A stretch of DNA of 64,000 bases from Patiriisocius marinistellae. GTDB taxonomy: Bacteria; Bacteroidota; Bacteroidia; Flavobacteriales; Flavobacteriaceae. Under the pieces are notes generated by a model. That model saw only the letters and a program-made list of their open reading frames with translations. It was not told the DNA's origin and ran no database searches. The stretch is taken from the NCBI RefSeq assembly GCF_009014635.1, contig NZ_BKCF01000001.1, forward strand, positions 124,001-188,000, written 5' to 3'. Below, one piece after another: positions 1-64,000 of this stretch; position 1 is the stretch's first letter; every line of letters starts with the position of its first letter. Made by a program: the position numbers and the translations under genes.

Positions 1-131
1 AGTAGTCGCAGGATGATTTCAACTTCCCACAAATTGAGTTTTCACTCATTCACGAAATGTTACAAAACAACTAAAGCACAAGCTACGCTTTTACAGCATT
101 TCTATTGTTCAATTTTTAAATTTTATACACT
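1..131. other. window edge, no gene supported
   Basis: One forward frame is open from base 1 to a stop at 133-135, but it overlaps the next gene's start and the translation resembles no family I know. It may be the tail of an upstream gene or non-coding leader. I see no hairpin with a T-run. Confidence 0.3.
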
Positions 132-278
132 ATGAAAATTATATTTTCTATTTTAATTATGCTCATTCTAAACAGTAGTTTTATATCCTGTACCCCGCAA
201 GCCATCGAAAACAATATAGACCCTCAAGAGACTGTAGGCGAGGATAGTAACGACAACGAGGATGAAACAGATGAATGA
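132..278 (+). CDS. tiny acidic lipoprotein (48 aa)
   Basis: This is a short gene directly upstream of the sensor kinase. Residues 1-19 are a hydrophobic signal segment ending in F-I-S before Cys20, which fits a lipobox. The predicted mature part (from C-T-P-Q) is 29 residues long and very acidic at its end (E, D and N rich). Small lipoproteins of this kind, with a C-T-P start and an acidic tail, are familiar to me in Flavobacteriaceae beside regulatory genes, but no function is assigned. It ends 51 bp before the TPR histidine kinase and shares its strand, so co-transcription is likely. I infer, without proof, that it could be a partner or ligand of the kinase's periplasmic TPR part. The ATG at 132 is the only sensible start. 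Confidence 0.65.
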   Translation: MKIIFSILIMLILNSSFISCTPQAIENNIDPQETVGEDSNDNEDETDE

Positions 279-329
279 TTGTTAGTAATTAGGCTACAAC
301 CTAGTTAAATCATTTTGTAATTTAGAGGG

Positions 330-2234
330 ATGAAAGACATTATTCTATCCCTCTATTTTATTTCTACAATATGCTTTTGCTCTATGAGTTATGGGCAATC
401 AGATAGTATTTCTCATTATCAAAATCTCGCAAAACAACATAAAAAAAACATCCCATTGGCTATAGAATATTTGAATAAAGCCATGGAAATCTCAATACAA
501 AATAAGCAAGACTCTTTATACCTAAATTCAATTTCCAGAAAGAGTACGCTCTTCGGAAATTCTAAAGATTATAAAAATGCTATTGAACAAGCAACTTTCC
601 TAAATGTTGAAGCAAACCAATTAAATGATATTTTTCATATTGCTCGCTCTCATGATAAATTAGGTCGATACTATAGTAAAACAGGAGATTTAACATTAGC
701 TGTTTCAAATTATCTCCAAGCCATTAGACCATACAAAACGATCAAAGACAGCCTTAAATTAAGCTATGTTTTTGAAAAGATCGCTAACATCCAAAATGAT
801 CTAGGTGACTTTTTAGGTGCAGAAAAATCTGCTCTTGAAGGCCTTAAATATGCAAAACACAATCCGAAAGGCAATAGCGCCTGGCTTTATAATTGTTTAG
901 GAAGAGCCTCCAAGGAGCAGTTTCAATTTGATGAAGCTTTAAGTTGGTATGATCGGGGTATATCCAGTACAAACAACCAAAAAATTATTGTTTCATTGAT
1001 ACAAAATCAAGCCGTTGTATTAATGAAACAGCAAAAATATAATGAAGCCCGAAAATTATTAACAGCATTGTTACAAGAATCTGAAGTTAAAAACAGCACC
1101 TATTTAACGTCCAGAATACTCGACAACCTAGGATATGCTAACTTTAAAATAGGAGAACCTAATGCATTGACCGAATTATTAGAAGCATATGCACTACGGC
1201 AAAAAGACGATGACAAAACCGGACTCTTTGCAAGCACTATACATCTCACGGAATATTACCAAGCAAAAGACAGAGAAAAATCTTTGGAATTTGCAAAAGA
1301 CGCTTTTAACCTGTCTAAAATTATTAATAGCCCAGAAGCCCAAATTGAAGCATTATCATATCTTATAGCACTAGAAACCCCAGAAAACACAAAACTTGCT
1401 GCTCTTAGTAGTTTACATCTTAGAGACAGTATAGCTATAGCAACATCAAAACAACGCACAGAGTATTTGAAATTCAAATATAAGACAGACGAAATCTCTC
1501 TTGAAAACAGTTTGTTATTAACCGAAAAGGCACAACAAGAAACTATTATTGCTGAAGAGAAAATCAAAAAGTACATCATAGGTTTTATATCTTTTATATT
1601 ATTTATTACCATAATTGCGCTTTATTATATTTTACGAGAACGTTATAAGAAACAACGTTTAAAAGAGCGCATTGCAACACAACAACATTTTTCTAAACGA
1701 ATCCATGACGAACTTGCCAGTGACATATTTAATATAATGGCTCAAATGGAACAAGCAAATATTCCTGTTGATTATGTGGATGCTTTAGAAAACATCTATG
1801 AACGAACGAGAGACATTAATAGAGAAACTATTTCAATAATTACTAATGAAGATTTCTCAACTACTTTATCAAATCTTATAGAAGGATATTTATCTGAAAA
1901 TGAACGATTAATTTTAAATGGAATTAACGAAGTGGATTGGACTAAAATTTCAGAAGAAAACAAACAGCATCTTAAAAGAATATTGCAAGAGTTGATGACT
2001 AATATGAAAAAACACAGTAAAGCATCACTTGTTGCAATTAGCTTTAAAGAACGACAAACATCTTTACAAATTAATTATGCGGACAATGGTATTGGAGTAA
2101 TTTTAAACGACCAGAACAAAGGACATGGAATGGCGAATATGGAAAACCGTATTATTTCAATAAACGGAACCTGTATATTTGAAAGTGAACCAAATAATGG
2201 CTTTACCTGTGTATGGACTATTCCTTTAAAATAA
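330..2234 (+). CDS. TPR-containing sensor histidine kinase
   Basis: This is a membrane sensor kinase of 634 residues. Residues 1-23 form a signal peptide. Residues about 30-380 are helical TPR-type repeats expected in the periplasm. One transmembrane helix lies at about 414-434, after a short coiled coil. The cytoplasmic part has a short DHp helix with the likely phosphorylated His459 in K-R-I-H-D-E-L. The HATPase domain shows an N-box near 553-563 (QELMTNMKKHS), G1 DNGIGV at 585-590 and G2 GHGMANM at 598-604. This is the NarL/LytS-like architecture common in Bacteroidetes two-component systems. The partner response regulator starts 8 nt downstream. The signal is unknown; TPR periplasmic parts usually bind peptides or proteins. 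It carries one copy of the dispersed 10-mer at 551-560. Confidence 0.9.
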   Translation: MKDIILSLYFISTICFCSMSYGQSDSISHYQNLAKQHKKNIPLAIEYLNKAMEISIQNKQDSLYLNSISRKSTLFGNSKDYKNAIEQATFLNVEANQLNDIFHIARSHDKLGRYYSKTGDLTLAVSNYLQAIRPYKTIKDSLKLSYVFEKIANIQNDLGDFLGAEKSALEGLKYAKHNPKGNSAWLYNCLGRASKEQFQFDEALSWYDRGISSTNNQKIIVSLIQNQAVVLMKQQKYNEARKLLTALLQESEVKNSTYLTSRILDNLGYANFKIGEPNALTELLEAYALRQKDDDKTGLFASTIHLTEYYQAKDREKSLEFAKDAFNLSKIINSPEAQIEALSYLIALETPENTKLAALSSLHLRDSIAIATSKQRTEYLKFKYKTDEISLENSLLLTEKAQQETIIAEEKIKKYIIGFISFILFITIIALYYILRERYKKQRLKERIATQQHFSKRIHDELASDIFNIMAQMEQANIPVDYVDALENIYERTRDINRETISIITNEDFSTTLSNLIEGYLSENERLILNGINEVDWTKISEENKQHLKRILQELMTNMKKHSKASLVAISFKERQTSLQINYADNGIGVILNDQNKGHGMANMENRIISINGTCIFESEPNNGFTCVWTIPLK

Positions 2235-2242
2235 ATAGAAAA

Positions 2243-2908
2243 ATGTTTAAAAAAGTTTTAGTTGCTGAAGACATTGATAGTATAAATGTAGGGATTGCTA
2301 CCATGTTAAAAGATTTAAATATTAAAAATGTAGCCCATTGCCAATATTGTGATGATGCGTTAGTAAAATTTAAAAAAGCGCAATATGATAAAGAACCTTA
2401 TGAGTTGCTAATTTGTGATCTTAGCTTTAAAAAGAGCCATAGGAAAGACCAAATAACCACTGGAAAAGAGTTGATAAAAATGTTAATCGCAGAACAACCA
2501 GATTTAAAAGTTATTGTTTTTAGTGTAGATGATCATCCAAAAAGAGTTAAGGAATTGTGGGGAACTGGCTGCTTAAATGGATATGTTGATAAAAATAGAT
2601 GGGGTTTAAAAAATTTAGCAACTGGAATACAAAAAATATATAATGGCGAAACATATATGTCTCCAGCTATAGAAAGCCAATTTAAAAAAAAGAAGGTGCT
2701 TAGCGTATCCAATTATGACAACAAATTATTGTCGCTTTTAGCAGATGGTTATTCTCAAGAAGAAATTGAACAATATTTTAAAAAACATAAAATTAGTCCA
2801 AGTAGTCGTAGCAGTATAGAAAAACGCTTAAAGGATTTACGTGTTGATTTTGGCGCAAAAACAACGATCCATTTAGTAATGATGGCAAAAAATCTTAAAC
2901 TTATCTAA
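2243..2908 (+). CDS. response regulator, receiver plus LuxR-like HTH
   Basis: This is a 221-residue response regulator and the probable partner of the upstream kinase. The receiver domain (about 1-125) has the acidic pair E9-D10, phosphoacceptor D59 in L-I-C-D-L, Ser94 and Lys117, so it should be phosphorylatable. The C-terminal part (about 150-221) is a helical LuxR/GerE-like DNA-binding region, more divergent than usual. An upstream in-frame ATG at 2213 would overlap the kinase by 22 bp. I chose 2243 because the receiver beta-strand (FKKVLVAED) begins right there and it follows the kinase stop by 8 nt. A strong terminator follows at 2941, closing the lipoprotein-kinase-regulator unit. Confidence 0.88.
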   Translation: MFKKVLVAEDIDSINVGIATMLKDLNIKNVAHCQYCDDALVKFKKAQYDKEPYELLICDLSFKKSHRKDQITTGKELIKMLIAEQPDLKVIVFSVDDHPKRVKELWGTGCLNGYVDKNRWGLKNLATGIQKIYNGETYMSPAIESQFKKKKVLSVSNYDNKLLSLLADGYSQEEIEQYFKKHKISPSSRSSIEKRLKDLRVDFGAKTTIHLVMMAKNLKLI

Positions 2909-2940
2909 TTAATAAATCAACACATAAGTATAATAAAATT

Positions 2941-2976
2941 CCCACCCCTACGGAAACCCGTAAGGTGGGGTTTTTA
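2941..2976 (+). terminator. rho-independent terminator of the two-component unit
   Basis: The stem CCCACC/GGTGGG continues as TACGG/CCGTA around a small loop and is followed by a run of Ts. It lies 32 nt after the response regulator stop. Confidence 0.85.
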
Positions 2977-2984
2977 ATTTATTG

Positions 2985-3077
2985 TAGGTTTGATAATCAA
3001 TAAAAAATAGCTCTTTAATTGGGGAGTTAAAGCTATTTATCTCCCTTACAGTTTTTCGTAAGGGAGTTTTATTTTTA
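2985..3077 (+). ncRNA. candidate small RNA or leader: promoter box, hairpin, terminator
   Basis: A Bacteroidetes-type box TAGGTTTG lies at 2985-2992, right after the preceding terminator. A hairpin follows at 3007-3036 (arms ATAGCT/AGCTAT continued by TTAA/TTAA around GGGG), then a second stem at 3041-3066 (CTCCCTTAC/GTAAGGGAG) followed by T-rich DNA. There is no open reading frame. The layout fits a transcript of about 75 nt ending at an intrinsic terminator, or an attenuated leader of the gene at 3107. No -33 element is obvious and I recognise no RNA family. Confidence 0.4.
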
Positions 3078-3078
3078 G

Positions 3079-3097
3079 TTTACATTTAAAATGTAAA
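3079..3097. repeat. perfect palindrome before the small secreted protein
   Basis: TTTACATTTAAAATGTAAA has 9-nt arms around a single A and ends 9 nt before the ATG at 3107. It could be an operator or a translation-control hairpin. Confidence 0.5.
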
Positions 3098-3106
3098 AAA
3101 CACCAT

Positions 3107-3340
3107 ATGGATTTATCAAAACTAAAAATAACCACATTAGCAGTTACTACTGCGATTTTTGCATTTAGCTTCACAACAACTTTTGAAAAGACAGTCTACA
3201 TCTGTAATTCCACTACAAGCTCTAAATATCATTTAAAGAAAAATTGCCGAGGACTAAATGCTTGTAAAAAACCAACAAAAGAAGTAACCATAACATCTGC
3301 AAAAGAGAGTGGTAGATCTCTTTGTGGCTGGGAAGATTGA
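3107..3340 (+). CDS. small secreted protein with Ada-like Cys/His pattern
   Basis: The protein has 77 residues. Residues 1-25 are a hydrophobic export signal (A-V-T-T-A-I-F-A-F-S-F). The mature part shows V-Y-I-C, then Y-H-L-K-K-N-C-R-G-L, another Cys, then A-K-E-S-G-R-S-L-C. The order YHxxxxCxxL ... A...G...C resembles the compact metal-binding repeat seen in Ada N-terminal-like and nuclease-associated domains, in which a peptide like YHKPDCRYL precedes a GYxPCxxC end. Here the last motif has a single Cys, so metal binding is uncertain. It follows the hairpin-rich region at 2985-3097 and ends before a shared terminator with rpmA. Function unknown; the family link is inference. Confidence 0.7.
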   Translation: MDLSKLKITTLAVTTAIFAFSFTTTFEKTVYICNSTTSSKYHLKKNCRGLNACKKPTKEVTITSAKESGRSLCGWED

Positions 3341-3416
3341 AAAGATGTGTTAAATATTCAGTAACACTAAAGTTAGCAGAAATAAAAAGGCATAAAGCCA
3401 CTTAGTAAACGCACAA

Positions 3417-3450
3417 AAACCCCAATCGAAATAATCGGTTGGGGTTTGTT
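3417..3450. terminator. bidirectional terminator between convergent genes
   Basis: The stem AAACCCCAA.CG/CG.TTGGGGTTT around an A/T loop has A-rich and T-rich flanks, so it can act on both strands. It sits between the small secreted gene and rpmA. Confidence 0.85.
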
Positions 3451-3470
3451 TGTCAAAGGTAAGAGATTCC

Positions 3471-3734
3471 TTATGCTTCGGCGAAAGGCACGATACTTAC
3501 GTAACTTTTATTATCTCTCTTTTTAGTGAATTTTACAACACCATCCACTTTTGCGTGAAGCGTGTGGTCTTTTCCACCATACACATTCTCACCTGGGTGA
3601 TGTGTATTACCTCTTTGTCTTATGATAATGTTCCCTGCAATAGCAGCTTGTCCACCAAATATCTTAACGCCAAGACGTTTTGATTCTGATTCTCTACCAT
3701 TCTTCGAACTACCAACTCCTTTTTTGTGAGCCAT
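3471..3734 (-). CDS. rpmA: 50S ribosomal protein L27
   Basis: The 87-residue product begins [16 protein letters not shown], the universal L27 N-terminus that reaches towards the peptidyl transferase centre, and continues with [10 protein letters not shown] and NIIIRQRGT-type motifs (here [13 protein letters not shown]). Length and motifs match the family. It lies 39 bp downstream of rplU on the same strand, the usual L21-L27 operon, and shares the promoter upstream of rplU. No N-terminal cleavable extension is present, unlike L27 of many Firmicutes. Confidence 0.98.
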
Positions 3735-3773
3735 AATTTTAAGGTTTTATTTTAGTTAAACTTTAGCGTTAGA

Positions 3774-4472
3774 TTATTTTCTTCCGCCGTCTAATTCGTC
3801 TTGTAATACTTTAAGCTCGTCCCACTTACCATCTGCAGCTAATTTAGCTTGCTTTGGCCATGTGTTAGCAACTAAATGTGCTAAGTTAGAACTTGCTTCA
3901 GCTAAAATTGCTTCAATAGCCTCTGGTTTAGCTTTTGCTACTTTTGCAAAAGTATCTAATCCTGCAGCAACCATTGCCTCAGCAGCTTTAGGTCCTACAC
4001 CTTCAATCTTCTTAAGGTCATCTGCCTTAGTAGATTTTTTTGGAGCCGCTTTTTTTGCTGGAGCTGCTTTAGCTTCAGCCTTTGGAGCGTCTTTTTTAGC
4101 TTCTTCTTTTTTAGCTGGGGCTGCTTTAGCCTTCGCAGGAGCTGCTTTTTTCTTAGCTCCAGAAGTTGCGATGCTTTCAATAACAATTTCAGAAAGAGCT
4201 TGTCTGTGACCGTTTTTTACACGGTAACCTTTTCTTCTTTTCTTTTTGAAAACAATAACTTTGTCACCTTTAAGGTGTCTTAGGACTTTTGCTCCTATAA
4301 GAGCTCCGTCTATAGCCGGGGCGCCAAGGGTAATATTGTCACCATCACCTACTAAAAGAACATTGTCAAACTCTACAGTTTTACCTTCTTCAGTTGATAA
4401 ACGATTAACAAAAACCTTTTGGTCTTTTGCAACTTTAAATTGCTGCCCTGCTATCTCTACAATTGCGTACAT
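3774..4472 (-). CDS. rplU: 50S ribosomal protein L21 with fused helix-hairpin-helix tail
   Basis: Residues 1-about 103 are a standard L21 (MYAIVEIAGQQFKV, then FKKKRRKGYRVKNGHRQ, which contacts 23S rRNA). Residues about 104-152 are a low-complexity Ala/Lys/Pro linker. Residues about 153-232 form a helix-hairpin-helix type domain (DDLKKIEGVGPKAAEAM). At 232 residues the protein is more than twice the normal L21 length. I believe L21 tails of this sort occur in other Flavobacteriia, so it is not an assembly fusion: the frame is continuous and the start has a clear promoter. The tail may bind RNA or DNA; its role is unknown. Confidence 0.95.
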   Translation of the reverse strand: MYAIVEIAGQQFKVAKDQKVFVNRLSTEEGKTVEFDNVLLVGDGDNITLGAPAIDGALIGAKVLRHLKGDKVIVFKKKRRKGYRVKNGHRQALSEIVIESIATSGAKKKAAPAKAKAAPAKKEEAKKDAPKAEAKAAPAKKAAPKKSTKADDLKKIEGVGPKAAEAMVAAGLDTFAKVAKAKPEAIEAILAEASSNLAHLVANTWPKQAKLAADGKWDELKVLQDELDGGRK

Positions 4473-4521
4473 AGCGTAACGTTTAATTAATTAATAATCT
4501 CGCTTCATTTTAAAGCGGGTG

Positions 4522-4552
4522 CAAATATAATTGTAATTCACATAAAAACAAA
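4522..4552 (-). promoter_or_regulatory. promoter of rplU-rpmA
   Basis: Reading the minus strand: TTTG (4552-4549), a 19-nt spacer, then TATATTTG (4529-4522). This is a full match to the Bacteroidetes sigma consensus, 49 nt before the rplU ATG. Confidence 0.8.
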
Positions 4553-4623
4553 CACTTTATTCGCTAAAATTTAATCGTTAAATCCTATTAAACAAAGCAC
4601 TTACAAAAGATGTATAATTATAG

Positions 4624-4705
4624 CTTCGGAAATGTAACTTATCCTTTTTATTTCTGCTGAAATTTTAAACAACAAAATTATAGTTAACCCTTGAAATTTC
4701 CGAAG
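4624..4705. repeat. convergent pair of the dispersed 10-mer
   Basis: CTTCGGAAAT (4624-4633) and ATTTCCGAAG (4696-4705) face each other across 62 nt in the intergenic region between the transporter gene and rplU. Confidence 0.8.
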
Positions 4706-4716
4706 AAAAACATCAA

Positions 4717-5589
4717 TTATTTCCTGTTAGTAAGCAATACTCCCAATAAAATAATCCCCGTGGCAAAGCCTTGAAATAAGGTAAAATGTTCTCCATCGAG
4801 CATCCCCCACAACAAAGCCACAATAGGAATTGTGTATGTGACCGAAGTTGCAAAAACTGGCGTGCTCATCTGTACTAATTTATTGAACATCACTTTTGCA
4901 ACACCTGTACCTATTACGGCCAAAATAACTAAATACCCAAGTGATGTGTGCAACTCAGCGTCGTTAGCCAAGTCTTTTGAGAAAAATCCAGAAAACAGCA
5001 ACACAGTAAAAGCAGGAAGTATCAAAACAACAAAATTACCCACCGCAATTGACATTGCTGGAATTTCCTGTAGATGTCTTTTTATAATATTCACGTTAAA
5101 AGCATAGCATAATGATGCGGCGATAACGAGACTTGAGTACCAATAATTTTGGTCAGGATTAACATCTGCTCCTGCGTAAATAAGCAACAAACTTCCCAAA
5201 AGCCCAACGACTACGCCAAATAACTGGTTGCGGGTATAGCTAATACTAAAAATGATGGCGCCTATAATGAGTGTGACAATAGGTGTTGTAGAATTTAAAA
5301 TGGAAGCTACTGCGCTATCAATTTCGGTTTCGGCAAATGCGAATAGAAAAGCTGGAATAAACGTTCCTAAAAATGCTGAAATAGCAATCCATTTCCATTT
5401 ATGCTTTTTAATTTTTTTTAGGTATCTAAATCCAATTAACAATAAAAAAGTAGCCGCAAAGAGTGTGCGTAAAGCTCCCAATTGCAATGGTGTTAATCCA
5501 ATAAGCGACTTTTTAATAAGTATAAATGAACTACCCCAAACTACAGAAAGTACGGCAAGGTAAATCCACTTTTTCTCAATGCTTTTCAC
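4717..5589 (-). CDS. EamA/DMT-family transporter
   Basis: This is an inner-membrane protein of 290 residues with about ten hydrophobic helices, arranged as two EamA repeats (about 8-140 and 155-288). Typical features are V-W-G-S-S-F-I near residue 18 and a second-repeat helix with G-T-G-V-A-K near 226. Members export or import metabolites such as amino acids or nucleosides; substrate cannot be told from sequence. The start is GTG at 5589; no in-frame ATG lies close upstream. It stands alone, 79 bp from gldD, and has no obvious TAnnTTTG box (CATCTTTG at 5612-5619 is one base off). Confidence 0.9.
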   Translation of the reverse strand: MKSIEKKWIYLAVLSVVWGSSFILIKKSLIGLTPLQLGALRTLFAATFLLLIGFRYLKKIKKHKWKWIAISAFLGTFIPAFLFAFAETEIDSAVASILNSTTPIVTLIIGAIIFSISYTRNQLFGVVVGLLGSLLLIYAGADVNPDQNYWYSSLVIAASLCYAFNVNIIKRHLQEIPAMSIAVGNFVVLILPAFTVLLFSGFFSKDLANDAELHTSLGYLVILAVIGTGVAKVMFNKLVQMSTPVFATSVTYTIPIVALLWGMLDGEHFTLFQGFATGIILLGVLLTNRK

Positions 5590-5667
5590 TTTTTTGATTT
5601 AAAAAATTGAAATGCAAAGATGATTTTAAATTTTGGGAATGCGGTAGCATTAAATTAATATTTCGGA

Positions 5668-6219
5668 TTACTCCCACTCCATTGTTTCCATCATAACTTT
5701 TATATCCTCTCGTAGATAAACTACAGCTGGATAGATGGAATCAAAGTTGGGTTTTGCTTCAAAGTATAATGAGCCAGTGATAAAATTATTAACACTATCT
5801 GTCAAATAAAAATGTCCTTGAGAAGCAGCGTTACCGTTAATGCTATAAAAAATACCGTACGCTTTATTATCTGGATTTTCAAAAACCTGCTCAGGAATAC
5901 TTTGTGCTTTAATATCATGATTATAGGCTAGTTTTTGAGCATCATATAACAAAGAATCTAAGTTTTGATTTTTTATTTTTTGGTACGTCAAATAAACACC
6001 TGCATTCATATGTTGATATTCTACCATAGCACCACAATTGCGACCAGGTATTAAACTTGCGTTATCATTAAGCAAAAAATTATAATCGCAACCCGTATTT
6101 GTTATAGTGTATGTGGGAGCTGGATAATCCAAGCGTAATTTTGCATTGGGTTTTACCGTGACATCTTCACCGCAAGAGCCGATTATTAAAAAAACAGAAA
6201 GCAGAAGTAAATAACGCAT
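5668..6219 (-). CDS. gldD: gliding motility lipoprotein GldD
   Basis: The protein has 183 residues, with a lipoprotein signal ending at Cys16 in I-I-G-S-C-G. The motif order LRLDYP, then a Cys-Asp-Tyr stretch (GCDYNF) and a conserved MVEYQHMNAGVYLTYQ-like segment matches GldD, an essential gliding and T9SS-linked lipoprotein of Flavobacteriia. Its neighbour upstream is gldE: the gldE stop and gldD start overlap in TAATG, so translation is coupled. GldD's exact role is unknown in any species. The context (mutY-ssb-gldE-gldD) is the classical Flavobacterium arrangement. Confidence 0.93.
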   Translation of the reverse strand: MRYLLLLSVFLIIGSCGEDVTVKPNAKLRLDYPAPTYTITNTGCDYNFLLNDNASLIPGRNCGAMVEYQHMNAGVYLTYQKIKNQNLDSLLYDAQKLAYNHDIKAQSIPEQVFENPDNKAYGIFYSINGNAASQGHFYLTDSVNNFITGSLYFEAKPNFDSIYPAVVYLREDIKVMMETMEWE

Positions 6220-7541
6220 TAAGGCTGTGGGCGTATGGTTAATTTAATTTGTTTGATACGTTTGTTTTCAAACGCTTCAATAGTAAACGCGTAATGCTCA
6301 AAACTTATTATTTCGTTTTTCTTTGGAAATCCTTTTGAAACTTCTAAAAGAAATCCTGCAACAGTTTCAGCTTCACCTTTTGAACTTTCAAAAACTGAAG
6401 TATCCTCAAGGCTTATTACTTTATAAAAATCTTTTAGCGGCGTTTTACCTTCAAATACATAGTTATTGTCATCTAATTTTGAAAAAACTAAATCCTCATC
6501 ATCAAACTCATCGCTTATTTCTCCTACTATTTCTTCAATAATATCTTCTAACGAAATCAAGCCACTAGTCCCTCCATATTCATCAACAACAATAGCAAGG
6601 TGCATTTTCATTGTTTTGAACTCATTAAGCAAATCGTCTAACTTTTTATTTTCTGGAACAAAGTATGCTTTACGTGTTAACGTATTCCACTCAAGAGCTT
6701 TTGTATCAATGTGTGGCATTAAATCTTTGACATATAAAATACCTGTAATATTATCAATACTATCACTAAACACTGGTATTCTAGAATAGCCTTTGTCAAT
6801 AATTTGAGGTAATATTTCTGCGTATGACAACTCTTGATTAAGCGCAAAAATATCCATGCGGTTTTTCATCACTTGTTTAGTATCTGTATTCCCAAAAGTG
6901 ACAATTCCTTTTAATATTTTTTGCTCTTCGTGTGTTGTATCAGTTTCATCAGTAAGCTCTAATGCTTGAGATAATTGGTCAACACTTATGTTTGACTTTT
7001 GTTTACCAAATTTTTCCTGAATATAAATAGTAACCGCACGCATGGGCATACTTATAGGAGTAAATAAAAAATCTAGTACCTTTAGCGGCATTGCCATAAA
7101 CAATGCAAAAGTCATACTATTACGACTAGCATAAATTTTAGGCAAAATTTCTCCAAAAAGTAATATTAAAAAAGTTACAACACCTACCTCAACAACAAAT
7201 CGAATATTTATTCCAAAATAAACTTGGTTTAAATTCGCAAACAAAACTTCTCCAATAGAATCAAATAACAATACAATTGCAATATTTATAAAATTATTAG
7301 CCACGAGAATGGTAGCTAACAACTTTTTAGGACGCTCAAGAAGTTTCTTTACTATCTGGAGTTTTTTTGGAGCCATCTTTTCATCCTCAACATCAAGTTC
7401 TGTTGGAGTTAAAGAAAAGAATGCAACCTCAGCACCACTTATCATTGCTGAGCAAATAAGCAATACTATTAATGCAACGAGATAAACAATTATCCCTGAA
7501 GTAAGTACTAATAAATATAAACTAGGAGGTTCTATGTCCAC
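6219..7541 (-). CDS. gldE: gliding-associated CBS-domain membrane protein GldE
   Basis: The protein has 440 residues. The N-terminal half (about 15-200) is a DUF21/CNNM-type membrane domain with helices around 15-35, 85-105 and 115-135. Two CBS motifs follow (about 220-345, containing SRIPVFSD and H-L-A-I-V-V-D-E-Y-G-G), then a CorC/HlyC C-terminal domain (about 360-438). This is the CorC/HlyC-like fold; in F. johnsoniae, GldE supports gliding together with GldD. It could also move divalent cations such as Mg2+ or Co2+, as CorC relatives do. It shares one base with gldD and follows ssb by 49 bp. Confidence 0.93.
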   Translation of the reverse strand: MDIEPPSLYLLVLTSGIIVYLVALIVLLICSAMISGAEVAFFSLTPTELDVEDEKMAPKKLQIVKKLLERPKKLLATILVANNFINIAIVLLFDSIGEVLFANLNQVYFGINIRFVVEVGVVTFLILLFGEILPKIYASRNSMTFALFMAMPLKVLDFLFTPISMPMRAVTIYIQEKFGKQKSNISVDQLSQALELTDETDTTHEEQKILKGIVTFGNTDTKQVMKNRMDIFALNQELSYAEILPQIIDKGYSRIPVFSDSIDNITGILYVKDLMPHIDTKALEWNTLTRKAYFVPENKKLDDLLNEFKTMKMHLAIVVDEYGGTSGLISLEDIIEEIVGEISDEFDDEDLVFSKLDDNNYVFEGKTPLKDFYKVISLEDTSVFESSKGEAETVAGFLLEVSKGFPKKNEIISFEHYAFTIEAFENKRIKQIKLTIRPQP

Positions 7542-7590
7542 AATTTTTTAACGTTGGTTAGGCTAAGATACTACAAAAATAGTGGTTCAA

Positions 7591-8055
7591 TTAAAATGGT
7601 AAATCATCATCTCCCTCAGGTTGTTGTACATTTTGAGTTTGGGCTGGAGTAGCAGGCGCTTGCGATTGAGCAGGACTCTGTTGAGACTGTTGCTGTGGCA
7701 TTGTTGCTTGCTGATCATTCTTAGGCGTCAAAAAAGTAAAATCTGTACATTGAATTTCTGTACTATAACGGTCTTGACCTTTATCATCTTGCCATTTGCG
7801 TGTTTTGAGTCTTCCTTCAATATATACTTTATCACCTTTTTTAAGGTATTTTTCACAAATCTCAGCACCTTTGTTACGCACAACAATGTTATGCCACTCT
7901 GTAGTAGTAACACGCTCATTTGTCGTTCTATTTGTATAGCTTTCATTTGTAGCAAGTGGAAATCTACCTATGCTATTTCCACCTTCAAAAAAATGCATTT
8001 TCACATCATCTCCCGTATGCCCAATTAGCATCACTTTATTCAACGTCCCACTCAT
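7591..8055 (-). CDS. ssb: single-stranded DNA-binding protein
   Basis: The protein has 154 residues. An OB fold (1-about 108) shows M-L-I-G-H-T-G-D-D, TEWHNIVV and G-D-K-V-Y-I-E-G-R-L-K-T-R-K-W. A disordered Gln/Pro/Ala linker ends in the acidic tip DDDLPF, which recruits replication and repair proteins. Length and tail are standard. It is the first gene of the ssb-gldE-gldD unit, with a promoter at 8091-8124 and mutY 75 bp upstream. Confidence 0.97.
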   Translation of the reverse strand: MSGTLNKVMLIGHTGDDVKMHFFEGGNSIGRFPLATNESYTNRTTNERVTTTEWHNIVVRNKGAEICEKYLKKGDKVYIEGRLKTRKWQDDKGQDRYSTEIQCTDFTFLTPKNDQQATMPQQQSQQSPAQSQAPATPAQTQNVQQPEGDDDLPF

Positions 8056-8090
8056 AATTCTATAAATTAATTTTATTCAAAAATCGTTTT

Positions 8091-8124
8091 CAAAGGTATG
8101 TTTTGAGAATTAAATATAATCAAA
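8091..8124 (-). promoter_or_regulatory. promoter of ssb-gldE-gldD
   Basis: On the minus strand TTTG (8124-8121), a 22-nt spacer and TACCTTTG (8098-8091) lie 35 nt before the ssb ATG. Confidence 0.65.
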
Positions 8125-8130
8125 ATTTAA

Positions 8131-9195
8131 CTACTTAAATTCGGGAAAGCTGGAAATAAAATTTGACACTAAAACAGGTACTGCAAAGTCCTGCACTTCG
8201 GAAATTTTAATGCCATTATTGTTTAAGTTATTTGAATAACCTATCCAAAATTTAGTATACAAATGTTGATGCGATAATTTATGTACTACTTGAACGTCAT
8301 TATAAAGTACAAGTTCTGTAATACCGTGTATTTTTGATAACGACACATAATCATCAGTGTTTATTAATTGATTTTCAGAAATTTCCGAAGCACTCTCAAC
8401 AAGTGGAAATTCGTACAATTGTTGCCATATACCTTTACCAGTTCTTTGGTTTAAAATTGTCTTCTTGTCTGCGGATACAATAACTATATAATTAAAATAA
8501 CGTTTCTTAATTTTCTGCTTTTTTATTTTAACAGGAAGTTCCCCTACAGTATTAGATAAAAAAGCCACGCAATCTTTATTAAAAATACAGTGTAAACAAT
8601 CTGGGTTTTGTGGCACACAATAACGAGCACCAAACTCCATAGTTGCTTGATTAAAAGTACCTGATTGCGATATATCTAACAGTTTTTGAGCCAGTTGTTT
8701 AAATTCTTTAATTCCTGCACTACTATTAATAGGAGTACTAATTCCATAAATGCGAGAAAGAATACGATATACATTTCCATCAACCACAGCTGTAGGTAAA
8801 TCAAAACAAATAGAACCAATTGCACTTGCCGTGTAATCCCCCACTCCTTTTAAAGATAAGAGTTCTTTATAAGTTTTCGGAAACTCTCCTTTAAATTCTC
8901 CAGTTATATGTTGAGCCGTAATGTGTAAATTACGCGCCCTGGAATAATACCCTAATCCTTGCCATAATTTTAACACTTGTTCTTGCGGTGCATTTGCTAG
9001 TGCTTGAACATTAGGAAAAGCTTCAATAAATTTAAAATAATAGGGCGTTCCTTGCTCCACTCTGGTTTGTTGAAGAATAATTTCGGAAAGCCAAATTAAA
9101 TATGGCTCCCTCGTAGCTCTCCATGGGAGCTCACGTTTGTTTTCCAAGTACCATGAAATGAGATTTTTACGAAACTTTGAGGTATTTATCGCCAT
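8131..9195 (-). CDS. mutY: A/G-specific adenine glycosylase
   Basis: MutY removes adenine mispaired with 8-oxoguanine. In 354 residues I see the catalytic Glu38 (W-L-S-E-I-I-L-Q-Q-T), the helix-hairpin-helix LKGVGDYTA near 115-123 with catalytic Asp139 (V-V-D-G-N-V), and the iron-sulfur ligands C193-X6-C200-X2-C203-X5-C209. A NUDIX-like C-terminal domain (about 230-345) recognises oxoG. Length is normal. A TATTTTTG box ends 4 nt before the ATG, so the mRNA may be leaderless. Two copies of the dispersed 10-mer lie inside the gene (8196 and 8381, opposite orientations). Confidence 0.96.
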   Translation of the reverse strand: MAINTSKFRKNLISWYLENKRELPWRATREPYLIWLSEIILQQTRVEQGTPYYFKFIEAFPNVQALANAPQEQVLKLWQGLGYYSRARNLHITAQHITGEFKGEFPKTYKELLSLKGVGDYTASAIGSICFDLPTAVVDGNVYRILSRIYGISTPINSSAGIKEFKQLAQKLLDISQSGTFNQATMEFGARYCVPQNPDCLHCIFNKDCVAFLSNTVGELPVKIKKQKIKKRYFNYIVIVSADKKTILNQRTGKGIWQQLYEFPLVESASEISENQLINTDDYVSLSKIHGITELVLYNDVQVVHKLSHQHLYTKFWIGYSNNLNNNGIKISEVQDFAVPVLVSNFISSFPEFK

Positions 9196-9199
9196 ATGA

Positions 9200-9207
9200 C
9201 AAAAATA
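9200..9207 (-). promoter_or_regulatory. mutY -7 box immediately before the start codon
   Basis: TATTTTTG is followed by 4 nt and then ATG on the minus strand. No good -33 element is visible. Confidence 0.5.
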
Positions 9208-9240
9208 ACCTTTATGTCTTTATATTTTAACGCATTACCT

Positions 9241-9273
9241 TTTGAGTTATTGATTTTATATTTCTTATATTTG
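9241..9273 (+). promoter_or_regulatory. promoter of the HU gene
   Basis: TTTG (9241-9244), a 21-nt spacer and TATATTTG (9266-9273) precede the HU ATG by 38 nt. Confidence 0.65.
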
Positions 9274-9311
9274 CCGTCTTGAAAAAAAATTAATTAATAA
9301 AAAGAACAAAC

Positions 9312-9602
9312 ATGACGAAAGCAGATATCGTAGCAAAGATCTCAGAGAAATTAGGAATGGAAAAAGGAGATGTACAAGCTACTGTTGAAACATTTATGGA
9401 AGAAGTTAAGACTTCTCTTGAAGGTGGAGACAATGTATATTTAAGAGGTTTTGGAAGTTTTATCATTAAAACTAGAGCCGAAAAGACTGGACGTAATATT
9501 TCTAAGAATACTACGATTAAAATCCCCGCACATAACATCCCAGCGTTTAAGCCTGCAAAAGTATTTGTAGAGGGTGTTAAAACAAATGTTGAAGTAAAAT
9601 AA
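9312..9602 (+). CDS. HU-family nucleoid DNA-binding protein
   Basis: The 96-residue protein has the HU/IHF fold: MTKADIVAKISEKLG at the start, the beta-arm region R-G-F-G-S-F near 45-50, and an arm ending in the P-A-F-K-P-A motif near 78-82. It binds DNA with little sequence preference and compacts or bends it. It lies divergent from mutY with its own promoter. HU, IHF alpha and beta cannot be separated by sequence here, so I give no symbol. A hairpin and the COX24 peptide gene follow on the same strand. Confidence 0.95.
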   Translation: MTKADIVAKISEKLGMEKGDVQATVETFMEEVKTSLEGGDNVYLRGFGSFIIKTRAEKTGRNISKNTTIKIPAHNIPAFKPAKVFVEGVKTNVEVK

Positions 9603-9611
9603 ATTAATAAC

Positions 9612-9635
9612 GTCCCGTTATTAAGGTAACGGGAC
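9612..9635 (+). promoter_or_regulatory. hairpin between HU and the COX24 peptide gene
   Basis: The perfect 9-bp stem GTCCCGTTA/TAACGGGAC with a 6-nt loop has no T-run, so it may cause processing or partial termination rather than full termination. It lies 19 nt before the next ATG. Confidence 0.6.
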
Positions 9636-9654
9636 AACATAAATCCTATTTAAT

Positions 9655-9747
9655 ATGCCAAGTGGTAAGAAAAGAAAAAGACATAAGGTAGCTACGCACA
9701 AGCGTAAGAAGAGAAGACGCGCTAACCGTCACAAAAAGAAAAAGTAG
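9655..9747 (+). CDS. AURKAIP1/COX24-domain ribosomal peptide (30 aa)
   Basis: This peptide starts MPSGKKRKRHKVATHKRKK and is almost all Lys, Arg and His. It matches the COX24 C-terminal / AURKAIP1 domain, also found in mitochondrial small-subunit protein mS38 and the mycobacterial bS22 peptide. Short proteins of this type are widespread in Bacteroidetes. The expected role is a small-subunit ribosomal protein that binds 16S rRNA. ATG at 9655 lies 52 bp after the HU stop, and a terminator overlaps its stop codon. The family call rests on composition and motif, as the peptide is too short for a domain map. Confidence 0.85.
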   Translation: MPSGKKRKRHKVATHKRKKRRRANRHKKKK

Positions 9748-9770
9748 TTTTAAACTACTTTTTTCTTTTA
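9739..9770 (+). terminator. terminator overlapping the COX24 peptide stop
   Basis: The stem AAAAGTAGTTT/AAACTACTTTT is followed by Ts and includes the TAG stop codon. Confidence 0.75.
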
Positions 9771-9992
9771 AAAAAGTATTGGATTTTTCTTCGGAAATTT
9801 CCTGTAATTAGTTCTTTGAAAATGAAATTAAACACTGTTACTACCTGAAACAGTAATTTGATTTCGACGGGTTTTTCTGGATGTTTAAAATTTCAGAAAA
9901 CATAAAAACCCTGTGAGTATTCTATAATAAGAATGCTACAAATATTGTTTAATCCATTCTGACCACGTTATTGTGCGTCAGGACAAAAATTA
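9771..9992 (+). promoter_or_regulatory. long leader region of the RNase G/E gene
   Basis: These 222 nt without an ORF contain one dispersed 10-mer (9789-9798) and several possible stems. The clearest is CTGAC/GTCAG with inner CAC/GTG at 9959-9981, ending 11 nt before the start codon. In Enterobacteria the rne leader mediates autoregulation. Whether this leader does so is inference. Confidence 0.4.
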
Positions 9993-11540
9993 ATGACCGT
10001 GAACTACGAATTATTCATTAGATCCAGTTCACAAGAAGTTGATTTTGCGCTGTTAAAAGATGGAAGACTCATCGAGTTAAACAAAGAAGAAGAGGCAAAC
10101 AATTTTGCGGTGGGAGATGTATTTCTCGCTAAAATTCGTAAGACTGTACCAGGACTCAATGCTGCATTTGTCAATGTAGGCTATGAGAAAGATGGTTTTT
10201 TACACTATCATGACCTTGGGCCAAAAATTACTTCGATGTTAAAATTCGTAAAACGTGTAAGCACAGGTAAACTTAAAGAGTATTCTTTAAAAGATTTCCC
10301 ATTTGACAAGGAGATTGATAAAAATGGCGGCATTAACAGTGCCATCAAATCAAATCAATCTATTCTGGTACAAGTTGTAAAAGAACCTATTTCCACAAAA
10401 GGACCTCGTATAAGCAGTGAGCTTTCAATAGCTGGCCGTTATATTGTTTTAGTCCCTTTTTCAGATCGTATTTCTGTTTCACAAAAGATAGAGAGCCGCG
10501 AAGAAAAAGACAGATTAAAACGATTAATTACGAGTATTCGTCCTAAAGGATTTGGTGTAATTATACGCACTGTAGCAGAGGGCAAAAAAGTAGCAGAACT
10601 GGATAAAGATTTACAAAATCTAGTAGATCGCTGGACAGCGATGTGCAAAAAGCTACAAGGGGCGCACCACCCAAGTAAGGTGCTTAGTGAGTTAAATAGA
10701 GGAGCCTCTATGATACGCGATGTTTTTAACGACTCATTCTCCGCAATTCATATAGACGATGAAACACTTTATTTACAAATAAAAGATTATGTGCAAGAGA
10801 TTGCACCTGGCAAAGAGAATATTGTCAAATTATATGACTCAAAAGTACCTATGTATGAAAAATTTGGTATTGAGAGACAAATAAAAACCTCCTTTGGTAG
10901 AACTGTATCTGGTACTAAAGGAACCTATTTAGTGATTGAGCATACAGAAGCCATGCACGTTATTGATGTTAATAGTGGCAACCGTAGCAATAAATCCAAC
11001 AATCAGGAACAAACAGCCTTAGAAGTAAATTTAATTGCAGCTACAGAAACTGCAAGACAATTACGTTTACGTGATATGGGCGGTATTATAGTGGTAGATT
11101 TTATTGATATGGCACAAGCCGGCAATAGAAAAAAATTGTTTGATCACCTTCGTAATGAAATGAAAGAAGATAGAGCAAAACACAAAATACTACCTCCAAG
11201 TAAATTTGGTTTGATACAGATTACACGCCAGCGTGTGAGGCCTGAGATGAATATTAAAACTCGAGAAGAAGCCCCATCAGGCGACACTGGAGAAATCGAA
11301 GCGCCAATAGTCGTTGTGCAAAAAATTACCGAAGAGCTTAAAAGGCTTTTCAAAAAAGACTATAAAAATGTGACATTAAGTGCGCATCCTTTTATAGCAG
11401 CCTTTTTAACAAAAGGACTTCCATCTGTGCGCCATAAGTGGTTTATGGAGCACAAAAAATGGGTGAAAATACAACCTAGAGATGCTTACACGTATCTAGA
11501 ATATCATTTCTCTGACAAGAATGGTGAAAGATTAAAATAA
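9993..11540 (+). CDS. rng: ribonuclease G/E family protein
   Basis: The 515-residue endoribonuclease has RNase G length with no long degradosome-scaffold tail. An S1 domain (about 35-120, V-G-D-V-F-L-A-K-I) is followed by the RNase H-like and DNase I-like catalytic parts. The metal-binding aspartates sit in M-H-V-I-D-V-N-S-G near 325 and I-V-V-D-F-I-D-M near 368. It cleaves single-stranded RNA in rRNA maturation and mRNA decay. A strong terminator follows. The gene next to HU and the COX24 peptide is a common flavobacterial neighbourhood. Confidence 0.95.
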   Translation: MTVNYELFIRSSSQEVDFALLKDGRLIELNKEEEANNFAVGDVFLAKIRKTVPGLNAAFVNVGYEKDGFLHYHDLGPKITSMLKFVKRVSTGKLKEYSLKDFPFDKEIDKNGGINSAIKSNQSILVQVVKEPISTKGPRISSELSIAGRYIVLVPFSDRISVSQKIESREEKDRLKRLITSIRPKGFGVIIRTVAEGKKVAELDKDLQNLVDRWTAMCKKLQGAHHPSKVLSELNRGASMIRDVFNDSFSAIHIDDETLYLQIKDYVQEIAPGKENIVKLYDSKVPMYEKFGIERQIKTSFGRTVSGTKGTYLVIEHTEAMHVIDVNSGNRSNKSNNQEQTALEVNLIAATETARQLRLRDMGGIIVVDFIDMAQAGNRKKLFDHLRNEMKEDRAKHKILPPSKFGLIQITRQRVRPEMNIKTREEAPSGDTGEIEAPIVVVQKITEELKRLFKKDYKNVTLSAHPFIAAFLTKGLPSVRHKWFMEHKKWVKIQPRDAYTYLEYHFSDKNGERLK

Positions 11541-11543
11541 CCA

Positions 11544-11579
11544 CAACCCCTTATTGTTTTGACTTTAAGGGGTTTTTTT
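11544..11579 (+). terminator. terminator of rng
   Basis: The stem AACCCCTTA/TAAGGGGTT is followed by seven Ts, just after the rng stop. Confidence 0.9.
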
Positions 11580-11661
11580 ATGCGCTTTTACTTCGGAAAT
11601 ATTAAATATTGAAAAAAATTAAAACCCAATAAAAGAACAAAATTTATAAATTTGATTTTCC

Positions 11662-12141
11662 ATGCAGCAACCCATAAAAACATATACCATTGAAGAAGCA
11701 AAACGTAAACTAGAAAAGTATTGTGCATACCAAGAGCGTTGTCACAAAGAAATTAACAAAAAATTGAAGGAAATGCGCATGATACCGCAGGCAATTGATG
11801 AAGTGATTGGGCACTTATTGGAACATAATTTTCTAAACGAAACAAGGTTTGCTCAAGCCTATACTCGAGGAAAATTCAGGCAAAAAAAATGGGGTCGAAT
11901 AAGGATTACGCGAGAACTAAAAATACGTCAAATTTCGGCATATAATTTAAAACTTGCTTTAAAAGAAATACCAGAAGGGGAATACCAAGATACATTTGAA
12001 ACTTTGTTTGAAAAAAGAGTTTCACAGCTCAAAACAGAGAAAGATAACCAAAAAAAGCGCAAAAAAATAGCAGATTACCTCCTATATCGTGGATGGGAAT
12101 CTGCTATGATCTATGAAAAATTGAGAACTTTTAAATATTAA
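11662..12141 (+). CDS. recX: regulatory protein RecX
   Basis: The 159-residue all-helical protein has the RecX three-helix repeats: an N-terminal A-K-R-K-L-E-K-Y-C-A-Y-Q-E-R-C segment, F-L-N-E-T-R-F-A-Q-A-Y in repeat 1-2, and Y-L-L-Y-R-G-W-E-S-A-M-I at the end. RecX blocks RecA filament growth. recA is not in the window. A TAAATTTG sequence (11647-11654) ends 7 nt before the ATG and may be its promoter box, although no -33 element fits. Its 3' end overlaps the convergent gene at 12131 by 11 nt. Confidence 0.92.
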   Translation: MQQPIKTYTIEEAKRKLEKYCAYQERCHKEINKKLKEMRMIPQAIDEVIGHLLEHNFLNETRFAQAYTRGKFRQKKWGRIRITRELKIRQISAYNLKLALKEIPEGEYQDTFETLFEKRVSQLKTEKDNQKKRKKIADYLLYRGWESAMIYEKLRTFKY

Positions 12142-12700
12142 ACGAAGCTCCAATAGTTATATTGAATTGGTTGTTGAGTTCTTTTCTGAGTGTTTGTTGT
12201 ATTTCGTAATCATCGTCATTTTTGTATCGGGCAATTGGTAAATTAAGCTCTGTAAAAACTCCTATACCATCTGTAAAAAAATATCTTGCTCCTACGTGTG
12301 TACCAAAATTTTTAAGACCTAAATCGAGACCAGGATATAAATCAAATGCTTCACTTATATTCAACACATTACTTAAGTGAGCATTAAAACGTGCACGTAA
12401 GTCAAAACGATCTGTAAATTTTGGATCTTCAAAAAATACAATTGTACCAGAACCATCACCATTATCTATGGTAAAGGCATTTAAATTTGAATACTCATCA
12501 ACGCCTAGTAGGTAAGTTCCTCGTAGTCCTATCGAAATGTTTTCTCCTAAACCATAATCGACCGTGGTTGTAATTCCAGTAGCCTCTGACTGGATATTTG
12601 CTCCTACCCCAAATTTTATATCTCCAGGGCCACTATAAGCAATTTGAGATATTATAATTGAAGAAATCATACATGTAATAACTGTAAATAGATATTTCAT
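12131..12700 (-). CDS. predicted outer-membrane beta-barrel protein
   Basis: The 189-residue protein has a signal peptide (about 1-22) and then short amphipathic strands rich in Gly and aromatic residues (K-F-G-V-G-A-N-I, Y-G-L-G-E-N-I-S-I-G-L-R-G, V-G-A-R-Y-F-F-T-D-G-I-G-V-F-T-E-L), ending in I-G-A-S-F-N-I, an outer-membrane-barrel-like end. I think it belongs to a small flavobacterial family annotated DUF6646, but that is from memory. Function unknown. TACGTTTG at 12729-12736 could be its -7 box. It is convergent with and overlaps recX, so antisense interference at the 3' ends is possible. Confidence 0.8.
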   Translation of the reverse strand: MKYLFTVITCMISSIIISQIAYSGPGDIKFGVGANIQSEATGITTTVDYGLGENISIGLRGTYLLGVDEYSNLNAFTIDNGDGSGTIVFFEDPKFTDRFDLRARFNAHLSNVLNISEAFDLYPGLDLGLKNFGTHVGARYFFTDGIGVFTELNLPIARYKNDDDYEIQQTLRKELNNQFNITIGASFNI

Positions 12701-12793
12701 TTTTTCGAGTTTTGTTGTTTCTGGGTATCAAACGTAGTTTTTAACACTTGTGATATACTTTAAACAAAAATAATAAAATCTTTGAGGTAATGA

Positions 12794-13657
12794 TTAGTTA
12801 ATTCCAAGCTTTGAATGCGTTCTTTCAATTGCTTTTTTGTTTTTCCAATCAATCCATTTTTGACCTCTTAAGCGACGCATAACATTATCAAAATGACGCA
12901 TAAAAAAAACGTTGTAAATAGCTCTACCCAGTCGTACTGGGTTCCTTGGGACCGCTCGCAAACTCATTGAAAAGCCAGGTGTTATATATTTCATATAATG
13001 CCAATAACCTTCTGGCATATAAAGAACTTCGCCATGATTTAAATGAGTTTTAAATCCTTTAGCTTTTTTAAGAGCTGGCCATTTACTATAATCTGGATTT
13101 GAGAAATCTATATCCTCTCTTGTAATTAATGAATGTGGCACTTGATATAGATAATCATTTTGCTTTTGGTCAAAAAGGATGACTTCTTTTTTTCCATCAA
13201 AATGAAAATGAAATATATTAGCTAAGTCGATGTCGTGGTGCATAAAGGTATAAGAATCCTTCCCGCCAAAAAACAACATAGGTAAACTCTTCATCAACCT
13301 CAGCCCAAAGTCTGGCCATTTATAATCTTTTTGAAGCTCGGGCACTTCTTTCAATACATTCCAAAGAAATATACGGTATTTAGTAGGCTCTTTTTTCAAT
13401 AATGAAATATAATCTCGCATTTTCATTTTTGCATGAGGCTCATTAAAGCCATCTTCATGAGTAACTGGGCGATTATCATATAATGGCACTTCAGCATCAC
13501 CTACAACATTTGCAATGTAATCAAGATTCCATTTTTTAAAAGCAGGCCAATCTTCAATAAAACGTTCAATTACTACTGGAGTTTGTGTTTTAAAGTATTG
13601 ATTATAAAAATCTTTAGAAGATATTGTTTGTATGCGCTCTATTTCTTTTAACTGCAT
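12794..13657 (-). CDS. cupin-like (JmjC-type) domain protein
   Basis: The 287-residue protein resembles the Cupin_8 / JmjC-like 2-oxoglutarate and Fe(II) dioxygenases. The N-terminal motif T-P-V-V-I-E-R-F-I-E-D-W-P is the family hallmark. The likely iron ligands are in M-H-H-D-I-D (near 140, H-x-D) and Y-W-H-Y (near 218). Relatives hydroxylate proteins or tRNA bases; substrate here is unknown. It stands alone between the outer-membrane protein and bioB's terminator. A short C-terminal extension (about 240-287) is basic. The family call is firm, the enzymatic activity is inferred. Confidence 0.85.
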   Translation of the reverse strand: MQLKEIERIQTISSKDFYNQYFKTQTPVVIERFIEDWPAFKKWNLDYIANVVGDAEVPLYDNRPVTHEDGFNEPHAKMKMRDYISLLKKEPTKYRIFLWNVLKEVPELQKDYKWPDFGLRLMKSLPMLFFGGKDSYTFMHHDIDLANIFHFHFDGKKEVILFDQKQNDYLYQVPHSLITREDIDFSNPDYSKWPALKKAKGFKTHLNHGEVLYMPEGYWHYMKYITPGFSMSLRAVPRNPVRLGRAIYNVFFMRHFDNVMRRLRGQKWIDWKNKKAIERTHSKLGIN

Positions 13658-13719
13658 GTGGTTTTTTGAGGTCAGTAAATGTACGGAATAGTACTAATTA
13701 AGGTTTTAAAATTATCATA

Positions 13720-13746
13720 AAAAAAGACCGCCTAAATAGCGGTCCT
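13720..13746 (-). terminator. terminator of the ketosynthase-bioB unit
   Basis: On the minus strand the stem GACCGC/GCGGTC with a 7-nt loop is followed by Ts, 24 nt after bioB. Confidence 0.85.
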
Positions 13747-13769
13747 TTAACAATTAAAATATACTGTCG

Positions 13770-14858
13770 TTATACCTTAGCTTTTTCTCTAGCCTCTTCG
13801 TTACGTTCAATTTTATGTCCAGGACGAGACCATTTTGGTTTTTCGCCTTGTGCCGCGTATTTTGAATATTGAGCTTCTACAGTTTCTGGCTGTTCTTTTT
13901 TAACAAAAGGTTTCATAGGCTGTAGGCCTAATAATTTAAACATTTTCATGTCTTCATTTACATCTGGATTAGGTGTAGTTAATAATTTATCACCAGCAAA
14001 TATAGAGTTTGCTCCTGCAAAGAAACACATAGCTTGTCCTTCTCGGCTCATTTCGGTTCTACCTGCAGAAAGCCTTACTTGCGTATTAGGCATAACAATA
14101 CGCGTTGTTGCTACCATGCGTATCATTTCCCAAATAGAGATAGGCTCAATCTCTTCCATTGGTGTACCTTCTACTGCTACTAATGCATTTATTGGCACAC
14201 TTTCTGGTTGTGGACTTAAACTAGCTAAAGCAACAAGCATTCCTGCTCTGTCCTCAACAGCTTCTCCCATACCTATAATTCCACCACTACAAACTGTAAT
14301 ATTAGTTTTTCTAACATTACCAATAGTGTCTAACCTATCTTGATAGGCACGTGTTGATATTACATCTTTGTAATAATCTTCGCTTGTATCAAGATTATGG
14401 TTATATGCATAGAGACCAGCTTCAGCAAGACGTTGTGCTTGGTTTTCTGTAATCATACCTAAAGTACAACAAACTTCCATATCTAGTTTATTAATGGTAC
14501 GCACCATCTCTAAAACATTATCAAATTCTGGCCCATCCTTTACATTTCGCCATGCTGCACCCATACACACGCGTGAACTTCCGCTAGATTTTGCTCTCAA
14601 CGCTTGTGCTTTTACTTGTTGCACACTCATCAATTCGTTTCCTTCAATATCTGTATGATATCTAGCAGCTTGTGGACAGTAGCCACAATCTTCTGGACAA
14701 CCTCCTGTTTTGATCGATAATAGTGTTGATACCTGTACTTGATTAGGATTGTGATGCTCGCGATGAATAGTTGCGGCATCATATAACAATTCCATCATAG
14801 GTTTGTTATAAATCGCTAAAATTTCTTCTTTAGTCCAAGTGTGTTTTGTTTGAGTCAT
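13770..14858 (-). CDS. bioB: biotin synthase
   Basis: This radical SAM enzyme inserts sulfur into dethiobiotin. In 362 residues the CxxxCxxC cluster is C54, C58, C61 (G-G-C-P-E-D-C-G-Y-C-P-Q), followed by A-A-R-Y-H-T. Further motifs are V-C-M-G-A-A-W-R and Y-N-H-N-L-D-T-S. The [2Fe-2S] Arg motif is in the R-L-S-A-G-R-T-E-M segment. It follows the ketosynthase gene by 27 bp on the same strand, but TATTTTTG also ends 5 nt before its ATG, suggesting an additional leaderless start. The C-terminus is highly charged (about 340-362) and slightly longer than in E. coli. Confidence 0.97.
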   Translation of the reverse strand: MTQTKHTWTKEEILAIYNKPMMELLYDAATIHREHHNPNQVQVSTLLSIKTGGCPEDCGYCPQAARYHTDIEGNELMSVQQVKAQALRAKSSGSSRVCMGAAWRNVKDGPEFDNVLEMVRTINKLDMEVCCTLGMITENQAQRLAEAGLYAYNHNLDTSEDYYKDVISTRAYQDRLDTIGNVRKTNITVCSGGIIGMGEAVEDRAGMLVALASLSPQPESVPINALVAVEGTPMEEIEPISIWEMIRMVATTRIVMPNTQVRLSAGRTEMSREGQAMCFFAGANSIFAGDKLLTTPNPDVNEDMKMFKLLGLQPMKPFVKKEQPETVEAQYSKYAAQGEKPKWSRPGHKIERNEEAREKAKV

Positions 14859-14863
14859 AAATT

Positions 14864-14871
14864 CAAAAATA
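14864..14871 (-). promoter_or_regulatory. bioB -7 box just before the start codon
   Basis: TATTTTTG, 5 nt, then ATG on the minus strand. No clear -33 element. Confidence 0.4.
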
Positions 14872-14885
14872 TGAAATTATTTCTT

Positions 14886-16049
14886 TTAGAAATGTGGTTT
14901 TAAAATAATAATACTCACAGCATTTCCTCCAAAACCTACAGCGTTAACCATCACGGTTTTGAGTTGCTCTGGAAGATGCCTTGAATTACCGTAAAATGGA
15001 TTTTCAATAAATTTATTGTGCTCAAGCATTAACGTTGCGAGCTCTAAACTCAACATGCCAGATGTTGCAAACGTATGGCCCACCATCCATTTATTTGAAG
15101 TCAATAATGGTAATTGCCTGCCAAAAATCATATCAATAGCATTTTTCTCAGCCTTGTCTCCCTTTACGGTTCCTGGAGCATGCATAACAATTGCATCGAC
15201 CGTTTTGAGTCCAGCATTTTCTAGTGCCATATGCATTGATTTTTGAAAACAATCTGCGTTTTCACTAATAGAGCTATGGTGCTGTAAGGCCTCAGAAGCA
15301 AAACCATAACCACTAATTACTGCAAGCGCATTTTCCTTTATGCCTCGTTCTAAAACAGCAAGTGCAGACCCCTCACCAAGTATCATGGTGTTTTTTGTTT
15401 TCTGAAATCGCATCGACTCACATGCCATCTTACTTTGCGATGTTGAGTACAATCGCAACGCTTTCATTTGAGCAATGGTAAATGGTGTTAAAGCCGCCTC
15501 GCTTCCGCCCACGATGAACGCATCTGCCATATCTGCTTGCAGCCACGCAATACCATTTAATAGCGCATGCATTGCGGTTGAACAGGTAACCGATTGATCA
15601 ATTTGAACTCCCTGAATACCTAAAAATTGTGCAACCGATGACGATAAATTGCCCAACGTTGTGGTGGGAGATGTAAATACAGAGACCGTTTCGTCCAGCT
15701 TAAATTGGTCATAATATTTTTCAAAAAGTCCCGTAGCACCTCTTGATGAGCCAATGTTAACTCCAGTTCTTTTACTTCGGAAATTTGCTGCGCCGTTTAA
15801 AGTTTCCGAGGCCATTAAAGCTAACAATACCGTTCTATCTAAATGTTTAAAAGCCGGATTTTCATCCTGCATTTTGGATAATGCTTGTTGCATTTCCGAA
15901 GAAATTTTTGAAACTTTAATAGTATGTTCTCCAATTAGCATTTCAGAAAAAAGAGCACTTTTAAAAAGGTAATTTTGCCACACTTCCTCGCGGGTTTGAC
16001 CTAATGCCGAAATGGAAGATAATGCTGTAATTGAAATGGGATATCGCAA
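14886..16049 (-). CDS. beta-ketoacyl synthase (FabF-like) in the biotin cluster
   Basis: The 387-residue thiolase-fold protein has an intact Cys-His-His set: Cys156 in D-Q-S-V-T-C-S-T-A-M, His290 in V-M-H-A-P-G-T with the following G-D, and K320/His325 in K-W-M-V-G-H-T-F-A-T-S-G. It is therefore a condensing enzyme, not a decarboxylase-type KSQ. It lies directly upstream of bioB with a promoter of its own. No bioC, bioH or bioG is in the cluster, so a role in making the pimeloyl chain is a reasonable inference but unproven. The start is TTG at 16049; no in-frame ATG lies upstream. Two dispersed 10-mers lie inside (15775, 15892). Confidence 0.88.
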   Translation of the reverse strand: MRYPISITALSSISALGQTREEVWQNYLFKSALFSEMLIGEHTIKVSKISSEMQQALSKMQDENPAFKHLDRTVLLALMASETLNGAANFRSKRTGVNIGSSRGATGLFEKYYDQFKLDETVSVFTSPTTTLGNLSSSVAQFLGIQGVQIDQSVTCSTAMHALLNGIAWLQADMADAFIVGGSEAALTPFTIAQMKALRLYSTSQSKMACESMRFQKTKNTMILGEGSALAVLERGIKENALAVISGYGFASEALQHHSSISENADCFQKSMHMALENAGLKTVDAIVMHAPGTVKGDKAEKNAIDMIFGRQLPLLTSNKWMVGHTFATSGMLSLELATLMLEHNKFIENPFYGNSRHLPEQLKTVMVNAVGFGGNAVSIIILKPHF

Positions 16050-16066
16050 CTTTTTGTAATTTGGAG

Positions 16067-16100
16067 CAAAAATACGGGTTCTCTATTTTTTAGTGCCCAA
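16067..16100 (-). promoter_or_regulatory. promoter of the ketosynthase-bioB unit
   Basis: On the minus strand TTG (16100-16098), a 23-nt spacer and TATTTTTG (16074-16067), 17 nt before the TTG start codon. Confidence 0.55.
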
Positions 16101-16113
16101 TAATTACAATATT

Positions 16114-16554
16114 ATGGAAGAATTAGAGCCGCAAAAAAGCTGGTGGAGTCGCAATTGGAAATGGGTTGTACCCGTGGGAGGATGTTTTACACTAATCCTA
16201 CTTGTACTACTTGGAATAGGCGGCTTGTTTTATGGAATTTCCTCAGCAGTTACTGATACCTCTGCATATACCGAAGCTATGAAACGCACCACTGAAAACG
16301 CATATATTATTGAAATACTTGGTGAACCCATTGAAAAAGATGGTTACGGAAGTACTAGTGTTAATTATACAAATGGATATAAAATTGTTGATTTTACGAC
16401 ACCAATAAAGGGACCAAAAGGTACTGCGACCTTAAAGGTTATTGGTGAAGGTATGGATGACGTTTGGAAATATTCGCAAATGGATGTTTTTATTGGAACC
16501 GAAGATACAATTGTGAATTTGCTTGAAGAAAGCATGCTAATTGAAGATTACTAA
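16114..16554 (+). CDS. Coa1-family (cytochrome oxidase assembly factor 1) protein
   Basis: The 146-residue protein has one transmembrane helix (about 22-44, after W-W-S-R-N-W-K-W-V-V-P) and a small soluble domain with Y-I-I-E-I-L-G-E-P-I and I-K-G-P-K-G-T-A, the signature of the COA1 family. In mitochondria Coa1 helps cytochrome oxidase assembly; bacterial members are unstudied. A GTG at 16093 would add seven residues, but ATG at 16114 fits the family start better. It is divergent from the ketosynthase and its last 18 nt overlap the 3' end of bioA, so it splits the biotin genes into two blocks. Confidence 0.85.
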   Translation: MEELEPQKSWWSRNWKWVVPVGGCFTLILLVLLGIGGLFYGISSAVTDTSAYTEAMKRTTENAYIIEILGEPIEKDGYGSTSVNYTNGYKIVDFTTPIKGPKGTATLKVIGEGMDDVWKYSQMDVFIGTEDTIVNLLEESMLIEDY

Positions 16555-17805
16555 ACTTTCCTCAATAACCTCATAGATCTTCTTTAATTCTTCCTTTGTA
16601 ATCACATAGGGCGGTAATACGTAAATAGTGCTTCCCAAAGGTCGTAATACTATGCCCCGTTCTATAAAAAATTGATATAGTTGATCACGCAAATTACCGT
16701 ACCGCTCCATTTTTATGTTTAAATCAATGGCAAGAATTACACCCTTGCAACGCACATTTTTAACACTAGGGTGATCTTTTATTGATTGAGCAAAATGTAT
16801 ATGTGATGAGGCTATAGTTTCTCTTTGATTTTTTATCTCTGAGCTATTCAATAATTTAATTCCTGCAATAGCTGCCGCACACCCTAGTGGATGTGCACTA
16901 AATGTATGTGCGTGAAAAAAACCTTTGTGCACATCTTCACTTAAAAATCTATCAAATACTTTTTGACTACAGCTCGTAATACTCAATGGAAACATTCCTG
17001 CGGTTAGTGCTTTACTAAGGCATATAATTTCGGGTTTATATTCTAATTGGTCAATGGCAAAATTAGTTCCTGTTTTTCCAAAACCTGTCATAATTTCGTC
17101 AGCGACACAAAGCACATCTGTCTCTTGACAACGCTTAATAATTGCATCTAATCCAGAAACAGAATGGAATTTCATTCCCGCAGCTCCTTGCACTAATGGT
17201 TCAAAAACAAAGGCTGCACATTCATTTTCTATTAAAATTTGTTCTAATAGTTCAAGTACTTCAAAGAGGTTGTCTTCTTGTGGTACAGGAATTCTTTTTA
17301 CTTTAAGTAAAAAATCTTCAAAGGGAGCGTTGTATGATGCAAGTCCAGAAGCACTCATCGCACCAAAGGTATCTCCATGAAATCCATCTTCAAAAGCAAT
17401 TAATGTATCTCGCTTTTCCCCAATATTATGATGGTATTGAAAAGCCATTTTGATAGCGGCTTCAACCGCTGTTGACCCATTATCATTAAAAAATATTTTT
17501 TGCTGGTTGGCTGGAAGAATTTTCATTAATTCTTCTGCAAGTTTTATGGCTGGCTCATGTGTAAAACCACTAAACATTACAAAATCTAAGGATTCCATTT
17601 GCGCAGTTATTGCTTTAATGATTGCTTCATTCCCATGACCATACATTGACGTATACCACGAAGCAATAGCATCAATATATTCTTTACCATCTTCATCCCA
17701 AAATAAAGAGCCTTTCGCTTTAACAAGACCTACAGGCGGTGTGGCAGTTTTATGCTGGGTTAATGGATGCCACAAATGGGCCTTATCTCTTTCTATAAGT
17801 TTCAT
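16537..17805 (-). CDS. bioA: adenosylmethionine-8-amino-7-oxononanoate transaminase
   Basis: This PLP enzyme (422 aa, class III aminotransferase) makes 7,8-diaminopelargonate. Motifs: L-W-H-P-L-T-Q-H at the start, A-S-W-Y-T-S-M-Y-G-H-G-N near 48, the PLP-contact C-V-A-D-E-I-M-T-G-F-G near 230, the PLP-binding Lys in L-S-K-A-L-T-A-G near 265, and H-A-H-T-F-S-A-H-P near 305. It lies 20 bp after bioD. A full promoter (TTTG-19-TACCTTTG) ends 4 nt before its ATG and partly overlaps the bioD end, so bioA can be transcribed on its own as a leaderless mRNA. Confidence 0.97.
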   Translation of the reverse strand: MKLIERDKAHLWHPLTQHKTATPPVGLVKAKGSLFWDEDGKEYIDAIASWYTSMYGHGNEAIIKAITAQMESLDFVMFSGFTHEPAIKLAEELMKILPANQQKIFFNDNGSTAVEAAIKMAFQYHHNIGEKRDTLIAFEDGFHGDTFGAMSASGLASYNAPFEDFLLKVKRIPVPQEDNLFEVLELLEQILIENECAAFVFEPLVQGAAGMKFHSVSGLDAIIKRCQETDVLCVADEIMTGFGKTGTNFAIDQLEYKPEIICLSKALTAGMFPLSITSCSQKVFDRFLSEDVHKGFFHAHTFSAHPLGCAAAIAGIKLLNSSEIKNQRETIASSHIHFAQSIKDHPSVKNVRCKGVILAIDLNIKMERYGNLRDQLYQFFIERGIVLRPLGSTIYVLPPYVITKEELKKIYEVIEESLVIFN

Positions 17806-17809
17806 AGAA

Positions 17810-17840
17810 CAAAGGTAACACCACCCTATTGGGCTTCAAA
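17810..17840 (-). promoter_or_regulatory. bioA promoter inside the biotin operon, leaderless layout
   Basis: On the minus strand TTTG (17840-17837), a 19-nt spacer and TACCTTTG (17817-17810), 4 nt, then the bioA ATG. The -33 element lies in the bioD 3' end. Confidence 0.7.
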
Positions 17841-18464
17841 GGGAGAATCAATACTTTTTGATATTATATTTGCGTACTCTTTTACTACATTTTTATCAAA
17901 ATAGGGTTCTTCATCAATACGGCCAAGCATTTTTCCTCCACTCATTTTTAGAATAATTGCTTCGGTGGTGGGGTGTTCTTTACCGCTAAAAATGATTCCG
18001 AATACTTTTAGACCTCTTAATTTAATTGCTTCTAGGGTTAATAATGTATGATTAATACTGCCCAAATAATGACGCGAAACGACGATAATACTATCTGTTG
18101 GGAGAATTAAATCAGCAATCGTTTCTGTATCATTTATAGGCACTAATAATCCACCAGCTCCTTCAATTACTAAGTTATTTTTAGTTTGAGGTCGCGTTAT
18201 TTTTTTTGCGGAAATTTTTACGCTGTCAATTTGTGCTGCTGCGTGCGGACTCATTGGAGTTTTTAAATCGAACGCGCTTTTATGAAAAACAGTTTTATTA
18301 TTTGAGATAAATCGTTTCACTTTATGTGTGTCACTATTTTCAAGTTCACCAGCTTGAATAGGCTTCCAATAATCTGCTTTAAGTGCCTCTGTGATAATTG
18401 CAGAGACTACTGTTTTGCCAACTTCAGTAGAGATACCGGTGATAAAATAGGTTTGATTTTTCAT
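17826..18464 (-). CDS. bioD: dethiobiotin synthase
   Basis: The 212-residue P-loop enzyme closes the ureido ring of dethiobiotin using ATP and CO2. The P-loop is G-I-S-T-E-V-G-K-T-V (residues 10-19). K-P-I-Q-A-G-E near 34 and E-G-A-G-G-L-L-V-P near 101 are the substrate-binding motifs of BioD. Length is normal. It sits 42 bp after bioF and 20 bp before bioA on the same strand. Confidence 0.96.
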   Translation of the reverse strand: MKNQTYFITGISTEVGKTVVSAIITEALKADYWKPIQAGELENSDTHKVKRFISNNKTVFHKSAFDLKTPMSPHAAAQIDSVKISAKKITRPQTKNNLVIEGAGGLLVPINDTETIADLILPTDSIIVVSRHYLGSINHTLLTLEAIKLRGLKVFGIIFSGKEHPTTEAIILKMSGGKMLGRIDEEPYFDKNVVKEYANIISKSIDSPFEAQ

Positions 18465-18506
18465 TGTGTAAAATTATAAAACATAGCTCTAACCCTTTTA
18501 AAAGAG

Positions 18507-19685
18507 TTAATTGATTTGATTAGTAATTATGGTAATTAACTTAACTATCTGCTCTTTAGTATTATAACTATGTAAACAAATACGTAAACGTTCCTTCTCT
18601 CTAGGCACGGTGGGTGATAGTATTGCTTTCACATCAAAACCCTGTTTTTTAATAGCTTCGGAAATGTGTTTTACATGACTATTTCCAGACACAATGCAAC
18701 TATGAATAGCCGAATTACTTGGAATAAAATGCTGTTGTAATGAATTACTAATTATTTCATTTTTTAATATTGCAATATTACTTTTTAATGTTTGCCTTTT
18801 TTCCGAAGAAATATTTAGTTCATTATACGCTGCTTGTATTGTTGCAAGACTGTGCGGTGGTAATGCTGTTGTGTAAATAAAGCTTCGAGCAAAATTAATA
18901 AGATAGTTTTTCAAATCATTGCTACAAATAATTGCAGCGCCGTGACAACCCAAACCTTTACCGAAAGTAATGATACGTGCGAATATTTTATTTTCTAATT
19001 CTAATTCTTGCACTAATCCTTCTCCCTTGTTTCCGAAAACACCAAGCGCGTGAGCTTCATCAACAACTAAATGCACGTTGTAGCTATTGCACAAATGGGA
19101 AAGTGCTTTTAAATCTGGAGTATCACCGTCCATACTAAAAACGCTTTCGGTGATTATGTAAATTTCGTTTTTTACTTGGAGATTTCGATTTCGATCAATT
19201 AGGCTTTTTGAGTTGTTACTAAATTGATGGAGTTTTTTTTCTAAATCCTCAACATTGTTGTGAGTAAACTTATACCCTTTTGCATTACTCATCTTAATGC
19301 CGTCTCTAATAGAGGCGTGGCATAATTCATCATATAAAACAATATCTCCTCTTTGTGGAACGCTGCTAAAGAAACCAATATTAGCATCGTACCCACTATT
19401 AAAAATTAGAGCCGCTTCACTGTTGTGGAATGTGGCTATTAGGTCTTCGGTGCTTTTAAAAAGTGAATGGTTTCCTGATAAAAGTCTTGATCCCGTTGCG
19501 CCATTGTGCTCAAGGTTTTGTTGTTTTAAAATTTCAGAAGTTATTTTAAAAATCTTTTTTGAGACGCTAAACCCTAAATAGTCATTTGATGAGAAGTCTA
19601 TAAGATTATTAGGCGTACCCAACTTGCGCAATGAGTTGCTTTCTTGGCGTTTTGCTATTTTTATTTGAAGTTTTTTAGGTAGCAT
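18507..19685 (-). CDS. bioF: 8-amino-7-oxononanoate synthase
   Basis: The 392-residue PLP enzyme of the alpha-oxoamine synthase family condenses pimeloyl-CoA/ACP with alanine. Motifs: S-S-N-D-Y-L-G near 32, G-A-T-G-S-R-L-L-S-G near 63, D-E-L-C-H-A-S near 118, V-D-E-A-H-A-L-G near 208 and the PLP Lys in T-F-G-K-G-L-G near 245. The related KBL acts on glycine and CoA; the bioD-bioA context decides for BioF. It is the first gene of the unit. Its promoter box ends 4 nt before the ATG. It holds one exact dispersed 10-mer (18656) and a one-mismatch partner at 18799-18808. Confidence 0.95.
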   Translation of the reverse strand: MLPKKLQIKIAKRQESNSLRKLGTPNNLIDFSSNDYLGFSVSKKIFKITSEILKQQNLEHNGATGSRLLSGNHSLFKSTEDLIATFHNSEAALIFNSGYDANIGFFSSVPQRGDIVLYDELCHASIRDGIKMSNAKGYKFTHNNVEDLEKKLHQFSNNSKSLIDRNRNLQVKNEIYIITESVFSMDGDTPDLKALSHLCNSYNVHLVVDEAHALGVFGNKGEGLVQELELENKIFARIITFGKGLGCHGAAIICSNDLKNYLINFARSFIYTTALPPHSLATIQAAYNELNISSEKRQTLKSNIAILKNEIISNSLQQHFIPSNSAIHSCIVSGNSHVKHISEAIKKQGFDVKAILSPTVPREKERLRICLHSYNTKEQIVKLITIITNQIN

Positions 19686-19689
19686 CTTT

Positions 19690-19719
19690 CAAAGATAATT
19701 GCTCACGGTTTTAAACAAA
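19690..19719 (-). promoter_or_regulatory. promoter of bioF-bioD-bioA, leaderless layout
   Basis: On the minus strand TTTG (19719-19716), an 18-nt spacer, TATCTTTG (19697-19690), 4 nt, then the bioF ATG. I see no palindrome that would suggest a BirA operator. Confidence 0.7.
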
Positions 19720-19756
19720 CTACTCAAGTGAATTTTTATGGAATTTCTAATATTTT

Positions 19757-20260
19757 TTAATTTTCCTTAATCCATTTACGATCTTCTAGAATAGTACCGT
19801 CCCATATTGACGTATTTAATCTACTTGCTACTTGATATGCTGCTTCTATTCCATCCTCACGATTATTATATTCCTCGATTAAATAGCCATCATTAAATGA
19901 AATGAAAATTTTAAGAAAGTATTTATTTTCTGCCTCTTTATAAATGGAAATATATTCAATGGATGGCATAGGCTCCCACCATCCAAATTTTATAATCCCT
20001 ACTTGGATTTCTTCTTTAAATCGTTCACGCTTAAAATCGAATATAAAGTTGCTTTTTTTAGCATTATAAAATGCAGAGATACTACTCACAAAGATTAAAA
20101 GTCCATAAAAATATAACTCTGTATGTACATCAACTCCTACTATTATTTGCCAAATACAGAATCCTAAAATTAACAAAAAGAGTATAGGAACTAACCATTC
20201 ATACCATAATTTGGCTTTTTGTTTAACTACAACATATCTATCGTCTACTAATAACGACAT
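19757..20260 (-). CDS. hypothetical membrane protein with two helices
   Basis: I do not recognise a family. In 167 residues there are two close hydrophobic helices (about 23-42 and 50-66), then a soluble C-terminal part (about 75-167) with alternating strands (F-I-F-D-F-K-R-E-R-F, Y-F-L-K-I-F-I-S-F) that could form a PH-like fold. No signal peptide. It has its own spacing from neighbours (71 bp from bioF, 253 bp from the kinase) and so is probably transcribed alone. Codon use looks like the rest of the window. Confidence 0.75.
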   Translation of the reverse strand: MSLLVDDRYVVVKQKAKLWYEWLVPILFLLILGFCIWQIIVGVDVHTELYFYGLLIFVSSISAFYNAKKSNFIFDFKRERFKEEIQVGIIKFGWWEPMPSIEYISIYKEAENKYFLKIFISFNDGYLIEEYNNREDGIEAAYQVASRLNTSIWDGTILEDRKWIKEN

Positions 20261-20513
20261 ACTTTTTTAAGTTTTGATATAAGTGGATAAAGATAGGGAT
20301 GAAAAACTCTATTTTTAAATTGACAATACTAGTTTTGAATTAAGATTGTTGTTTCATTATTTTTAATAATGAATGTATTTTTATATGAACGATAGCTATT
20401 TGAACGATGCAAGTTGATTTTTAAAACTTACTTATTAAAAGCTTGATTACCGTTATTTTAATCACTAAAACACAGTCTTTTTATATTGTTACCTGTGGTT
20501 TTTCTTCGTGCAG
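20261..20513. other. intergenic DNA, no feature seen
   Basis: AT-rich DNA with no ORF of merit, no clear terminator and no TAnnTTTG box on either strand upstream of the flanking gene. Confidence 0.4.
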
Positions 20514-21722
20514 TTATTTTAATTTGGCTATTGTAAAAGTAAATTCGCTATACGAACCTAAATCTGAAATTACTGAAATTTCGCCGCTCAGACTATGAAC
20601 GAGTTTTTGAACAGTTGACAAGCCTATTCCGTGTCCTTTTTCACCGTTGTTATCAAGATGCCCCACAATTGTAAATAGTTCAAATATTGTTTTGAGTTTC
20701 TCCTTTTCTATTCCACGACCGTTATCATGAATTTTAAATTCATAAAAGCCTTCTATCTCGCTTGCCTTAATTTTAATAATCGTTCTTTCCTTATCATTAT
20801 ATTTGAGGCTATTTCCTATCAAATTGATAAAAATTTGCTTTAAAGCCGTTATGTTACAAAGTATATCTATGTTGTTTTCAGGTAAATTTATCTCACAATT
20901 ATCTTTTATATTTAATAAGTCTATGACGCCTTCTAACAACTCATTGATTTGAAAATTTTGAGTATCATCAACATCATAAGCTATACATTCATAATGTTCT
21001 AAAATTTTAGTGATGTAGTCACTCATAGAAAGTGATGACTTTTTTAGATAATCTAAATAACCTTTTCCAGTATCGTCTATAAAATCATTGTACTTCTTTT
21101 TTATAATGTCTGAAGTTAAGATTAAATTAGCCAATGGCATTTTAAGGTCGTGGGATACAATGCTCGCAAATTCTTTGAGAAGACCATTATGTTTTTTTAA
21201 GCTGTCTTTAGTGCTTATAAGATCTCTGTTCATAATTCTTAATAACAGAAGCCTTTCTACTTGTTTTCCCAATCGTTTTAAAGCATCTCTTTGCCCTTGA
21301 TTTAGAGCATTAGGCTTATGGTCTATAACACAAAGTGAACCTAAAGGCAAACCATTTTCAGTCCTTAATGGAATACCCGCGTAAAATATAACTGGCTCAT
21401 CAAGTTCTGTGAGTGGATTGTCAATAAATCTTGGGTCTAATCTTGCATCTGCTACTTCTAAAATTTCTGTAGGGTCGAGGATTGCGTGAGCACAAAAAGA
21501 ATAATCTCGTGAAGTCTCGCAGGCAGTCATACCTTTTTTAGATTTAAACCATTGTCTTTCTTTATCAACAAGTGAGATTAATGATACAGGTGTATTACAA
21601 ATAAAGCTTGCCAATTCAGTAATGTTGTCATAATCATCATCCTCTGCTGTGTCCAAAATTTTGAGACTAATTAAGGCTTGAAGCCGTTCTATTTCGTTAT
21701 GTGGTACTTTTGACGCAGGCAT
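20514..21722 (-). CDS. GAF-domain sensor histidine kinase
   Basis: A soluble kinase of 402 residues. A GAF domain (about 25-160) holds R-Q-W-F-K-S and the Y-S-F-C-A-H-A-I stretch typical of Bacteroidetes and cyanobacterial GAF kinases. The DHp helix carries His191 in S-I-V-S-H-D-L-K-M-P. The HATPase has Asn304 in the N-box (N-L-I-G-N-S-L), DNGRGI at 333-338 and GHGIGL at 363-368. There is no transmembrane segment, so it senses a cytoplasmic signal. No response regulator lies beside it, making it an orphan kinase. Confidence 0.9.
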   Translation of the reverse strand: MPASKVPHNEIERLQALISLKILDTAEDDDYDNITELASFICNTPVSLISLVDKERQWFKSKKGMTACETSRDYSFCAHAILDPTEILEVADARLDPRFIDNPLTELDEPVIFYAGIPLRTENGLPLGSLCVIDHKPNALNQGQRDALKRLGKQVERLLLLRIMNRDLISTKDSLKKHNGLLKEFASIVSHDLKMPLANLILTSDIIKKKYNDFIDDTGKGYLDYLKKSSLSMSDYITKILEHYECIAYDVDDTQNFQINELLEGVIDLLNIKDNCEINLPENNIDILCNITALKQIFINLIGNSLKYNDKERTIIKIKASEIEGFYEFKIHDNGRGIEKEKLKTIFELFTIVGHLDNNGEKGHGIGLSTVQKLVHSLSGEISVISDLGSYSEFTFTIAKLK

Positions 21723-22069
21723 TATATAGGTAAGTAGTTAAGCGAATAAAAATAATCAATTTTTTAAGTTTCACAATATCTAGTTTAATATGTAGTAAAC
21801 TTTAAGTTATTTTAGAATTTGACGTATTTTTTGAAAGTTGCTTTAAAATTGATGGATAGTTACTTAATAGTATATTTTCGAATAGATATACCTTAGTACT
21901 ATCAAGATAACATCTTTTTTTTGTCACCATTATCTCGCAAACGGTTGCATGATTTATATCTTAAATGTTCGTAAATAATGCTAATCAAACTAAAATTTCC
22001 GAAGCATTATAAATAGCTTTATTAAGTTGAGACGTTATATTATTAACAAGTAATATAGCATATTTACTT
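21723..22069. other. 347-nt gap between GAF kinase and MscS gene
   Basis: No ORF of merit. It holds one dispersed 10-mer (21995-22004) whose flanks AATGCT (21978-21983) and AGCATT (22003-22008) can pair as a loose stem. No T-run follows and I see no TAnnTTTG box. Confidence 0.4.
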
Positions 22070-23938
22070 TTATTTAGCGGTATTTACATTGAAACCTGGT
22101 GATTTGTAATCTTTAGGTAAATAATCTGTGGGTATAGTGCTATGGTTACCATCTCTTGCTGCTCTGTAATGTGGTGATAATATTTCTATTCCTCGTTCAT
22201 TACAAACGTCTTGTATATTTTGATGCAAGTGTGAATAGATAGCAGCTTGTTTGTTTGCTTCTTGGATATAGGCATTAATCTGGTAGGCTACATAAAAGTC
22301 TTCAAGACTTGTTTGAAGTACAAATGGCATGGGATCTTTTTGAACCAAGTCTGTTCGTAAAGCAGCTTCAATTAATGCTGTGTGCATTTCTTTCCAAGGT
22401 ATGTCATACCCTATGGTAACTGTGGTGTGGATGATCAACCCTTTCTCTGGCGCATCACTACTATAGTTAATCGTGTGACTACTCATGACAGATGAGTTTG
22501 GGATTGAAATAATTTCGTTTTTAGGTGTGCGTATTCGTGTTACTAGGGATGATTTCTCAATTACATCTCCCATAACATCCCCAATTTTTACACGGTCTCC
22601 TATTTTAAATAAGCGCATATACGTAAGGACTAATCCTGCAATGATATTTGATAATGAACCAGCAGATCCAAAAGTAAAAAGAAATCCCAGAAATACAGAT
22701 ATACCTTGAAATACTGGTGAATCACTCCCGGGTAGATATTTAAAAATAACTACAAAAGCAAAAGCTATTACTAGTACACGTACTAATTGATATGTAGGTT
22801 TTGCCCAATAAGGATAAAACCCATTAAAGGTTAGTCTTTCTTCCTCGATTTCGATTTTGAGAAAGTTTAAACCTTTTAAAACAAATCTAAATACAAATAC
22901 AATTACTATAATAGTAAAAAGGTTAGGCAAGTAATTCCAGAACGCAAGGAAGATCCCTTTTAGTGGGTTTAGAATATAGCCAAATAAAGTTTTTGCGAGA
23001 TTTTCAGTTTGCGGAAAAAACCCAAAAATAATAGGTAAAGCTATATATATGGATAGGCAAACGGTAAACCATTTTATTATTTTATTTGCAAATAATAGTA
23101 CTGTAACTTGACGATCAATATCTAAAAGGGTGTAGCCTTTAATTATAAATGGTTTAAAGTTTTCCTTTTTTTGTCTTTGAATTTTTTGCCTACTCCATTT
23201 GAACAACCTAAGAATATACCTAACAATAATAATAATTATAATTAGAGCTATAAATGCGAGTCCTAAGCTTTTAAGCAGATTGAACAGGCTAGTTTCAGAC
23301 TTATAATTTGTTACTTCTGTAACAATTTTAGTTTTATACTTTTGTGCGAGCTCAACAGGTGACGTTTCTAGCCAAAGTGCGTCAAAATCTGTAATACTTA
23401 TGATAATTTGTTCTTCGTAAATAATATCTACGGTTGTTTCAAGCTCTTCAATTTTTAATGAGTTCTCACTAAAATCGATTTTAAATGGTAATTTTTTTAT
23501 TCTATTTGTTATAGTTTCTGCTCGTTCTGCTGGTGAAAAACTTCCTAAACGGGTATAGATTAAAAATAATGTATCATTATGAAAACCATCTACGGGATAC
23601 CCCTTTGTGGTTTTTTTTAATGCTTCAATTTGTTTCTTTTTTGAAATAAGCAGTGCTTCTTCCTTAATTTTGTATTGGTTAAGCTCAGCTTCTAATTCCT
23701 TACGCTCTGAAGATTTTGTGGTACTTAAATTTTGAATTCTTGCTTCAAGATCTGCTCGTCTTATAGAATCTGCAAATCGTTCTTTTTCAAAATTGGTTAC
23801 TTTTTTTTCAAATTCTCCATCTCCTTCTATTTGAGAGATATTTGTTGAGTCTTTAATACCTTCAACTTTTTCTGTTTGTGCAATACAAAAAGCTGTTGAA
23901 AAAAATAATAGCGTTATTAAGGTTTTAATTTTATTCAT
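22070..23938 (-). CDS. MscS-family mechanosensitive channel
   Basis: The 622-residue protein begins with a signal peptide (about 1-20). A periplasmic Lys/Glu-rich coiled coil follows (about 35-110), then a soluble region and membrane helices near 217-245, 285-305, 330-352 and 380-400. The pore helix and MscS beta domain come at about 415-500: G-S-A-G-S-L-S-N-I-I-A-G, then I-G-D-R-V-K-I-G-D and P-N-S-S-V-M-S-S. It should open on membrane tension and release solutes. The large N-terminal extension is common in Bacteroidetes MscS proteins. It is probably monocistronic. Confidence 0.92.
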   Translation of the reverse strand: MNKIKTLITLLFFSTAFCIAQTEKVEGIKDSTNISQIEGDGEFEKKVTNFEKERFADSIRRADLEARIQNLSTTKSSERKELEAELNQYKIKEEALLISKKKQIEALKKTTKGYPVDGFHNDTLFLIYTRLGSFSPAERAETITNRIKKLPFKIDFSENSLKIEELETTVDIIYEEQIIISITDFDALWLETSPVELAQKYKTKIVTEVTNYKSETSLFNLLKSLGLAFIALIIIIIIVRYILRLFKWSRQKIQRQKKENFKPFIIKGYTLLDIDRQVTVLLFANKIIKWFTVCLSIYIALPIIFGFFPQTENLAKTLFGYILNPLKGIFLAFWNYLPNLFTIIVIVFVFRFVLKGLNFLKIEIEEERLTFNGFYPYWAKPTYQLVRVLVIAFAFVVIFKYLPGSDSPVFQGISVFLGFLFTFGSAGSLSNIIAGLVLTYMRLFKIGDRVKIGDVMGDVIEKSSLVTRIRTPKNEIISIPNSSVMSSHTINYSSDAPEKGLIIHTTVTIGYDIPWKEMHTALIEAALRTDLVQKDPMPFVLQTSLEDFYVAYQINAYIQEANKQAAIYSHLHQNIQDVCNERGIEILSPHYRAARDGNHSTIPTDYLPKDYKSPGFNVNTAK

Positions 23939-24144
23939 AAAACTATTTTCCTTTGTTAAACATCTTTTTAATTTTTGAAATGAAGGATGCTAAAGGTATA
24001 AAATTTCGTTTTAGATTATTGCTTTTTTAAAAAATGTGGTTTTGACAAAGAATGTTAGCTAAAATCACTATTAAAATTGTTATAGAAGGCATTACTTATT
24101 TTAATGGGGAAAAAAAATTAGAGGTTGTAATATTTCTGAAGAAC

Positions 24145-24184
24145 AAAAAAAATCCCAAACTCCTGTAAAAGGGGTTTGGGATTC
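24145..24184 (-). terminator. terminator of atpD-atpC
   Basis: On the minus strand the stem AATCCCAAACCCC/GGAGTTTGGGATT is followed by a run of Ts. Confidence 0.88.
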
Positions 24185-24205
24185 ATTAGTTGTATATTTT
24201 AAAGC

Positions 24206-24481
24206 TTAGTCTGCTAGTACTATTACTTTATTGTCACTACACTCAACAGTACCGCCGTTAATTTCTATGGTCCACTTACCATCAACTTGTGTAAATCTGT
24301 TTTTAAATGCCTCAGCAATCGTTGGATTGCCTTTGAACTTTACTGTTCCTGCATCTAATAAAGAAACAATAGCAGCGTGGTTATTTAACATTTGAAACTC
24401 ACCTTCCATTCCTGGAACGGTAACACTCTCCACATCTCCACTTACTAATGACGCCTCTGGGGTTACAATTTCTAAATACAT
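24206..24481 (-). CDS. atpC: ATP synthase epsilon subunit, short form
   Basis: The 91-residue protein covers only the N-terminal beta-sandwich of the epsilon subunit (M-Y-L-E-I-V-T-P-E-A, then G-M-E-G-E-F-Q-M-L-N-N-H-A-A). The usual C-terminal helical hairpin, which in E. coli inhibits ATP hydrolysis, is absent. A short epsilon of this kind is normal for Bacteroidetes as far as I know. It lies 40 bp after atpD. The other ATP synthase genes are not in the window, also normal for the phylum. Confidence 0.95.
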   Translation of the reverse strand: MYLEIVTPEASLVSGDVESVTVPGMEGEFQMLNNHAAIVSLLDAGTVKFKGNPTIAEAFKNRFTQVDGKWTIEINGGTVECSDNKVIVLAD

Positions 24482-24521
24482 ATTTTATGCTTTAAACTTT
24501 AAGCTATGGGCTATAAGCTGA

Positions 24522-26051
<1,530 letters not shown>

Positions 26052-26054
26052 CTA

Positions 26055-26095
26055 CGGGTGTAAAAAGCACCCTTTTTTTCAACGGTGCAAAGATA
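26055..26095 (-). promoter_or_regulatory. atpD -7 box and leader hairpin
   Basis: TATCTTTG (26095-26088, minus strand) lies 60 nt before the ATG. The leader then contains a small stem GGGTG/CACCC (26056-26072). No -33 element is clear. Confidence 0.5.
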
Positions 26096-26213
26096 GTTTT
26101 TTCTGCGGAAATATAACACGTTTAAAATAGGGATTTTTTGACAGAGATTTTCTTCTGAAATTTTAAGGGTGTAATATTACTGCCTCATTAAAACTTATAG
26201 CAGTAAAAAGCTA

Positions 26214-27110
26214 TTAATTAACAGACTCACAAAGCCCTTTAATATTATCTTTAAAAAGCATCAACACCTTATCCATCAATACACAATCTCTATTCACGTC
26301 TCTTCCGTCAATTTCTACCATCGGTGTTAATTCGCCCATAGTACCAGTGGCAAATGCACCTTCAGCATTTATAAATTCGCTTAGAGATAAATCTGCTTCT
26401 TTTATTTTAACACCGTTGTTTTTGCATAAATCAATCACCGTATTTCTTGTAATTCCGGGCAAGCATGCGTGTGCAAATGGCGTATAAACGGTGTTATTTT
26501 TTACCATAAACACATTACTCCCATTTAGCTCTGCCACAAAGCCTCGCTCGTCTAGCATTAAGCCTGCATCTTTTCCAGCTACATTTGCTTGGATTTTTGC
26601 AATGATATTATTGAGTAGATTGTTATGATGAATTTTACTGTCTAAAAATTGTGGTGCATTTCGTCTTTGGCTTGAGCTTATTACTTTAATTCCACTCTTA
26701 TTATCATAGACTAATGGTTTCCATTCCGCTAGAACTATAAGACAAGAACCGCTTTGATTTAAACGAGGATCCATTCCACTTGTAATTTTTTCTCCTCTTG
26801 TCAAAGTAAGCCTAATATGGGTATCGTCGTTCATCCCGTTAGCATCGAGCGTTTGTTTAATTGCTTTTTTAATTTCGGTTTTTGATGGAATATCTACAAA
26901 CGCTAGTGTTTTTGCGCTTTCATGAAGCCGCGTTAAGTGCTTATCTAAACATACTATACCTTCTGGGTATACGCGTAATCCTTCCCAAACAGCATCACCA
27001 CCTTGTACAGCACTATCAAAAACCGATATTTTTGCTTCATTGCGATGAAATAACCTGTCTTTAATATACACTTGAATATTATCATTTTTAGGATTGGGTT
27101 TCTGTAGCAT
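26214..27110 (-). CDS. class IV aminotransferase (BCAT/D-amino-acid type)
   Basis: A PLP enzyme of 298 residues from fold type IV. Motifs: A-V-Q-G-G-D-A-V-W-E-G-L-R near 34-46, R-L-H-E-S-A near 61, PLP Lys159 in L-D-S-K-I-H-H-N-N, and A-E-L-N-G-S-N-V-F near 193, with a T-G-T-M-G-E-L-T-P end. It is related to IlvE, D-alanine transaminase and ADC lyase; the G-D-A-V-W-E-G-L-R form does not decide between them. Its ATG follows the stop of the sulfotransferase-like gene with zero spacing, implying translational coupling and a shared pathway. Confidence 0.88.
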   Translation of the reverse strand: MLQKPNPKNDNIQVYIKDRLFHRNEAKISVFDSAVQGGDAVWEGLRVYPEGIVCLDKHLTRLHESAKTLAFVDIPSKTEIKKAIKQTLDANGMNDDTHIRLTLTRGEKITSGMDPRLNQSGSCLIVLAEWKPLVYDNKSGIKVISSSQRRNAPQFLDSKIHHNNLLNNIIAKIQANVAGKDAGLMLDERGFVAELNGSNVFMVKNNTVYTPFAHACLPGITRNTVIDLCKNNGVKIKEADLSLSEFINAEGAFATGTMGELTPMVEIDGRDVNRDCVLMDKVLMLFKDNIKGLCESVN

Positions 27111-27833
27111 TTAGTCGTTTTTAAGAATATAGTTTTTTAAAATATTGTAATAATCTAAGGCTTCATCAAGCACCGGCAGTAATCTTTCTGGTATTTTTTG
27201 TTTAGTGGATTTTTGAACTGAAAATTCTTGAGAGTTATGAACGTTTTTATACCAGTGTTTTGCCCAAACACCGTCTTCGGGTATGCCTCCTTTTTTCCAC
27301 TTCAGCATCTTTTCAGAAAACGGAATCTTCAACTTTTCGCATATCTTTTGAAGATATACCTTTGGGCTTTTAATAAGCTCGTCACTATCTATAATGAGTG
27401 GCACATTTCCGCTTTGCGATAAAAAAGTAAAAAGTTGGCTGGCTTTTTTTATCCCTATGTCATCAATTGTTGGATTTTCAATCACTTTTGAAAATGAAGT
27501 TAGCAGTTTTTGAGGATGCCTAATAAGAATGATGTTTTCCCAATTTAAAATAAATTGTGGTTTATTACTTAAATAATGATGCGCCATTCCTTTAATAAAC
27601 ACATCTTTTTTTAATGCTTGTTTCTCTATCTGTGCAATTATTTTTTCTTCGGAAATTTCCATGGATTTAAAAATCTCATTCTCGGAAGGATGCTTAACTC
27701 GTTTATCTTTATTATGCAAATAATAGGCGTAAAAAGGCTCGTCTAAAACTTTTATATTCTTTCGTTGTGCAAAAGAATACATTAATGCAGTGGATAAGTT
27801 GCGAGGTCCCGCGATGAGATTGAAGATTTTCAC
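27111..27833 (-). CDS. sulfotransferase-like P-loop protein
   Basis: A 240-residue protein starting with a strand and the 5'-phosphosulfate-type loop A-G-P-R-N-L-S-T-A-L-M (residues 8-18). D-E-P-F-Y-A-Y-Y-L near 36 and I-L-I-R-H-P-Q-K-L near 101 (the R-H/D-P motif of the 3'-phosphate-binding region) follow. This is the sulfotransferase-like P-loop fold. Substrate and even the PAPS dependence are unproven. It is the first gene of a two-gene unit with the class IV aminotransferase, which suggests modification of an amino-acid-derived compound. No sulfate-activation genes lie nearby. It holds one dispersed 10-mer (27647). Confidence 0.8.
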   Translation of the reverse strand: MKIFNLIAGPRNLSTALMYSFAQRKNIKVLDEPFYAYYLHNKDKRVKHPSENEIFKSMEISEEKIIAQIEKQALKKDVFIKGMAHHYLSNKPQFILNWENIILIRHPQKLLTSFSKVIENPTIDDIGIKKASQLFTFLSQSGNVPLIIDSDELIKSPKVYLQKICEKLKIPFSEKMLKWKKGGIPEDGVWAKHWYKNVHNSQEFSVQKSTKQKIPERLLPVLDEALDYYNILKNYILKND

Positions 27834-27896
27834 TCTTTAAAAATAACCGTAAATTCCCGAAAATAAAAATAGGGTTTAAGAGCAACTTTAGGGTAT

Positions 27897-27934
27897 AAAA
27901 AAAGAGCAAAAACGATTTGTTTTTGCTCTTTTAA
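27897..27934 (-). terminator. terminator of glmS
   Basis: The near-perfect stem AAAAAGAGCAAAAAC/GTTTTTGCTCTTTT has A/T runs on both sides; on the minus strand it ends glmS. Confidence 0.9.
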
Positions 27935-27949
27935 AATTATATTTATTTG

Positions 27950-29797
27950 CTATTCTACAGTAACTGACTTTGCCAAGTTACGTGGTTGATCAACATTTTT
28001 ATTGAGCATTACCGCTATGTGGTAAGACAATAACTGCAAAGGAATTGTAGTTACAAGTGGGGTTAAAGTCTCAGGGGTTTTAGGAACTTCCATGCAATAA
28101 TCTGCTAGTTCTTTTACTGCGGTGTCACCTTCTGTTACAACTGCAATAATTTTACCTTTTCTTGCTTTAATTTCTTCAATGTTGCTTACTACTTTTCCGT
28201 AATGATCACTATTGATTGCTATAACAACAACTGGCATGTGCTCATCGATTAAGGCTATGGGCCCGTGTTTCATTTCGGCAGCTGGATATCCCTCTGCGTG
28301 TATGTATGAAATTTCTTTTAGCTTTAATGCGCCTTCAAGTGCTACCGGAAAATTATATCCTCGACCTAAATACAGAAAGTTAGTTGCATCTTTAAACACT
28401 TTTGCAATTTCCTCAATGTCGTCATTACTTTTTAATGCTGCTTCAACATGTGCAGGAATCATTTCAAGCTCACGCAAGTACATCATATAATCTGTTTTTG
28501 AAATTGTGCCCTTCACTTTTGCAAGTTTTAAGGCAATCATTGTCAATACAGTAATCTGTGTTGTGAATGCTTTTGTTGACGCTACACCTATTTCTGGTCC
28601 TGCATGAGTATATGTGCCGCTGTGAGTTTCACGAGAAATCGTAGAACCCACTACATTACAAATCCCATAAACAAAGGCACCTTTTTGCTTTGCTAATTTT
28701 ATTGCCGCAAGAGTATCTGCTGTTTCTCCACTTTGAGAAATTGCTATAACAACATCTTTTTCAGTAATAATTGGGTTACGATACCTAAACTCACTCGCAT
28801 ATTCTACCTCAACGGGGATTCTTGCCAGATCTTCAAATATATATTCGGCAACTAACCCTGCATGCCATGAGGTACCACAGGCAACAATAATAATTCTATC
28901 TGCGTTTACAAACTTAGGGATGTATTCCTCAAGTCCGCCTAGTTTAATAATCCCTTTATCTGCAAGCAACCTGCCTCTATAGGTATCTTTAATTACAGAT
29001 GGTTGCTCGTATATTTCTTTTAACATAAAGTGATCGTAACCACCTTTTTCAATTTGCTCAATATTTAATTGAAGTTCTTGAATAAAAGGTTTCACCTCTT
29101 TATCATTACCAATTTTCCTAACCTTAACGTCTCTACCTCTTCTAATAATAGCCATTTCTTCATCTTCAAGATAAATAGCATTATTTGTAAATTCTATAAA
29201 AGGAGAAGCATCACTAGCAACAAAAAATTCATTATCACCTACACCTATTGCAAGTGGACTTCCCAACTTTGCAACAACAATTTCATCTGGTTTATTTTTA
29301 TCAAAAACGGCAATTGCATACGCACCTACAACTTCGTTGAGCGCTAATTGTACTGCTTTACCAAGTTTTACGCCTTCTTCCTTTTTTATTTCTTCGATTA
29401 AGTTTACTAAAACTTCAGTATCTGTATCTGATTTAAAAGTATATCCTCTATTAATAAGTTCCTTTTTTACAGAAGCATAATTTTCAATAATACCATTATG
29501 AATGATAACTAAATCACCACTGTTAGAGTAATGAGGATGTGAGTTTACATCGTTAGGTACACCATGAGTAGCCCATCTTGTATGTCCAATTCCTAGAGTA
29601 CCTTTTTTTGTGATTTCTTTAGAAGCACGCTCCTGAAGATCAACCACTTTTCCTTTAGTTTTGGCTAATTGAATTTGTGTTCCATCATATAATGCAATAC
29701 CAGCACTATCATATCCTCTATATTCTAATCTTTTGAGACCGTTAATAATTACTGGATAAGCATCTCTATGACCTATATAACCTACAATTCCGCACAT
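27950..29797 (-). CDS. glmS: glutamine-fructose-6-phosphate aminotransferase (isomerizing)
   Basis: A 615-residue enzyme that makes glucosamine-6-phosphate for peptidoglycan and LPS. Cys2 (M-C-G-I-V-G-Y-I-G) is the glutaminase nucleophile, with G-H-T-R-W-A-T-H-G near 72 and H-N-G-I-I-E-N near 100. Two SIS sugar-isomerase domains follow (about 290-430 and 460-600; S-Q-S-G-E-T-A-D-T near 353), ending N-L-A-K-S-V-T-V-E. It starts 6 nt after the DUF4270 stop, so the two are co-transcribed. I see no glmS-ribozyme-like structure, and there is no room for one in the 6-nt gap. Confidence 0.98.
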   Translation of the reverse strand: MCGIVGYIGHRDAYPVIINGLKRLEYRGYDSAGIALYDGTQIQLAKTKGKVVDLQERASKEITKKGTLGIGHTRWATHGVPNDVNSHPHYSNSGDLVIIHNGIIENYASVKKELINRGYTFKSDTDTEVLVNLIEEIKKEEGVKLGKAVQLALNEVVGAYAIAVFDKNKPDEIVVAKLGSPLAIGVGDNEFFVASDASPFIEFTNNAIYLEDEEMAIIRRGRDVKVRKIGNDKEVKPFIQELQLNIEQIEKGGYDHFMLKEIYEQPSVIKDTYRGRLLADKGIIKLGGLEEYIPKFVNADRIIIVACGTSWHAGLVAEYIFEDLARIPVEVEYASEFRYRNPIITEKDVVIAISQSGETADTLAAIKLAKQKGAFVYGICNVVGSTISRETHSGTYTHAGPEIGVASTKAFTTQITVLTMIALKLAKVKGTISKTDYMMYLRELEMIPAHVEAALKSNDDIEEIAKVFKDATNFLYLGRGYNFPVALEGALKLKEISYIHAEGYPAAEMKHGPIALIDEHMPVVVIAINSDHYGKVVSNIEEIKARKGKIIAVVTEGDTAVKELADYCMEVPKTPETLTPLVTTIPLQLLSYHIAVMLNKNVDQPRNLAKSVTVE

Positions 29798-29803
29798 AGT
29801 TAA

Positions 29804-31384
29804 TTAATTAGATTCGGTATAATAAATTTGAAGTTTTAGTCTTTTTCCCTCGTTTACAGATGTATTACCATGTAACACTGTTCCTTCATGCGATATTACT
29901 GAACTTGATGGAATTTCTGTAACCCCTGGCGCAATAGCATTTTCTAAATCTTGAAATGTAGGAGTTCCCACATTCTGAGAAACGACCAAGCCAAGAGCGA
30001 CATTAGTTGAATCATTATGAATTAAGTTACTCAAGTGATTTGTAATTCTAATCTTATAGAAATCGCCATTTCCATCACTATCTCTTTCTAACCTCCCCAA
30101 ATGTGTGGTGTAAGAATCTATGGGGTCATTACCAGATGTAGTGTCAAGAGCATAATCAATTAAGGCTGAGCTATTTTTAACATCATAAATTAATATACGC
30201 TCTGGCTCGCTTGAACCTCCATCAACTATATCTTTATCTACATAAAAAATTAAATTCGCCTCATTAATCAGCCACTTTTCTGCTCTCATTTGGTCTAATT
30301 CATCTGGCACTCCATTTTCATCATTGTCTGGTCCAAAAAGCTCAAGAATAGTCATTACTCCATCTTCCCCTTTTACATATAACCTATCCTCACCTTCAAC
30401 AATATTAGGATTTGTTAAGTTTGCATCAATAATCCCAGGATATTGAGTCTCTAATGTATTTACATTAATTGCATCAAAATTAAAAGTCAACAATTGACTA
30501 ATAGTATCAATCACAGCTACATTATTTACAGTTGTTTCTTGTGTTATTGAATAATGCATATCAATTTTTGCATTAGATAAATCAAACTTTGTTAAGTTAT
30601 CGTCACTTCCATCTACTTTAAAATACAAACCCCTAAGGTAGTCTCTAAAGTTATTGTTATTAAGTAACTGCGGAGTCCCTTCCATTGCTACAATGTTATC
30701 CATAAAATACTGATTAGGTAAAAATGTACGTATTCCTGGACCAAGTCTTGTAATAATTGAATCTGGTTGATTTCCTGAATCATCAATTTCAGGAACCACA
30801 ACTGTTGTAAAGCCCTCATCACTTATTATAAAATCTTCAATAGCATGAATTAATTCACCTTGAAAGTTATCAAAAGTACTTCCTTGATTTGCATAATAGT
30901 TTTGAGCTTCTTCAAAGCCTGTCTCTGGATCAAAATCCCTTAAAAAATATTCAGATTCAAAAATTGAAATATCAATAGGCGCAGTTCCATACACTGAATC
31001 TAACTCATATGTAACAACATCATCAGTAGTTGTTGCTTCACTAAAAAAAGGCATATACAAAACAACACTATCCATTGACACAAAGTTATCAAATGTTGGG
31101 TTTGTAGTACCTAATGTAATTTGAGCTAGTATGTTTGCTTTAGTTTGTCCATAAACGGGATCGTTATAAATACCTAATTGGTATATAGGTAATCCATTTG
31201 ATTGTATTGGAGATATCTTTCTGCTATAAGAAATTATCGATTTTGATTCATCTAGCGTTGCGTCAATATTTTGATCTCCAATAATTTCAGAACCTATAGT
31301 TCCCAAATCCTCTTCACAAGATGCCAAAAATATAAAGGCACCAAAAATTGCCAATAAAGCTGGCAATACATTTTTTATTTTCAT
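29804..31384 (-). CDS. DUF4270 family lipoprotein
   Basis: The protein has 526 residues from the ATG at 31384. An in-frame ATG at 31447 would add 21 residues that do not look like a signal, while M-K-I-K-N-V-L-P-A-L-L-A-I-F-G at 31384 starts a classic lipoprotein signal ending at L-A-S-C-E-E-D (Cys23). The body is rich in beta-strands with acidic loops. DUF4270 proteins are Bacteroidetes envelope lipoproteins of unknown role, often placed next to glmS or the GT5/panC genes as here. It is co-transcribed with glmS. A long hairpin lies in its upstream region (31404-31466). Confidence 0.9.
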   Translation of the reverse strand: MKIKNVLPALLAIFGAFIFLASCEEDLGTIGSEIIGDQNIDATLDESKSIISYSRKISPIQSNGLPIYQLGIYNDPVYGQTKANILAQITLGTTNPTFDNFVSMDSVVLYMPFFSEATTTDDVVTYELDSVYGTAPIDISIFESEYFLRDFDPETGFEEAQNYYANQGSTFDNFQGELIHAIEDFIISDEGFTTVVVPEIDDSGNQPDSIITRLGPGIRTFLPNQYFMDNIVAMEGTPQLLNNNNFRDYLRGLYFKVDGSDDNLTKFDLSNAKIDMHYSITQETTVNNVAVIDTISQLLTFNFDAINVNTLETQYPGIIDANLTNPNIVEGEDRLYVKGEDGVMTILELFGPDNDENGVPDELDQMRAEKWLINEANLIFYVDKDIVDGGSSEPERILIYDVKNSSALIDYALDTTSGNDPIDSYTTHLGRLERDSDGNGDFYKIRITNHLSNLIHNDSTNVALGLVVSQNVGTPTFQDLENAIAPGVTEIPSSSVISHEGTVLHGNTSVNEGKRLKLQIYYTESN

Positions 31385-31403
31385 TCTTTTCTTTTTTTCT
31401 TTT

Positions 31404-31466
31404 TTTTCTGCAGAAATGTTACATGAATTAAAATATGTATGATTCATATAACATTTCCGTAGAAAA
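31404..31466. repeat. 25-nt-arm inverted repeat upstream of DUF4270-glmS
   Basis: Arms at 31404-31428 and 31442-31466 pair with three mismatches around a 13-nt loop. Each arm contains a degenerate copy of the dispersed motif (CTGCAGAAAT and ATTTCCGTAG). No T-run follows on the minus strand, so it is not a normal terminator. It may be an mRNA 5' structure or processing site. Confidence 0.7.
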
Positions 31467-31479
31467 AACTCAAAATATA

Positions 31480-32292
31480 TTATTCAGCTAATAATTTTGA
31501 TTCGTAAAACTCAATATATTCTCGCTCCATATCCTCCATTTCTTGATAGGGCAATACCGGTATGTCAAGACCATCAATATGTTTCACCAATTCATCTGAA
31601 ATATCTTTAGACCCTATGATCACTGCGTCAGAATTATTAATAGCAACCTTCATTACATTCTCATACGTAGGCTCATCAAGTTCTTTAATAGCATCATCAT
31701 CAATAGCATCAAACCTAATTTTATCACCTACATCATGATTTAACGTATTACTAAACCCTTGATTGTACACAGATGTAACAATTTTACTGTTTTCAAACAA
31801 TGGTTCATTTCCGTAGTAATTACGAAGATATAGTGGTAAAAAACTAGCTAGCCAACCATGAACATGTATAATGTCTGGTGCCCAGTTTAATTTCTTCACA
31901 GTTTCAATAACTCCTTTCGCAAAAAATATAGCACGTTCATCATTGTCTGGAAAATAATTTCCATCCTCATCAGCGTATGTTGCTTTTCTTTTAAAATAAT
32001 CTTCGTTATCAATAAAATATACTTGCATACGCTCCTTTGGGATCGATGCAACTTTAATTATTAATGGCATATCAAGATCATTGATAACCATATTCATTCC
32101 ACTTAGCCTAATGACTTCATGTAATTGATGGCGACGCTCATTGATGTTTCCATAACGAGGCATAAAAATTCGAATCTGTCCGCCATTTTTATTAACCATT
32201 CTCGGGGCCTCAAACGACATGGAAGAAATCTCTGTTTCTGGTAGGTATGGTATTACTTCAGAAGAAACATACAAGACTCTTTTATCTTTCAT
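31480..32292 (-). CDS. stand-alone GT5 (glycogen/starch synthase N-terminal) domain protein
   Basis: In 270 residues I see only the N-terminal catalytic half of a GT5 glycogen synthase: K-R-V-L-Y-V-S-S-E-V at the start, M-P-R-Y-G near 54-58, and I-I-H-V-H-G-W-L-A-S near 139. The ADP-glucose loop K-T-G-G-L, expected near residue 15-20, is missing (E-T-E-I-S-S-M is there) and the whole C-terminal GT-B half is absent. Enzyme databases often call such proteins glycogen synthase, but activity is doubtful. It is divergent from panC, a conserved flavobacterial arrangement. Confidence 0.85.
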   Translation of the reverse strand: MKDKRVLYVSSEVIPYLPETEISSMSFEAPRMVNKNGGQIRIFMPRYGNINERRHQLHEVIRLSGMNMVINDLDMPLIIKVASIPKERMQVYFIDNEDYFKRKATYADEDGNYFPDNDERAIFFAKGVIETVKKLNWAPDIIHVHGWLASFLPLYLRNYYGNEPLFENSKIVTSVYNQGFSNTLNHDVGDKIRFDAIDDDAIKELDEPTYENVMKVAINNSDAVIIGSKDISDELVKHIDGLDIPVLPYQEMEDMEREYIEFYESKLLAE

Positions 32293-32326
32293 AAATGTAC
32301 TTTATTAGCTAGGTTCTTAAAAAATG

Positions 32327-32360
32327 CAAAATTACGAAAATTTATGCAGATTGCTTTCAA
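32327..32360 (-). promoter_or_regulatory. promoter of the GT5-domain gene
   Basis: On the minus strand TTG (32360-32358), a 23-nt spacer and TAATTTTG (32334-32327), 34 nt before the ATG. Confidence 0.5.
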
Positions 32361-32394
32361 TAACTTAATTTTACAAACTCATTAAGATTCTCCT

Positions 32395-33237
32395 ATGAAG
32401 GTATTTACCAACGCAGAAAATTTACGCCAAGCTTTAATGGCTCAAAAAGACAAAAAAACTATAGGGTTTGTACCTACTATGGGTGCACTCCACAAGGGCC
32501 ATCTTTCCTTAGTTTCACAAGCACTTTCTGAAAACGACTGTGCTGTTGTGAGCATTTTTGTCAATCCCACGCAATTTGATAACGCTGGAGATCTAAAAAA
32601 GTATCCACGAACACTAGATAAAGACGTTGCACTTTTAAAAACGTTACAAGGCACTGTATATGTTTTTGCTCCTACCGCTAATGAATTATACAATAATGCT
32701 ATTGTTTCTAGACATTTTAATTACGGTCCTATTGCAAAGGAAATGGAAGGAAAACATAGAGATGGTCATTTTGATGGTGTGGGCACAGTTGTTTCGTTAC
32801 TTTTAAAGGCAGTTAATCCTAATAAGGCTTATTTTGGACAGAAAGATTTTCAACAATTACAGATTGTGAAAAAACTTGTTGAACTTGAAAAATTATCAGT
32901 AAAAATAATAGGGTGCCCTATTGTAAGAGAAGAAAACGGCGTTGCTATGAGCTCTCGTAACAAAAGGCTTACAAAAAGTCAATTTGAAGCCGCTACCGTT
33001 ATTAGCAAAACTTTAAAAGAGGTTAAAGATAATTTTGAAAAAATGTCAATCCCACAGCTCAACGCATTAGCTAAGCAGCGTTTTAAAGATAATAAGCATA
33101 TTGAACTAGAATACTTTGAAATCGCTAATGAAGCAACCTTAAAAACAGTGCAACGTAAAAGAAAAGGAAACAAATACCGTGGATTTGTTGCTGCTTTTGC
33201 TGGTGAAGTTCGGTTAATTGATAATATGCATTTGTAG
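32395..33237 (+). CDS. panC: pantoate-beta-alanine ligase
   Basis: PanC joins pantoate and beta-alanine using ATP, a step of pantothenate and CoA synthesis. In 280 residues: P-T-M-G-A-L-H-K-G-H near 27-36 (adenylate-forming HIGH motif), V-S-I-F-V-N-P-T-Q-F near 54, F-G-Q-K-D-F-Q-Q near 147 and S-S-R-N-K-R-L near 185 (KMSKS-like loop). Length is typical. panD follows after 175 bp that contain a 10-mer pair and panD's own promoter box. Confidence 0.97.
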   Translation: MKVFTNAENLRQALMAQKDKKTIGFVPTMGALHKGHLSLVSQALSENDCAVVSIFVNPTQFDNAGDLKKYPRTLDKDVALLKTLQGTVYVFAPTANELYNNAIVSRHFNYGPIAKEMEGKHRDGHFDGVGTVVSLLLKAVNPNKAYFGQKDFQQLQIVKKLVELEKLSVKIIGCPIVREENGVAMSSRNKRLTKSQFEAATVISKTLKEVKDNFEKMSIPQLNALAKQRFKDNKHIELEYFEIANEATLKTVQRKRKGNKYRGFVAAFAGEVRLIDNMHL

Positions 33238-33260
33238 TTATGATGAGTAAAAATTATGCT

Positions 33261-33333
33261 CTTCGGAAATGTTAAATACTAGGAGGCTTTTTATGTTTCA
33301 TTTTTATTTATAATCTACGACTCATTTCCGAAG
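33261..33333. repeat. convergent pair of the dispersed 10-mer between panC and panD
   Basis: CTTCGGAAAT (33261-33270) and ATTTCCGAAG (33324-33333) face each other across 53 nt. Confidence 0.8.
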
Positions 33334-33400
33334 TTAAAAAAATTTAGTTCATCCCTTTAAATATCATTTTATTATTTTTTTCTGAATTCTTAATTTAATT

Positions 33401-33408
33401 TATCTTTG
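33401..33408 (+). promoter_or_regulatory. panD -7 box just before the start codon
   Basis: TATCTTTG, 4 nt (CCCC), then ATG. No clear -33 element. Confidence 0.5.
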
Positions 33409-33412
33409 CCCC

Positions 33413-33760
33413 ATGTTTATACACGTAGTAAAATCAAAGATTCACAGAGTTAAAGTAACAGGTGCAGACCTTAATTATATAGGGAGTATTACCATTGATG
33501 AGGATTTGCTCGATGCAGCAAATATTGTTGAGGGTGAAAAAGTGCAAATTGTGAATAACAATAATGGCGAACGTCTTGAAACATACGCTATTCCTGGGCC
33601 TCGCGGAAGTGGAGAAATTACATTAAATGGTGCAGCAGCCAGAAAAGTAGCTCCTGGGGATATTCTTATTCTAATTACTTATGGTATGATGACGAAGGAA
33701 GAGGCTCTTAAGTTTAAGCCTTCGCTTGTGTTTCCTAACAAGGATAATCTCCTCAAGTAA
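33413..33760 (+). CDS. panD: aspartate 1-decarboxylase precursor
   Basis: The 115-residue pyruvoyl enzyme makes beta-alanine from aspartate. Self-cleavage should occur at Gly24-Ser25 in Y-I-G-S-I-T-I. Other motifs: [10 protein letters not shown] near 7, A-I-P-G-P-R-G-S-G near 58-66 and L-N-G-A-A-A-R near 70. Length and motifs match PanD. It pairs with panC to supply pantothenate. Confidence 0.97.
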
Positions 33761-33761
33761 T

Positions 33762-34724
33762 TTGAACAAAACACTCTCAAAAATACTCAAGATTGCCATT
33801 CCATTAGGACTTGGCATTTTTTTAATTTGGTATATATATCAGCAATTTACTCCTAGTCAACTTAAAGAAACTAAAGAGCATTTTAAAAATGCTCATTATG
33901 GTTTTGTAGCGCTATCTGTATTATTGAGTATTTTAAGTCACCTCTCTAGAGCATATCGCTGGTCATTTATGTTACAGCCACTAGGCTACACGCCTAAATT
34001 AGCTAATAATTTTATGGCTATTTCTGTAGCTTATTTAATGAATATTTTTATTCCTAAAAGCGGTGAAGTATCACGAGGAATAATACTTGATAAATATGAA
34101 AACATTCCGTTTGAAAAAGGGTTTGGCACCATAATTTCAGAAAGGATTGTAGATCTTTTGTTTTTACTTGCATTCACTGGACTTGCCTTATTTCTTAAAT
34201 TTGACGTGCTTTACGATTACGTTGTTTCGAGCATCCCTCCCAGTTTTTTATATAAAGCTGTTATTGCATTTGTGATTTTTACAGCTCTTGTTTTATTATT
34301 TCTGAAATTTTCAAAATCAAAGATTAACACCAAAATTAAAAATTTTGTCATCGGACTAAAGGACGGTGTTTTAAGCGTTGTAAAAATGAAGAAAAAAGGC
34401 GCTTTCATCTTTCACACATTTTTAATATGGGGGTTGTATCTTCTATCATTTTATGTTGCTACAAAAGCACTAGATGAAACTACAACAATAGGTTTTGGCA
34501 CCATTATAATTGCTTTTGTTGTTGGGAGTTTTACTTTTGCATTTACAAATAGCGGATTTGGCACTTATCCTGCAGCAATCGCAGGAATTTTAGTTTTATT
34601 CTCAGTCCCTATTACAGCCGGAACAGCTTTTGGGTGGATTGTTTGGACATCAAATATTGCTTCCATTTTAATATTTGGAGTTTTATCTTTACTCTTATTG
34701 CCTATTTATAATAAGAAAACGTAA
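33762..34724 (+). CDS. lysylphosphatidylglycerol synthase-type (LPG_synthase_TM) membrane protein
   Basis: The protein has about 320 residues with seven or eight hydrophobic helices and the LPG_synthase_TM/UPF0104 pattern: S-R-A-Y-R-W near 52-57, P-K-S-G-E-V-S-R-G near 99-107, E-R-I-V-D-L near 130-135 and the final P-A-A-I-A-G region. An ATG at 33726 would overlap panD by 35 nt and adds twelve non-conserved residues; a TTG at 33762, two bases after the panD stop, gives the start typical of homologues (L-N-K-T-L-S-K-I-L-K). Without the soluble MprF domain it is unlikely to make lysyl-PG; function is unknown. Confidence 0.85.
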   Translation: MNKTLSKILKIAIPLGLGIFLIWYIYQQFTPSQLKETKEHFKNAHYGFVALSVLLSILSHLSRAYRWSFMLQPLGYTPKLANNFMAISVAYLMNIFIPKSGEVSRGIILDKYENIPFEKGFGTIISERIVDLLFLLAFTGLALFLKFDVLYDYVVSSIPPSFLYKAVIAFVIFTALVLLFLKFSKSKINTKIKNFVIGLKDGVLSVVKMKKKGAFIFHTFLIWGLYLLSFYVATKALDETTTIGFGTIIIAFVVGSFTFAFTNSGFGTYPAAIAGILVLFSVPITAGTAFGWIVWTSNIASILIFGVLSLLLLPIYNKKT

Positions 34725-34781
34725 TTTTTATAAGAATTTAATTTTAAATCTATTAATAGTACAAAAAAGAAACACTGCTAT

Positions 34782-35423
34782 TTATAAAGCCAATGTTTTA
34801 ATTAAATCCCTGTTTTGTTCTGCCCAATTGGCTAAACAACTTTCTGAAGACTCTATATTTAATTTTGATGCAATACCCTTTTGAATTCGTTCAATCTTCT
34901 TGTTAGAAAATTCTAATTTTTGAGCAACTTTTCTTTTGTTTTTATAAAAGCCAAAAAGTGTCATTATCTGGATTTCTTTATCTGAAAGCATTTCAATATT
35001 ATTTAAATTATTCTTATCGCTTTCTGTGTCTAGAATTTTTTCGCAAATGCCTTTTTCACCACCAAGAACAGCGTGTAAACTTGACAACATTTGCATTGCT
35101 GTACCATTTTCACAAAAACAGCCATGTATATTAAGCGAACGAGCCATTAAGAGGTTTTCATAAGATGGCTCATCAAAAATAAGAATACATTTAGTTTTAA
35201 TGTTTTTTGAAGCGATCTCCTTCACAATCTCGAAAGCTGAAACATCTCCTAAACAAGATTGTAAAATTGCTATGTCTGGCTTTTCTCTTACAATGTACCT
35301 AAGTGTGCGTACTCCTGTAGAGAGTGTTTTTATTACTTCGCAATCTAAAATAGACATTGTTGTAGCAATAGATGCTTGACGCAACTTGTCTTTATGAGCA
35401 ATGATTATTGTACTAGATTTCAT
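34782..35423 (-). CDS. LuxR-type regulator with non-phosphorylatable receiver
   Basis: The 213-residue protein has the outline of a NarL-type response regulator, but the receiver (1-about 120) lacks every key residue: the acidic pair is replaced by A-H-K near 9-11, the phosphoacceptor position is Gln55 (A-I-L-Q-S), the switch Thr/Ser is not present and the conserved Lys is replaced by Glu105 (C-F-C-E-N). The LuxR-type helix-turn-helix (about 143-200, M-L-S-D-K-E-I-Q-I-M) is intact. It should bind DNA without classical phosphorylation control. An 18-bp perfect palindrome lies 92 nt upstream of its start. No kinase gene is nearby. Confidence 0.82.
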   Translation of the reverse strand: MKSSTIIIAHKDKLRQASIATTMSILDCEVIKTLSTGVRTLRYIVREKPDIAILQSCLGDVSAFEIVKEIASKNIKTKCILIFDEPSYENLLMARSLNIHGCFCENGTAMQMLSSLHAVLGGEKGICEKILDTESDKNNLNNIEMLSDKEIQIMTLFGFYKNKRKVAQKLEFSNKKIERIQKGIASKLNIESSESCLANWAEQNRDLIKTLAL

Positions 35424-35515
35424 AATTAATAATGGTTAGTTAGTTGAATAGCTACCTCCTTAATAAGAAAACAAATTCCTATTTAAGATATTTAAAAACA
35501 AAAAAATGTCATGAA

Positions 35516-35533
35516 ATACCATATTTATGGTAT
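35516..35533. promoter_or_regulatory. perfect palindrome, possible LuxR-type operator
   Basis: ATACCATATTTATGGTAT has 8-nt arms and a 2-nt centre. Size and symmetry fit an operator for a dimeric HTH protein such as the adjacent regulator. Confidence 0.5.
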
Positions 35534-35716
35534 GAAATAAACATTGGGGAAGTTAAAAAACCAGGATTAATAACTAATTAAACAGTCTCTGGAATAATAA
35601 TAGATTTGTTGTACGTATAAATGTACATAATTTTGAGGGTGTTTGAAAGACAAATTTCCTACAAAGTAATTAAAACAGGTAGTTTTACGGGGGTTAAAAT
35701 CTATTTATTAATGATG

Positions 35717-35735
35717 AAGAGTAATTTTTACTCTT
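35717..35735. promoter_or_regulatory. perfect palindrome in the divergent gap
   Basis: AAGAGTAATTTTTACTCTT has 8-nt arms and a 3-nt centre. It may be a second operator or a hairpin; no T-run follows directly. Confidence 0.4.
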
Positions 35736-36000
35736 TATGTTAAATATTAAACCTTTTCAATGTTAATTGCCATTTTAGTCTTTTTTAGTAATTTCTTTAA
35801 AAAAAAGCTGGTAATGTTATTTCATTTCCGAAAAAAATATTAATGGGTTAAAACAGTTGTAATCATGCTTAATTTAAAAACGATTTTTTTGATTGAAATA
35901 TAACAACCTAAAATTTTATTATCTTTCAGCAATCTATAAAACAATACTCCAAAAAAACATTCAATACTCATTAATAAACACTGCAATTGCAGATTAAAGG

Positions 36001-37149
36001 ATGAAAAAAACAGCGCTACTCCTACTTCTTTTCTTAATTTCTATTAATATTTCAGCTCAAGTTACATACGAGGAGTTTTCCTCAGACAAGTTGGGAGAAA
36101 CACGAAAATTAAAAATTCAACTTCCCCGTAATTATGATGATAATGAACTCAAAGTATATCCTGTAGTTATTGTACTCGATGGTGATTATTTATTTGAACC
36201 AGTAGCTGGAAACGTAGACTATTTTTCTTACTGGGAGGATATGCCTGAGTCAATAGTAGTAGGTGTTATGCAAGGAGGGACTCGTTATGATGATTGTGAC
36301 TATGATGATGATAATGGATTACCCGCAGACAAAGGAGCAGATTTTTTTGAATTCCTCGGGTTAGAATTACTTCCTTATATAGATCAAAATTATCGTACGG
36401 CAAAATTTGTAATTGGAGTGGGACATGATTTTACCGCAAACTTTTTAAATTATTATCTTTTTAAAGATCCTCCATTATTTAATGGCTATATAATTTTAAG
36501 CCCAGATCTTGCTCCACAACAAACAGGTCGTTTAGCTGATAGAATCCCAGCAATTGAAAGCCAACTTTTCTACTATTTAGCAACTGGAACAGATGATATT
36601 AAAGGACTTATGGAGGGAACCGAAGCTCTGAATGCCGCATTAAAACCTATTGAAGCCAAGAACTTCAATTATTACTATGACAACTTTGAAATGGGAACAC
36701 ATTACTCTTTAGTGGGTAGAGGAATACCCAACGCTCTAGAAAAAATATTTGCGGTATTTCGCCCTATAAGTAAGCAGGAATACAAAGATGTTTTAATGAA
36801 ATTAGAAACTCCTATAAGTGATTATCTCATAGAAAAATACCAAACCATTGAAGACCTCTTTGGTCTAACAAACCCTATTCGTGTTAATGATTATATAGCA
36901 ACGGCGACGGCTTCTGAAAAGAAAAAACAATGGGAATCCCTTAAATCTATTGCAGAAATGGCAACTAGAGAATATCCCGAAACTGTATTAGGACCTTATT
37001 ACATGGGGCGCTACTACGAAGAAGTTGGTGAGCCTAAAAAAGCCATGCGTACTTTTCAAGGTGCGTTTGACAAAGAGGAAGTGGACTTTATCACTATTGA
37101 TATGATGCTAGACAGAGCAGATAATATAAAAAGTGAATTTGGTTATTAA
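36001..37149 (+). CDS. esterase-fold (PF00756-like) secreted protein without the nucleophile serine
   Basis: The 382-residue protein has a signal peptide (1-19, ending I-S-A-Q) and an alpha/beta hydrolase domain like the putative-esterase family (about 25-255): L-P-R-N-Y, Y-P-V-V-I-V-L-D-G near 53, and the nucleophile-elbow region F-V-I-G-V-G-H-D-F-T at 136-145. Where homologues have G-H-S, this protein has Asp143. The C-terminal His (His234, G-T-H-Y-S) is kept. A TPR-like C-terminal part (about 310-375) follows. It may be a pseudoenzyme or use Asp as nucleophile; that is inference. A weak terminator follows. Confidence 0.85.
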   Translation: MKKTALLLLLFLISINISAQVTYEEFSSDKLGETRKLKIQLPRNYDDNELKVYPVVIVLDGDYLFEPVAGNVDYFSYWEDMPESIVVGVMQGGTRYDDCDYDDDNGLPADKGADFFEFLGLELLPYIDQNYRTAKFVIGVGHDFTANFLNYYLFKDPPLFNGYIILSPDLAPQQTGRLADRIPAIESQLFYYLATGTDDIKGLMEGTEALNAALKPIEAKNFNYYYDNFEMGTHYSLVGRGIPNALEKIFAVFRPISKQEYKDVLMKLETPISDYLIEKYQTIEDLFGLTNPIRVNDYIATATASEKKKQWESLKSIAEMATREYPETVLGPYYMGRYYEEVGEPKKAMRTFQGAFDKEEVDFITIDMMLDRADNIKSEFGY

Positions 37150-37151
37150 AA

Positions 37152-37176
37152 AAACCCACTAAAAATGGGTTTAAAT
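37152..37176 (+). terminator. weak terminator after the esterase-like gene
   Basis: The stem AAACCCA/TGGGTTT with a 7-nt loop has only a short T-rich tail. Confidence 0.55.
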
Positions 37177-37191
37177 ATTTAACTATATTTT

Positions 37192-37344
37192 TTAAGCCGA
37201 AATTAATTGTTTCACCTTTTTTGTATTCAATGAAACTGGCTTGTCATCAATGAAGTGATCATCAATATTATTTAAACTACCTAAAAAAAGTTGATTGAAA
37301 AAAAATCTATGTTCTTCAATTAACGATGGCTCAAGGATGTTCAT
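37192..37344 (-). CDS. possible small protein (50 aa)
   Basis: An ATG-started frame of 50 codons (M-N-I-L-E-P-S-L-I-E-E-H-R-F-F-F ... K-Q-L-I-S-A) lies in an otherwise empty gap of nearly 380 bp. Residue composition looks protein-like (amphipathic, balanced charge), not random. There is no signal peptide or known motif, and no strong promoter box upstream. It could equally be chance. Confidence 0.4.
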   Translation of the reverse strand: MNILEPSLIEEHRFFFNQLFLGSLNNIDDHFIDDKPVSLNTKKVKQLISA

Positions 37345-37527
37345 TTATTTATTTTTTTACAGTAGTTTTATAATGCTACAAACTTACTCTTCTATTTTCA
37401 AGACCTTCTAAATTAAATGTTATTTTATAGTTACTTAAAAGTTAATATGGTATTTTAAAATAGATTAACTCATTAAACATAAATAGCGGCTGTATTTTAT
37501 TTTAAATCCAGCCGCTAACTTAAAAAA
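37345..37527. other. intergenic DNA upstream of the small ORF
   Basis: AT-rich, no clear ORF or terminator. I see no T-run hairpin for the large T9SS gene that ends at 37528. Confidence 0.3.
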
Positions 37528-40500
37528 TTACTCTTTGACAATGCTTTTAGTCATAGACCCGTTATCTGTGATAATTGTTATAAAATATCCCGCACTATTT
37601 AATACCGAAATATCTAGAGAGACTAATTTATGTTGAACATTCAATTTCTCTGATATTAATTTTCTCCCTTGTAAGTCATAAATATGAACTTCGGAAATTA
37701 AACTTCCATTTACACTCAAAATATTGATACTATCTTCTGCTGGGTTGGGATAGACTACAAAATTATTAATTGAAACATTTTCAATATTTAAAACTTCTTC
37801 TTCAATAAACTTTAGGATAAAACGATTATTAAATGTCCCCATTGAACTATTGAATGTATAACTTCCATCTATAAGGTTAGTCATAATTCCTGTTACAGTA
37901 TCTACTAAATATACTTGCTCATTTTCAATTAGATCACCCTCTAAGTCAGCTATTGAAATTGTATAGCTCGCATTATCCTGAGCTAGCTGTGTTGAAAAAC
38001 CAACTGGTATTGCCATCGTGTTTTCAAAAGAACCAAGTGATTGTATTCCTAGCTCAAAACTTCCATCTTGTAAATGAGAATATATACCTAAGAAGGTTGC
38101 TAATCGACGACTATCATATCCCTTATCTAACATTTCCGAAGCATTTTCAGAAAAACCTATCAATGTGGAGCCATTAATTTCCCACTGTTCGTTAGTGATA
38201 TTTAACCAAATTTTATTTGTATTGTTTGATGTGCGTAACGTTGTATTTCCATTTAATCTGCGCATTGTATTATTAAATGTTACTGTTCCTGCAGCATTAG
38301 CTTTTACTGCAAACCCTTGTGCCGTTGCAATAAGCCCATTTGGTTTTGTATTATTTTCTGATGTGTCACTAGCAGCTTTTACACCCCCCATTAAATTATA
38401 CATTGAAATATCTTCCATTGAAAAATTTGCACTGTTGTAGCCTGGTAAAGTTCCATTTGGCTCGGTTAGATGCTCCCAGAAATATACCTCATCAATTTCA
38501 GGGTTTACAGTAATGAAGTCATCAGCTAATATTGCTGAAGCATATGGATTTGCAATCATATTTGGACTACTGTTTTTATTTGTATGAAAAAGCAGCGGAG
38601 TAGTTATAACACCATTATTTAGCGTTCCGTTATTATAAGTAAGGTCAAATGCACCACCCGTTGAAAGGTCAGGCTGTGGTTGTACAAAATAACCCTCGGC
38701 AGGATTTAAAACTCCTGTTTGTGTTGACCAGTTATCCCCATCATCATCAGCAAAATTTTCGGCCATTGGAAATGCTGCAGCAACCGTAGGATCTGGTATA
38801 AAATTATTTGTATTATGTTTTAAAACTCTAAATGCGTCTACAAAAACTCCATCTCGAGACTCATTACTCATAGGGCTTCCCATAATCATAAAATCACGAG
38901 GGTCAATGTTAGGAGTTGTCACATTCACATTTATAGTTCCATTATTTGTAGTCACTGCTGTGTCATCCCTCTGTACAATGCTTCCTTGATGTTCCACATT
39001 TAATGTTCCATTAACTAAAATATTGCTTGTAACTTCAAGATAATTTCCTGCCGTAATGGTTAAAGTTCTACCAGTTTCTATAGACACACTACATGCTTCT
39101 AGATTTCCATAAGGCATCATCGTTGCAGGATCTATTGTTGTCGCTGTATTATAATTAGCTCTTATAATAGCATTCATTGTATTATCTGGAATACCATTAT
39201 TCCACTCACCACTAATAAATTCGGTCGTTTCTACACAGGGTGGTAACGGTGCTGGTATAACACTTACATCAAAAGTATATTCTCCAGCAAAAATTTCTCT
39301 TGTTGAAGCTCTCATTTTTAGAATAGTTCCAGCTTCTACGTTGAATAAAGAGCCATCATTAAAAAAACAGCTTATTTGATTTCCCTCACAGCTATCAAAA
39401 AATGCGATAGATATGGAGTTATCTACATTATTGACTTGAATCTCACCATCAACTGGCATTGTCATTTCATACCACACGTCTAGATAATTTATTGTATTAT
39501 TATTCTCACAAGTAATCTCACTGTCATTTGAAGCCCCTCTTAATTCAGTAGTGATAAATACGGGATTTAATGTGCTCAAATTTATAGTTGTTGCATTTGA
39601 GCAGTTATCATTAGGTTCCTGCTCGAAAGCCTGAATTGAAAAACTTGAGGCATTTGCAAAAAGTTCTCGTTCAGAATATCGAAGAGTATATGTTGTGTTT
39701 GCAGTAAGACCACTAATAACAGAATCATCTACATCGCAAGATAATTCTGTACCTCCACAGCTATCATAAATTGTAAAATACTCCGAATTTGGAACATCGG
39801 TAATTACAATATTTCCAGTAACAGGCATTATAAATTCATACCAAACATCTAGAAATTCTATATTAGCATTCGTTTCACATTCTGTAATTAAAAATGGATC
39901 TTCCTCACTTGCTGCTCTAAAATCTGTACTATATGTACTTATACCAGTAGTTGTCACAGTTATAGTTTCTCTGTTTGAACAGTCATCATTTGTAATAGAC
40001 TCAAAAGCTTGGATTGAAAAATCTGAGACATTTGCAAAAAGTTCCCGCTCAGAATATCGAAGTACATAGTTAGTTCCTGCTGTCAGCCCGTCAATGATTG
40101 AATCATCAACTTGGCATGAAAGCTCTTCCCCTCCGCAGCCATCATTCATAGAATTAACACTAAACAAAGTGATAAACTCAGTATTTGAAATACCTGAAAT
40201 TACAACATTACCAGTAACAGGCATCGTAAACTCATACCATACATCAAAAAATTCTATCCCAGCATTTGTTTCACAACCTGTAACAAATAAAGGGTCATCC
40301 TCACTTGCTGCTCTAAAATCTGTAGTATAAGTATTCATACCTGTAGTTGTCACAGCTATTGTTTCTCTATTTGCACAGTCATCATTTGCAACGGTCTCAA
40401 AAGCCTGGATTGAAAAATTTGAGGCATTTGCAAAAAGTTCCCGCTCAGAATATCGGAGTATATAGTTGGTTCCTGCTGTCAAACCCCCAATAACAGAATC

Positions 40501-41250
40501 GTCAACTTGGCACGAAAGCAGTTCTCCTCCACAACCATCACCAGCGAGATTAACACTAAACAATGTAATATACTCGGTATTTGGAATACCTGAAATCACA
40601 ACGTTACCAGTAACAGGCATCGTAAACTCATACCATACATCAAAAAATTCTATCCCGGCACCTGTTTCACAATCTGTAACAAATAAAGGGTCATCCTCAC
40701 TTGCTGCTCTAAAATCTGTAGTATAAGTATTTATATCTGTAGTTGTCACAGCTATTGTTTCTCTATTTGCACAGTCATCATTTGCAACAGACTCAAAAGC
40801 CTGGATGGAAAAATCTGAAATATTTGCAAAAAGCGCTCGCTCAGAATATCGAATTATATAAGGAGTTCCAGCCGTCAAGCCCCCAATTACTGAATCATCA
40901 ACTTGGCATGAAAGCAATTCTCCTCCACAACCGTCACCCATAGCATTGACACTAAATAATGTAATATATTCGGTATTTGGAACATCGGTAATTACAATAT
41001 TACCCGTAACTGGCATTGTAAACTCATACCATACATCAAAAAATTCTGTCCCGGAACTCGTTTCACAATCTGTAACAAATAAAGGATCATCCTCAGTTGC
41101 TAAAGCAAAATCTACTGGAGCAACCGTAATTGGTGCAGTAGTACTTACTGTAATTAAAATTCTATCTGAACAGTCATCATTTACAGGAGCCTGTGCGAAT
41201 AAAAAAGTAAAAGAAAATAAAAGCCCGAGTGAGAGTAATAATTTTTTCAT
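37528..41250 (-). CDS. large secreted T9SS cargo protein with five tandem repeats
   Basis: The 1240-residue protein has a signal peptide (1-20, ending L-F-A-Q). Five tandem repeats span residues 24 to about 672, beginning at 24, 157, 289, 421 and 547. Repeats 1-3 are about 132 residues and nearly identical; 4 is shorter and 5 is diverged. Each has N-D-D-C at the start, F-D-V-W-Y-E-F-T-M-P-V-T-G-N in the middle and Y-S-E-R-E-L-F-A at the end, resembling a bacterial beta-sandwich (PPC-like) domain. The C-terminus (from about 1160, V-Y-P-N-P-A-E-D) is a type A T9SS sorting domain, so the protein is secreted or surface-anchored. Likely adhesin; function inferred. Confidence 0.9.
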   Translation of the reverse strand: MKKLLLSLGLLFSFTFLFAQAPVNDDCSDRILITVSTTAPITVAPVDFALATEDDPLFVTDCETSSGTEFFDVWYEFTMPVTGNIVITDVPNTEYITLFSVNAMGDGCGGELLSCQVDDSVIGGLTAGTPYIIRYSERALFANISDFSIQAFESVANDDCANRETIAVTTTDINTYTTDFRAASEDDPLFVTDCETGAGIEFFDVWYEFTMPVTGNVVISGIPNTEYITLFSVNLAGDGCGGELLSCQVDDSVIGGLTAGTNYILRYSERELFANASNFSIQAFETVANDDCANRETIAVTTTGMNTYTTDFRAASEDDPLFVTGCETNAGIEFFDVWYEFTMPVTGNVVISGISNTEFITLFSVNSMNDGCGGEELSCQVDDSIIDGLTAGTNYVLRYSERELFANVSDFSIQAFESITNDDCSNRETITVTTTGISTYSTDFRAASEEDPFLITECETNANIEFLDVWYEFIMPVTGNIVITDVPNSEYFTIYDSCGGTELSCDVDDSVISGLTANTTYTLRYSERELFANASSFSIQAFEQEPNDNCSNATTINLSTLNPVFITTELRGASNDSEITCENNNTINYLDVWYEMTMPVDGEIQVNNVDNSISIAFFDSCEGNQISCFFNDGSLFNVEAGTILKMRASTREIFAGEYTFDVSVIPAPLPPCVETTEFISGEWNNGIPDNTMNAIIRANYNTATTIDPATMMPYGNLEACSVSIETGRTLTITAGNYLEVTSNILVNGTLNVEHQGSIVQRDDTAVTTNNGTINVNVTTPNIDPRDFMIMGSPMSNESRDGVFVDAFRVLKHNTNNFIPDPTVAAAFPMAENFADDDGDNWSTQTGVLNPAEGYFVQPQPDLSTGGAFDLTYNNGTLNNGVITTPLLFHTNKNSSPNMIANPYASAILADDFITVNPEIDEVYFWEHLTEPNGTLPGYNSANFSMEDISMYNLMGGVKAASDTSENNTKPNGLIATAQGFAVKANAAGTVTFNNTMRRLNGNTTLRTSNNTNKIWLNITNEQWEINGSTLIGFSENASEMLDKGYDSRRLATFLGIYSHLQDGSFELGIQSLGSFENTMAIPVGFSTQLAQDNASYTISIADLEGDLIENEQVYLVDTVTGIMTNLIDGSYTFNSSMGTFNNRFILKFIEEEVLNIENVSINNFVVYPNPAEDSINILSVNGSLISEVHIYDLQGRKLISEKLNVQHKLVSLDISVLNSAGYFITIITDNGSMTKSIVKE
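39235..41181 (-). repeat. five tandem coding repeats, about 396 bp each
   Basis: On the minus strand repeats start at 41181, 40782, 40386, 39990 and 39612. The 40782 and 40386 units are very similar at DNA level, indicating recent duplication and possible copy-number change. Confidence 0.85.
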
Positions 41251-41367
41251 AATAAAGAATTAAAATGTTAGAGGTTTTTCGGGGAATATCTAAACTAATC
41301 AAAAGTGCGTGAACATTGCTTTTCTTTTAGTGAACACATCTTTTTTTTAGTGAACGCATATTAATAG

Positions 41368-41449
41368 CTTCGGAAATGCAACAAACATTTCACTTTAAAC
41401 CATTATTTAAAGAGATAATAGCGGGATAATTTTCTTAAAATTTCCGAAG
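41368..41449. repeat. convergent pair of the dispersed 10-mer upstream of radA
   Basis: CTTCGGAAAT (41368-41377) and ATTTCCGAAG (41440-41449) face each other across 62 nt, between the T9SS gene start and radA. Confidence 0.8.
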
Positions 41450-41494
41450 AACATCTCCTTTTACTACACCTAAAATAGTACTACTTTTACACCT

Positions 41495-42871
41495 ATGGCA
41501 AAAACCAAAACTACCTTTTTCTGTCAAAACTGCGGCAGCCAATATTCAAAATGGCAAGGGCAATGTACTTCCTGTAAAGAGTGGAACACTATTGCCGAAG
41601 AAGTTATCCAGAAAGCCGAAAAGGTTACATGGGAAGTGGGAGAAGCAAAGAAGGCAGTTTCAAGTAGAAGCCGTGTAGCAAAACCCCTTAAAATTTCAGA
41701 AATAAACTCAAGTGCCGAGGCAAGGATGAACACCCAAAACGGAGAACTTAACAGAGTTTTAGGTGGTGGATTAGTTCCCGGAAGTTTAACCCTCTTAGGT
41801 GGAGAACCCGGAATTGGGAAAAGTACTTTAATGCTCCAAATTGCATTGCAGCTGCCATATAAAACGTTGTATGTCTCAGGTGAAGAAAGCGCTACACAAA
41901 TTAAAATGCGCGCAGAAAGAATCCATCCAGATTCTGAAAACTGCTATATTTTAACCGAAACAAAAACACAAAACATCTTCCGAAATATTGCTGAAATGGA
42001 GCCCGATATAGTCGTTATTGATTCCATACAAACACTACATACAGATTATATTGAAAGTAGTGCTGGTAGTATATCTCAAATTAGAGAAACCACAACCGAG
42101 CTTATCAAATTTGCGAAGGAAACCGCTACGCCCGTTATTTTAATTGGTCACATTACAAAAGATGGTAACATCGCAGGCCCTAAGATTCTGGAACATATGG
42201 TGGACACCGTACTCCAGTTTGAAGGCGACAGAAATCATATTTATAGAATTCTTAGAGCAAATAAAAACCGTTTTGGAAGCACTAATGAACTAGGTATTTA
42301 CGAAATGCAAGGCAGCGGACTTAGAGAAGTTGCAAACCCTTCGGAAATTTTAATCTCCAAAAATGAAGAAGATTTAAGTGGTACTGCTATTGCTTCAACA
42401 TTAGAAGGAATGCGGCCATTAATGATTGAAATTCAAGCATTAGTTTCTACTGCAGTTTATGGTACACCTCAACGCAGCGCCACAGGTTATAATGCAAAAC
42501 GCCTTAATATGATTCTCGCCGTTCTTGAGAAAAGAGCCGGTTTTAAACTTGGTGCTAAAGATGTTTTCTTAAATGTAACGGGTGGGATTTCCGTAGATGA
42601 CCCAGCAATAGATCTTGCGGTAGTTGCAGCTGTTTTATCCAGCAACGTAGATATAGCAATTGACAAACGAATGTGTTTTGCTGCCGAAATAGGCCTGGCT
42701 GGAGAAGTCCGCCCTGTAACAAGAGTGGACCAACGAATCCTTGAAGCCGAAAAGTTAGGCTTTGAAACCATCATCATCTCAAAATATTGCAAACTCCCTA
42801 AAGAAACCTATGGCATTCAAATTGTAAAAGTGGCAAAGGTTCACGATGTGGTAAAGCATTTGTTTGCGTAA
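41495..42871 (+). CDS. radA: DNA repair protein RadA (Sms)
   Basis: The 458-residue helicase/recombination protein has a zinc finger (C10, C13, C24, C27), a RecA-type ATPase with Walker A G-E-P-G-I-G-K-S-T near 103-111, the RadA-specific K-N-R-F-G-S near 255, and a Lon-protease-like C-terminal domain (from about 290) without a catalytic Ser-Lys role. It helps branch migration in recombination and, in some bacteria, transformation. It ends 2 nt before the convergent AraC gene stop. It holds one dispersed 10-mer (42339). Confidence 0.97.
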   Translation: MAKTKTTFFCQNCGSQYSKWQGQCTSCKEWNTIAEEVIQKAEKVTWEVGEAKKAVSSRSRVAKPLKISEINSSAEARMNTQNGELNRVLGGGLVPGSLTLLGGEPGIGKSTLMLQIALQLPYKTLYVSGEESATQIKMRAERIHPDSENCYILTETKTQNIFRNIAEMEPDIVVIDSIQTLHTDYIESSAGSISQIRETTTELIKFAKETATPVILIGHITKDGNIAGPKILEHMVDTVLQFEGDRNHIYRILRANKNRFGSTNELGIYEMQGSGLREVANPSEILISKNEEDLSGTAIASTLEGMRPLMIEIQALVSTAVYGTPQRSATGYNAKRLNMILAVLEKRAGFKLGAKDVFLNVTGGISVDDPAIDLAVVAAVLSSNVDIAIDKRMCFAAEIGLAGEVRPVTRVDQRILEAEKLGFETIIISKYCKLPKETYGIQIVKVAKVHDVVKHLFA

Positions 42872-42873
42872 AA

Positions 42874-43749
42874 CTATTTTAAAATCTGTGTGATAGAGTT
42901 ACGATATTCCGATGGTTTATAGCCCGTTCTTTCTTTAAAAAGTTTATTAAAGTGAGAAAAATTATTGAATCCGCTTTCAAACGCTATATCAGTGATGCTT
43001 GAATTTTCTTGAGACAATAATTTACAAGCGTGAACAACCCTAAACTCATTTACAAACTGTGTAAAAGTTTTTCCGGATTGCTTTTTAAAATACCTACAAT
43101 AGGCAGGGATTGTCATATTCACTTCTTCGGAAATTTCTTCAAGAGTAATGGTTCTTTTAAAGTTATTTTGAACAAAATTATATATTTGGTTTATACGCTG
43201 GTTATCTTGTTGTTTTACCTCTAGTATAAATTCCTTAGCATTTAATAACTCATATTCATCGGCATCTGCCATCATTTTTAAGATAGCAAGAAGTTCTATC
43301 AATCGTTCAAAACTATCTAATTTCTCTAACTTTTCCATTCGCTCGCCTATCAATTTTTTAGCATTTCCGAAGAAAGAGATTCCCATTTTGGCTCTTTCAA
43401 ACAATTGCTTTACCCGTTCCATTTCAGGAATGTCAAAAAACTCATTACCGAGAAAATCTTCTTTCATTTGTACCACAACTTCAGAGACATTACGTGTCAT
43501 TCTATCTATAAATCCAGAATGTGGCAATCCAGATCCTATTAATAGAAGTTTTCCTCCTTGATAACAGGAAAGATGGTTACCTACATGGCTTTTCCCGCTT
43601 CCGTCTTTTACATAAACCATTTCTATTTCAGGATGAAAATGATAAAATGGAATACTGTTTTTCCAAGCTTCATCAAAAACTCTCAGCGTAAAAGAGCTTC
43701 CAAAAGAAGGATCTATTCTCTTAAAAGATGCTTTGTTATTTGTATTCAT
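42874..43749 (-). CDS. AraC-family transcriptional regulator
   Basis: The 291-residue protein has an N-terminal cupin-like sensor (about 20-100, F-H-P-E-I-E-M-V-Y-V) and a C-terminal double helix-turn-helix (about 188-288): I-T-L-E-E-I-S-E-E-V-N-M, then S-I-T-D-I-A-F-E-S-G-F and R-T-G-Y-K-P-S-E-Y-R. The sensor's H-P-E is typical of sugar-responsive members; ligand unknown. Target genes may be its neighbours, but no evidence supports that. TAATTTTG at 43773-43780 may be its -7 box. Two dispersed 10-mers lie inside (43125, 43363). Confidence 0.92.
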   Translation of the reverse strand: MNTNNKASFKRIDPSFGSSFTLRVFDEAWKNSIPFYHFHPEIEMVYVKDGSGKSHVGNHLSCYQGGKLLLIGSGLPHSGFIDRMTRNVSEVVVQMKEDFLGNEFFDIPEMERVKQLFERAKMGISFFGNAKKLIGERMEKLEKLDSFERLIELLAILKMMADADEYELLNAKEFILEVKQQDNQRINQIYNFVQNNFKRTITLEEISEEVNMTIPAYCRYFKKQSGKTFTQFVNEFRVVHACKLLSQENSSITDIAFESGFNNFSHFNKLFKERTGYKPSEYRNSITQILK

Positions 43750-43985
43750 AGCTCATTTTTATCTGTTTAGAGCAAAATTAATTAGGGCATAAATCTTAAA
43801 CGTATGCGAAATTACCCCATATCTATACAAAATTAACCTATTTAACTTCAGTACTCCCATAAAGAGTTAATATAGCATAACTATTGGTAAATTATGATGT
43901 AGTCTAAACTAGCAATGCCCTCTACATTTGTATCATCAATTATTAACAACTTAATTGAAAGTATTAATCTAAAAAATTAAGCGCT
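43750..43985. promoter_or_regulatory. divergent promoter region
   Basis: TAATTTTG (minus, 43780-43773) faces the AraC gene and TACATTTG (plus, 43923-43930) faces the secreted protein gene. Neither has a good -33 element. The rest is AT-rich. Confidence 0.45.
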
Positions 43986-44588
43986 ATGAAAACAACAAAA
44001 AAAATGAGTTCAGTAGTAAAGGTGTTATTGTTTGTTTTTTTAATAGGAACAACAAATACGCTATTAGCAAACGGAGAAAATCCAAAACTTACAATTTCAA
44101 AAGAGAATGATAAATCTTTCGCAATTGCTTTTGAAAATCAGAAAAAACTTGATGTAAAAATTACTTTTAGAGACGCAGCGTCTGTTATACTTTTCAAAGA
44201 AACAGTTAAAGACGTAAAGCAATTATCTAAAACATTTGATCTTAAAGGGTTACCTGACGGGAAATACTTTCTAGAAGTAGAAAACAAAAAAAGTGTTTAC
44301 AATCAATTAATTACAATTAAAAACGAAAAGTTATTTTATAATGAGGCAGGCGTAACAACCATTAATAAACCTGTAACTTATGTAAAAGAAGACACGCTAT
44401 ATGTTTCCAGCAATATTGAAAAAAATGTGGCTGTACAAATTACTATTTTTAACAATGTAGGTGAAATTGTTCATCAAGAAACATCTACTGTACAAAACAA
44501 CCTGAACAAGAAATATATATTTCTAGATGGTCGCCCAAATGACTATAAGGTTTCGGTTAAATACAACGGACTTACTTTTAACCTATAG
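43986..44588 (+). CDS. hypothetical secreted beta-rich protein
   Basis: The 200-residue protein has a signal peptide (about 1-29, ending T-L-L-A-N). Two similar beta-sandwich halves seem present: V-K-I-T-F-R-D-A near 55 and V-A-V-Q-I-T-I-F-N-N-V-G near 150, each followed by a conserved loop with L-P-D-G-K-Y or D-G-R-P-N-D. They resemble the strand pattern of T9SS-sorting or DUF3244-like folds, but I cannot assign a family. It sits alone between an AraC gene and a terminator, so AraC control is possible. Confidence 0.75.
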   Translation: MKTTKKMSSVVKVLLFVFLIGTTNTLLANGENPKLTISKENDKSFAIAFENQKKLDVKITFRDAASVILFKETVKDVKQLSKTFDLKGLPDGKYFLEVENKKSVYNQLITIKNEKLFYNEAGVTTINKPVTYVKEDTLYVSSNIEKNVAVQITIFNNVGEIVHQETSTVQNNLNKKYIFLDGRPNDYKVSVKYNGLTFNL

Positions 44589-44615
44589 TTCGATTAAGAA
44601 GCCCTGAGCATAAAA

Positions 44616-44658
44616 GATCTCAAATTTTACACATTGTAAAGTTTGGGATTTTTTTTAT
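44616..44658 (+). terminator. terminator after the secreted protein gene
   Basis: The stem ATCTCAAA.TTTAC/GTAAA.TTTGGGAT is followed by seven or more Ts. Confidence 0.85.
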
Positions 44659-44764
44659 CTATTAATTATAAATTTCAATAATAGTCTAGATTTGGATGCT
44701 ATTCTATTATGCTAACGTACATTTTCATCATAAATTTGGTTCAGTTTTTGAGTAAATAGCATTG

Positions 44765-45898
44765 ATGAAAAAATTTGGCATCTTTTTAATATTCCTGGCG
44801 CTCATTGCATCATTAATTTATTTTCTTTATCCAAACGCCACAGATATCATTACAAAACCCAGCGCAAGAGAAGCCTACGAGCGCGAGTTTCAAAACACCG
44901 ACCAATTATTTAACAAGTGGAAACTACTTTCTGAAATTTCAAAAAAAGATAGTTTACAAGTTGAAATCCCATTTGCAGAAAGCGGCCTTTTTTCTTCGGA
45001 AATTTTAAAAATTTTCACTTTTGAAGTTTCATTAAAAAGAGGCGAAATATTTCACGCTGAAGTCAAAACAGAAATTGACAGTATTCAAGTTTTTATGGAA
45101 TTATTTGAGCAGAAAAATGATTCGGTCTCAACTTTCATTTCCATTCAAAGTAATCGTCCTAATAAACTTAATATTTCCGAAGAAATTAAAGAAACTGGCA
45201 TTTACAAAATACACATTCAGCCAGAGATTTTTGCAGATTCGCCTTTTCAGCTAAAAATTTATACACAACCACAATACGCATTTCCAGTTGTTGGTAAAGA
45301 TAACCGGGCGATACAGAGTTTTTGGGGAGCAGATCGCGAGGGCGGGAAACGAAGCCATAAAGGCAATGATATTTTTGCAGCGAGAGGCACTCCTGTGGTT
45401 GCTATTACTGATGGAATAGTTTCTTCAACCGGCAATCGAGGATTAGGTGGAAAACAAGTGTGGTTACGAGATGGGATTTTTGGACAGTCGCTTTATTACG
45501 CCCATCTGGATAGTATTATTGCTCGGCAGGGACAGCGTGTGAAAATTGGTGATACACTAGGTTTGGTAGGAAATACTGGTAATGCACGCACAACTCCGCC
45601 ACACCTCCATTTTGGAATTTACACAAGCGGTGGCGCTATAGATCCCTATCCATTTATTAAAATCTCTGAAATTCCTAAAGACGAAAAACCACTTTCATCA
45701 AGTTACGGCGTAATTAAACCTCAAACTTCTAAATTGCTTCAAAACCCAAAGAGAAAATCGGCCGTGTTACAAAATTTAAAACGTACCGACACTATTTCCA
45801 TCTTTGGTAAAAGTGGTTCTTATTATCATATTACTTCTGGAGATACATTGCGAGGTTTTATCCTTGAAAGAGACGTTAAGGAACTTTTTTTAAATTAA
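44765..45898 (+). CDS. M23-family metallopeptidase with C-terminal SH3-like domain
   Basis: The protein has 377 residues from the ATG at 44765 (a TTG just upstream would add one codon). A membrane anchor or signal (about 3-20) is followed by a beta region and the peptidase domain (about 180-290) with zinc ligands in S-H-K-G-N-D (H-x3-D) and P-H-L-H-F-G. A C-terminal SH3-like part (about 305-377) probably binds the cell wall. It should cut peptidoglycan cross-links. TAAATTTG at 44731-44738 is a plausible -7 box. Two dispersed 10-mers (44994, 45173) lie in its 5' half. Confidence 0.93.
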   Translation: MKKFGIFLIFLALIASLIYFLYPNATDIITKPSAREAYEREFQNTDQLFNKWKLLSEISKKDSLQVEIPFAESGLFSSEILKIFTFEVSLKRGEIFHAEVKTEIDSIQVFMELFEQKNDSVSTFISIQSNRPNKLNISEEIKETGIYKIHIQPEIFADSPFQLKIYTQPQYAFPVVGKDNRAIQSFWGADREGGKRSHKGNDIFAARGTPVVAITDGIVSSTGNRGLGGKQVWLRDGIFGQSLYYAHLDSIIARQGQRVKIGDTLGLVGNTGNARTTPPHLHFGIYTSGGAIDPYPFIKISEIPKDEKPLSSSYGVIKPQTSKLLQNPKRKSAVLQNLKRTDTISIFGKSGSYYHITSGDTLRGFILERDVKELFLN

Positions 45899-45994
45899 CA
45901 GTTCGTTAAAACATTCCAAATTAGAAACTTTTATCTTTAGTAACATAAAGTTTTGAAATTAAAAACTTACTACTCACTACTAAAACTAATTCCT

Positions 45995-47359
45995 ATGTCC
46001 ATATTCAAAAATATTAAACAAACTTTCTCCGTATTAAAATCGGTTGATATTGCTGCTATTGCAAAACTTTCTCAAAAAATAGATTTAGGCGAGGTAATGA
46101 AAACCGTTGGTGAATTAGACGACCGCCAAATGGCTGGACTTATGCGAATGCTAAAAACCAAAGCCCGAAAAGGACAGCATAATTTACCTCCTATTGATGG
46201 CGATTTTTATGATTTAAGTTTAAAACTCACTCCGCACCAACGTGAAATTCAGTTAAAGGTGCGCCAGTTTATGGAGAAAGAAATTAAACCTATTGCAAAT
46301 GATTTTTGGAATAGAGCTGAATTTCCACACCACATCATCCCAAAAATGGCCGAGTTAAATATTTGCGGATTAGCTTATAAAGGCTATGGATGCCCGGGCG
46401 AAAGTTTTTTAATGGAAGGAATTATGGCAATGGAACTGGCTAGAATAGATGTGTCTATTTCTACATTTTTTGGCGTGCATTCCGGATTAGCGATGGGAAG
46501 TATTTACCTCTGCGGAAGTGAAGAACAAAAACAGGAATGGCTCCCAAAAATGCAAAAAATGGAAGCAATTGGAGCCTTTGGCTTAACCGAACCAAATGTG
46601 GGTAGTGCCGTAGCCGGCGGAATGGAAACCACTTGTGAATTGATTGATGATGAATGGGTTATAAACGGTCAAAAAAAATGGATAGGAAATGCCACCTTTA
46701 GCGATGTAACTATTATCTGGGCGCGAGAAAAGAAAACACATGCAGTAAAAGGGTTTTTAGTAAGAAAAGGAAATCCAGGTTACAAAGCCGAAAAGATGGC
46801 AGATAAAATGGCCCTAAGAACCGTACAAAACGCATTAATAACCTTAACAGATTGCCGTATTCCAGAAAGTGATAGATTACAAAAATGTGATCATTTTAAA
46901 GACACCGCTCAAGTGTTAAAAATGACTCGAGCAGCCGTTGCTTGGCAAGCGGTGGGATGTGCCCGAGGCGCATATGAAAATGCCCTAAAATATACTAAAA
47001 AAAGAGAGCAGTTTGGAAAACCTATTGCACGTTTTCAGTTAATTCAAAATCATTTGGTGGAGATGGTAGCAAATCTTACTGCAATGCAAACCATGTGTTT
47101 TAGATTAAGTGAAATGCAAGATCAAGAAATAATGACCGATGAGCACGCTAGTCTTGCAAAAGTATTTTGTTCAATGCGCACCCGTGACGTTGTGAGCCGC
47201 GCTAGAGAAGTAATGGGTGGAAATGGAATATTATTAGAACACAACGTAGCACGTTTTGTAGCAGATGCTGAGGCAATATATAGTTACGAAGGAACAAAGG
47301 AAATTAACTCTCTAATTGTAGGAAGAGCTATCACAGGGTATAGTGCTTTTGTGAGTTAA
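45995..47359 (+). CDS. acyl-CoA dehydrogenase
   Basis: The FAD enzyme has 454 residues from the ATG at 45995; a TTG frame extends upstream to 45953 but has no family support. A small N-terminal extension (1-70) precedes the acyl-CoA dehydrogenase fold: F-G-L-T-E-P-N-V-G-S near 190-200, a middle beta domain, and the C-terminal helix bundle with R-E-Q-F-G-K-P near 335, M-G-G-N-G-I near 409-414 and the catalytic Glu in Y-S-Y-E-G-T near 433-438. It is closest to glutaryl-CoA-type members by motif. It is the first gene of a three-gene set with a GMC oxidoreductase and a lipase. Confidence 0.92.
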   Translation: MSIFKNIKQTFSVLKSVDIAAIAKLSQKIDLGEVMKTVGELDDRQMAGLMRMLKTKARKGQHNLPPIDGDFYDLSLKLTPHQREIQLKVRQFMEKEIKPIANDFWNRAEFPHHIIPKMAELNICGLAYKGYGCPGESFLMEGIMAMELARIDVSISTFFGVHSGLAMGSIYLCGSEEQKQEWLPKMQKMEAIGAFGLTEPNVGSAVAGGMETTCELIDDEWVINGQKKWIGNATFSDVTIIWAREKKTHAVKGFLVRKGNPGYKAEKMADKMALRTVQNALITLTDCRIPESDRLQKCDHFKDTAQVLKMTRAAVAWQAVGCARGAYENALKYTKKREQFGKPIARFQLIQNHLVEMVANLTAMQTMCFRLSEMQDQEIMTDEHASLAKVFCSMRTRDVVSRAREVMGGNGILLEHNVARFVADAEAIYSYEGTKEINSLIVGRAITGYSAFVS

Positions 47360-47406
47360 AGTAATAGTATTTTTACAAAAAGCTTAAAAGCGTTTGCCTA
47401 CATTGA

Positions 47407-48990
47407 ATGAATACAATAGATTACGATTACATAATAATAGGAAGCGGCTTCGGCGGTTCAGTAAGTGCGTTGCGGTTATCAGAGAAAGGATACAAAGTAT
47501 TAGTAATTGAAAAAGGCAAATGGTACAAATCAAAAGATTTTCCTAAATCTAATTGGAATATTAAAAAATGGTTATGGATGCCCAGTTTACGGTTTTTTGG
47601 GATTATGAAGTTGTCCATTTTTAGACATATTGCCATAATCTCTGGAACGGGTGTGGGCGGTGGTTCTTTAGTCTACGCAAACACGTTGCCTACCCCTAAA
47701 ACAGCCTTCTTTAATTCAGGAAGTTGGAAAGACTTAAATGATTGGGAAACAGATTTAAAACCCTATTACAAGGAAGCACTGAGAATGCTGGGAGCTACAC
47801 AAAACCCAAAAATATTTGATGGCGATAAAGGACTGAAAAAGGTTGCCGAAGATTTAAATATCCTTAAAAAATTTGACACCACTCGTGTAGGTGTTTACTT
47901 CGGAAAAGCTGCTGAAACAGTAAAAGACCCCTATTTTAATGGCGAAGGGCCAGATAGAACTGGCTGTACTTTTTGTGGTGCGTGTATGACAGGTTGCAGG
48001 TATAATGCAAAAAACACATTAGACAAAAATTACCTCTATCTAGCACAAAAACAAGGAGCAGAAATCTTAGCAGAACAAGAAGTGTATAATGTACAACCCT
48101 TCGGAAATATGAATGGGTCTGAAGGTTATGAAGTTTCATTAAAAAGAAGTACTCGCATTTTTGGGAAGCATCAAAAAATCACCGCGAAAGGTGTCATATT
48201 TTCGGGAGGCGTTCTAGGGACTGTAAAATTGTTATTAAAACTGAAGCAGAAATCGTTGCCTAATATTTCAGAAAAAATTGGGGAAGATATAAGGAGTAAT
48301 AACGAAACTTTGATAAGTGTTTCGGGATTAGAAAAAGATAAAAATTTCTCAAAAGGAATAGCCATAGGTAGCATTCTCGACACAGATGAAAATAGTCACT
48401 TAGAAATTTGTAGATACGGCGAAGGTTCTGATGCTTGGAAACTCGCGCACTTGCCTTACGTTACTGGATCTAATGTGTTTTCCCGTTTATTTAAAACATT
48501 CATAAAACTTTTAAAAAACCCTGTTGACTATTTTAAAATTTATTTTGTCAACGGTTGGGCAAAAAACACAGTAGTATTGCTATTTATGCAAACGCTTGAT
48601 AGTACTTTAAAATTTAAGAGGAATATTTTCGGAAAAATGACATCAACTGTTAGCATGGGTAATGCACCCACACCGTTTATCCCAGAATCTATTCAATTAG
48701 TAAAGGCGTATCAAAAAGCAATTAATGGAGTAAGTACTTCATTTGCACTAGAAACCTTGGCAGGAATACCCTCAACAGCCCACATTCTTGGCGGTGCCGT
48801 AATGGGAAAAGATAAAACTACGGGCGTGATTGATAAAGACAATAAAATGTTTGGTTATAAAAACATGTATGTTATTGATGGTGCGATGATTTCGGCAAAT
48901 CCTGGGGTAAATCCTTCACTAACTATTACTGCCATTGCAGAAAGAGCGTTGGATAAATTTCCGAAGAAAAATAATACGCTTATTTCATAA
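47407..48990 (+). CDS. GMC-type oxidoreductase with CxxCxxCxxxC cluster
   Basis: The 527-residue flavoprotein has the FAD-binding G-S-G-F-G-G (12-17), the G-T-G-V-G-G-G-S GMC loop near 80-87 and a C-terminal A-N-P-G-V-N-P-S-L-T motif. Residues 187-197 hold C187-x2-C190-x2-C193-x3-C197 (R-T-G-C-T-F-C-G-A-C), which looks like a [4Fe-4S] site; such a site is unusual in plain cholesterol oxidases but known in related dehydrogenases. It may pass electrons to a quinone or ferredoxin rather than oxygen. It lies 47 bp after the acyl-CoA dehydrogenase and 7 bp before the lipase gene. Substrate unknown, perhaps a sterol or fatty alcohol. Confidence 0.9.
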   Translation: MNTIDYDYIIIGSGFGGSVSALRLSEKGYKVLVIEKGKWYKSKDFPKSNWNIKKWLWMPSLRFFGIMKLSIFRHIAIISGTGVGGGSLVYANTLPTPKTAFFNSGSWKDLNDWETDLKPYYKEALRMLGATQNPKIFDGDKGLKKVAEDLNILKKFDTTRVGVYFGKAAETVKDPYFNGEGPDRTGCTFCGACMTGCRYNAKNTLDKNYLYLAQKQGAEILAEQEVYNVQPFGNMNGSEGYEVSLKRSTRIFGKHQKITAKGVIFSGGVLGTVKLLLKLKQKSLPNISEKIGEDIRSNNETLISVSGLEKDKNFSKGIAIGSILDTDENSHLEICRYGEGSDAWKLAHLPYVTGSNVFSRLFKTFIKLLKNPVDYFKIYFVNGWAKNTVVLLFMQTLDSTLKFKRNIFGKMTSTVSMGNAPTPFIPESIQLVKAYQKAINGVSTSFALETLAGIPSTAHILGGAVMGKDKTTGVIDKDNKMFGYKNMYVIDGAMISANPGVNPSLTITAIAERALDKFPKKNNTLIS

Positions 48991-48997
48991 AAGGCTT

Positions 48998-50206
48998 ATG
49001 TCAAAAAAGAAAAACACAGACTCAAAACTTCAAGGCATCAACCGCATCACAGTTGATGCTACTATTGAGTTGACAGATCTAGTTGAGAATATGCATAAAC
49101 GTATTGTGCATCCGCCATTTCTGCCTTCTACTCCCGTACAGCATTTGATAACCAATATTGCTGGAGTTGTTTATAAGAATATTCGCTGGGGTACAAAACT
49201 TATGGGTAATGGCGCAGATAGAGCTTTACGACAATTTGCACCATATATTAGCGATATAAAATCTACTGAAAAGAGAGAAGGAATTAGATCTGTTTTAAAT
49301 GGTCTGGTGGGTGATTATTTAAAACGAACTGATAATCCGCTACAAATAGAAATGCAATTTAAAAACAATGGTAAAAATATTAATCTCACTAAAAAGGGAA
49401 TATCTAGAATTTCCCCAAAGGTCGGCAGCAGTATCTTATTAATGATACATGGTTCATGCTTAAATGATCAAAACTGGTCACACAATAAACATAATCATGG
49501 GGCAGTTTTAGCAAAAGACTTTAATAAAACACCTGTATATCTTAAATACAATAGCGGATTGCACGTCTCAGAAAATGGACAACAGCTTAATACTTTTTTA
49601 AAGAAATTATTTTCTAAATGGCCCGTCCCTGTTGAAGAAATTAGGGTTATAGCTCATAGTATGGGCGGCTTAGTTTTAAGAAGCGCGCTCTATTATGGCC
49701 AAAAAGAAAACCAAGTGTGGACCAAAAGCACCAAACAAATTTTCTTTTTAGGAACTCCGCATCAAGGCGCTCCTTTAGAAAAAGCTGGTAACTATGTGGA
49801 GGTACTATTAAATACTATTCCTTATGCAAAGCCTTTCGCGCGCTTGGCAAAAATTAGGGGCGCAGGCGTAACAGATTTGCGCTACGGAAATTTACTGGAT
49901 GAAGATTGGCAAGATATTGATCAACATAAAATAAAAGGTGATAATAGAACGCACGTTCCGTTACCTGTAAATATTGACTGCTATACTATTGCAGCAGTAA
50001 CAAGTAAAGAAACTACAAAAAGAATGAAGCTATTACAAAGTGATGGAATGGTGGATTTAAAAAGCGCATTGGGGAGGCATAAGAAATCTTCTAAAAATTT
50101 AAAGTTTCAGAAAGAAAAAACGTTAGTTGTCTATGGTTGCAACCACGTTGAATTATTAAGCAATCAAGAGGTTTTTGTACAACTACAAAAATGGTTTGTA
50201 AATTAA
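48998..50206 (+). CDS. alpha/beta hydrolase (lipase-like)
   Basis: The protein has 402 residues from the ATG at 48998; an upstream in-frame ATG (48935) would overlap the GMC gene in another frame by 56 nt and is less likely. The oxyanion region is L-L-M-I-H-G-S (148-153) and the nucleophile elbow A-H-S-M-G-G has Ser221. A Gly-Thr-Pro-His-Gln-Gly loop near 254 is typical of triacylglycerol lipases. The likely Asp and His are in S-D-G-M-V-D near the C-terminus and G-C-N-H-V-E. The N-terminal 130 residues are an unusual helical extension. No signal peptide, so it acts in the cytoplasm. Confidence 0.88.
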   Translation: MSKKKNTDSKLQGINRITVDATIELTDLVENMHKRIVHPPFLPSTPVQHLITNIAGVVYKNIRWGTKLMGNGADRALRQFAPYISDIKSTEKREGIRSVLNGLVGDYLKRTDNPLQIEMQFKNNGKNINLTKKGISRISPKVGSSILLMIHGSCLNDQNWSHNKHNHGAVLAKDFNKTPVYLKYNSGLHVSENGQQLNTFLKKLFSKWPVPVEEIRVIAHSMGGLVLRSALYYGQKENQVWTKSTKQIFFLGTPHQGAPLEKAGNYVEVLLNTIPYAKPFARLAKIRGAGVTDLRYGNLLDEDWQDIDQHKIKGDNRTHVPLPVNIDCYTIAAVTSKETTKRMKLLQSDGMVDLKSALGRHKKSSKNLKFQKEKTLVVYGCNHVELLSNQEVFVQLQKWFVN

Positions 50207-50221
50207 AGTTTGCAAACGCAT

Positions 50222-50263
50222 AAAATCCCAAAGGCTATTTTTAACCTATGGGGTTTTATTTTT
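50222..50263 (+). terminator. terminator of the ACAD-GMC-lipase unit
   Basis: The stem AAAATCCCA/TGGGGTTTT has a mismatched middle and is followed by T-rich DNA. Confidence 0.75.
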
Positions 50264-50296
50264 ATTAAAGAAAGCCACTGTTACTGCGTTCTAAAA

Positions 50297-51337
50297 TCAC
50301 GGCGCAGGATTAGGCATTGCAGTATGAACCTTTTCAATTTCCTCTAAAATTTGAGAAGAAAGTTGCACGTTAATACTGTTTATATTTTCTGAAAGCTGCT
50401 CTAGGTTCGTTGCTCCAATAATATTTGACGTCACAAAAGGACGATCATTTACAAAAGCTAAAGCTAATTGCGTCAAACTCAAATTATGCTTTTTAGCAAT
50501 CTCATTATATGCTTGTGTTGCTTTCATTGAAGTTTCGCTCGAATATCTTGAGTAGGCAGGGAAATTTTTTATTCGTGAATTATCAGGCATTTTGCCATTA
50601 AGATATTTTCCTGTTAACACACCAAAAGCTAAAGGGGAATACGGTAAATAACCTATGTTCTCCATCTGTAAAACCTCAGCAAGGGCAATGTCGTCACGGC
50701 GCTGTAAAAGACTATAAGCATTTTGAATACTTACCATTTTAAGTTTTCCGTTACGGTTTTCTTCCATATAACGCATGGCACCAAAAGCTGTTTCATTACT
50801 TAAACCAATGTGCCTAATCTTACCTTCTTTCACAAAAACTTCTAATCGCTCTAAAATTTGGGCAATGTTGTCTTCCCATTTTGCATTGGGCTCGTGATTA
50901 TAATCTCTTACCCCAAAAATATTAACAGCACGTTCTGGCCAATGTAATTGGTATAAATCAAGGTAATCTGTTTGCAGTCTTTTTAAACTGCGGTGCAATC
51001 CATCTTCTAATGATTTGGCACTAAAGTCAAGATTCTCCCGGATATTCTCAAAAATTCCACGGCCTGGTCCTGTGATTTTAGAAGCTAAAATAATATCTTT
51101 TCTTCGTCCCGTTTTTGCCAACCACGTTCCAATAATTTTTTCAGTACTTCCATAAGTTTCCATCGTAAACGGGACGGAATACATCTCTGCAGTATCTACA
51201 AAATTCACACCTTTTTCAAGTGCAAAATCTAATTGCTCGTGCCCTTCAGCTTCGGTGTTTTGTCTTCCCCAGGTCATGGTGCCAAGGCAAATTTTTGAAA
51301 CTTTTAAATCTGTATTTGGGAGGGTGGTGTATTTCAT
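50297..51337 (-). CDS. aldo/keto reductase
   Basis: The 346-residue TIM-barrel NADPH oxidoreductase of the Tas/YdbC type has G-T-M-T-W-G near 19-24, the catalytic Asp and Tyr in V-D-T-A-E-M-Y near 47-53, catalytic Lys in A-S-K-I near 85, and H-W-P-E-R near 133. It probably reduces small aldehydes or ketones. TAACTTTG ends 5 nt before the ATG, giving a leaderless mRNA. It is probably monocistronic, because the terminator of the OmpA gene lies just upstream of it. Confidence 0.93.
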   Translation of the reverse strand: MKYTTLPNTDLKVSKICLGTMTWGRQNTEAEGHEQLDFALEKGVNFVDTAEMYSVPFTMETYGSTEKIIGTWLAKTGRRKDIILASKITGPGRGIFENIRENLDFSAKSLEDGLHRSLKRLQTDYLDLYQLHWPERAVNIFGVRDYNHEPNAKWEDNIAQILERLEVFVKEGKIRHIGLSNETAFGAMRYMEENRNGKLKMVSIQNAYSLLQRRDDIALAEVLQMENIGYLPYSPLAFGVLTGKYLNGKMPDNSRIKNFPAYSRYSSETSMKATQAYNEIAKKHNLSLTQLALAFVNDRPFVTSNIIGATNLEQLSENINSINVQLSSQILEEIEKVHTAMPNPAP

Positions 51338-51342
51338 AAATA

Positions 51343-51350
51343 CAAAGTTA
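51343..51350 (-). promoter_or_regulatory. aldo/keto reductase -7 box just before the start codon
   Basis: TAACTTTG, 5 nt, then ATG on the minus strand. No clear -33 element. Confidence 0.4.
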
Positions 51351-51351
51351 C

Positions 51352-51390
51352 AAAAAGACCTTTCAAGATTGAGTTTCTTAAAAGGTCTTC
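51352..51390 (-). terminator. terminator of the OmpA gene
   Basis: The stem AAGACCTTT/AAAGGTCTT with a 15-nt loop is followed by Ts on the minus strand. Confidence 0.85.
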
Positions 51391-51415
51391 ATTTATTTTT
51401 ATTAAATTATTTATA

Positions 51416-52408
51416 TCACTCCACGCCCTCGAGCAACTTACTAATCTCATCTAGTTTAGGTGTCAATACAACCTCAATACGGCGATTTTTTGCTCTGCCT
51501 TCACTAGTGGCATTTGAGGTAATTGGTGCGTATTCACCGCGTCCTGCTGCAGTGAGATTTTCTTTTGGGATAGTTTCATTTTCAGTAAGAATATTTACAA
51601 TTGCAGTTGCTCTTTTTGTAGATAAATCCCAATTGTTTTTGATCAATCCTTTTTCACCATAAGGCACATTATCTGTATGCCCTTCAATGAGGACAGCTAT
51701 TTCTTTATTCTCGCCTAGTACATTTCCAAGTTGCTCTACAGCCTCACGACCACGTGCATTCACAGCCCAGCTTCCGCTTTCAAAAAGGAGCTTGTTTTCC
51801 ATCGACACATACACTTTCCCATCACGCTGTTCTACAGTAAGACCATTACCCTCAAAATTTACTAAAGCTGCTGATATTGCATTCTTTAAATCTTTCATCG
51901 TTGCGTCTTTTGCTGCAATAATGTTCTCTAACTCTGCTACGCGGCGTTCTCCTTTTTCTAATTCATTTTGTGCTTGTTGTAATCGTTGCGTTTGTGCTGC
52001 TAGAGTTTGTTCTTGCGCATTTAATACTTGCTCTTTGGCATTTAGTTCGCGCTCTTTAGCTTCAAGCTCGGCTAAAAGCTTTCTGTTACGCTCCATATTT
52101 TCGGTTAAATTTTCCGAACTATTTGAAGCTAATGCATCGTAGGATGTCTGTAATCTTTCTAAACTTTCTTTGGTTGCTTTGAGTTCCATTTCTGCTTTCG
52201 TCTTCTCAGATTTACATTTATTAAAATTTTTGCGTAAGCTTTCAATGCCCATTTCTCCAGTTGAAGATGCTCCATCTAGTTGTGAGGATAGTTCTCGGTT
52301 TTCAGCACGCAATGCATCATTCTTTTCTTTTAACTCATCATAAATTTTTGAAGAAACACAAGAAGTGGAGGTTGCTGTAAGTATTAAAAGTATAAGTAGA
52401 TTTTTCAT
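51416..52408 (-). CDS. OmpA-family lipoprotein with long coiled coil
   Basis: The protein has 330 residues from the ATG at 52408. A longer frame to 52450 adds 14 charged residues before the signal and is rejected. A lipoprotein signal ends at S-T-S-C (near residue 17), a coiled coil runs from about 22 to 165 (heptad-like Glu/Lys/Leu), and the OmpA peptidoglycan-binding domain (about 200-320) shows L-F-E-S-G-S, I-E-G-H-T-D-N and the K-N-R-R-I-E-V end. It should tether the outer membrane to peptidoglycan. Confidence 0.92.
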   Translation of the reverse strand: MKNLLILLILTATSTSCVSSKIYDELKEKNDALRAENRELSSQLDGASSTGEMGIESLRKNFNKCKSEKTKAEMELKATKESLERLQTSYDALASNSSENLTENMERNRKLLAELEAKERELNAKEQVLNAQEQTLAAQTQRLQQAQNELEKGERRVAELENIIAAKDATMKDLKNAISAALVNFEGNGLTVEQRDGKVYVSMENKLLFESGSWAVNARGREAVEQLGNVLGENKEIAVLIEGHTDNVPYGEKGLIKNNWDLSTKRATAIVNILTENETIPKENLTAAGRGEYAPITSNATSEGRAKNRRIEVVLTPKLDEISKLLEGVE

Positions 52409-52548
52409 ATTTTTTTGATTTTGGGTAATTCTTATTTTATAAATCGTCACATTTCATTTAACGTTATTTAATGAAGGTTTAGACCGCGCTCAAATAGACA
52501 AACTTTAAGTTTAAAATCTTTCTTCTTTGTTCGTCTCTACAATAAAGC

Positions 52549-53313
52549 TTAAAATTCTAGCTCCACCATTAAAGGGCAATGGTCACTGTGCATTGCGTTT
52601 GGTAATATAACGGCACGACGCATGTTTTCTTGTAAAGGTTGCGATACCATGTTATAATCAATACGCCAGCCCTTATTATTTGCGCGCGAATTTGCGCGAT
52701 AACTCCACCACGTATAATTATCGGGCTCTTTATTAAAATGACGAAAACTATCAATAAAACCACTATCTATAAAATTGCCTATCCATTCTCGTTCCACTGG
52801 TAAAAAACCACTCACATTTTTATTGCGCACTGGGTCGTGAATATCAATCGCTTCATGACAAATGTTGTAATCCCCACAAATTACTAAATTGGGAAGTTCC
52901 TTTTTCAATTCGTTTATATAGTTTTGAAACAATGCCATAAACTCAAACTTATGTTCGAGTCTTGCTATATTAGTTCCGCTAGGCAAATACAAACTAATTA
53001 CCGATACATCATCATAATCAACACGTATTGTTCTACCTTCAAAATCCATAGAGGCTATTCCCGTTCCATATTCAATATGGTTAGGTTCTTTCTTGCAAAA
53101 AATAGCGACACCACTATACCCTTTTTTTTGTGCGCTAAACCAATAGTGAAAAGGATAACCAGCTGCTTCAATTTCGGCAATATCTACTTGGTCTTTATTG
53201 GCTTTAGTTTCTTGAATACACACCACATCTGGATCTGCTGCTTGTAACCACTCAATAAATCCTTTTCGCATTGCGGCGCGAATACCGTTTACATTGTATG
53301 AAATTATCTTCAT
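52549..53313 (-). CDS. xth: exodeoxyribonuclease III
   Basis: The 254-residue enzyme of the exonuclease/endonuclease/phosphatase family removes nucleotides from 3' ends and cuts at abasic sites. Motifs: S-Y-N-V-N-G-I-R-A near 4-12, Q-E-T-K near 34-37 (metal-binding Glu), G-D-Y-N-I-C near 147-152 and S-D-H-C-P-L at the end (catalytic His). Length is typical of ExoIII/Xth. The gene is monocistronic and has no clear TAnnTTTG box. Confidence 0.96.
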   Translation of the reverse strand: MKIISYNVNGIRAAMRKGFIEWLQAADPDVVCIQETKANKDQVDIAEIEAAGYPFHYWFSAQKKGYSGVAIFCKKEPNHIEYGTGIASMDFEGRTIRVDYDDVSVISLYLPSGTNIARLEHKFEFMALFQNYINELKKELPNLVICGDYNICHEAIDIHDPVRNKNVSGFLPVEREWIGNFIDSGFIDSFRHFNKEPDNYTWWSYRANSRANNKGWRIDYNMVSQPLQENMRRAVILPNAMHSDHCPLMVELEF

Positions 53314-53324
53314 TCTATTTTTCT

Positions 53325-53485
53325 TTCTTCGGAAACGTGACCTCCATTAAACATAATGCGAAATTAAATAACAATGTATCTTTACCACAGTCGTTAAATG
53401 AAAGGTTTTCACAAAACAATCAACAAATTATAAAATTCTGCGTTATTCAAACAACGTATTGTCCCACCCCTTAAAATTTCCGAAG
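53325..53485. repeat. convergent pair of the dispersed motif, one copy inexact
   Basis: CTTCGGAAAC (53325-53334, nine of ten) and ATTTCCGAAG (53476-53485) face each other in the gap upstream of the outer-membrane gene. Confidence 0.6.
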
Positions 53486-53511
53486 GAATACTAGAAAAAG
53501 GGTTTTATTAT

Positions 53512-56500
53512 ATGAAGTTAAAATTATCTATTCTCATTTTCTTTTTTACCCTTATGGGGTATGCGCAGGATATAACTTCAAATTACAAAACAAAGCGTGT
53601 TGCTGTGCGAGACACTATTACTATTGATAGTGTGGCAATAAACCCAGCACAGTTTAAAGTTTTTAGTGACCGTACCACAGTGATTGATTCCTTAAAATAC
53701 ACCGTTGATTTTAATAAGGCAATTTTAATCCCTTCGGAAACTTTAAAGACCGAAACAGATTCACTAACCATTGATTATTTACGTTATCCAGACTTTTTAA
53801 CCCGCGACTATTTTCAATTTGACAAAAGTATAATTGTTGAAAATACAGGTGCCATCGACAAATTATATTCACTTGACCAAAGCACCCGTGTAAATAATTT
53901 TACTCCCTTTGATGGCCTTAACACTAATGGTAGTATATCCCGTGGTGTCACTATTGGTAATAATCAAAATGCTGTTGTAGACTCGCAACTTGACCTTCAA
54001 ATTACAGGAAAATTAAATGATAATGTTTCTATCCGTGCTTCTATTCAAGACGCTAACATTCCTACTCAAGAAGGAGGTTATTCACAAAATCTTGACGAAT
54101 TTGATCAAGTTTTTATTGAACTCTACAGCGATAATTGGAACATTAGAGCAGGTGACGTTGACCTCCAAAACCAAGGAAGTTACTTTGCTAATTTCACAAA
54201 AAAAGTACAAGGAATCTCATTAGGTGGCACCATTAATCATGCTACTGGTGCAAAAACTACTGCGTTTGCTGCGGGTGCTTTAGTGAGAGGGGTTTTTACA
54301 ACAAGTCAATTTGTGGGACAGGAAGGAAATCAAGGTCCTTATAAATTAGTGGGGCCTAATGGAGAACTTTTTGTTTTGATAGTTTCCGGGAGTGAAAATG
54401 TGTATGTCAATGGTATTTTAGTACAACGTGGTGAAAATGAAGATTATGTAATTGATTATAATGCTGGTGAAATTAAATTTAACCCTACGTATCCTATTAC
54501 TTCAAACATGCGGATTACGGTTGATTATCAATTTACAGAGCGCAATTATACGCGTTTTATAGGCTATGGTGGTGGTGATTATACGAGTGACACGTTTGAC
54601 ATAGGCGCGTATGTATATTCAGAAAATGATGCTAAAAATCAGCCATTACAACAAAACCTAAGCGAAGAGCAGGTAGCTGTATTACAACAAGCAGGTGATG
54701 ATATGTCTTTAATGAATGCGCCTTCTGCTGTTCCTGCAACATTTGTTGAAGGTCAAATATTTTATAAAAAAGACCTAATTAACGGGGAGGAAATTTTTGT
54801 GTTCTCCAATAATCCAGAAGATGAACTTTTTAATGTACGTTTTACTCTTGTGGGAGCAAATCAAGGCGATTATGTTTTGAGTGATGCATCTGCAGTTACT
54901 CGTATCTTTGAATATGTAGCACCTATTAATGGAGTTCAACAGGGTAATTATGCTCCTTTTGTACGTATCAATGCACCAACTAAGTTACAAATAGGTGGTG
55001 TTAAAGGGCGCTTTCATCCTAATGAGAAAACAAACATTGATTTTGAGCTTGCTGGAAGTCAAAGAGATCTCAACTTATTTTCGGATATTAACGATGAAGA
55101 CAATGATGGCTATGCATTGCGACTTACAGGAAAACAAAATATTTACACTAGTGCAGATAGCTTAAGCGTGAGCGGTATAGGTACGATAAATTTTATTAAT
55201 AAGGATTTCCGAAATGTGGAGCGTATCTATAATATTGAATTCAATAGAGATTGGAATCTTATTGACCCAATGGGCGATCAACGGTTTATAACTGCTGGTG
55301 CTGAGATTTTAAAACCTGGAGTGGGTATCTTTAATTATACATTTCAAAATTTAAACTTTTCAGAAAATTATGATGGTACGCGTCAAGAAATTGTGGGAAA
55401 CATTATAAAAGATAGTTTAAAAGTACAAGGGCAAGCAAGTTATTTAAAAAGTGAGAGTGATTTATTAGACACACAATTTGCTCGAGGAAACATTCGTGGT
55501 GCTTATTCGTTTAAAAAGGCATGGACGGGTGCAAAATTAGGCTTTGAGGACAACAAGGTAATAGCAATTGAACAAGATACATTAACACCGTTAAGCTTAA
55601 AATACAACGCATATGAAGTCTATGCTGGAATAGGTGATAGCACGGCATTATTTGTAGAAACAGGTTATCAATATAGAACAAATGACAGCCTAAGAAATGG
55701 AAGTGTGCAACGAGTAAACTCGAGTAATACGTTTTACGCAAAATCTAAACTTATCAACACTCAAAACTCTCAATTAGAAATTTTTGCAAATTACCGCACT
55801 CTTAAAGACGCTATGACAGAAGAGAAAGAGCAATCGTTAAATGCTCGCGTGCTTTACAATCAGTCATTGTTTAAAGGGTTTATAAGAGGCACTACCACAC
55901 TTGCGTCTAATAATGGCGTAATTCCACAGCAAGATTTTACATATGTGCAGGTGGACCAAGGCGAAGGGGTTTATACATGGAATGATTATAACAATAATGG
56001 CGTTCAAGAACTAGAAGAGTTTGAAATAGCACAATTTCAAGATGAGGCAGATTTTATTCGCATATTACTACCTAATCAGACATTTCAGAAAATAAGAGAG
56101 AATAAATTTGGGCAAACTCTAACCCTTAATCCTCAACAATGGAATGGAAAAGGTGGTTTTTTAAAAGTGCTTTCTCATTTTTACAATCAAACATCATATA
56201 CGATTGACAGAAAAGTTCGACGTGCTAATGAGGATTTTAATATTAACCCATTTGAAGATGGTGGGGACAATCAATTAGGTCTTGCGTTAAGTTTTAGAAA
56301 TGCTATTTTCTTTAATCGTGGAAAACAAAAATATACTACCAGCTACACCTACATAACGAGTGCCTCAGATAATTTGCAATCATTAGGACTACAGTCATCA
56401 AGACTTAAAAATCATCAATTGAATTTTACCCATAAATTTGGTGAGAGTTGGTTAGTAAACGGAAAAGGTGTTACAGGTAGTACAGAGAGTACTTCTGAAA

Positions 56501-56925
56501 ATTTTAGTAGCCGTAATTATAGATTAGACACCTATGAGCTCAATCCAAAAATTTCTTACTTACTTAGTTCTCAAACACGTTTTGATGTGTTTTACAACTT
56601 TATTAATAAAGACAATGTTATTAATGGGGCCGAAATGTTAGACCAGCAAAAAATAGGTGCTTCATTTTCCTATGCTAATGCAGAAAAAATTTCGTTAAAT
56701 GGTGAGTTTACGTATATCGACAATGCATTTGAAGGAAGTGCTTTCTCTCCAGTTGCCTATCAAATGCTTGATGGATTACAACCAGGAACAAACTTTACGT
56801 GGCGAGCATTGATTCAAAAAAGAATTACGAAGTATCTTGATGCAAACATTACGTACAATGGTAGAAAGAGCGAGACTTCAAATACTATCCATACAGGAAG
56901 TGTACAATTAAGAGCGTTCTTTTAA
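53512..56925 (+). CDS. large outer-membrane protein of unknown function
   Basis: The 1137-residue protein has a signal peptide (1-19, ending G-Y-A-Q). The N-terminal third contains S-I-S-R-G-V-T-I-G-N-N-Q-N and E-F-D-Q-V-F-I-E-L, a pattern I associate loosely with SprA-type flavobacterial barrels. Two calcium-loop-like motifs appear: one near residue 525 (D-E-D-N-D-G) and one at 825-836 (D-Y-N-N-N-G-V-Q-E-L-E-E, a full EF-hand-like loop). The C-terminal half is a series of amphipathic strands ending in V-Q-L-R-A-F-F, an outer-membrane-barrel signature. I cannot assign a function. A shared terminator follows. Confidence 0.88.
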   Translation: MKLKLSILIFFFTLMGYAQDITSNYKTKRVAVRDTITIDSVAINPAQFKVFSDRTTVIDSLKYTVDFNKAILIPSETLKTETDSLTIDYLRYPDFLTRDYFQFDKSIIVENTGAIDKLYSLDQSTRVNNFTPFDGLNTNGSISRGVTIGNNQNAVVDSQLDLQITGKLNDNVSIRASIQDANIPTQEGGYSQNLDEFDQVFIELYSDNWNIRAGDVDLQNQGSYFANFTKKVQGISLGGTINHATGAKTTAFAAGALVRGVFTTSQFVGQEGNQGPYKLVGPNGELFVLIVSGSENVYVNGILVQRGENEDYVIDYNAGEIKFNPTYPITSNMRITVDYQFTERNYTRFIGYGGGDYTSDTFDIGAYVYSENDAKNQPLQQNLSEEQVAVLQQAGDDMSLMNAPSAVPATFVEGQIFYKKDLINGEEIFVFSNNPEDELFNVRFTLVGANQGDYVLSDASAVTRIFEYVAPINGVQQGNYAPFVRINAPTKLQIGGVKGRFHPNEKTNIDFELAGSQRDLNLFSDINDEDNDGYALRLTGKQNIYTSADSLSVSGIGTINFINKDFRNVERIYNIEFNRDWNLIDPMGDQRFITAGAEILKPGVGIFNYTFQNLNFSENYDGTRQEIVGNIIKDSLKVQGQASYLKSESDLLDTQFARGNIRGAYSFKKAWTGAKLGFEDNKVIAIEQDTLTPLSLKYNAYEVYAGIGDSTALFVETGYQYRTNDSLRNGSVQRVNSSNTFYAKSKLINTQNSQLEIFANYRTLKDAMTEEKEQSLNARVLYNQSLFKGFIRGTTTLASNNGVIPQQDFTYVQVDQGEGVYTWNDYNNNGVQELEEFEIAQFQDEADFIRILLPNQTFQKIRENKFGQTLTLNPQQWNGKGGFLKVLSHFYNQTSYTIDRKVRRANEDFNINPFEDGGDNQLGLALSFRNAIFFNRGKQKYTTSYTYITSASDNLQSLGLQSSRLKNHQLNFTHKFGESWLVNGKGVTGSTESTSENFSSRNYRLDTYELNPKISYLLSSQTRFDVFYNFINKDNVINGAEMLDQQKIGASFSYANAEKISLNGEFTYIDNAFEGSAFSPVAYQMLDGLQPGTNFTWRALIQKRITKYLDANITYNGRKSETSNTIHTGSVQLRAFF

Positions 56926-57072
56926 TCTTTGATTGACAATAGATGAACCCCTATAAATTTTCGGAAGTAAAATGAAATGAGAGGTTATTTTTTAAAGTAT
57001 CTAGCACTTTAAACATCTTCATGCCTCTGTATAATGAAACGGTTATTTTTGTACCTCTTAAAATTTCGGCAT

Positions 57073-57106
57073 AAAAAAAGGGAAGCCATAATGACTTCCC
57101 TTTTTA
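57073..57106. terminator. bidirectional terminator between convergent genes
   Basis: The stem AAAAAGGGAAG/CTTCCCTTTTT with a 9-nt loop serves the large outer-membrane gene (+) and the T9SS gene (-). Confidence 0.92.
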
Positions 57107-57124
57107 TTATTCAAGGCTGTATGA

Positions 57125-59308
57125 TTACTTTACAATAATCTTAGCAGACTTTTCAATATCTCCAGCGCCTAATTTAATAAGGTAAACACCTGAAGCTACA
57201 TAAGACATATCTAACTCGTAACGGTATTTATTACCTTCTTTGATTAAGTTATTGAAAGCTAAAGTTTTGCCTCCAATATCGTAAACTGATAAAGGTAATA
57301 TGTCGTTATAAGAAGTTGTTAATGTAATTGTAAAATGTTTTTGATCGCTTGAGGTCACTATCATCTCAGCGTTAGCAAGTTGTAAATCTGTAATAGATAA
57401 AACAGTGTCATTATCTACATTCTCTCCATACACATTGTTAAATGGATTTTCATCACCAGAATTATTTGCAGTAGTTTCAATGCGATAATCTCCTGTTGCA
57501 GATAAATCTGCTGTTTCAGTAAAACTATAAGTTCCTGTTGCACCAGCAGCTACAGATCCTGTAAAGGTTTCAGAAACTACAGTACCCCCATTAATTGAAT
57601 AGGTAACTGGAAACCCAGATTGAGCAGCAGTACCATAATTTTGAACTTCAATTGTTATTACTTCACTATCAGTTAATCCTTCACTTGTATTAGGTGTTAA
57701 ATTAATAACTGCTAGATCATTTGTTACTGGAGCAGCATGTTTAAATACACCTACAACATCTCTCCTATTAGGATTAAAATACTCTGCAATATGCCACATT
57801 GTTTGATCATCTAAAGGATCTATACTTAAATGTACATAATCTGCAAAACGAGTTCCTGGACAATTAGCACTACTCTGTGCAATTAAATCTTCAGCAATTG
57901 TCATTTGACCAACTGGATCATCAGCAAAACGACCTGTGTAACGAATAGAAATTCGCTCAGTATCACTTACAGAACTATATGCCATCCCTATATTTCCAAA
58001 AACATCCATTACCATTGATCCTGAGAATGCATCTTTGCCATCTGGAGCAGTATACGTACCTTCTTGAAAAATAGACCAAGGCTCTCCTTGTGCATCTTGT
58101 CTTAACTCATACCAACGAATACCTGCAAGTTCGCCACCTGTAGGATCTGTATCTACAACAAAGTTTAATAATGCTGAGTTATAAGTATCAAATTTTCTGA
58201 ACTGTGCTTGATTCATAACCGTTGCTTGTAATGCATCAATATCTGCACCTCCACCTGGTTGATCTAAGTTTGCAAAATTACCTCCATCAAATACAGAAAT
58301 AAAATCTGTCGTTGGAATTACTTGTGCTGCAGATACTGTAGAATTTGAAGGTGTTTCCCAATCTGTATTAAATGTCCATACTTTTAAATGGTCATCACTT
58401 ACACCACCCCAAGCATCATCCTGTAAATATACTACAGAGAAGTTTCCTTTTTCAGGCTGAGAACCTCCTGTAGCAGAAAATCCGTGTGGGCTATAAAAAC
58501 CGTTTGTAGCAATACCTGGCAATGGAAATGAAATACGCTGTGCTGGTAAACCTTGAGCCATTTGCTCACGCTCTACAGCAAAAGTACGATTTGAAGATCC
58601 TATATTTGCTGTTACATAATACGCATCACTCCACACAGAAAACTTTGTGTAATCTGGGAATGCTCCTGTTGTAAATCCAGTAGTGTAAACATGCCAACCA
58701 TCATTAACTGGATCTGGACCTTGACAAACTGCCATATTAAATCCATTTGGACTACTATCAAATTCTGTAATTACAAAACGACCTCTTGGCTCTCCTGGTT
58801 CATTTTCAATATATGGATCAAAAAATACAATTGGATCACCAATGTTATTTCCTGGGAAAATTGTAGCCAATGATGCTTCATTAGTTAATGGGGTTCCTGT
58901 TTTGTCAAAAATTCTAAAGTTAGAATTCCACGCACCTATGTAGTGATTAGGGCCTACAGCTCCCGTAGGATCTGACGGTGTTGCAGATGCATTTGTATCT
59001 GCATCAAAAACAAGTAAAGGTGCTTTAGATCCATGAATAGGAGGTGCTGTTTGTAACGCTCCATCTGGTGTTGCAGAACCTTTTCCTGGAACTACTTGAT
59101 TACCTCGTTGTCTTTTTGGGCGACCTTCTCTAGGAGTATTGTCACCTTCGATAAAAGAACCAGTTCTCATCTGTTCAGCGATACTAGGCACACTAATAGG
59201 TGCTTCCATCATGCCGTATTCATTCGCAGGATACTGCTGCACTTCTTGAGCCGTTAAGCTTACCGTTGCCAGTAATCCTAAAGCCATCATGTAGTTTGTA
59301 AATTTCAT
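57125..59308 (-). CDS. secreted T9SS type A protein
   Basis: The 727-residue protein has a signal peptide (1-20, ending L-T-A-Q). The central region is beta-propeller-like (aromatic-rich loops with D-P-T-G-A-V-G and N-W-E-T-P repeats), followed by a CARDB-like segment (about 545-640, V-I-N-L-T-P-N-T-S-E) and the T9SS sorting domain at the C-terminus (about 650-727, Y-D-I-G-G-K-T-L, then G-V-Y-L-I-K-L and K-I-I-V-K). No enzymatic motif is visible. It is probably a surface-exposed or released protein moved by the T9SS, to which gldD and gldE in this window are linked. Confidence 0.88.
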   Translation of the reverse strand: MKFTNYMMALGLLATVSLTAQEVQQYPANEYGMMEAPISVPSIAEQMRTGSFIEGDNTPREGRPKRQRGNQVVPGKGSATPDGALQTAPPIHGSKAPLLVFDADTNASATPSDPTGAVGPNHYIGAWNSNFRIFDKTGTPLTNEASLATIFPGNNIGDPIVFFDPYIENEPGEPRGRFVITEFDSSPNGFNMAVCQGPDPVNDGWHVYTTGFTTGAFPDYTKFSVWSDAYYVTANIGSSNRTFAVEREQMAQGLPAQRISFPLPGIATNGFYSPHGFSATGGSQPEKGNFSVVYLQDDAWGGVSDDHLKVWTFNTDWETPSNSTVSAAQVIPTTDFISVFDGGNFANLDQPGGGADIDALQATVMNQAQFRKFDTYNSALLNFVVDTDPTGGELAGIRWYELRQDAQGEPWSIFQEGTYTAPDGKDAFSGSMVMDVFGNIGMAYSSVSDTERISIRYTGRFADDPVGQMTIAEDLIAQSSANCPGTRFADYVHLSIDPLDDQTMWHIAEYFNPNRRDVVGVFKHAAPVTNDLAVINLTPNTSEGLTDSEVITIEVQNYGTAAQSGFPVTYSINGGTVVSETFTGSVAAGATGTYSFTETADLSATGDYRIETTANNSGDENPFNNVYGENVDNDTVLSITDLQLANAEMIVTSSDQKHFTITLTTSYNDILPLSVYDIGGKTLAFNNLIKEGNKYRYELDMSYVASGVYLIKLGAGDIEKSAKIIVK

Positions 59309-59549
59309 ATTAAGTAATTTTAAGTTTTAATATTTTTATTTAATTTATAAAATTACGACGATTTAGAGAAAGAACAAGGAATAAAAACTAGTATTTTCTC
59401 ACTATAATCTCCTATTATATACTCGAACAGTATTAAAGATGCACTCTTATGCTTAATTATTTAAATCCAAAATAAATCAAAATACGTAATTAATAAAAGA
59501 TACAATATTTGTAATTTTCAAAAATATATAACCACAAAACTTTTAAATC
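59309..59549. other. divergent intergenic region
   Basis: It must carry promoters for the T9SS gene and the small lipoprotein. AATATTTG at 59503-59510 is one base from the TAnnTTTG box for the plus-strand gene. No strong hairpin. Confidence 0.35.
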
Positions 59550-59915
59550 ATGATAATTCGCACTTTAATATTAACACTTTGTATATCAATTACAGCATGT
59601 TGTACTTCAAAAAAATCAACAACAGATGCCAATATGGACAGCACTGAAAAATCTGAAATTATGATGACAGACGCAAAGATGATGGAAGCTGGTTTTAAAC
59701 AAGGCGTAATTGTAGCAAGTAATATTGAAGGAGATTGTCCTTTTACAATAAAAATAGATGGAGACCAACCCTATTTTTTAGATCCAATTAACCTTGATGA
59801 TATGTATAAAAAAGATGGAATGAAAATTTGGTTTACTTTTAATGGTTTAAGAATGATGAACCGTTGCGAAAAAGCAAATCCTGTGAATGTTAATGAAATT
59901 CAAGTTAGAAAATAA
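59550..59915 (+). CDS. hypothetical small lipoprotein
   Basis: The 121-residue protein has a lipoprotein signal ending at Cys17 or Cys18 (I-T-A-C-C-T-S-K-K). The mature part holds G-V-I-V-A-S-N-I-E-G-D-C-P-F-T-I-K and W-F-T-F-N-G-L-R, suggesting a small beta-fold with two conserved Cys (near 73 and 107). Flavobacterial proteins of this shape exist but I know no function. It has its own region between divergent genes and ends near a hairpin shared with glyS. Confidence 0.78.
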   Translation: MIIRTLILTLCISITACCTSKKSTTDANMDSTEKSEIMMTDAKMMEAGFKQGVIVASNIEGDCPFTIKIDGDQPYFLDPINLDDMYKKDGMKIWFTFNGLRMMNRCEKANPVNVNEIQVRK

Positions 59916-59936
59916 GCTAGCTACTTAATAAAAGTG

Positions 59937-59982
59937 AAATTTCCGAAGCGAAACATTGTGTTTTACTTCGGAAATTTTAATT
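59937..59982. terminator. hairpin terminator built from two copies of the dispersed 10-mer
   Basis: ATTTCCGAAG (59939-59948) and CTTCGGAAAT (59966-59975) with extra A/T pairs form a stem with a 17-nt loop between convergent genes. The flanking A/T runs let it act on both strands. This is the only pair in the divergent order. Confidence 0.8.
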
Positions 59983-59996
59983 TATGACTATTTGTG

Positions 59997-61535
59997 CTAT
60001 TGTTTCAACCACTCTTTCATTGAAATGGCTTTTGAAACAATACCATCAATTTCTGAAATTTTAATACGTTGTTGTTCCATTGTATCTCTGTGTCTAATGG
60101 TTACTGTATTATCTTCAATCGTTTGATGATCTACCGTTATACAAAATGGAGTTCCGTTGGCATCTTGACGTCTGTAACGTTTTCCTACGGCATCTTTCTC
60201 GTCATAGAACACGTTATAGTTCCATTGTAAATCTTCAATAATGCTATTTGCTATTTCTGGCAATCCGTCTTTCTTTACAAGAGGAAAAACTGCCACTTTT
60301 ACGGGTGCTAATACTGCAGGTAATTTTAAGACTGTTCTTGAAGAACCGTCTTCTAATTCTTCATCTTGTAATGCCGTACTAAAAATAGCCAAAAACATTC
60401 TATCTAAACCTATAGATGTTTCCACAACATATGGTGTGTAATTTTCTTTTAATTCTGGATCAAAAAATTGTAACTTTTTGCCACTATGCTTTTCGTGGGC
60501 TTTTAAATCAAAATCTGTGCGGCTATGAATGCCTTCTAACTCTTTAAATCCAAATGGAAAATTAAACTCAATATCCGCCGCAGCATTTGCATAATGTGCT
60601 AACTTTTCATGGTCATGAAAACGGTAGTTTTCTTTACTCATTCCTAGCGATAAATGCCAATTAAGTCTCGTTTCTTTCCAGTATTCATACCATTTCATCT
60701 CTTCGCCTGGACGCACAAAAAATTGCATCTCCATTTGCTCAAACTCACGCATTCTAAAAATAAATTGTCTTGCAACGATTTCATTTCTAAAAGCTTTTCC
60801 AGTTTGTGCAATACCAAATGGTATTTTCATTCTTCCAGTTTTTTGTACATTCAAGAAGTTAACAAAAATACCTTGTGCTGTCTCTGGTCTCAAATACAAA
60901 TCGGTTGCTGTGTCTGCAGAAGCTCCTAATTTTGTACCAAACATTAAATTAAATTGCTTAACCTCAGTCCAATTTCGTGAACCACTTAATGGGCAAGCAA
61001 TTTCTAACTCTTCTATGAGTAATTTTACATCATCAAGGTCCTCAGCTTCTAAAGATCGTGCCATGCGTTCAAGAACTTCAGTCTTTTTATTTAAATAACC
61101 TACTACTCTTGGGTTTGTAGTTATAAACTCTTGCTCGTTAAATGCATCACCAAATCGTTTTGAAGCTTTTGTGATTTCTTTCTGTGCTTTAACATTTAAT
61201 TTCTCCGCATAATCCTCTATCAACACATCTGCACGATAGCGCTTCTTTGAATCCTTATTATCAATCAAAGGATCATTAAATGCATCTACGTGACCTGAAG
61301 CTTTCCATGTCGTAGGGTGCATTAAGATCGCGGCATCAATACCTACAATATTTTGATGCATATGCACCATACTGCGCCACCAATATTCACGTATATTTTT
61401 TTTTAATTCAACACCATTTTGCGCATAATCATAGACAGCACTTAAACCGTCATAGATTTCACTCGAGCCAAAAATATATCCATATTCCTTTGCGTGCGAG
61501 ATTACTTTTTTAAATTGATCTTCATTGTTTGCCAT
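59997..61535 (-). CDS. glyS: glycine-tRNA ligase
   Basis: The 512-residue class II synthetase is of the alpha2 (eukaryote/Bacteroidetes-like) type, not the alpha2-beta2 type. Motif 2 is in F-R-N-E-I-V-A-R near 248-255 with L-R-P-E-T-A-Q-G-I-F near 216, and motif 3 G-L-D-R-M-F near 374-379. A C-terminal anticodon-binding domain (about 405-505) follows. It charges tRNA-Gly. TATTTTTG ends 4 nt before the ATG, so the mRNA may be leaderless. It is convergent with the small lipoprotein. Confidence 0.97.
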   Translation of the reverse strand: MANNEDQFKKVISHAKEYGYIFGSSEIYDGLSAVYDYAQNGVELKKNIREYWWRSMVHMHQNIVGIDAAILMHPTTWKASGHVDAFNDPLIDNKDSKKRYRADVLIEDYAEKLNVKAQKEITKASKRFGDAFNEQEFITTNPRVVGYLNKKTEVLERMARSLEAEDLDDVKLLIEELEIACPLSGSRNWTEVKQFNLMFGTKLGASADTATDLYLRPETAQGIFVNFLNVQKTGRMKIPFGIAQTGKAFRNEIVARQFIFRMREFEQMEMQFFVRPGEEMKWYEYWKETRLNWHLSLGMSKENYRFHDHEKLAHYANAAADIEFNFPFGFKELEGIHSRTDFDLKAHEKHSGKKLQFFDPELKENYTPYVVETSIGLDRMFLAIFSTALQDEELEDGSSRTVLKLPAVLAPVKVAVFPLVKKDGLPEIANSIIEDLQWNYNVFYDEKDAVGKRYRRQDANGTPFCITVDHQTIEDNTVTIRHRDTMEQQRIKISEIDGIVSKAISMKEWLKQ

Positions 61536-61539
61536 GTAG

Positions 61540-61547
61540 CAAAAATA
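61540..61547 (-). promoter_or_regulatory. glyS -7 box just before the start codon
   Basis: TATTTTTG, 4 nt, then ATG on the minus strand. No clear -33 element. Confidence 0.45.
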
Positions 61548-61561
61548 GAAAATTGGCGTGG

Positions 61562-61630
61562 GGTATAAGCTTCTCTTTATTATTTTTTTCTGAAATAAAA
61601 TGGATTTAATATTTCAGAAAAAATTATACC
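61562..61630. repeat. inverted repeat upstream of glyS
   Basis: GGTATAA/TTATACC forms the outer arms and TTTTTTTCTGAAAT (61583-61596) with ATTTCAGAAAAAA (61611-61623) the inner arms; the left arm has extra bases. The inner arms carry an A-for-C variant of the dispersed motif. Confidence 0.55.
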
Positions 61631-61642
61631 TTTTTATGCATT

Positions 61643-61686
61643 AAAAAATCCTTTAATCTTGAGGTGTCTCTCGATTAAAGGATTTA
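61643..61686 (-). terminator. terminator of the coiled-coil protein gene
   Basis: The stem AAATCCTTTAATC/GATTAAAGGATTT with a 14-nt loop is followed by Ts on the minus strand. Confidence 0.9.
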
Positions 61687-61712
61687 AAATTTATGAATAT
61701 TCTGAAATCGTT

Positions 61713-62597
61713 CTATTTTAATTCAAACGTTGTGGTTGCAATTTGTTTTGCTCCATCAAAAACATTTACAATATATCTTCCTTCAACTAGGTCTGCCTCT
61801 TTAGCATCAACAAGCGTACAAACATCTAGTGCTTCATTTTCATAAAATACATTTGTTGTAGCGCTATAGTTTAAAGTTTTACCTTCAAAAGTAATTTTCG
61901 CATTGTCACCTAATACATTATTTCTAGGACTTAAAACCTGCACATAAACCATTCGATCTCCTTTTTTTGCAATAGTATTTGGTGCTAATGTGTAACAAGC
62001 TCTTAATTTATCTGCTCTGCTTGATCTCTTAGTATCAACTATTTTCCCACTATTTCTAACAATTACTGCTTCTCCTCGTAAATTTGTAACACCAAGTACA
62101 CCAGCTTTTTTAATTGTTGTAGCAAGCGCTTCGTTTGATTGGTTTACTGAGTCAACAACTTTAATTGTTTCTGTCAGCACGTTAGTTGTACTATCACGCT
62201 CAACAGCAAGTCTTTGGTTTGCTATAATTAAACTATCTGCCCTTTTAAAGAGCGTTTTTCGCTCGGCTTTCAGTCTTCCAATTTCAACTTTATAACGTTG
62301 AATTAATGATGCATTTGCTTCAGAATCTTTAACCGAATCTAACAACACAACAATTCTTTCTCTCGCTGCAAGTAAATCTTTATCCTTTAATTCATTATCT
62401 TGAATAATATCATTGTAGTTTGCAATAAGGTCTTCAAGTTCAGTTTCAACATTAGCTTTTTGTACCTCGAGAGCGGTAACTGTGTCACTACTGTCTTGGT
62501 AAAGTATAAAAGTGTAAACTGCAAGTCCTATTAATAATAACGTAAGAACGCCAATGAGCACTTTAAAGCGTGTATTATTTTTAGTTTCGTCTGTCAT
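61713..62597 (-). CDS. membrane-anchored coiled-coil protein
   Basis: The 294-residue protein has a single transmembrane helix near the N-terminus (about 12-32, V-L-I-G-V-L-T-L-L-L-I-G), a long coiled coil (about 38-170) and a C-terminal beta-rich domain (about 190-294, with N-V-F-D-G-A-K-Q-I near the end). No enzymatic motif. The topology suggests a cytoplasmic N-terminus and periplasmic coiled coil, as in some envelope-organising proteins. TACATTTG at 62626-62633 is a fair -7 box. Divergent to comF. Confidence 0.8.
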   Translation of the reverse strand: MTDETKNNTRFKVLIGVLTLLLIGLAVYTFILYQDSSDTVTALEVQKANVETELEDLIANYNDIIQDNELKDKDLLAARERIVVLLDSVKDSEANASLIQRYKVEIGRLKAERKTLFKRADSLIIANQRLAVERDSTTNVLTETIKVVDSVNQSNEALATTIKKAGVLGVTNLRGEAVIVRNSGKIVDTKRSSRADKLRACYTLAPNTIAKKGDRMVYVQVLSPRNNVLGDNAKITFEGKTLNYSATTNVFYENEALDVCTLVDAKEADLVEGRYIVNVFDGAKQIATTTFELK

Positions 62598-62674
62598 TAG
62601 TGGTTATTTATATAGTTGTTGCGGCCAAATGTAATGTGTTTAAAAAAAACAAACTCCAAAAGAAATTATAAAAT

Positions 62675-63355
62675 ATGATTGCAGATGTGTTAAATATCTT
62701 ATTCCCAAAAACTTGCAATGGATGCAACAGTGCTATTTCTAGCTCAGAAAAGGTAATTTGTGTTAAATGCAGGCATAATTTGCCTCTTTTTCAGCAACAA
62801 TATGCTGGTGAGAATTCAATAAAAAATATTTTTTATGGAAGAATTCCAGTAGTTCATGCAACTGCTCTTTTAAAGTTTGAAAAACAAAGTATTGTTCAAG
62901 AATTAATGCACAATTTAAAATACCGCAAACAAGAAGATATTAGCGCTTTCTTTGGTGCATGGTTAGGAGAAAAATTGAGTGCATTAAATGATTATAAAGA
63001 TATTGATGTTGTAATACCAGTACCAATCCACAAAACAAAAAAAAGAGAACGAGGTTACAACCAAGTATCTGGGTTTGGTAGCGAAATAGCAAAAGCTCTT
63101 TCTATTACCTTTCATGAAGATGTATTATTAAAAACAGCAAATACAAAAACGCAAGTTTTTAAAGGAAGATTGAAAAGAATGGAAACAGCTCAAACGCTAA
63201 CTATTAAAAACTCACATCTTATTAAAAATAAACACATTCTACTAGTTGATGATATTATTACAACGGGTGCAACATTAGAGAACTGCGCGTTACAATTATT
63301 AAAGATACCAAATACAAAAATTAGTTTTGCTGCTATTGCAATGACAATCTCATAA
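62675..63355 (+). CDS. ComF-family protein
   Basis: The 226-residue protein has an N-terminal zinc-finger-like part (C-N-G-C near 13-16, then C-V-K-C) and a C-terminal phosphoribosyltransferase-type domain with the PRPP-loop L-L-V-D-D-I-I-T-T-G-A-T near 189-200. ComF/GntX proteins are linked to natural DNA uptake in several bacteria, though their exact function is unclear. R-E-R-G-Y-N-Q near 125 is a family signature. It is the only competence-linked gene in the window apart from radA and ssb, of interest because of the dispersed 10-mer. Confidence 0.92.
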   Translation: MIADVLNILFPKTCNGCNSAISSSEKVICVKCRHNLPLFQQQYAGENSIKNIFYGRIPVVHATALLKFEKQSIVQELMHNLKYRKQEDISAFFGAWLGEKLSALNDYKDIDVVIPVPIHKTKKRERGYNQVSGFGSEIAKALSITFHEDVLLKTANTKTQVFKGRLKRMETAQTLTIKNSHLIKNKHILLVDDIITTGATLENCALQLLKIPNTKISFAAIAMTIS

Positions 63356-63461
63356 CCACAATAAACTCATAAAACAAATGCTATAATTTGTACAATTTAT
63401 TTTAACGTCTCAACACTAAAAGTTTCCTTATTTTTGTCTTGAAAATTTTAGTTCTATCTCT

Positions 63462-64000
63462 GTGAAAATACGTTTCCTTTATATTTCGATATTACTCCTT
63501 TTTATGCTTTCTTTTGTCGATTGCGCAAAAAAGGGACGCCCTAGTGGAGGTGTGAGAGACAGTATTCCTCCTATAATTACAAGAAGTTTTCCAGAAAATT
63601 TTACAACAAGTTTTTCTGAAAATGAAATTAGAATCACTTTTGATGAGTATGTAAAACTTAAGGACATTAATAAGGAGCTTATTATTTCGCCACCCTTAAA
63701 ATACCCACCAATAATTACTCCCACAAACGTTTCAAAAACGGTACGGATTAAAATACTTGATACACTTAGAGAGAACACAACCTATTCTTTCAATTTTGGT
63801 AATAGTATTTTAGATAACAATGAAGGCAATATATTTCCCAATTATAAATATGTTATATCCACTGGAACTTTTATTGATAGCTTAAAATTAAAAGGAACAG
63901 TCACAGACGCATTACTTGCAGAAACTAAAAATCCTACAGCAATTTTATTATACGAAATTGATGAAAACTATAATGATTCTATCATTTTTAATGAAAAACC
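63462..64000 (+). CDS. Ig-like domain lipoprotein, truncated by the window end
   Basis: The frame begins at a GTG (63462) and is open to the window edge (179 codons). The signal I-S-I-L-L-L-F-M-L-S-F-V-D-C-A-K-K gives a lipoprotein with Cys21. A Big_5/Ig-like region follows (P-P-I-I-T-R-S-F-P-E-N, then I-R-I-T-F-D-E-Y), which in Bacteroidetes often begins large envelope lipoproteins. An Asn-rich loop near 110-125 follows. The start codon and full length cannot be confirmed here. Confidence 0.8.
   Translation, partial: MKIRFLYISILLLFMLSFVDCAKKGRPSGGVRDSIPPIITRSFPENFTTSFSENEIRITFDEYVKLKDINKELIISPPLKYPPIITPTNVSKTVRIKILDTLRENTTYSFNFGNSILDNNEGNIFPNYKYVISTGTFIDSLKLKGTVTDALLAETKNPTAILLYEIDENYNDSIIFNEK

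What the first reader, a model, noticed from the sequence alone, without database searches (positions are those of the whole stretch)
551..59975. Massively over-represented dispersed 10-mer CTTCGGAAAT, resembling a DNA uptake sequence
Seen: 28 exact copies in 64 kb (one per 2.3 kb). With about 36 percent GC, I estimate about 0.15 copies expected on both strands. Copies occur in coding DNA in all three frames: as S-E-I or I-S-E (radA 42339, AraC 43125), as F-G-N or F-P-K (kinase 551, GMC 48957) and as N-F-R-S (ketosynthase 15775). Codon or protein preference therefore cannot explain them. Known: DNA uptake sequences of Neisseria (10-12 bp) and Pasteurellaceae (9 bp) show similar length and density, occur in genes and as inverted terminator pairs. 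Inference: this could be an uptake, chromosome-organising or repair-recognition sequence of a flavobacterium, which I have not seen described. ComF, radA and ssb are in the window, but that alone proves nothing.
Basis: partly seen in the sequence, partly recalled or inferred. Interest (0 to 1): 0.85.

Follow-up and report, generated by a model that had tools for sequence, protein, structure and literature searches.

The report
Flavobacterial DNA-uptake-like genome word
A ten-letter DNA word is scattered hundreds of times through a flavobacterial genome and some relatives, much like the tags by which some bacteria recognise DNA of their own kind, and close copies follow an unexplained rule of direction.

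Summary
The window has 28 exact CTTCGGAAAT against 0.16 expected. The whole 3.34 Mb genome has 833; the reversed word has 16. It is the top-scoring 10-mer in my samples of six motif-bearing genomes. At least 100 copies occur in 20 of 397 family genomes, 12 of 237 genera (counted by eye). Six small-genome genus mates have 6-34 against controls of 9-18. Of 328 copies sampled, 198 lie in genes and 128 between genes, there six times denser. Orthologous alignments point to origin by substitution in place.

New here: copies under 1 kb apart obey an orientation rule, convergent/divergent/same 64/12/16 against 23/23/46 shuffled. It held in a fresh 400 kb, and none of 281 unrelated words shows it.

Best reading (about 0.6): a DNA-uptake-like signal spread by molecular drive and read by the competence machine known from Riemerella. 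ComEC, DprA, a ComF-type protein and the DUF5689 gene pair are present; no pilus ATPase matched. Uptake itself is untested. Ten searches found no report of it. I do not file it as a proven uptake sequence.

The parts
551..560 (+). motif copy, in histidine kinase gene 330-2234
   Evidence: gene name from the finding and recall
4624..4633 (+). motif copy, intergenic; convergent pair with 4696 (72 bp)
4696..4705 (-). motif copy, intergenic; pair with 4624
8196..8205 (+). motif copy in mutY-like gene 8131-9195; convergent pair with 8381 (185 bp)
   Evidence: gene name recalled
8381..8390 (-). motif copy in the same gene; pair with 8196
9789..9798 (+). motif copy, intergenic
11591..11600 (+). motif copy, intergenic, upstream of recX-like gene 11662-12141
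   Evidence: gene name recalled
15775..15784 (+). motif copy in ketosynthase-like gene; convergent pair with 15892 (117 bp); exact in G009, CTTCGGAAA- in G002
15892..15901 (-). motif copy in the same gene; CTTCGGAAAC in G002, CAGAAGAAAG in G009 where its partner is exact
18656..18665 (+). motif copy in bioF-like gene; exact in G009 and G002
   Evidence: gene name recalled
21995..22004 (-). motif copy, intergenic
27647..27656 (+). motif copy in gene 27111-27833
33261..33270 (+). motif copy, intergenic; convergent pair with 33324 (63 bp)
33324..33333 (-). motif copy, intergenic; pair with 33261
37689..37698 (+). motif copy in gene 37528-41250; convergent pair with 38132 (443 bp)
38132..38141 (-). 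motif copy in the same gene; pair with 37689
41368..41377 (+). motif copy, intergenic, upstream of radA; convergent pair with 41440 (72 bp)
41440..41449 (-). motif copy, intergenic; pair with 41368
42339..42348 (+). motif copy in radA; exact in G009, G001, G002 and Ulvibacter antarcticus, substituted without gaps in G007, G010, G003
43125..43134 (+). motif copy in AraC-like gene; convergent pair with 43363 (238 bp)
43363..43372 (-). motif copy in the same gene; pair with 43125
44994..45003 (+). motif copy in gene 44762-45898; convergent pair with 45173 (179 bp)
45173..45182 (-). motif copy in the same gene; pair with 44994
48099..48108 (+). motif copy in GMC oxidoreductase gene; convergent pair with 48957 (858 bp)
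48957..48966 (-). motif copy in the same gene; pair with 48099
53476..53485 (-). motif copy, intergenic
59939..59948 (-). motif copy between converging genes; divergent pair with 59966 (27 bp), terminator-like hairpin
   Evidence: hairpin inferred from the sequence, not folded
59966..59975 (+). motif copy, partner of 59939
62675..63355 (+). ComF-type phosphoribosyltransferase gene (context only: its homologue is needed for transformation in Riemerella)
   Evidence: TIGR00201 E 2.9e-24, 86 bits, below its strict cut-off of 233.55; role from PMC8459023 (abstract, section 19)

Best explanation
CTTCGGAAAT, with a T-rich 5' flank and a 3' flank nTnA, is the core of a DNA-uptake-like signal. Shown: it is massively over-represented across the genome and in several genera, orthologous sites differ mostly by base substitutions, and close copies obey a convergent orientation rule. 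Inferred: a surface or periplasmic part of the Flavobacteriaceae competence machine (the type described in Riemerella anatipestifer, whose screened essential genes include no known type IV pilus component) binds the word, so DNA carrying it is taken up and recombined more often. Each new copy then spreads by biased gene conversion (molecular drive) until limited by protein function, which would explain why it is denser between genes and in genes sits mostly in tolerated registers (ISE, SEI, FGN). Inferred further: reading is directional, so a second copy nearby is redundant unless it faces the first; this would give convergent pairs.
For: 833 copies against 16 control; top 10-mer, 138 against 0.93 Markov-3 in 464 kb. 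Genus: 5 of 11 genomes have 239-833, the other 6 have 6-34. Family: 20 of 397 genomes, 12 of 237 genera, have 100 or more, with similar strand counts; the top 10-mer also in samples of G001, G002 and G009 and of G293 and G276. Coding 0.17/kb, intergenic 1.05/kb; 168 of 198 coding copies in three registers. Orthologous sites: exact in 8 of 38 (G001), 2 of 14 (G002), 3 of 7 (G009) against 5-6.5% of flanking 10-mers, and in 0 of 27 in three motif-less mates; alignments over the site are gap-free in 48 of 59 and 16 of 27. No flip of motif strand at the cumulative GC-skew minimum (75:63 and 103:87). ComEC in the own genome, DprA and the DUF5689 plus CarboxypepD_reg pair; among 23 motif-bearing genomes of other genera ComEC in 22 (21 of 21 well-completed), DUF5689 in 21. 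Pair rule.
Against: No uptake or binding data. ComEC is also in 6 of 6 and DUF5689 in 5 of 6 motif-less genus mates, so they do not explain presence; the DUF5689 protein of the own genome is closer to motif-less mates (56-57.5%) than to motif-bearing ones (37-49%). G310 (82 copies, 99% complete) has no DUF5689 match. No T2SSE match in the own genome, whereas Neisseria and Pasteurellaceae use type IV pilus-type machines (recalled). Gaps are not clearly more even than random (P 0.09) and the longest gap is ordinary. In H. influenzae uptake did not depend on orientation of the signal (PMC1939737, passages), so the pair rule is not explained by the classical model. The six motif-less mates are not all at control: G007 has 34 against 18, G004 21 against 9.
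Confidence: 0.6

Rival explanations
1. A binding site for an intracellular DNA-organising or repair protein that acts on two facing sites (looping, bridging or translocation), with copies kept by selection.
For: The convergent rule reaches about 1 kb (64/12/16), and a subset of convergent pairs has fixed spacing: all 23 pairs found in the genus with an allowed gap of 10-20 have gap 14-17, against 2 divergent pairs in that range. Both suggest a dimeric or directional reader.
Against: Patchy presence among close relatives and separate loss of one pair member (15892 in G009, one case) are odd for a housekeeping site; no strand bias by replichore.
Confidence: 0.22
2. Polar chromosome signal of the Chi or KOPS kind.
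For: Length and density are in the right range (recalled); the motif is asymmetric.
Against: Strand counts 428:405 genome-wide and no flip at the skew minimum; at control level in most relatives.
Confidence: 0.03
3. A mobile repeat (REP/REPIN with a RAYT transposase, or a MITE).
For: Inverted doublets occur; a Y1_Tnp match is in G000, G005 and G009 and in none of the six motif-less mates.
Against: Y1_Tnp not found in G001 and G002, which have 605 and 345 copies; 198 of 328 copies are in genes; little shared sequence beyond about 6 bp on either side; orthologous sites differ mostly by substitution.
Confidence: 0.03
4. By-product of transcription terminators.
For: The divergent pair 59939/59966 lies between converging genes and could form a hairpin followed by AAATTTT (read from sequence).
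Against: Most copies are in genes (198 of 328). Of the 9 rigid convergent pairs in the G000 sample, 4 lie between diverging genes, 4 between tandem genes, 1 in a gene and none between converging genes, and their 3' sides are A/T-rich without a T-run.
Confidence: 0.02
5. Inverted pairs made by template switching at quasi-palindromes, on top of a driven word.
For: It would give inverted but not same-strand neighbours, and AT-rich loop-side seeds would favour the convergent form (own argument).
Against: 281 unrelated 8-mers of similar number show no such skew; the rule also holds at 250-1000 bp (26/6/11).
Confidence: 0.1

Closest known systems
Neisserial DNA uptake sequence (DUS) and its dialects, read by ComP
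   Same: Length, hundreds of copies or more, in and between genes, inverted pairs, dialects among relatives (PMC3630211: abstract start in the listing, passages).
   Different: Other phylum, unrelated sequence, no pilus ATPase match in the own genome; convergent rule out to about 1 kb; uptake function not shown.
Pasteurellaceae uptake signal sequence (USS)
   Same: Asymmetric core with AT-rich flank (recalled for USS); many copies in ORFs (65% in H. influenzae, PMC1939737 passage; here 198 of 328); denser between genes.
   Different: In H. influenzae orientation did not affect uptake. The intragenic bias reported for Pasteurellaceae, rcUS at 5' and US mostly at 3' ends (PMC2346458, first of three parts of the text), was not significant here (Mann-Whitney 0.14).
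Riemerella natural transformation machinery
   Same: ComEC, DprA, a ComF-type protein and the DUF5689 / carboxypeptidase-regulatory pair are present (PMC8459023 abstract and sections 19, 20).
   Different: R. columbina DNA competed with its own uptake better than foreign DNA did, but raw k-mer counts in R. columbina, R. anatipestifer and F. johnsoniae listed only A-rich words as the top three per length, not this one (PMC7965970 section 16). The same paper lists weak type IV pilus homologues in F. johnsoniae (passage).
HIP1 of cyanobacteria
   Same: Massively iterated short word of uncertain role (PMC4390886, abstract start as listed).
   Different: HIP1 is a palindrome linked to methyltransferases; this word is asymmetric.
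REP/REPIN with RAYT
   Same: Singles and inverted doublets (recalled).
   Different: Little repeat beyond the core and short flanks, mostly in genes, and no Y1_Tnp match in G001 and G002.

Membership tests
DNA uptake sequence (DUS/USS) | Short asymmetric word far above expectation genome-wide | tested here: met
   833 against 16 reversed control; 138 against 0.93
DNA uptake sequence (DUS/USS) | In genes and between genes, both strands, no replichore bias | tested here: met
   198 coding, 128 intergenic, 2 straddling of 328; 428:405; no flip at the skew minimum of the sample
DNA uptake sequence (DUS/USS) | Copies arise by substitution, not insertion, and are more conserved than neighbours | tested here: met
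   13 of 59 exact in motif-bearing mates against 5-6.5% of flanking 10-mers; 48 of 59 gap-free; small numbers, 73-75% identity
DNA uptake sequence (DUS/USS) | Preferential uptake of DNA that carries the word | not testable with these tools
   needs uptake assays; none found in the 10 paper searches
DNA uptake sequence (DUS/USS) | Type IV pilus-type uptake machine (as in both known families; recalled) | tested here: not met
   no T2SSE match in G000 (4 of 28 first-look candidates scored); of 20 genomes with 100 or more copies 3 have a strong match (G263, G276, G293) and 1 a borderline one (G252)
DNA uptake sequence (DUS/USS) | Recognition independent of orientation (H. influenzae) | tested here: inconclusive
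   recognition not measured; the genomic pair rule points to direction dependence
DNA uptake sequence (DUS/USS) | Even spacing / rarity in foreign DNA | tested here: inconclusive
   spacing P 0.09; longest gap 23.5 kb against 22.1 kb random mean (864 kb); one 12 kb motif-free polysaccharide-like locus
DNA uptake sequence (DUS/USS) | Bias to genome-maintenance genes | not tested
   copies in or beside radA-, recX-, mutY- and xth-like genes of the window, but no unbiased test was made
REP/REPIN | RAYT transposase in the genome | tested here: not met
   Y1_Tnp absent in G001 and G002 at E 0.001, present in G000, G005, G009
REP/REPIN | Mainly extragenic | tested here: not met
   198 of 328 in genes
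Chi / KOPS | Strand bias along the replichore | tested here: not met
   75:63 and 103:87 on the two sides of the skew minimum; one 1.264 Mb stretch of a 30-contig draft
HIP1 | Palindromic word | tested here: not met
   sequence of the word itself
Riemerella-type competence machine | ComEC, DprA, ComF, RecA, DUF5689 pair, HhH protein, DUF1343 | tested here: inconclusive
   ComEC, DprA, a ComF-type protein and the DUF5689 pair found; RecA, the HhH protein and DUF1343 not searched

The most novel reading that the evidence does not exclude
The first DNA uptake sequence outside the Neisseriaceae and Pasteurellaceae, in the phylum Bacteroidota, read by a competence machine without a pilus ATPase and read directionally, so that evolution places copies as facing pairs. 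The word is shared by scattered genera of one family and lost or never gained in small-genome relatives.
Probability: 0.45. Interest if true: 0.9.

Novelty: new variant of a known kind. Interest (0 to 1): 0.78.

Why it matters
Uptake sequences are known, as far as I recall and saw in the papers cited, from two proteobacterial families, and why they accumulate has long been debated. A third, independent case in another phylum, with a different machine, would make the molecular-drive idea testable and would give a handle on the unknown DNA receptor of flavobacterial competence. The convergent pair rule is a quantitative genome property that I did not find described for such words, and it constrains the reader protein: it must sense direction or act as a pair. 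It would also be a practical tool for transforming marine flavobacteria.

Tried and rejected
Codon or peptide preference: rejected, all six frame/strand registers are used and intergenic DNA is densest. Restriction to the window: rejected. Chi/KOPS: rejected. REPIN/RAYT: rejected. Terminators as the main role: rejected. Type IV pilus as reader: no T2SSE match in the own genome. DUF5689 protein as the obvious receptor: its similarity does not track the motif. Exclusion from foreign DNA by gap analysis: no signal beyond one polysaccharide-like locus. Intragenic position bias as cause of the pair rule: not significant. De novo words in pooled relatives' radA loci: the top words of the Flavobacterium, Winogradskyella and Algibacter groups are probably shared orthologous DNA and were not used. 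Pair rule in G293 and G276: too few copies (17 and 18; 3/0/1 and 0/0/1 under 1 kb). The rule in Haemophilus or Neisseria genomes was not checked; I had no such genome at hand. Literature: 10 searches; the 10-mer or its complement occurs in 92 papers, of which 25 were listed, and by title none of these concerns a bacterial genomic repeat; I did not open them.
Full report
OBSERVATION. The own genome (3,338,299 bases, 30 contigs, window = C1:124001-188000) holds 428 + 405 = 833; the same word read backwards has 16. In 464 kb around and including the window it is the strongest 10-mer: 138 against 0.93 from a third-order Markov model. Among one-base neighbours the commonest are CTTCTGAAAT (29), CT[A/G]CGGAAAT (15, 11), CTTCGGCAAT (11) and CTTCGGAAA[A/C] (14, 8); the rest have 0 to 6. 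The flanks add a T-rich stretch at -6 to -2 and, after the word, T at the second and A at the fourth base, in both coding and intergenic copies.

DISTRIBUTION AMONG RELATIVES. By RadA the closest named species listed is Ulvibacter antarcticus (89% identity), so the host belongs to the Flavobacteriaceae; the tool says that records very near the host may be left out of that list. Of 11 genomes of the genus, five have 833, 605, 345, 474 and 239 (the last at 59% completeness), and six small ones (1.7-2.1 Mb) have 12, 21, 20, 34, 6 and 23 against controls of 14, 9, 15, 18, 13 and 18. RadA identity to the window is 95-97% for three motif-bearing mates and 88-92% over the best segments for the small ones (G005 had no match), so the motif seems to follow the species split; I built no tree. 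In 397 genomes of the family (an even draw from a larger group) I count by eye 20 with 100 or more copies, in 12 of 237 genera; there is a tail of intermediate counts (for example 60-99 in G049, G068, G073, G083, G123, G165, G310, G343, G401), and most others are near or below control. In 200 kb samples of two other genera it is again the top 10-mer: 17 against 0.95 (G293) and 18 against 0.68 (G276), with T-rich 5' flank. A named example is Psychroserpens burtonensis: 5 copies in 21 kb (L026).

ANATOMY. In 1.264 Mb of the own genome (38%): 328 copies, 198 in genes (0.17/kb), 128 between genes (1.05/kb), 2 straddling. Registers in genes: 65 ISE, 56 FGN, 47 SEI, 18 FPK, 12 in the two others (peptides). 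Both classes are far above their own expectation (78 against 0.70 and 60 against 0.33 in the first 464 kb). Gene calls are from my own simple ORF caller, without curated annotation.

ORIGIN OF COPIES. Blastn alignment to motif-bearing mates finds the site exact in 8 of 38 (G001), 2 of 14 (G002) and 3 of 7 (G009), where flanking 10-mers are exact in 4.9-6.5%; 48 of these 59 alignments are gap-free over the site, and in G001 9 of the 30 non-exact states are CTTCTGAAAT, TTTCTGAAAT or CTTCAGAAAT. In three motif-less mates 0 of 27 aligned sites are exact and 16 of 27 are gap-free. The radA copy is exact in G009, G001, G002 and U. antarcticus and differs by gap-free substitutions in G007, G010 and G003. 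This points to copies that come and go by base changes, not to inserted units; the numbers are small.

THE PAIR RULE. All 22 neighbouring pairs under 250 bp in the first 464 kb are in opposite orientation, 19 of them convergent (sequences). Having seen that, I tested fresh data. C1:868-1268 kb (91 copies) gives 18 convergent, 3 divergent and 7 same-strand pairs under 1 kb, where label shuffles give 7.1, 7.1 and 13.9; 0 of 5000 shuffles reach the convergent count. Over the whole 1.264 Mb: 64/12/16 against 23/22.8/46.2; at 1-2 kb the divergent class is in excess (26 against 16.1), and at 2-5 kb the counts equal the shuffles. G001 agrees (9/3/3 against 3.8/3.8/7.3, P 0.005). Of 283 non-palindromic 8-mers with 250-420 copies and at least 40 pairs in the sample, only the two that are parts of the motif show it (0.65-0.66 of pairs in the favoured opposite class; the best of the other 281 has 0.37). 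The rule holds for pairs in one gene (22/3/4) and in one intergenic space (20/6/3), and for exact with selected one-mismatch copies (23/2/9 under 250 bp), but not among TTCTGAAAT copies themselves (2/7/6). In the window 9 of the 12 adjacent pairs under 1 kb are convergent, 2 divergent, 1 same-strand. A subset has fixed geometry: with a gap allowed from 10 to 20, all 23 convergent pairs in the genus (13 in G000, 5 G001, 3 G002, 1 G005, 1 G009; one of them has the same sequence in G001 and G009) have gap 14-17, against 2 divergent pairs, both in G000. Many of these look like CTTCGGAAATTTTAA or a close variant, a few bases, and its complement. Of the 9 in my G000 sample 4 lie between diverging genes, 4 between tandem genes and 1 in a gene, and their 3' sides are A/T-rich without a T-run, so they are not ordinary terminators.

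MACHINERY. Riemerella anatipestifer needs ComEC, DprA, ComF, RecA and four proteins without relatives in well-known machines, among them an adjacent pair: a DUF5689 protein (location predicted as fimbrium) and a carboxypeptidase-regulatory outer-membrane protein (PMC8459023, abstract and sections 19 and 20). The own genome has ComEC at C1:987884 (E 4.6e-60), DprA at C1:373085-374191 (TIGR00732, over cut-off), a ComF-type protein in the window (TIGR00201 E 2.9e-24 but under its strict cut-off), and the same kind of adjacent pair at C1:235784-240096, DUF5689 with choice-of-anchor J plus CarbopepD_reg_2. It has no T2SSE match. Of 23 motif-bearing genomes from other genera (17 with 100 or more copies and 6 with 66-92), 22 have ComEC (the miss is 68% complete) and 21 have DUF5689 (misses: that genome and G310, which is 99% complete). 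In the genus ComEC matches in 10 of 11 (miss: G005) and DUF5689 in 10 of 11 (miss: G008; G005 only below the cut-off), motif-less mates included. These genes are therefore permissive, not discriminating, and the DUF5689 protein does not track the motif.

INTERPRETATION. Shown: a real, taxon-specific, direction-sensitive genome word whose copies seem to be made by substitution. Inferred: it is an uptake-like signal spread by molecular drive. The directional step is my own proposal: if a bound copy brings in mainly one flank, a second copy inside that flank gains nothing, while facing copies do not interfere; this predicts convergent pairs but not why same-strand pairs are rarer, relative to expectation, than divergent ones. 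A dimeric or bridging reader is the main rival. In H. influenzae uptake was reported independent of orientation (PMC1939737, passages), and inverted DUS pairs in Neisseriaceae are linked to terminators, with a dyad arrangement in Simonsiella said to perhaps indicate a dimer-based mechanism (PMC3630211, passages).

NOVELTY. The R. columbina study looked for such words by raw k-mer count in three species and listed only A-rich words as the top three per length (PMC7965970 section 16). Ten searches of the held library showed me no uptake sequence reported for the Bacteroidota and no genomic report of this word; long listings were seen only in part, and subscription papers and preprints are not held, so this is not proof of absence.

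Noticed in passing
G000:C1 sample; loci L010-L013, L015 (Aequorivita), L123-L126 (G003), L117-L118 (G007): A related word, TTCTGAAAT or TTTC[A/T]GAAA, is also over-represented: 98 against 10 in 464 kb, 8 against 1.1 and 9 against 0.6 in motif-less mates G003 and G007, and 39 TTTCAGAAA against 6.4 in Aequorivita. It pairs convergently with the main motif but not with itself. It may be a precursor, a weak site or an older dialect.
   Followed up: partly
L009, L014, L016, L017: The Ulvibacter antarcticus locus is rich in CTTCGGAAG (8 against 0.5) and the Aureisphaera/Altibacter group in CTTCAGAAA (15 against 1.2): possible dialects, but samples are 21 and 59 kb.
   Followed up: no
G003, G004, G006, G007, G008, G010: The six small-genome members of the genus have at most 34 copies while all six keep ComEC and five keep DUF5689.
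   Followed up: partly
L171, L172: G009 and G001 have a DUF5689 protein with the domain twice (open frames of 745 and 742 aa) where the own genome, G002 and the small-genome mates have it once there.
   Followed up: no
G000:C1:401337-413361: A 12 kb motif-free stretch of 29% GC with what look like surface polysaccharide genes, perhaps imported (gene names recalled).
   Followed up: no
window 8131-9195, 11591-12141, 41368-42871, 52549-53485: Several genome-maintenance genes (mutY-, recX-, radA-, xth-like; names recalled) carry or adjoin copies, recalling the bias cited for DUS/USS in PMC2346458; not tested.
   Followed up: no
window 3774-4472: Ribosomal protein L21-like gene with a long Ala/Lys-rich tail ending in a helix-hairpin-helix-like segment (read).
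   Followed up: no
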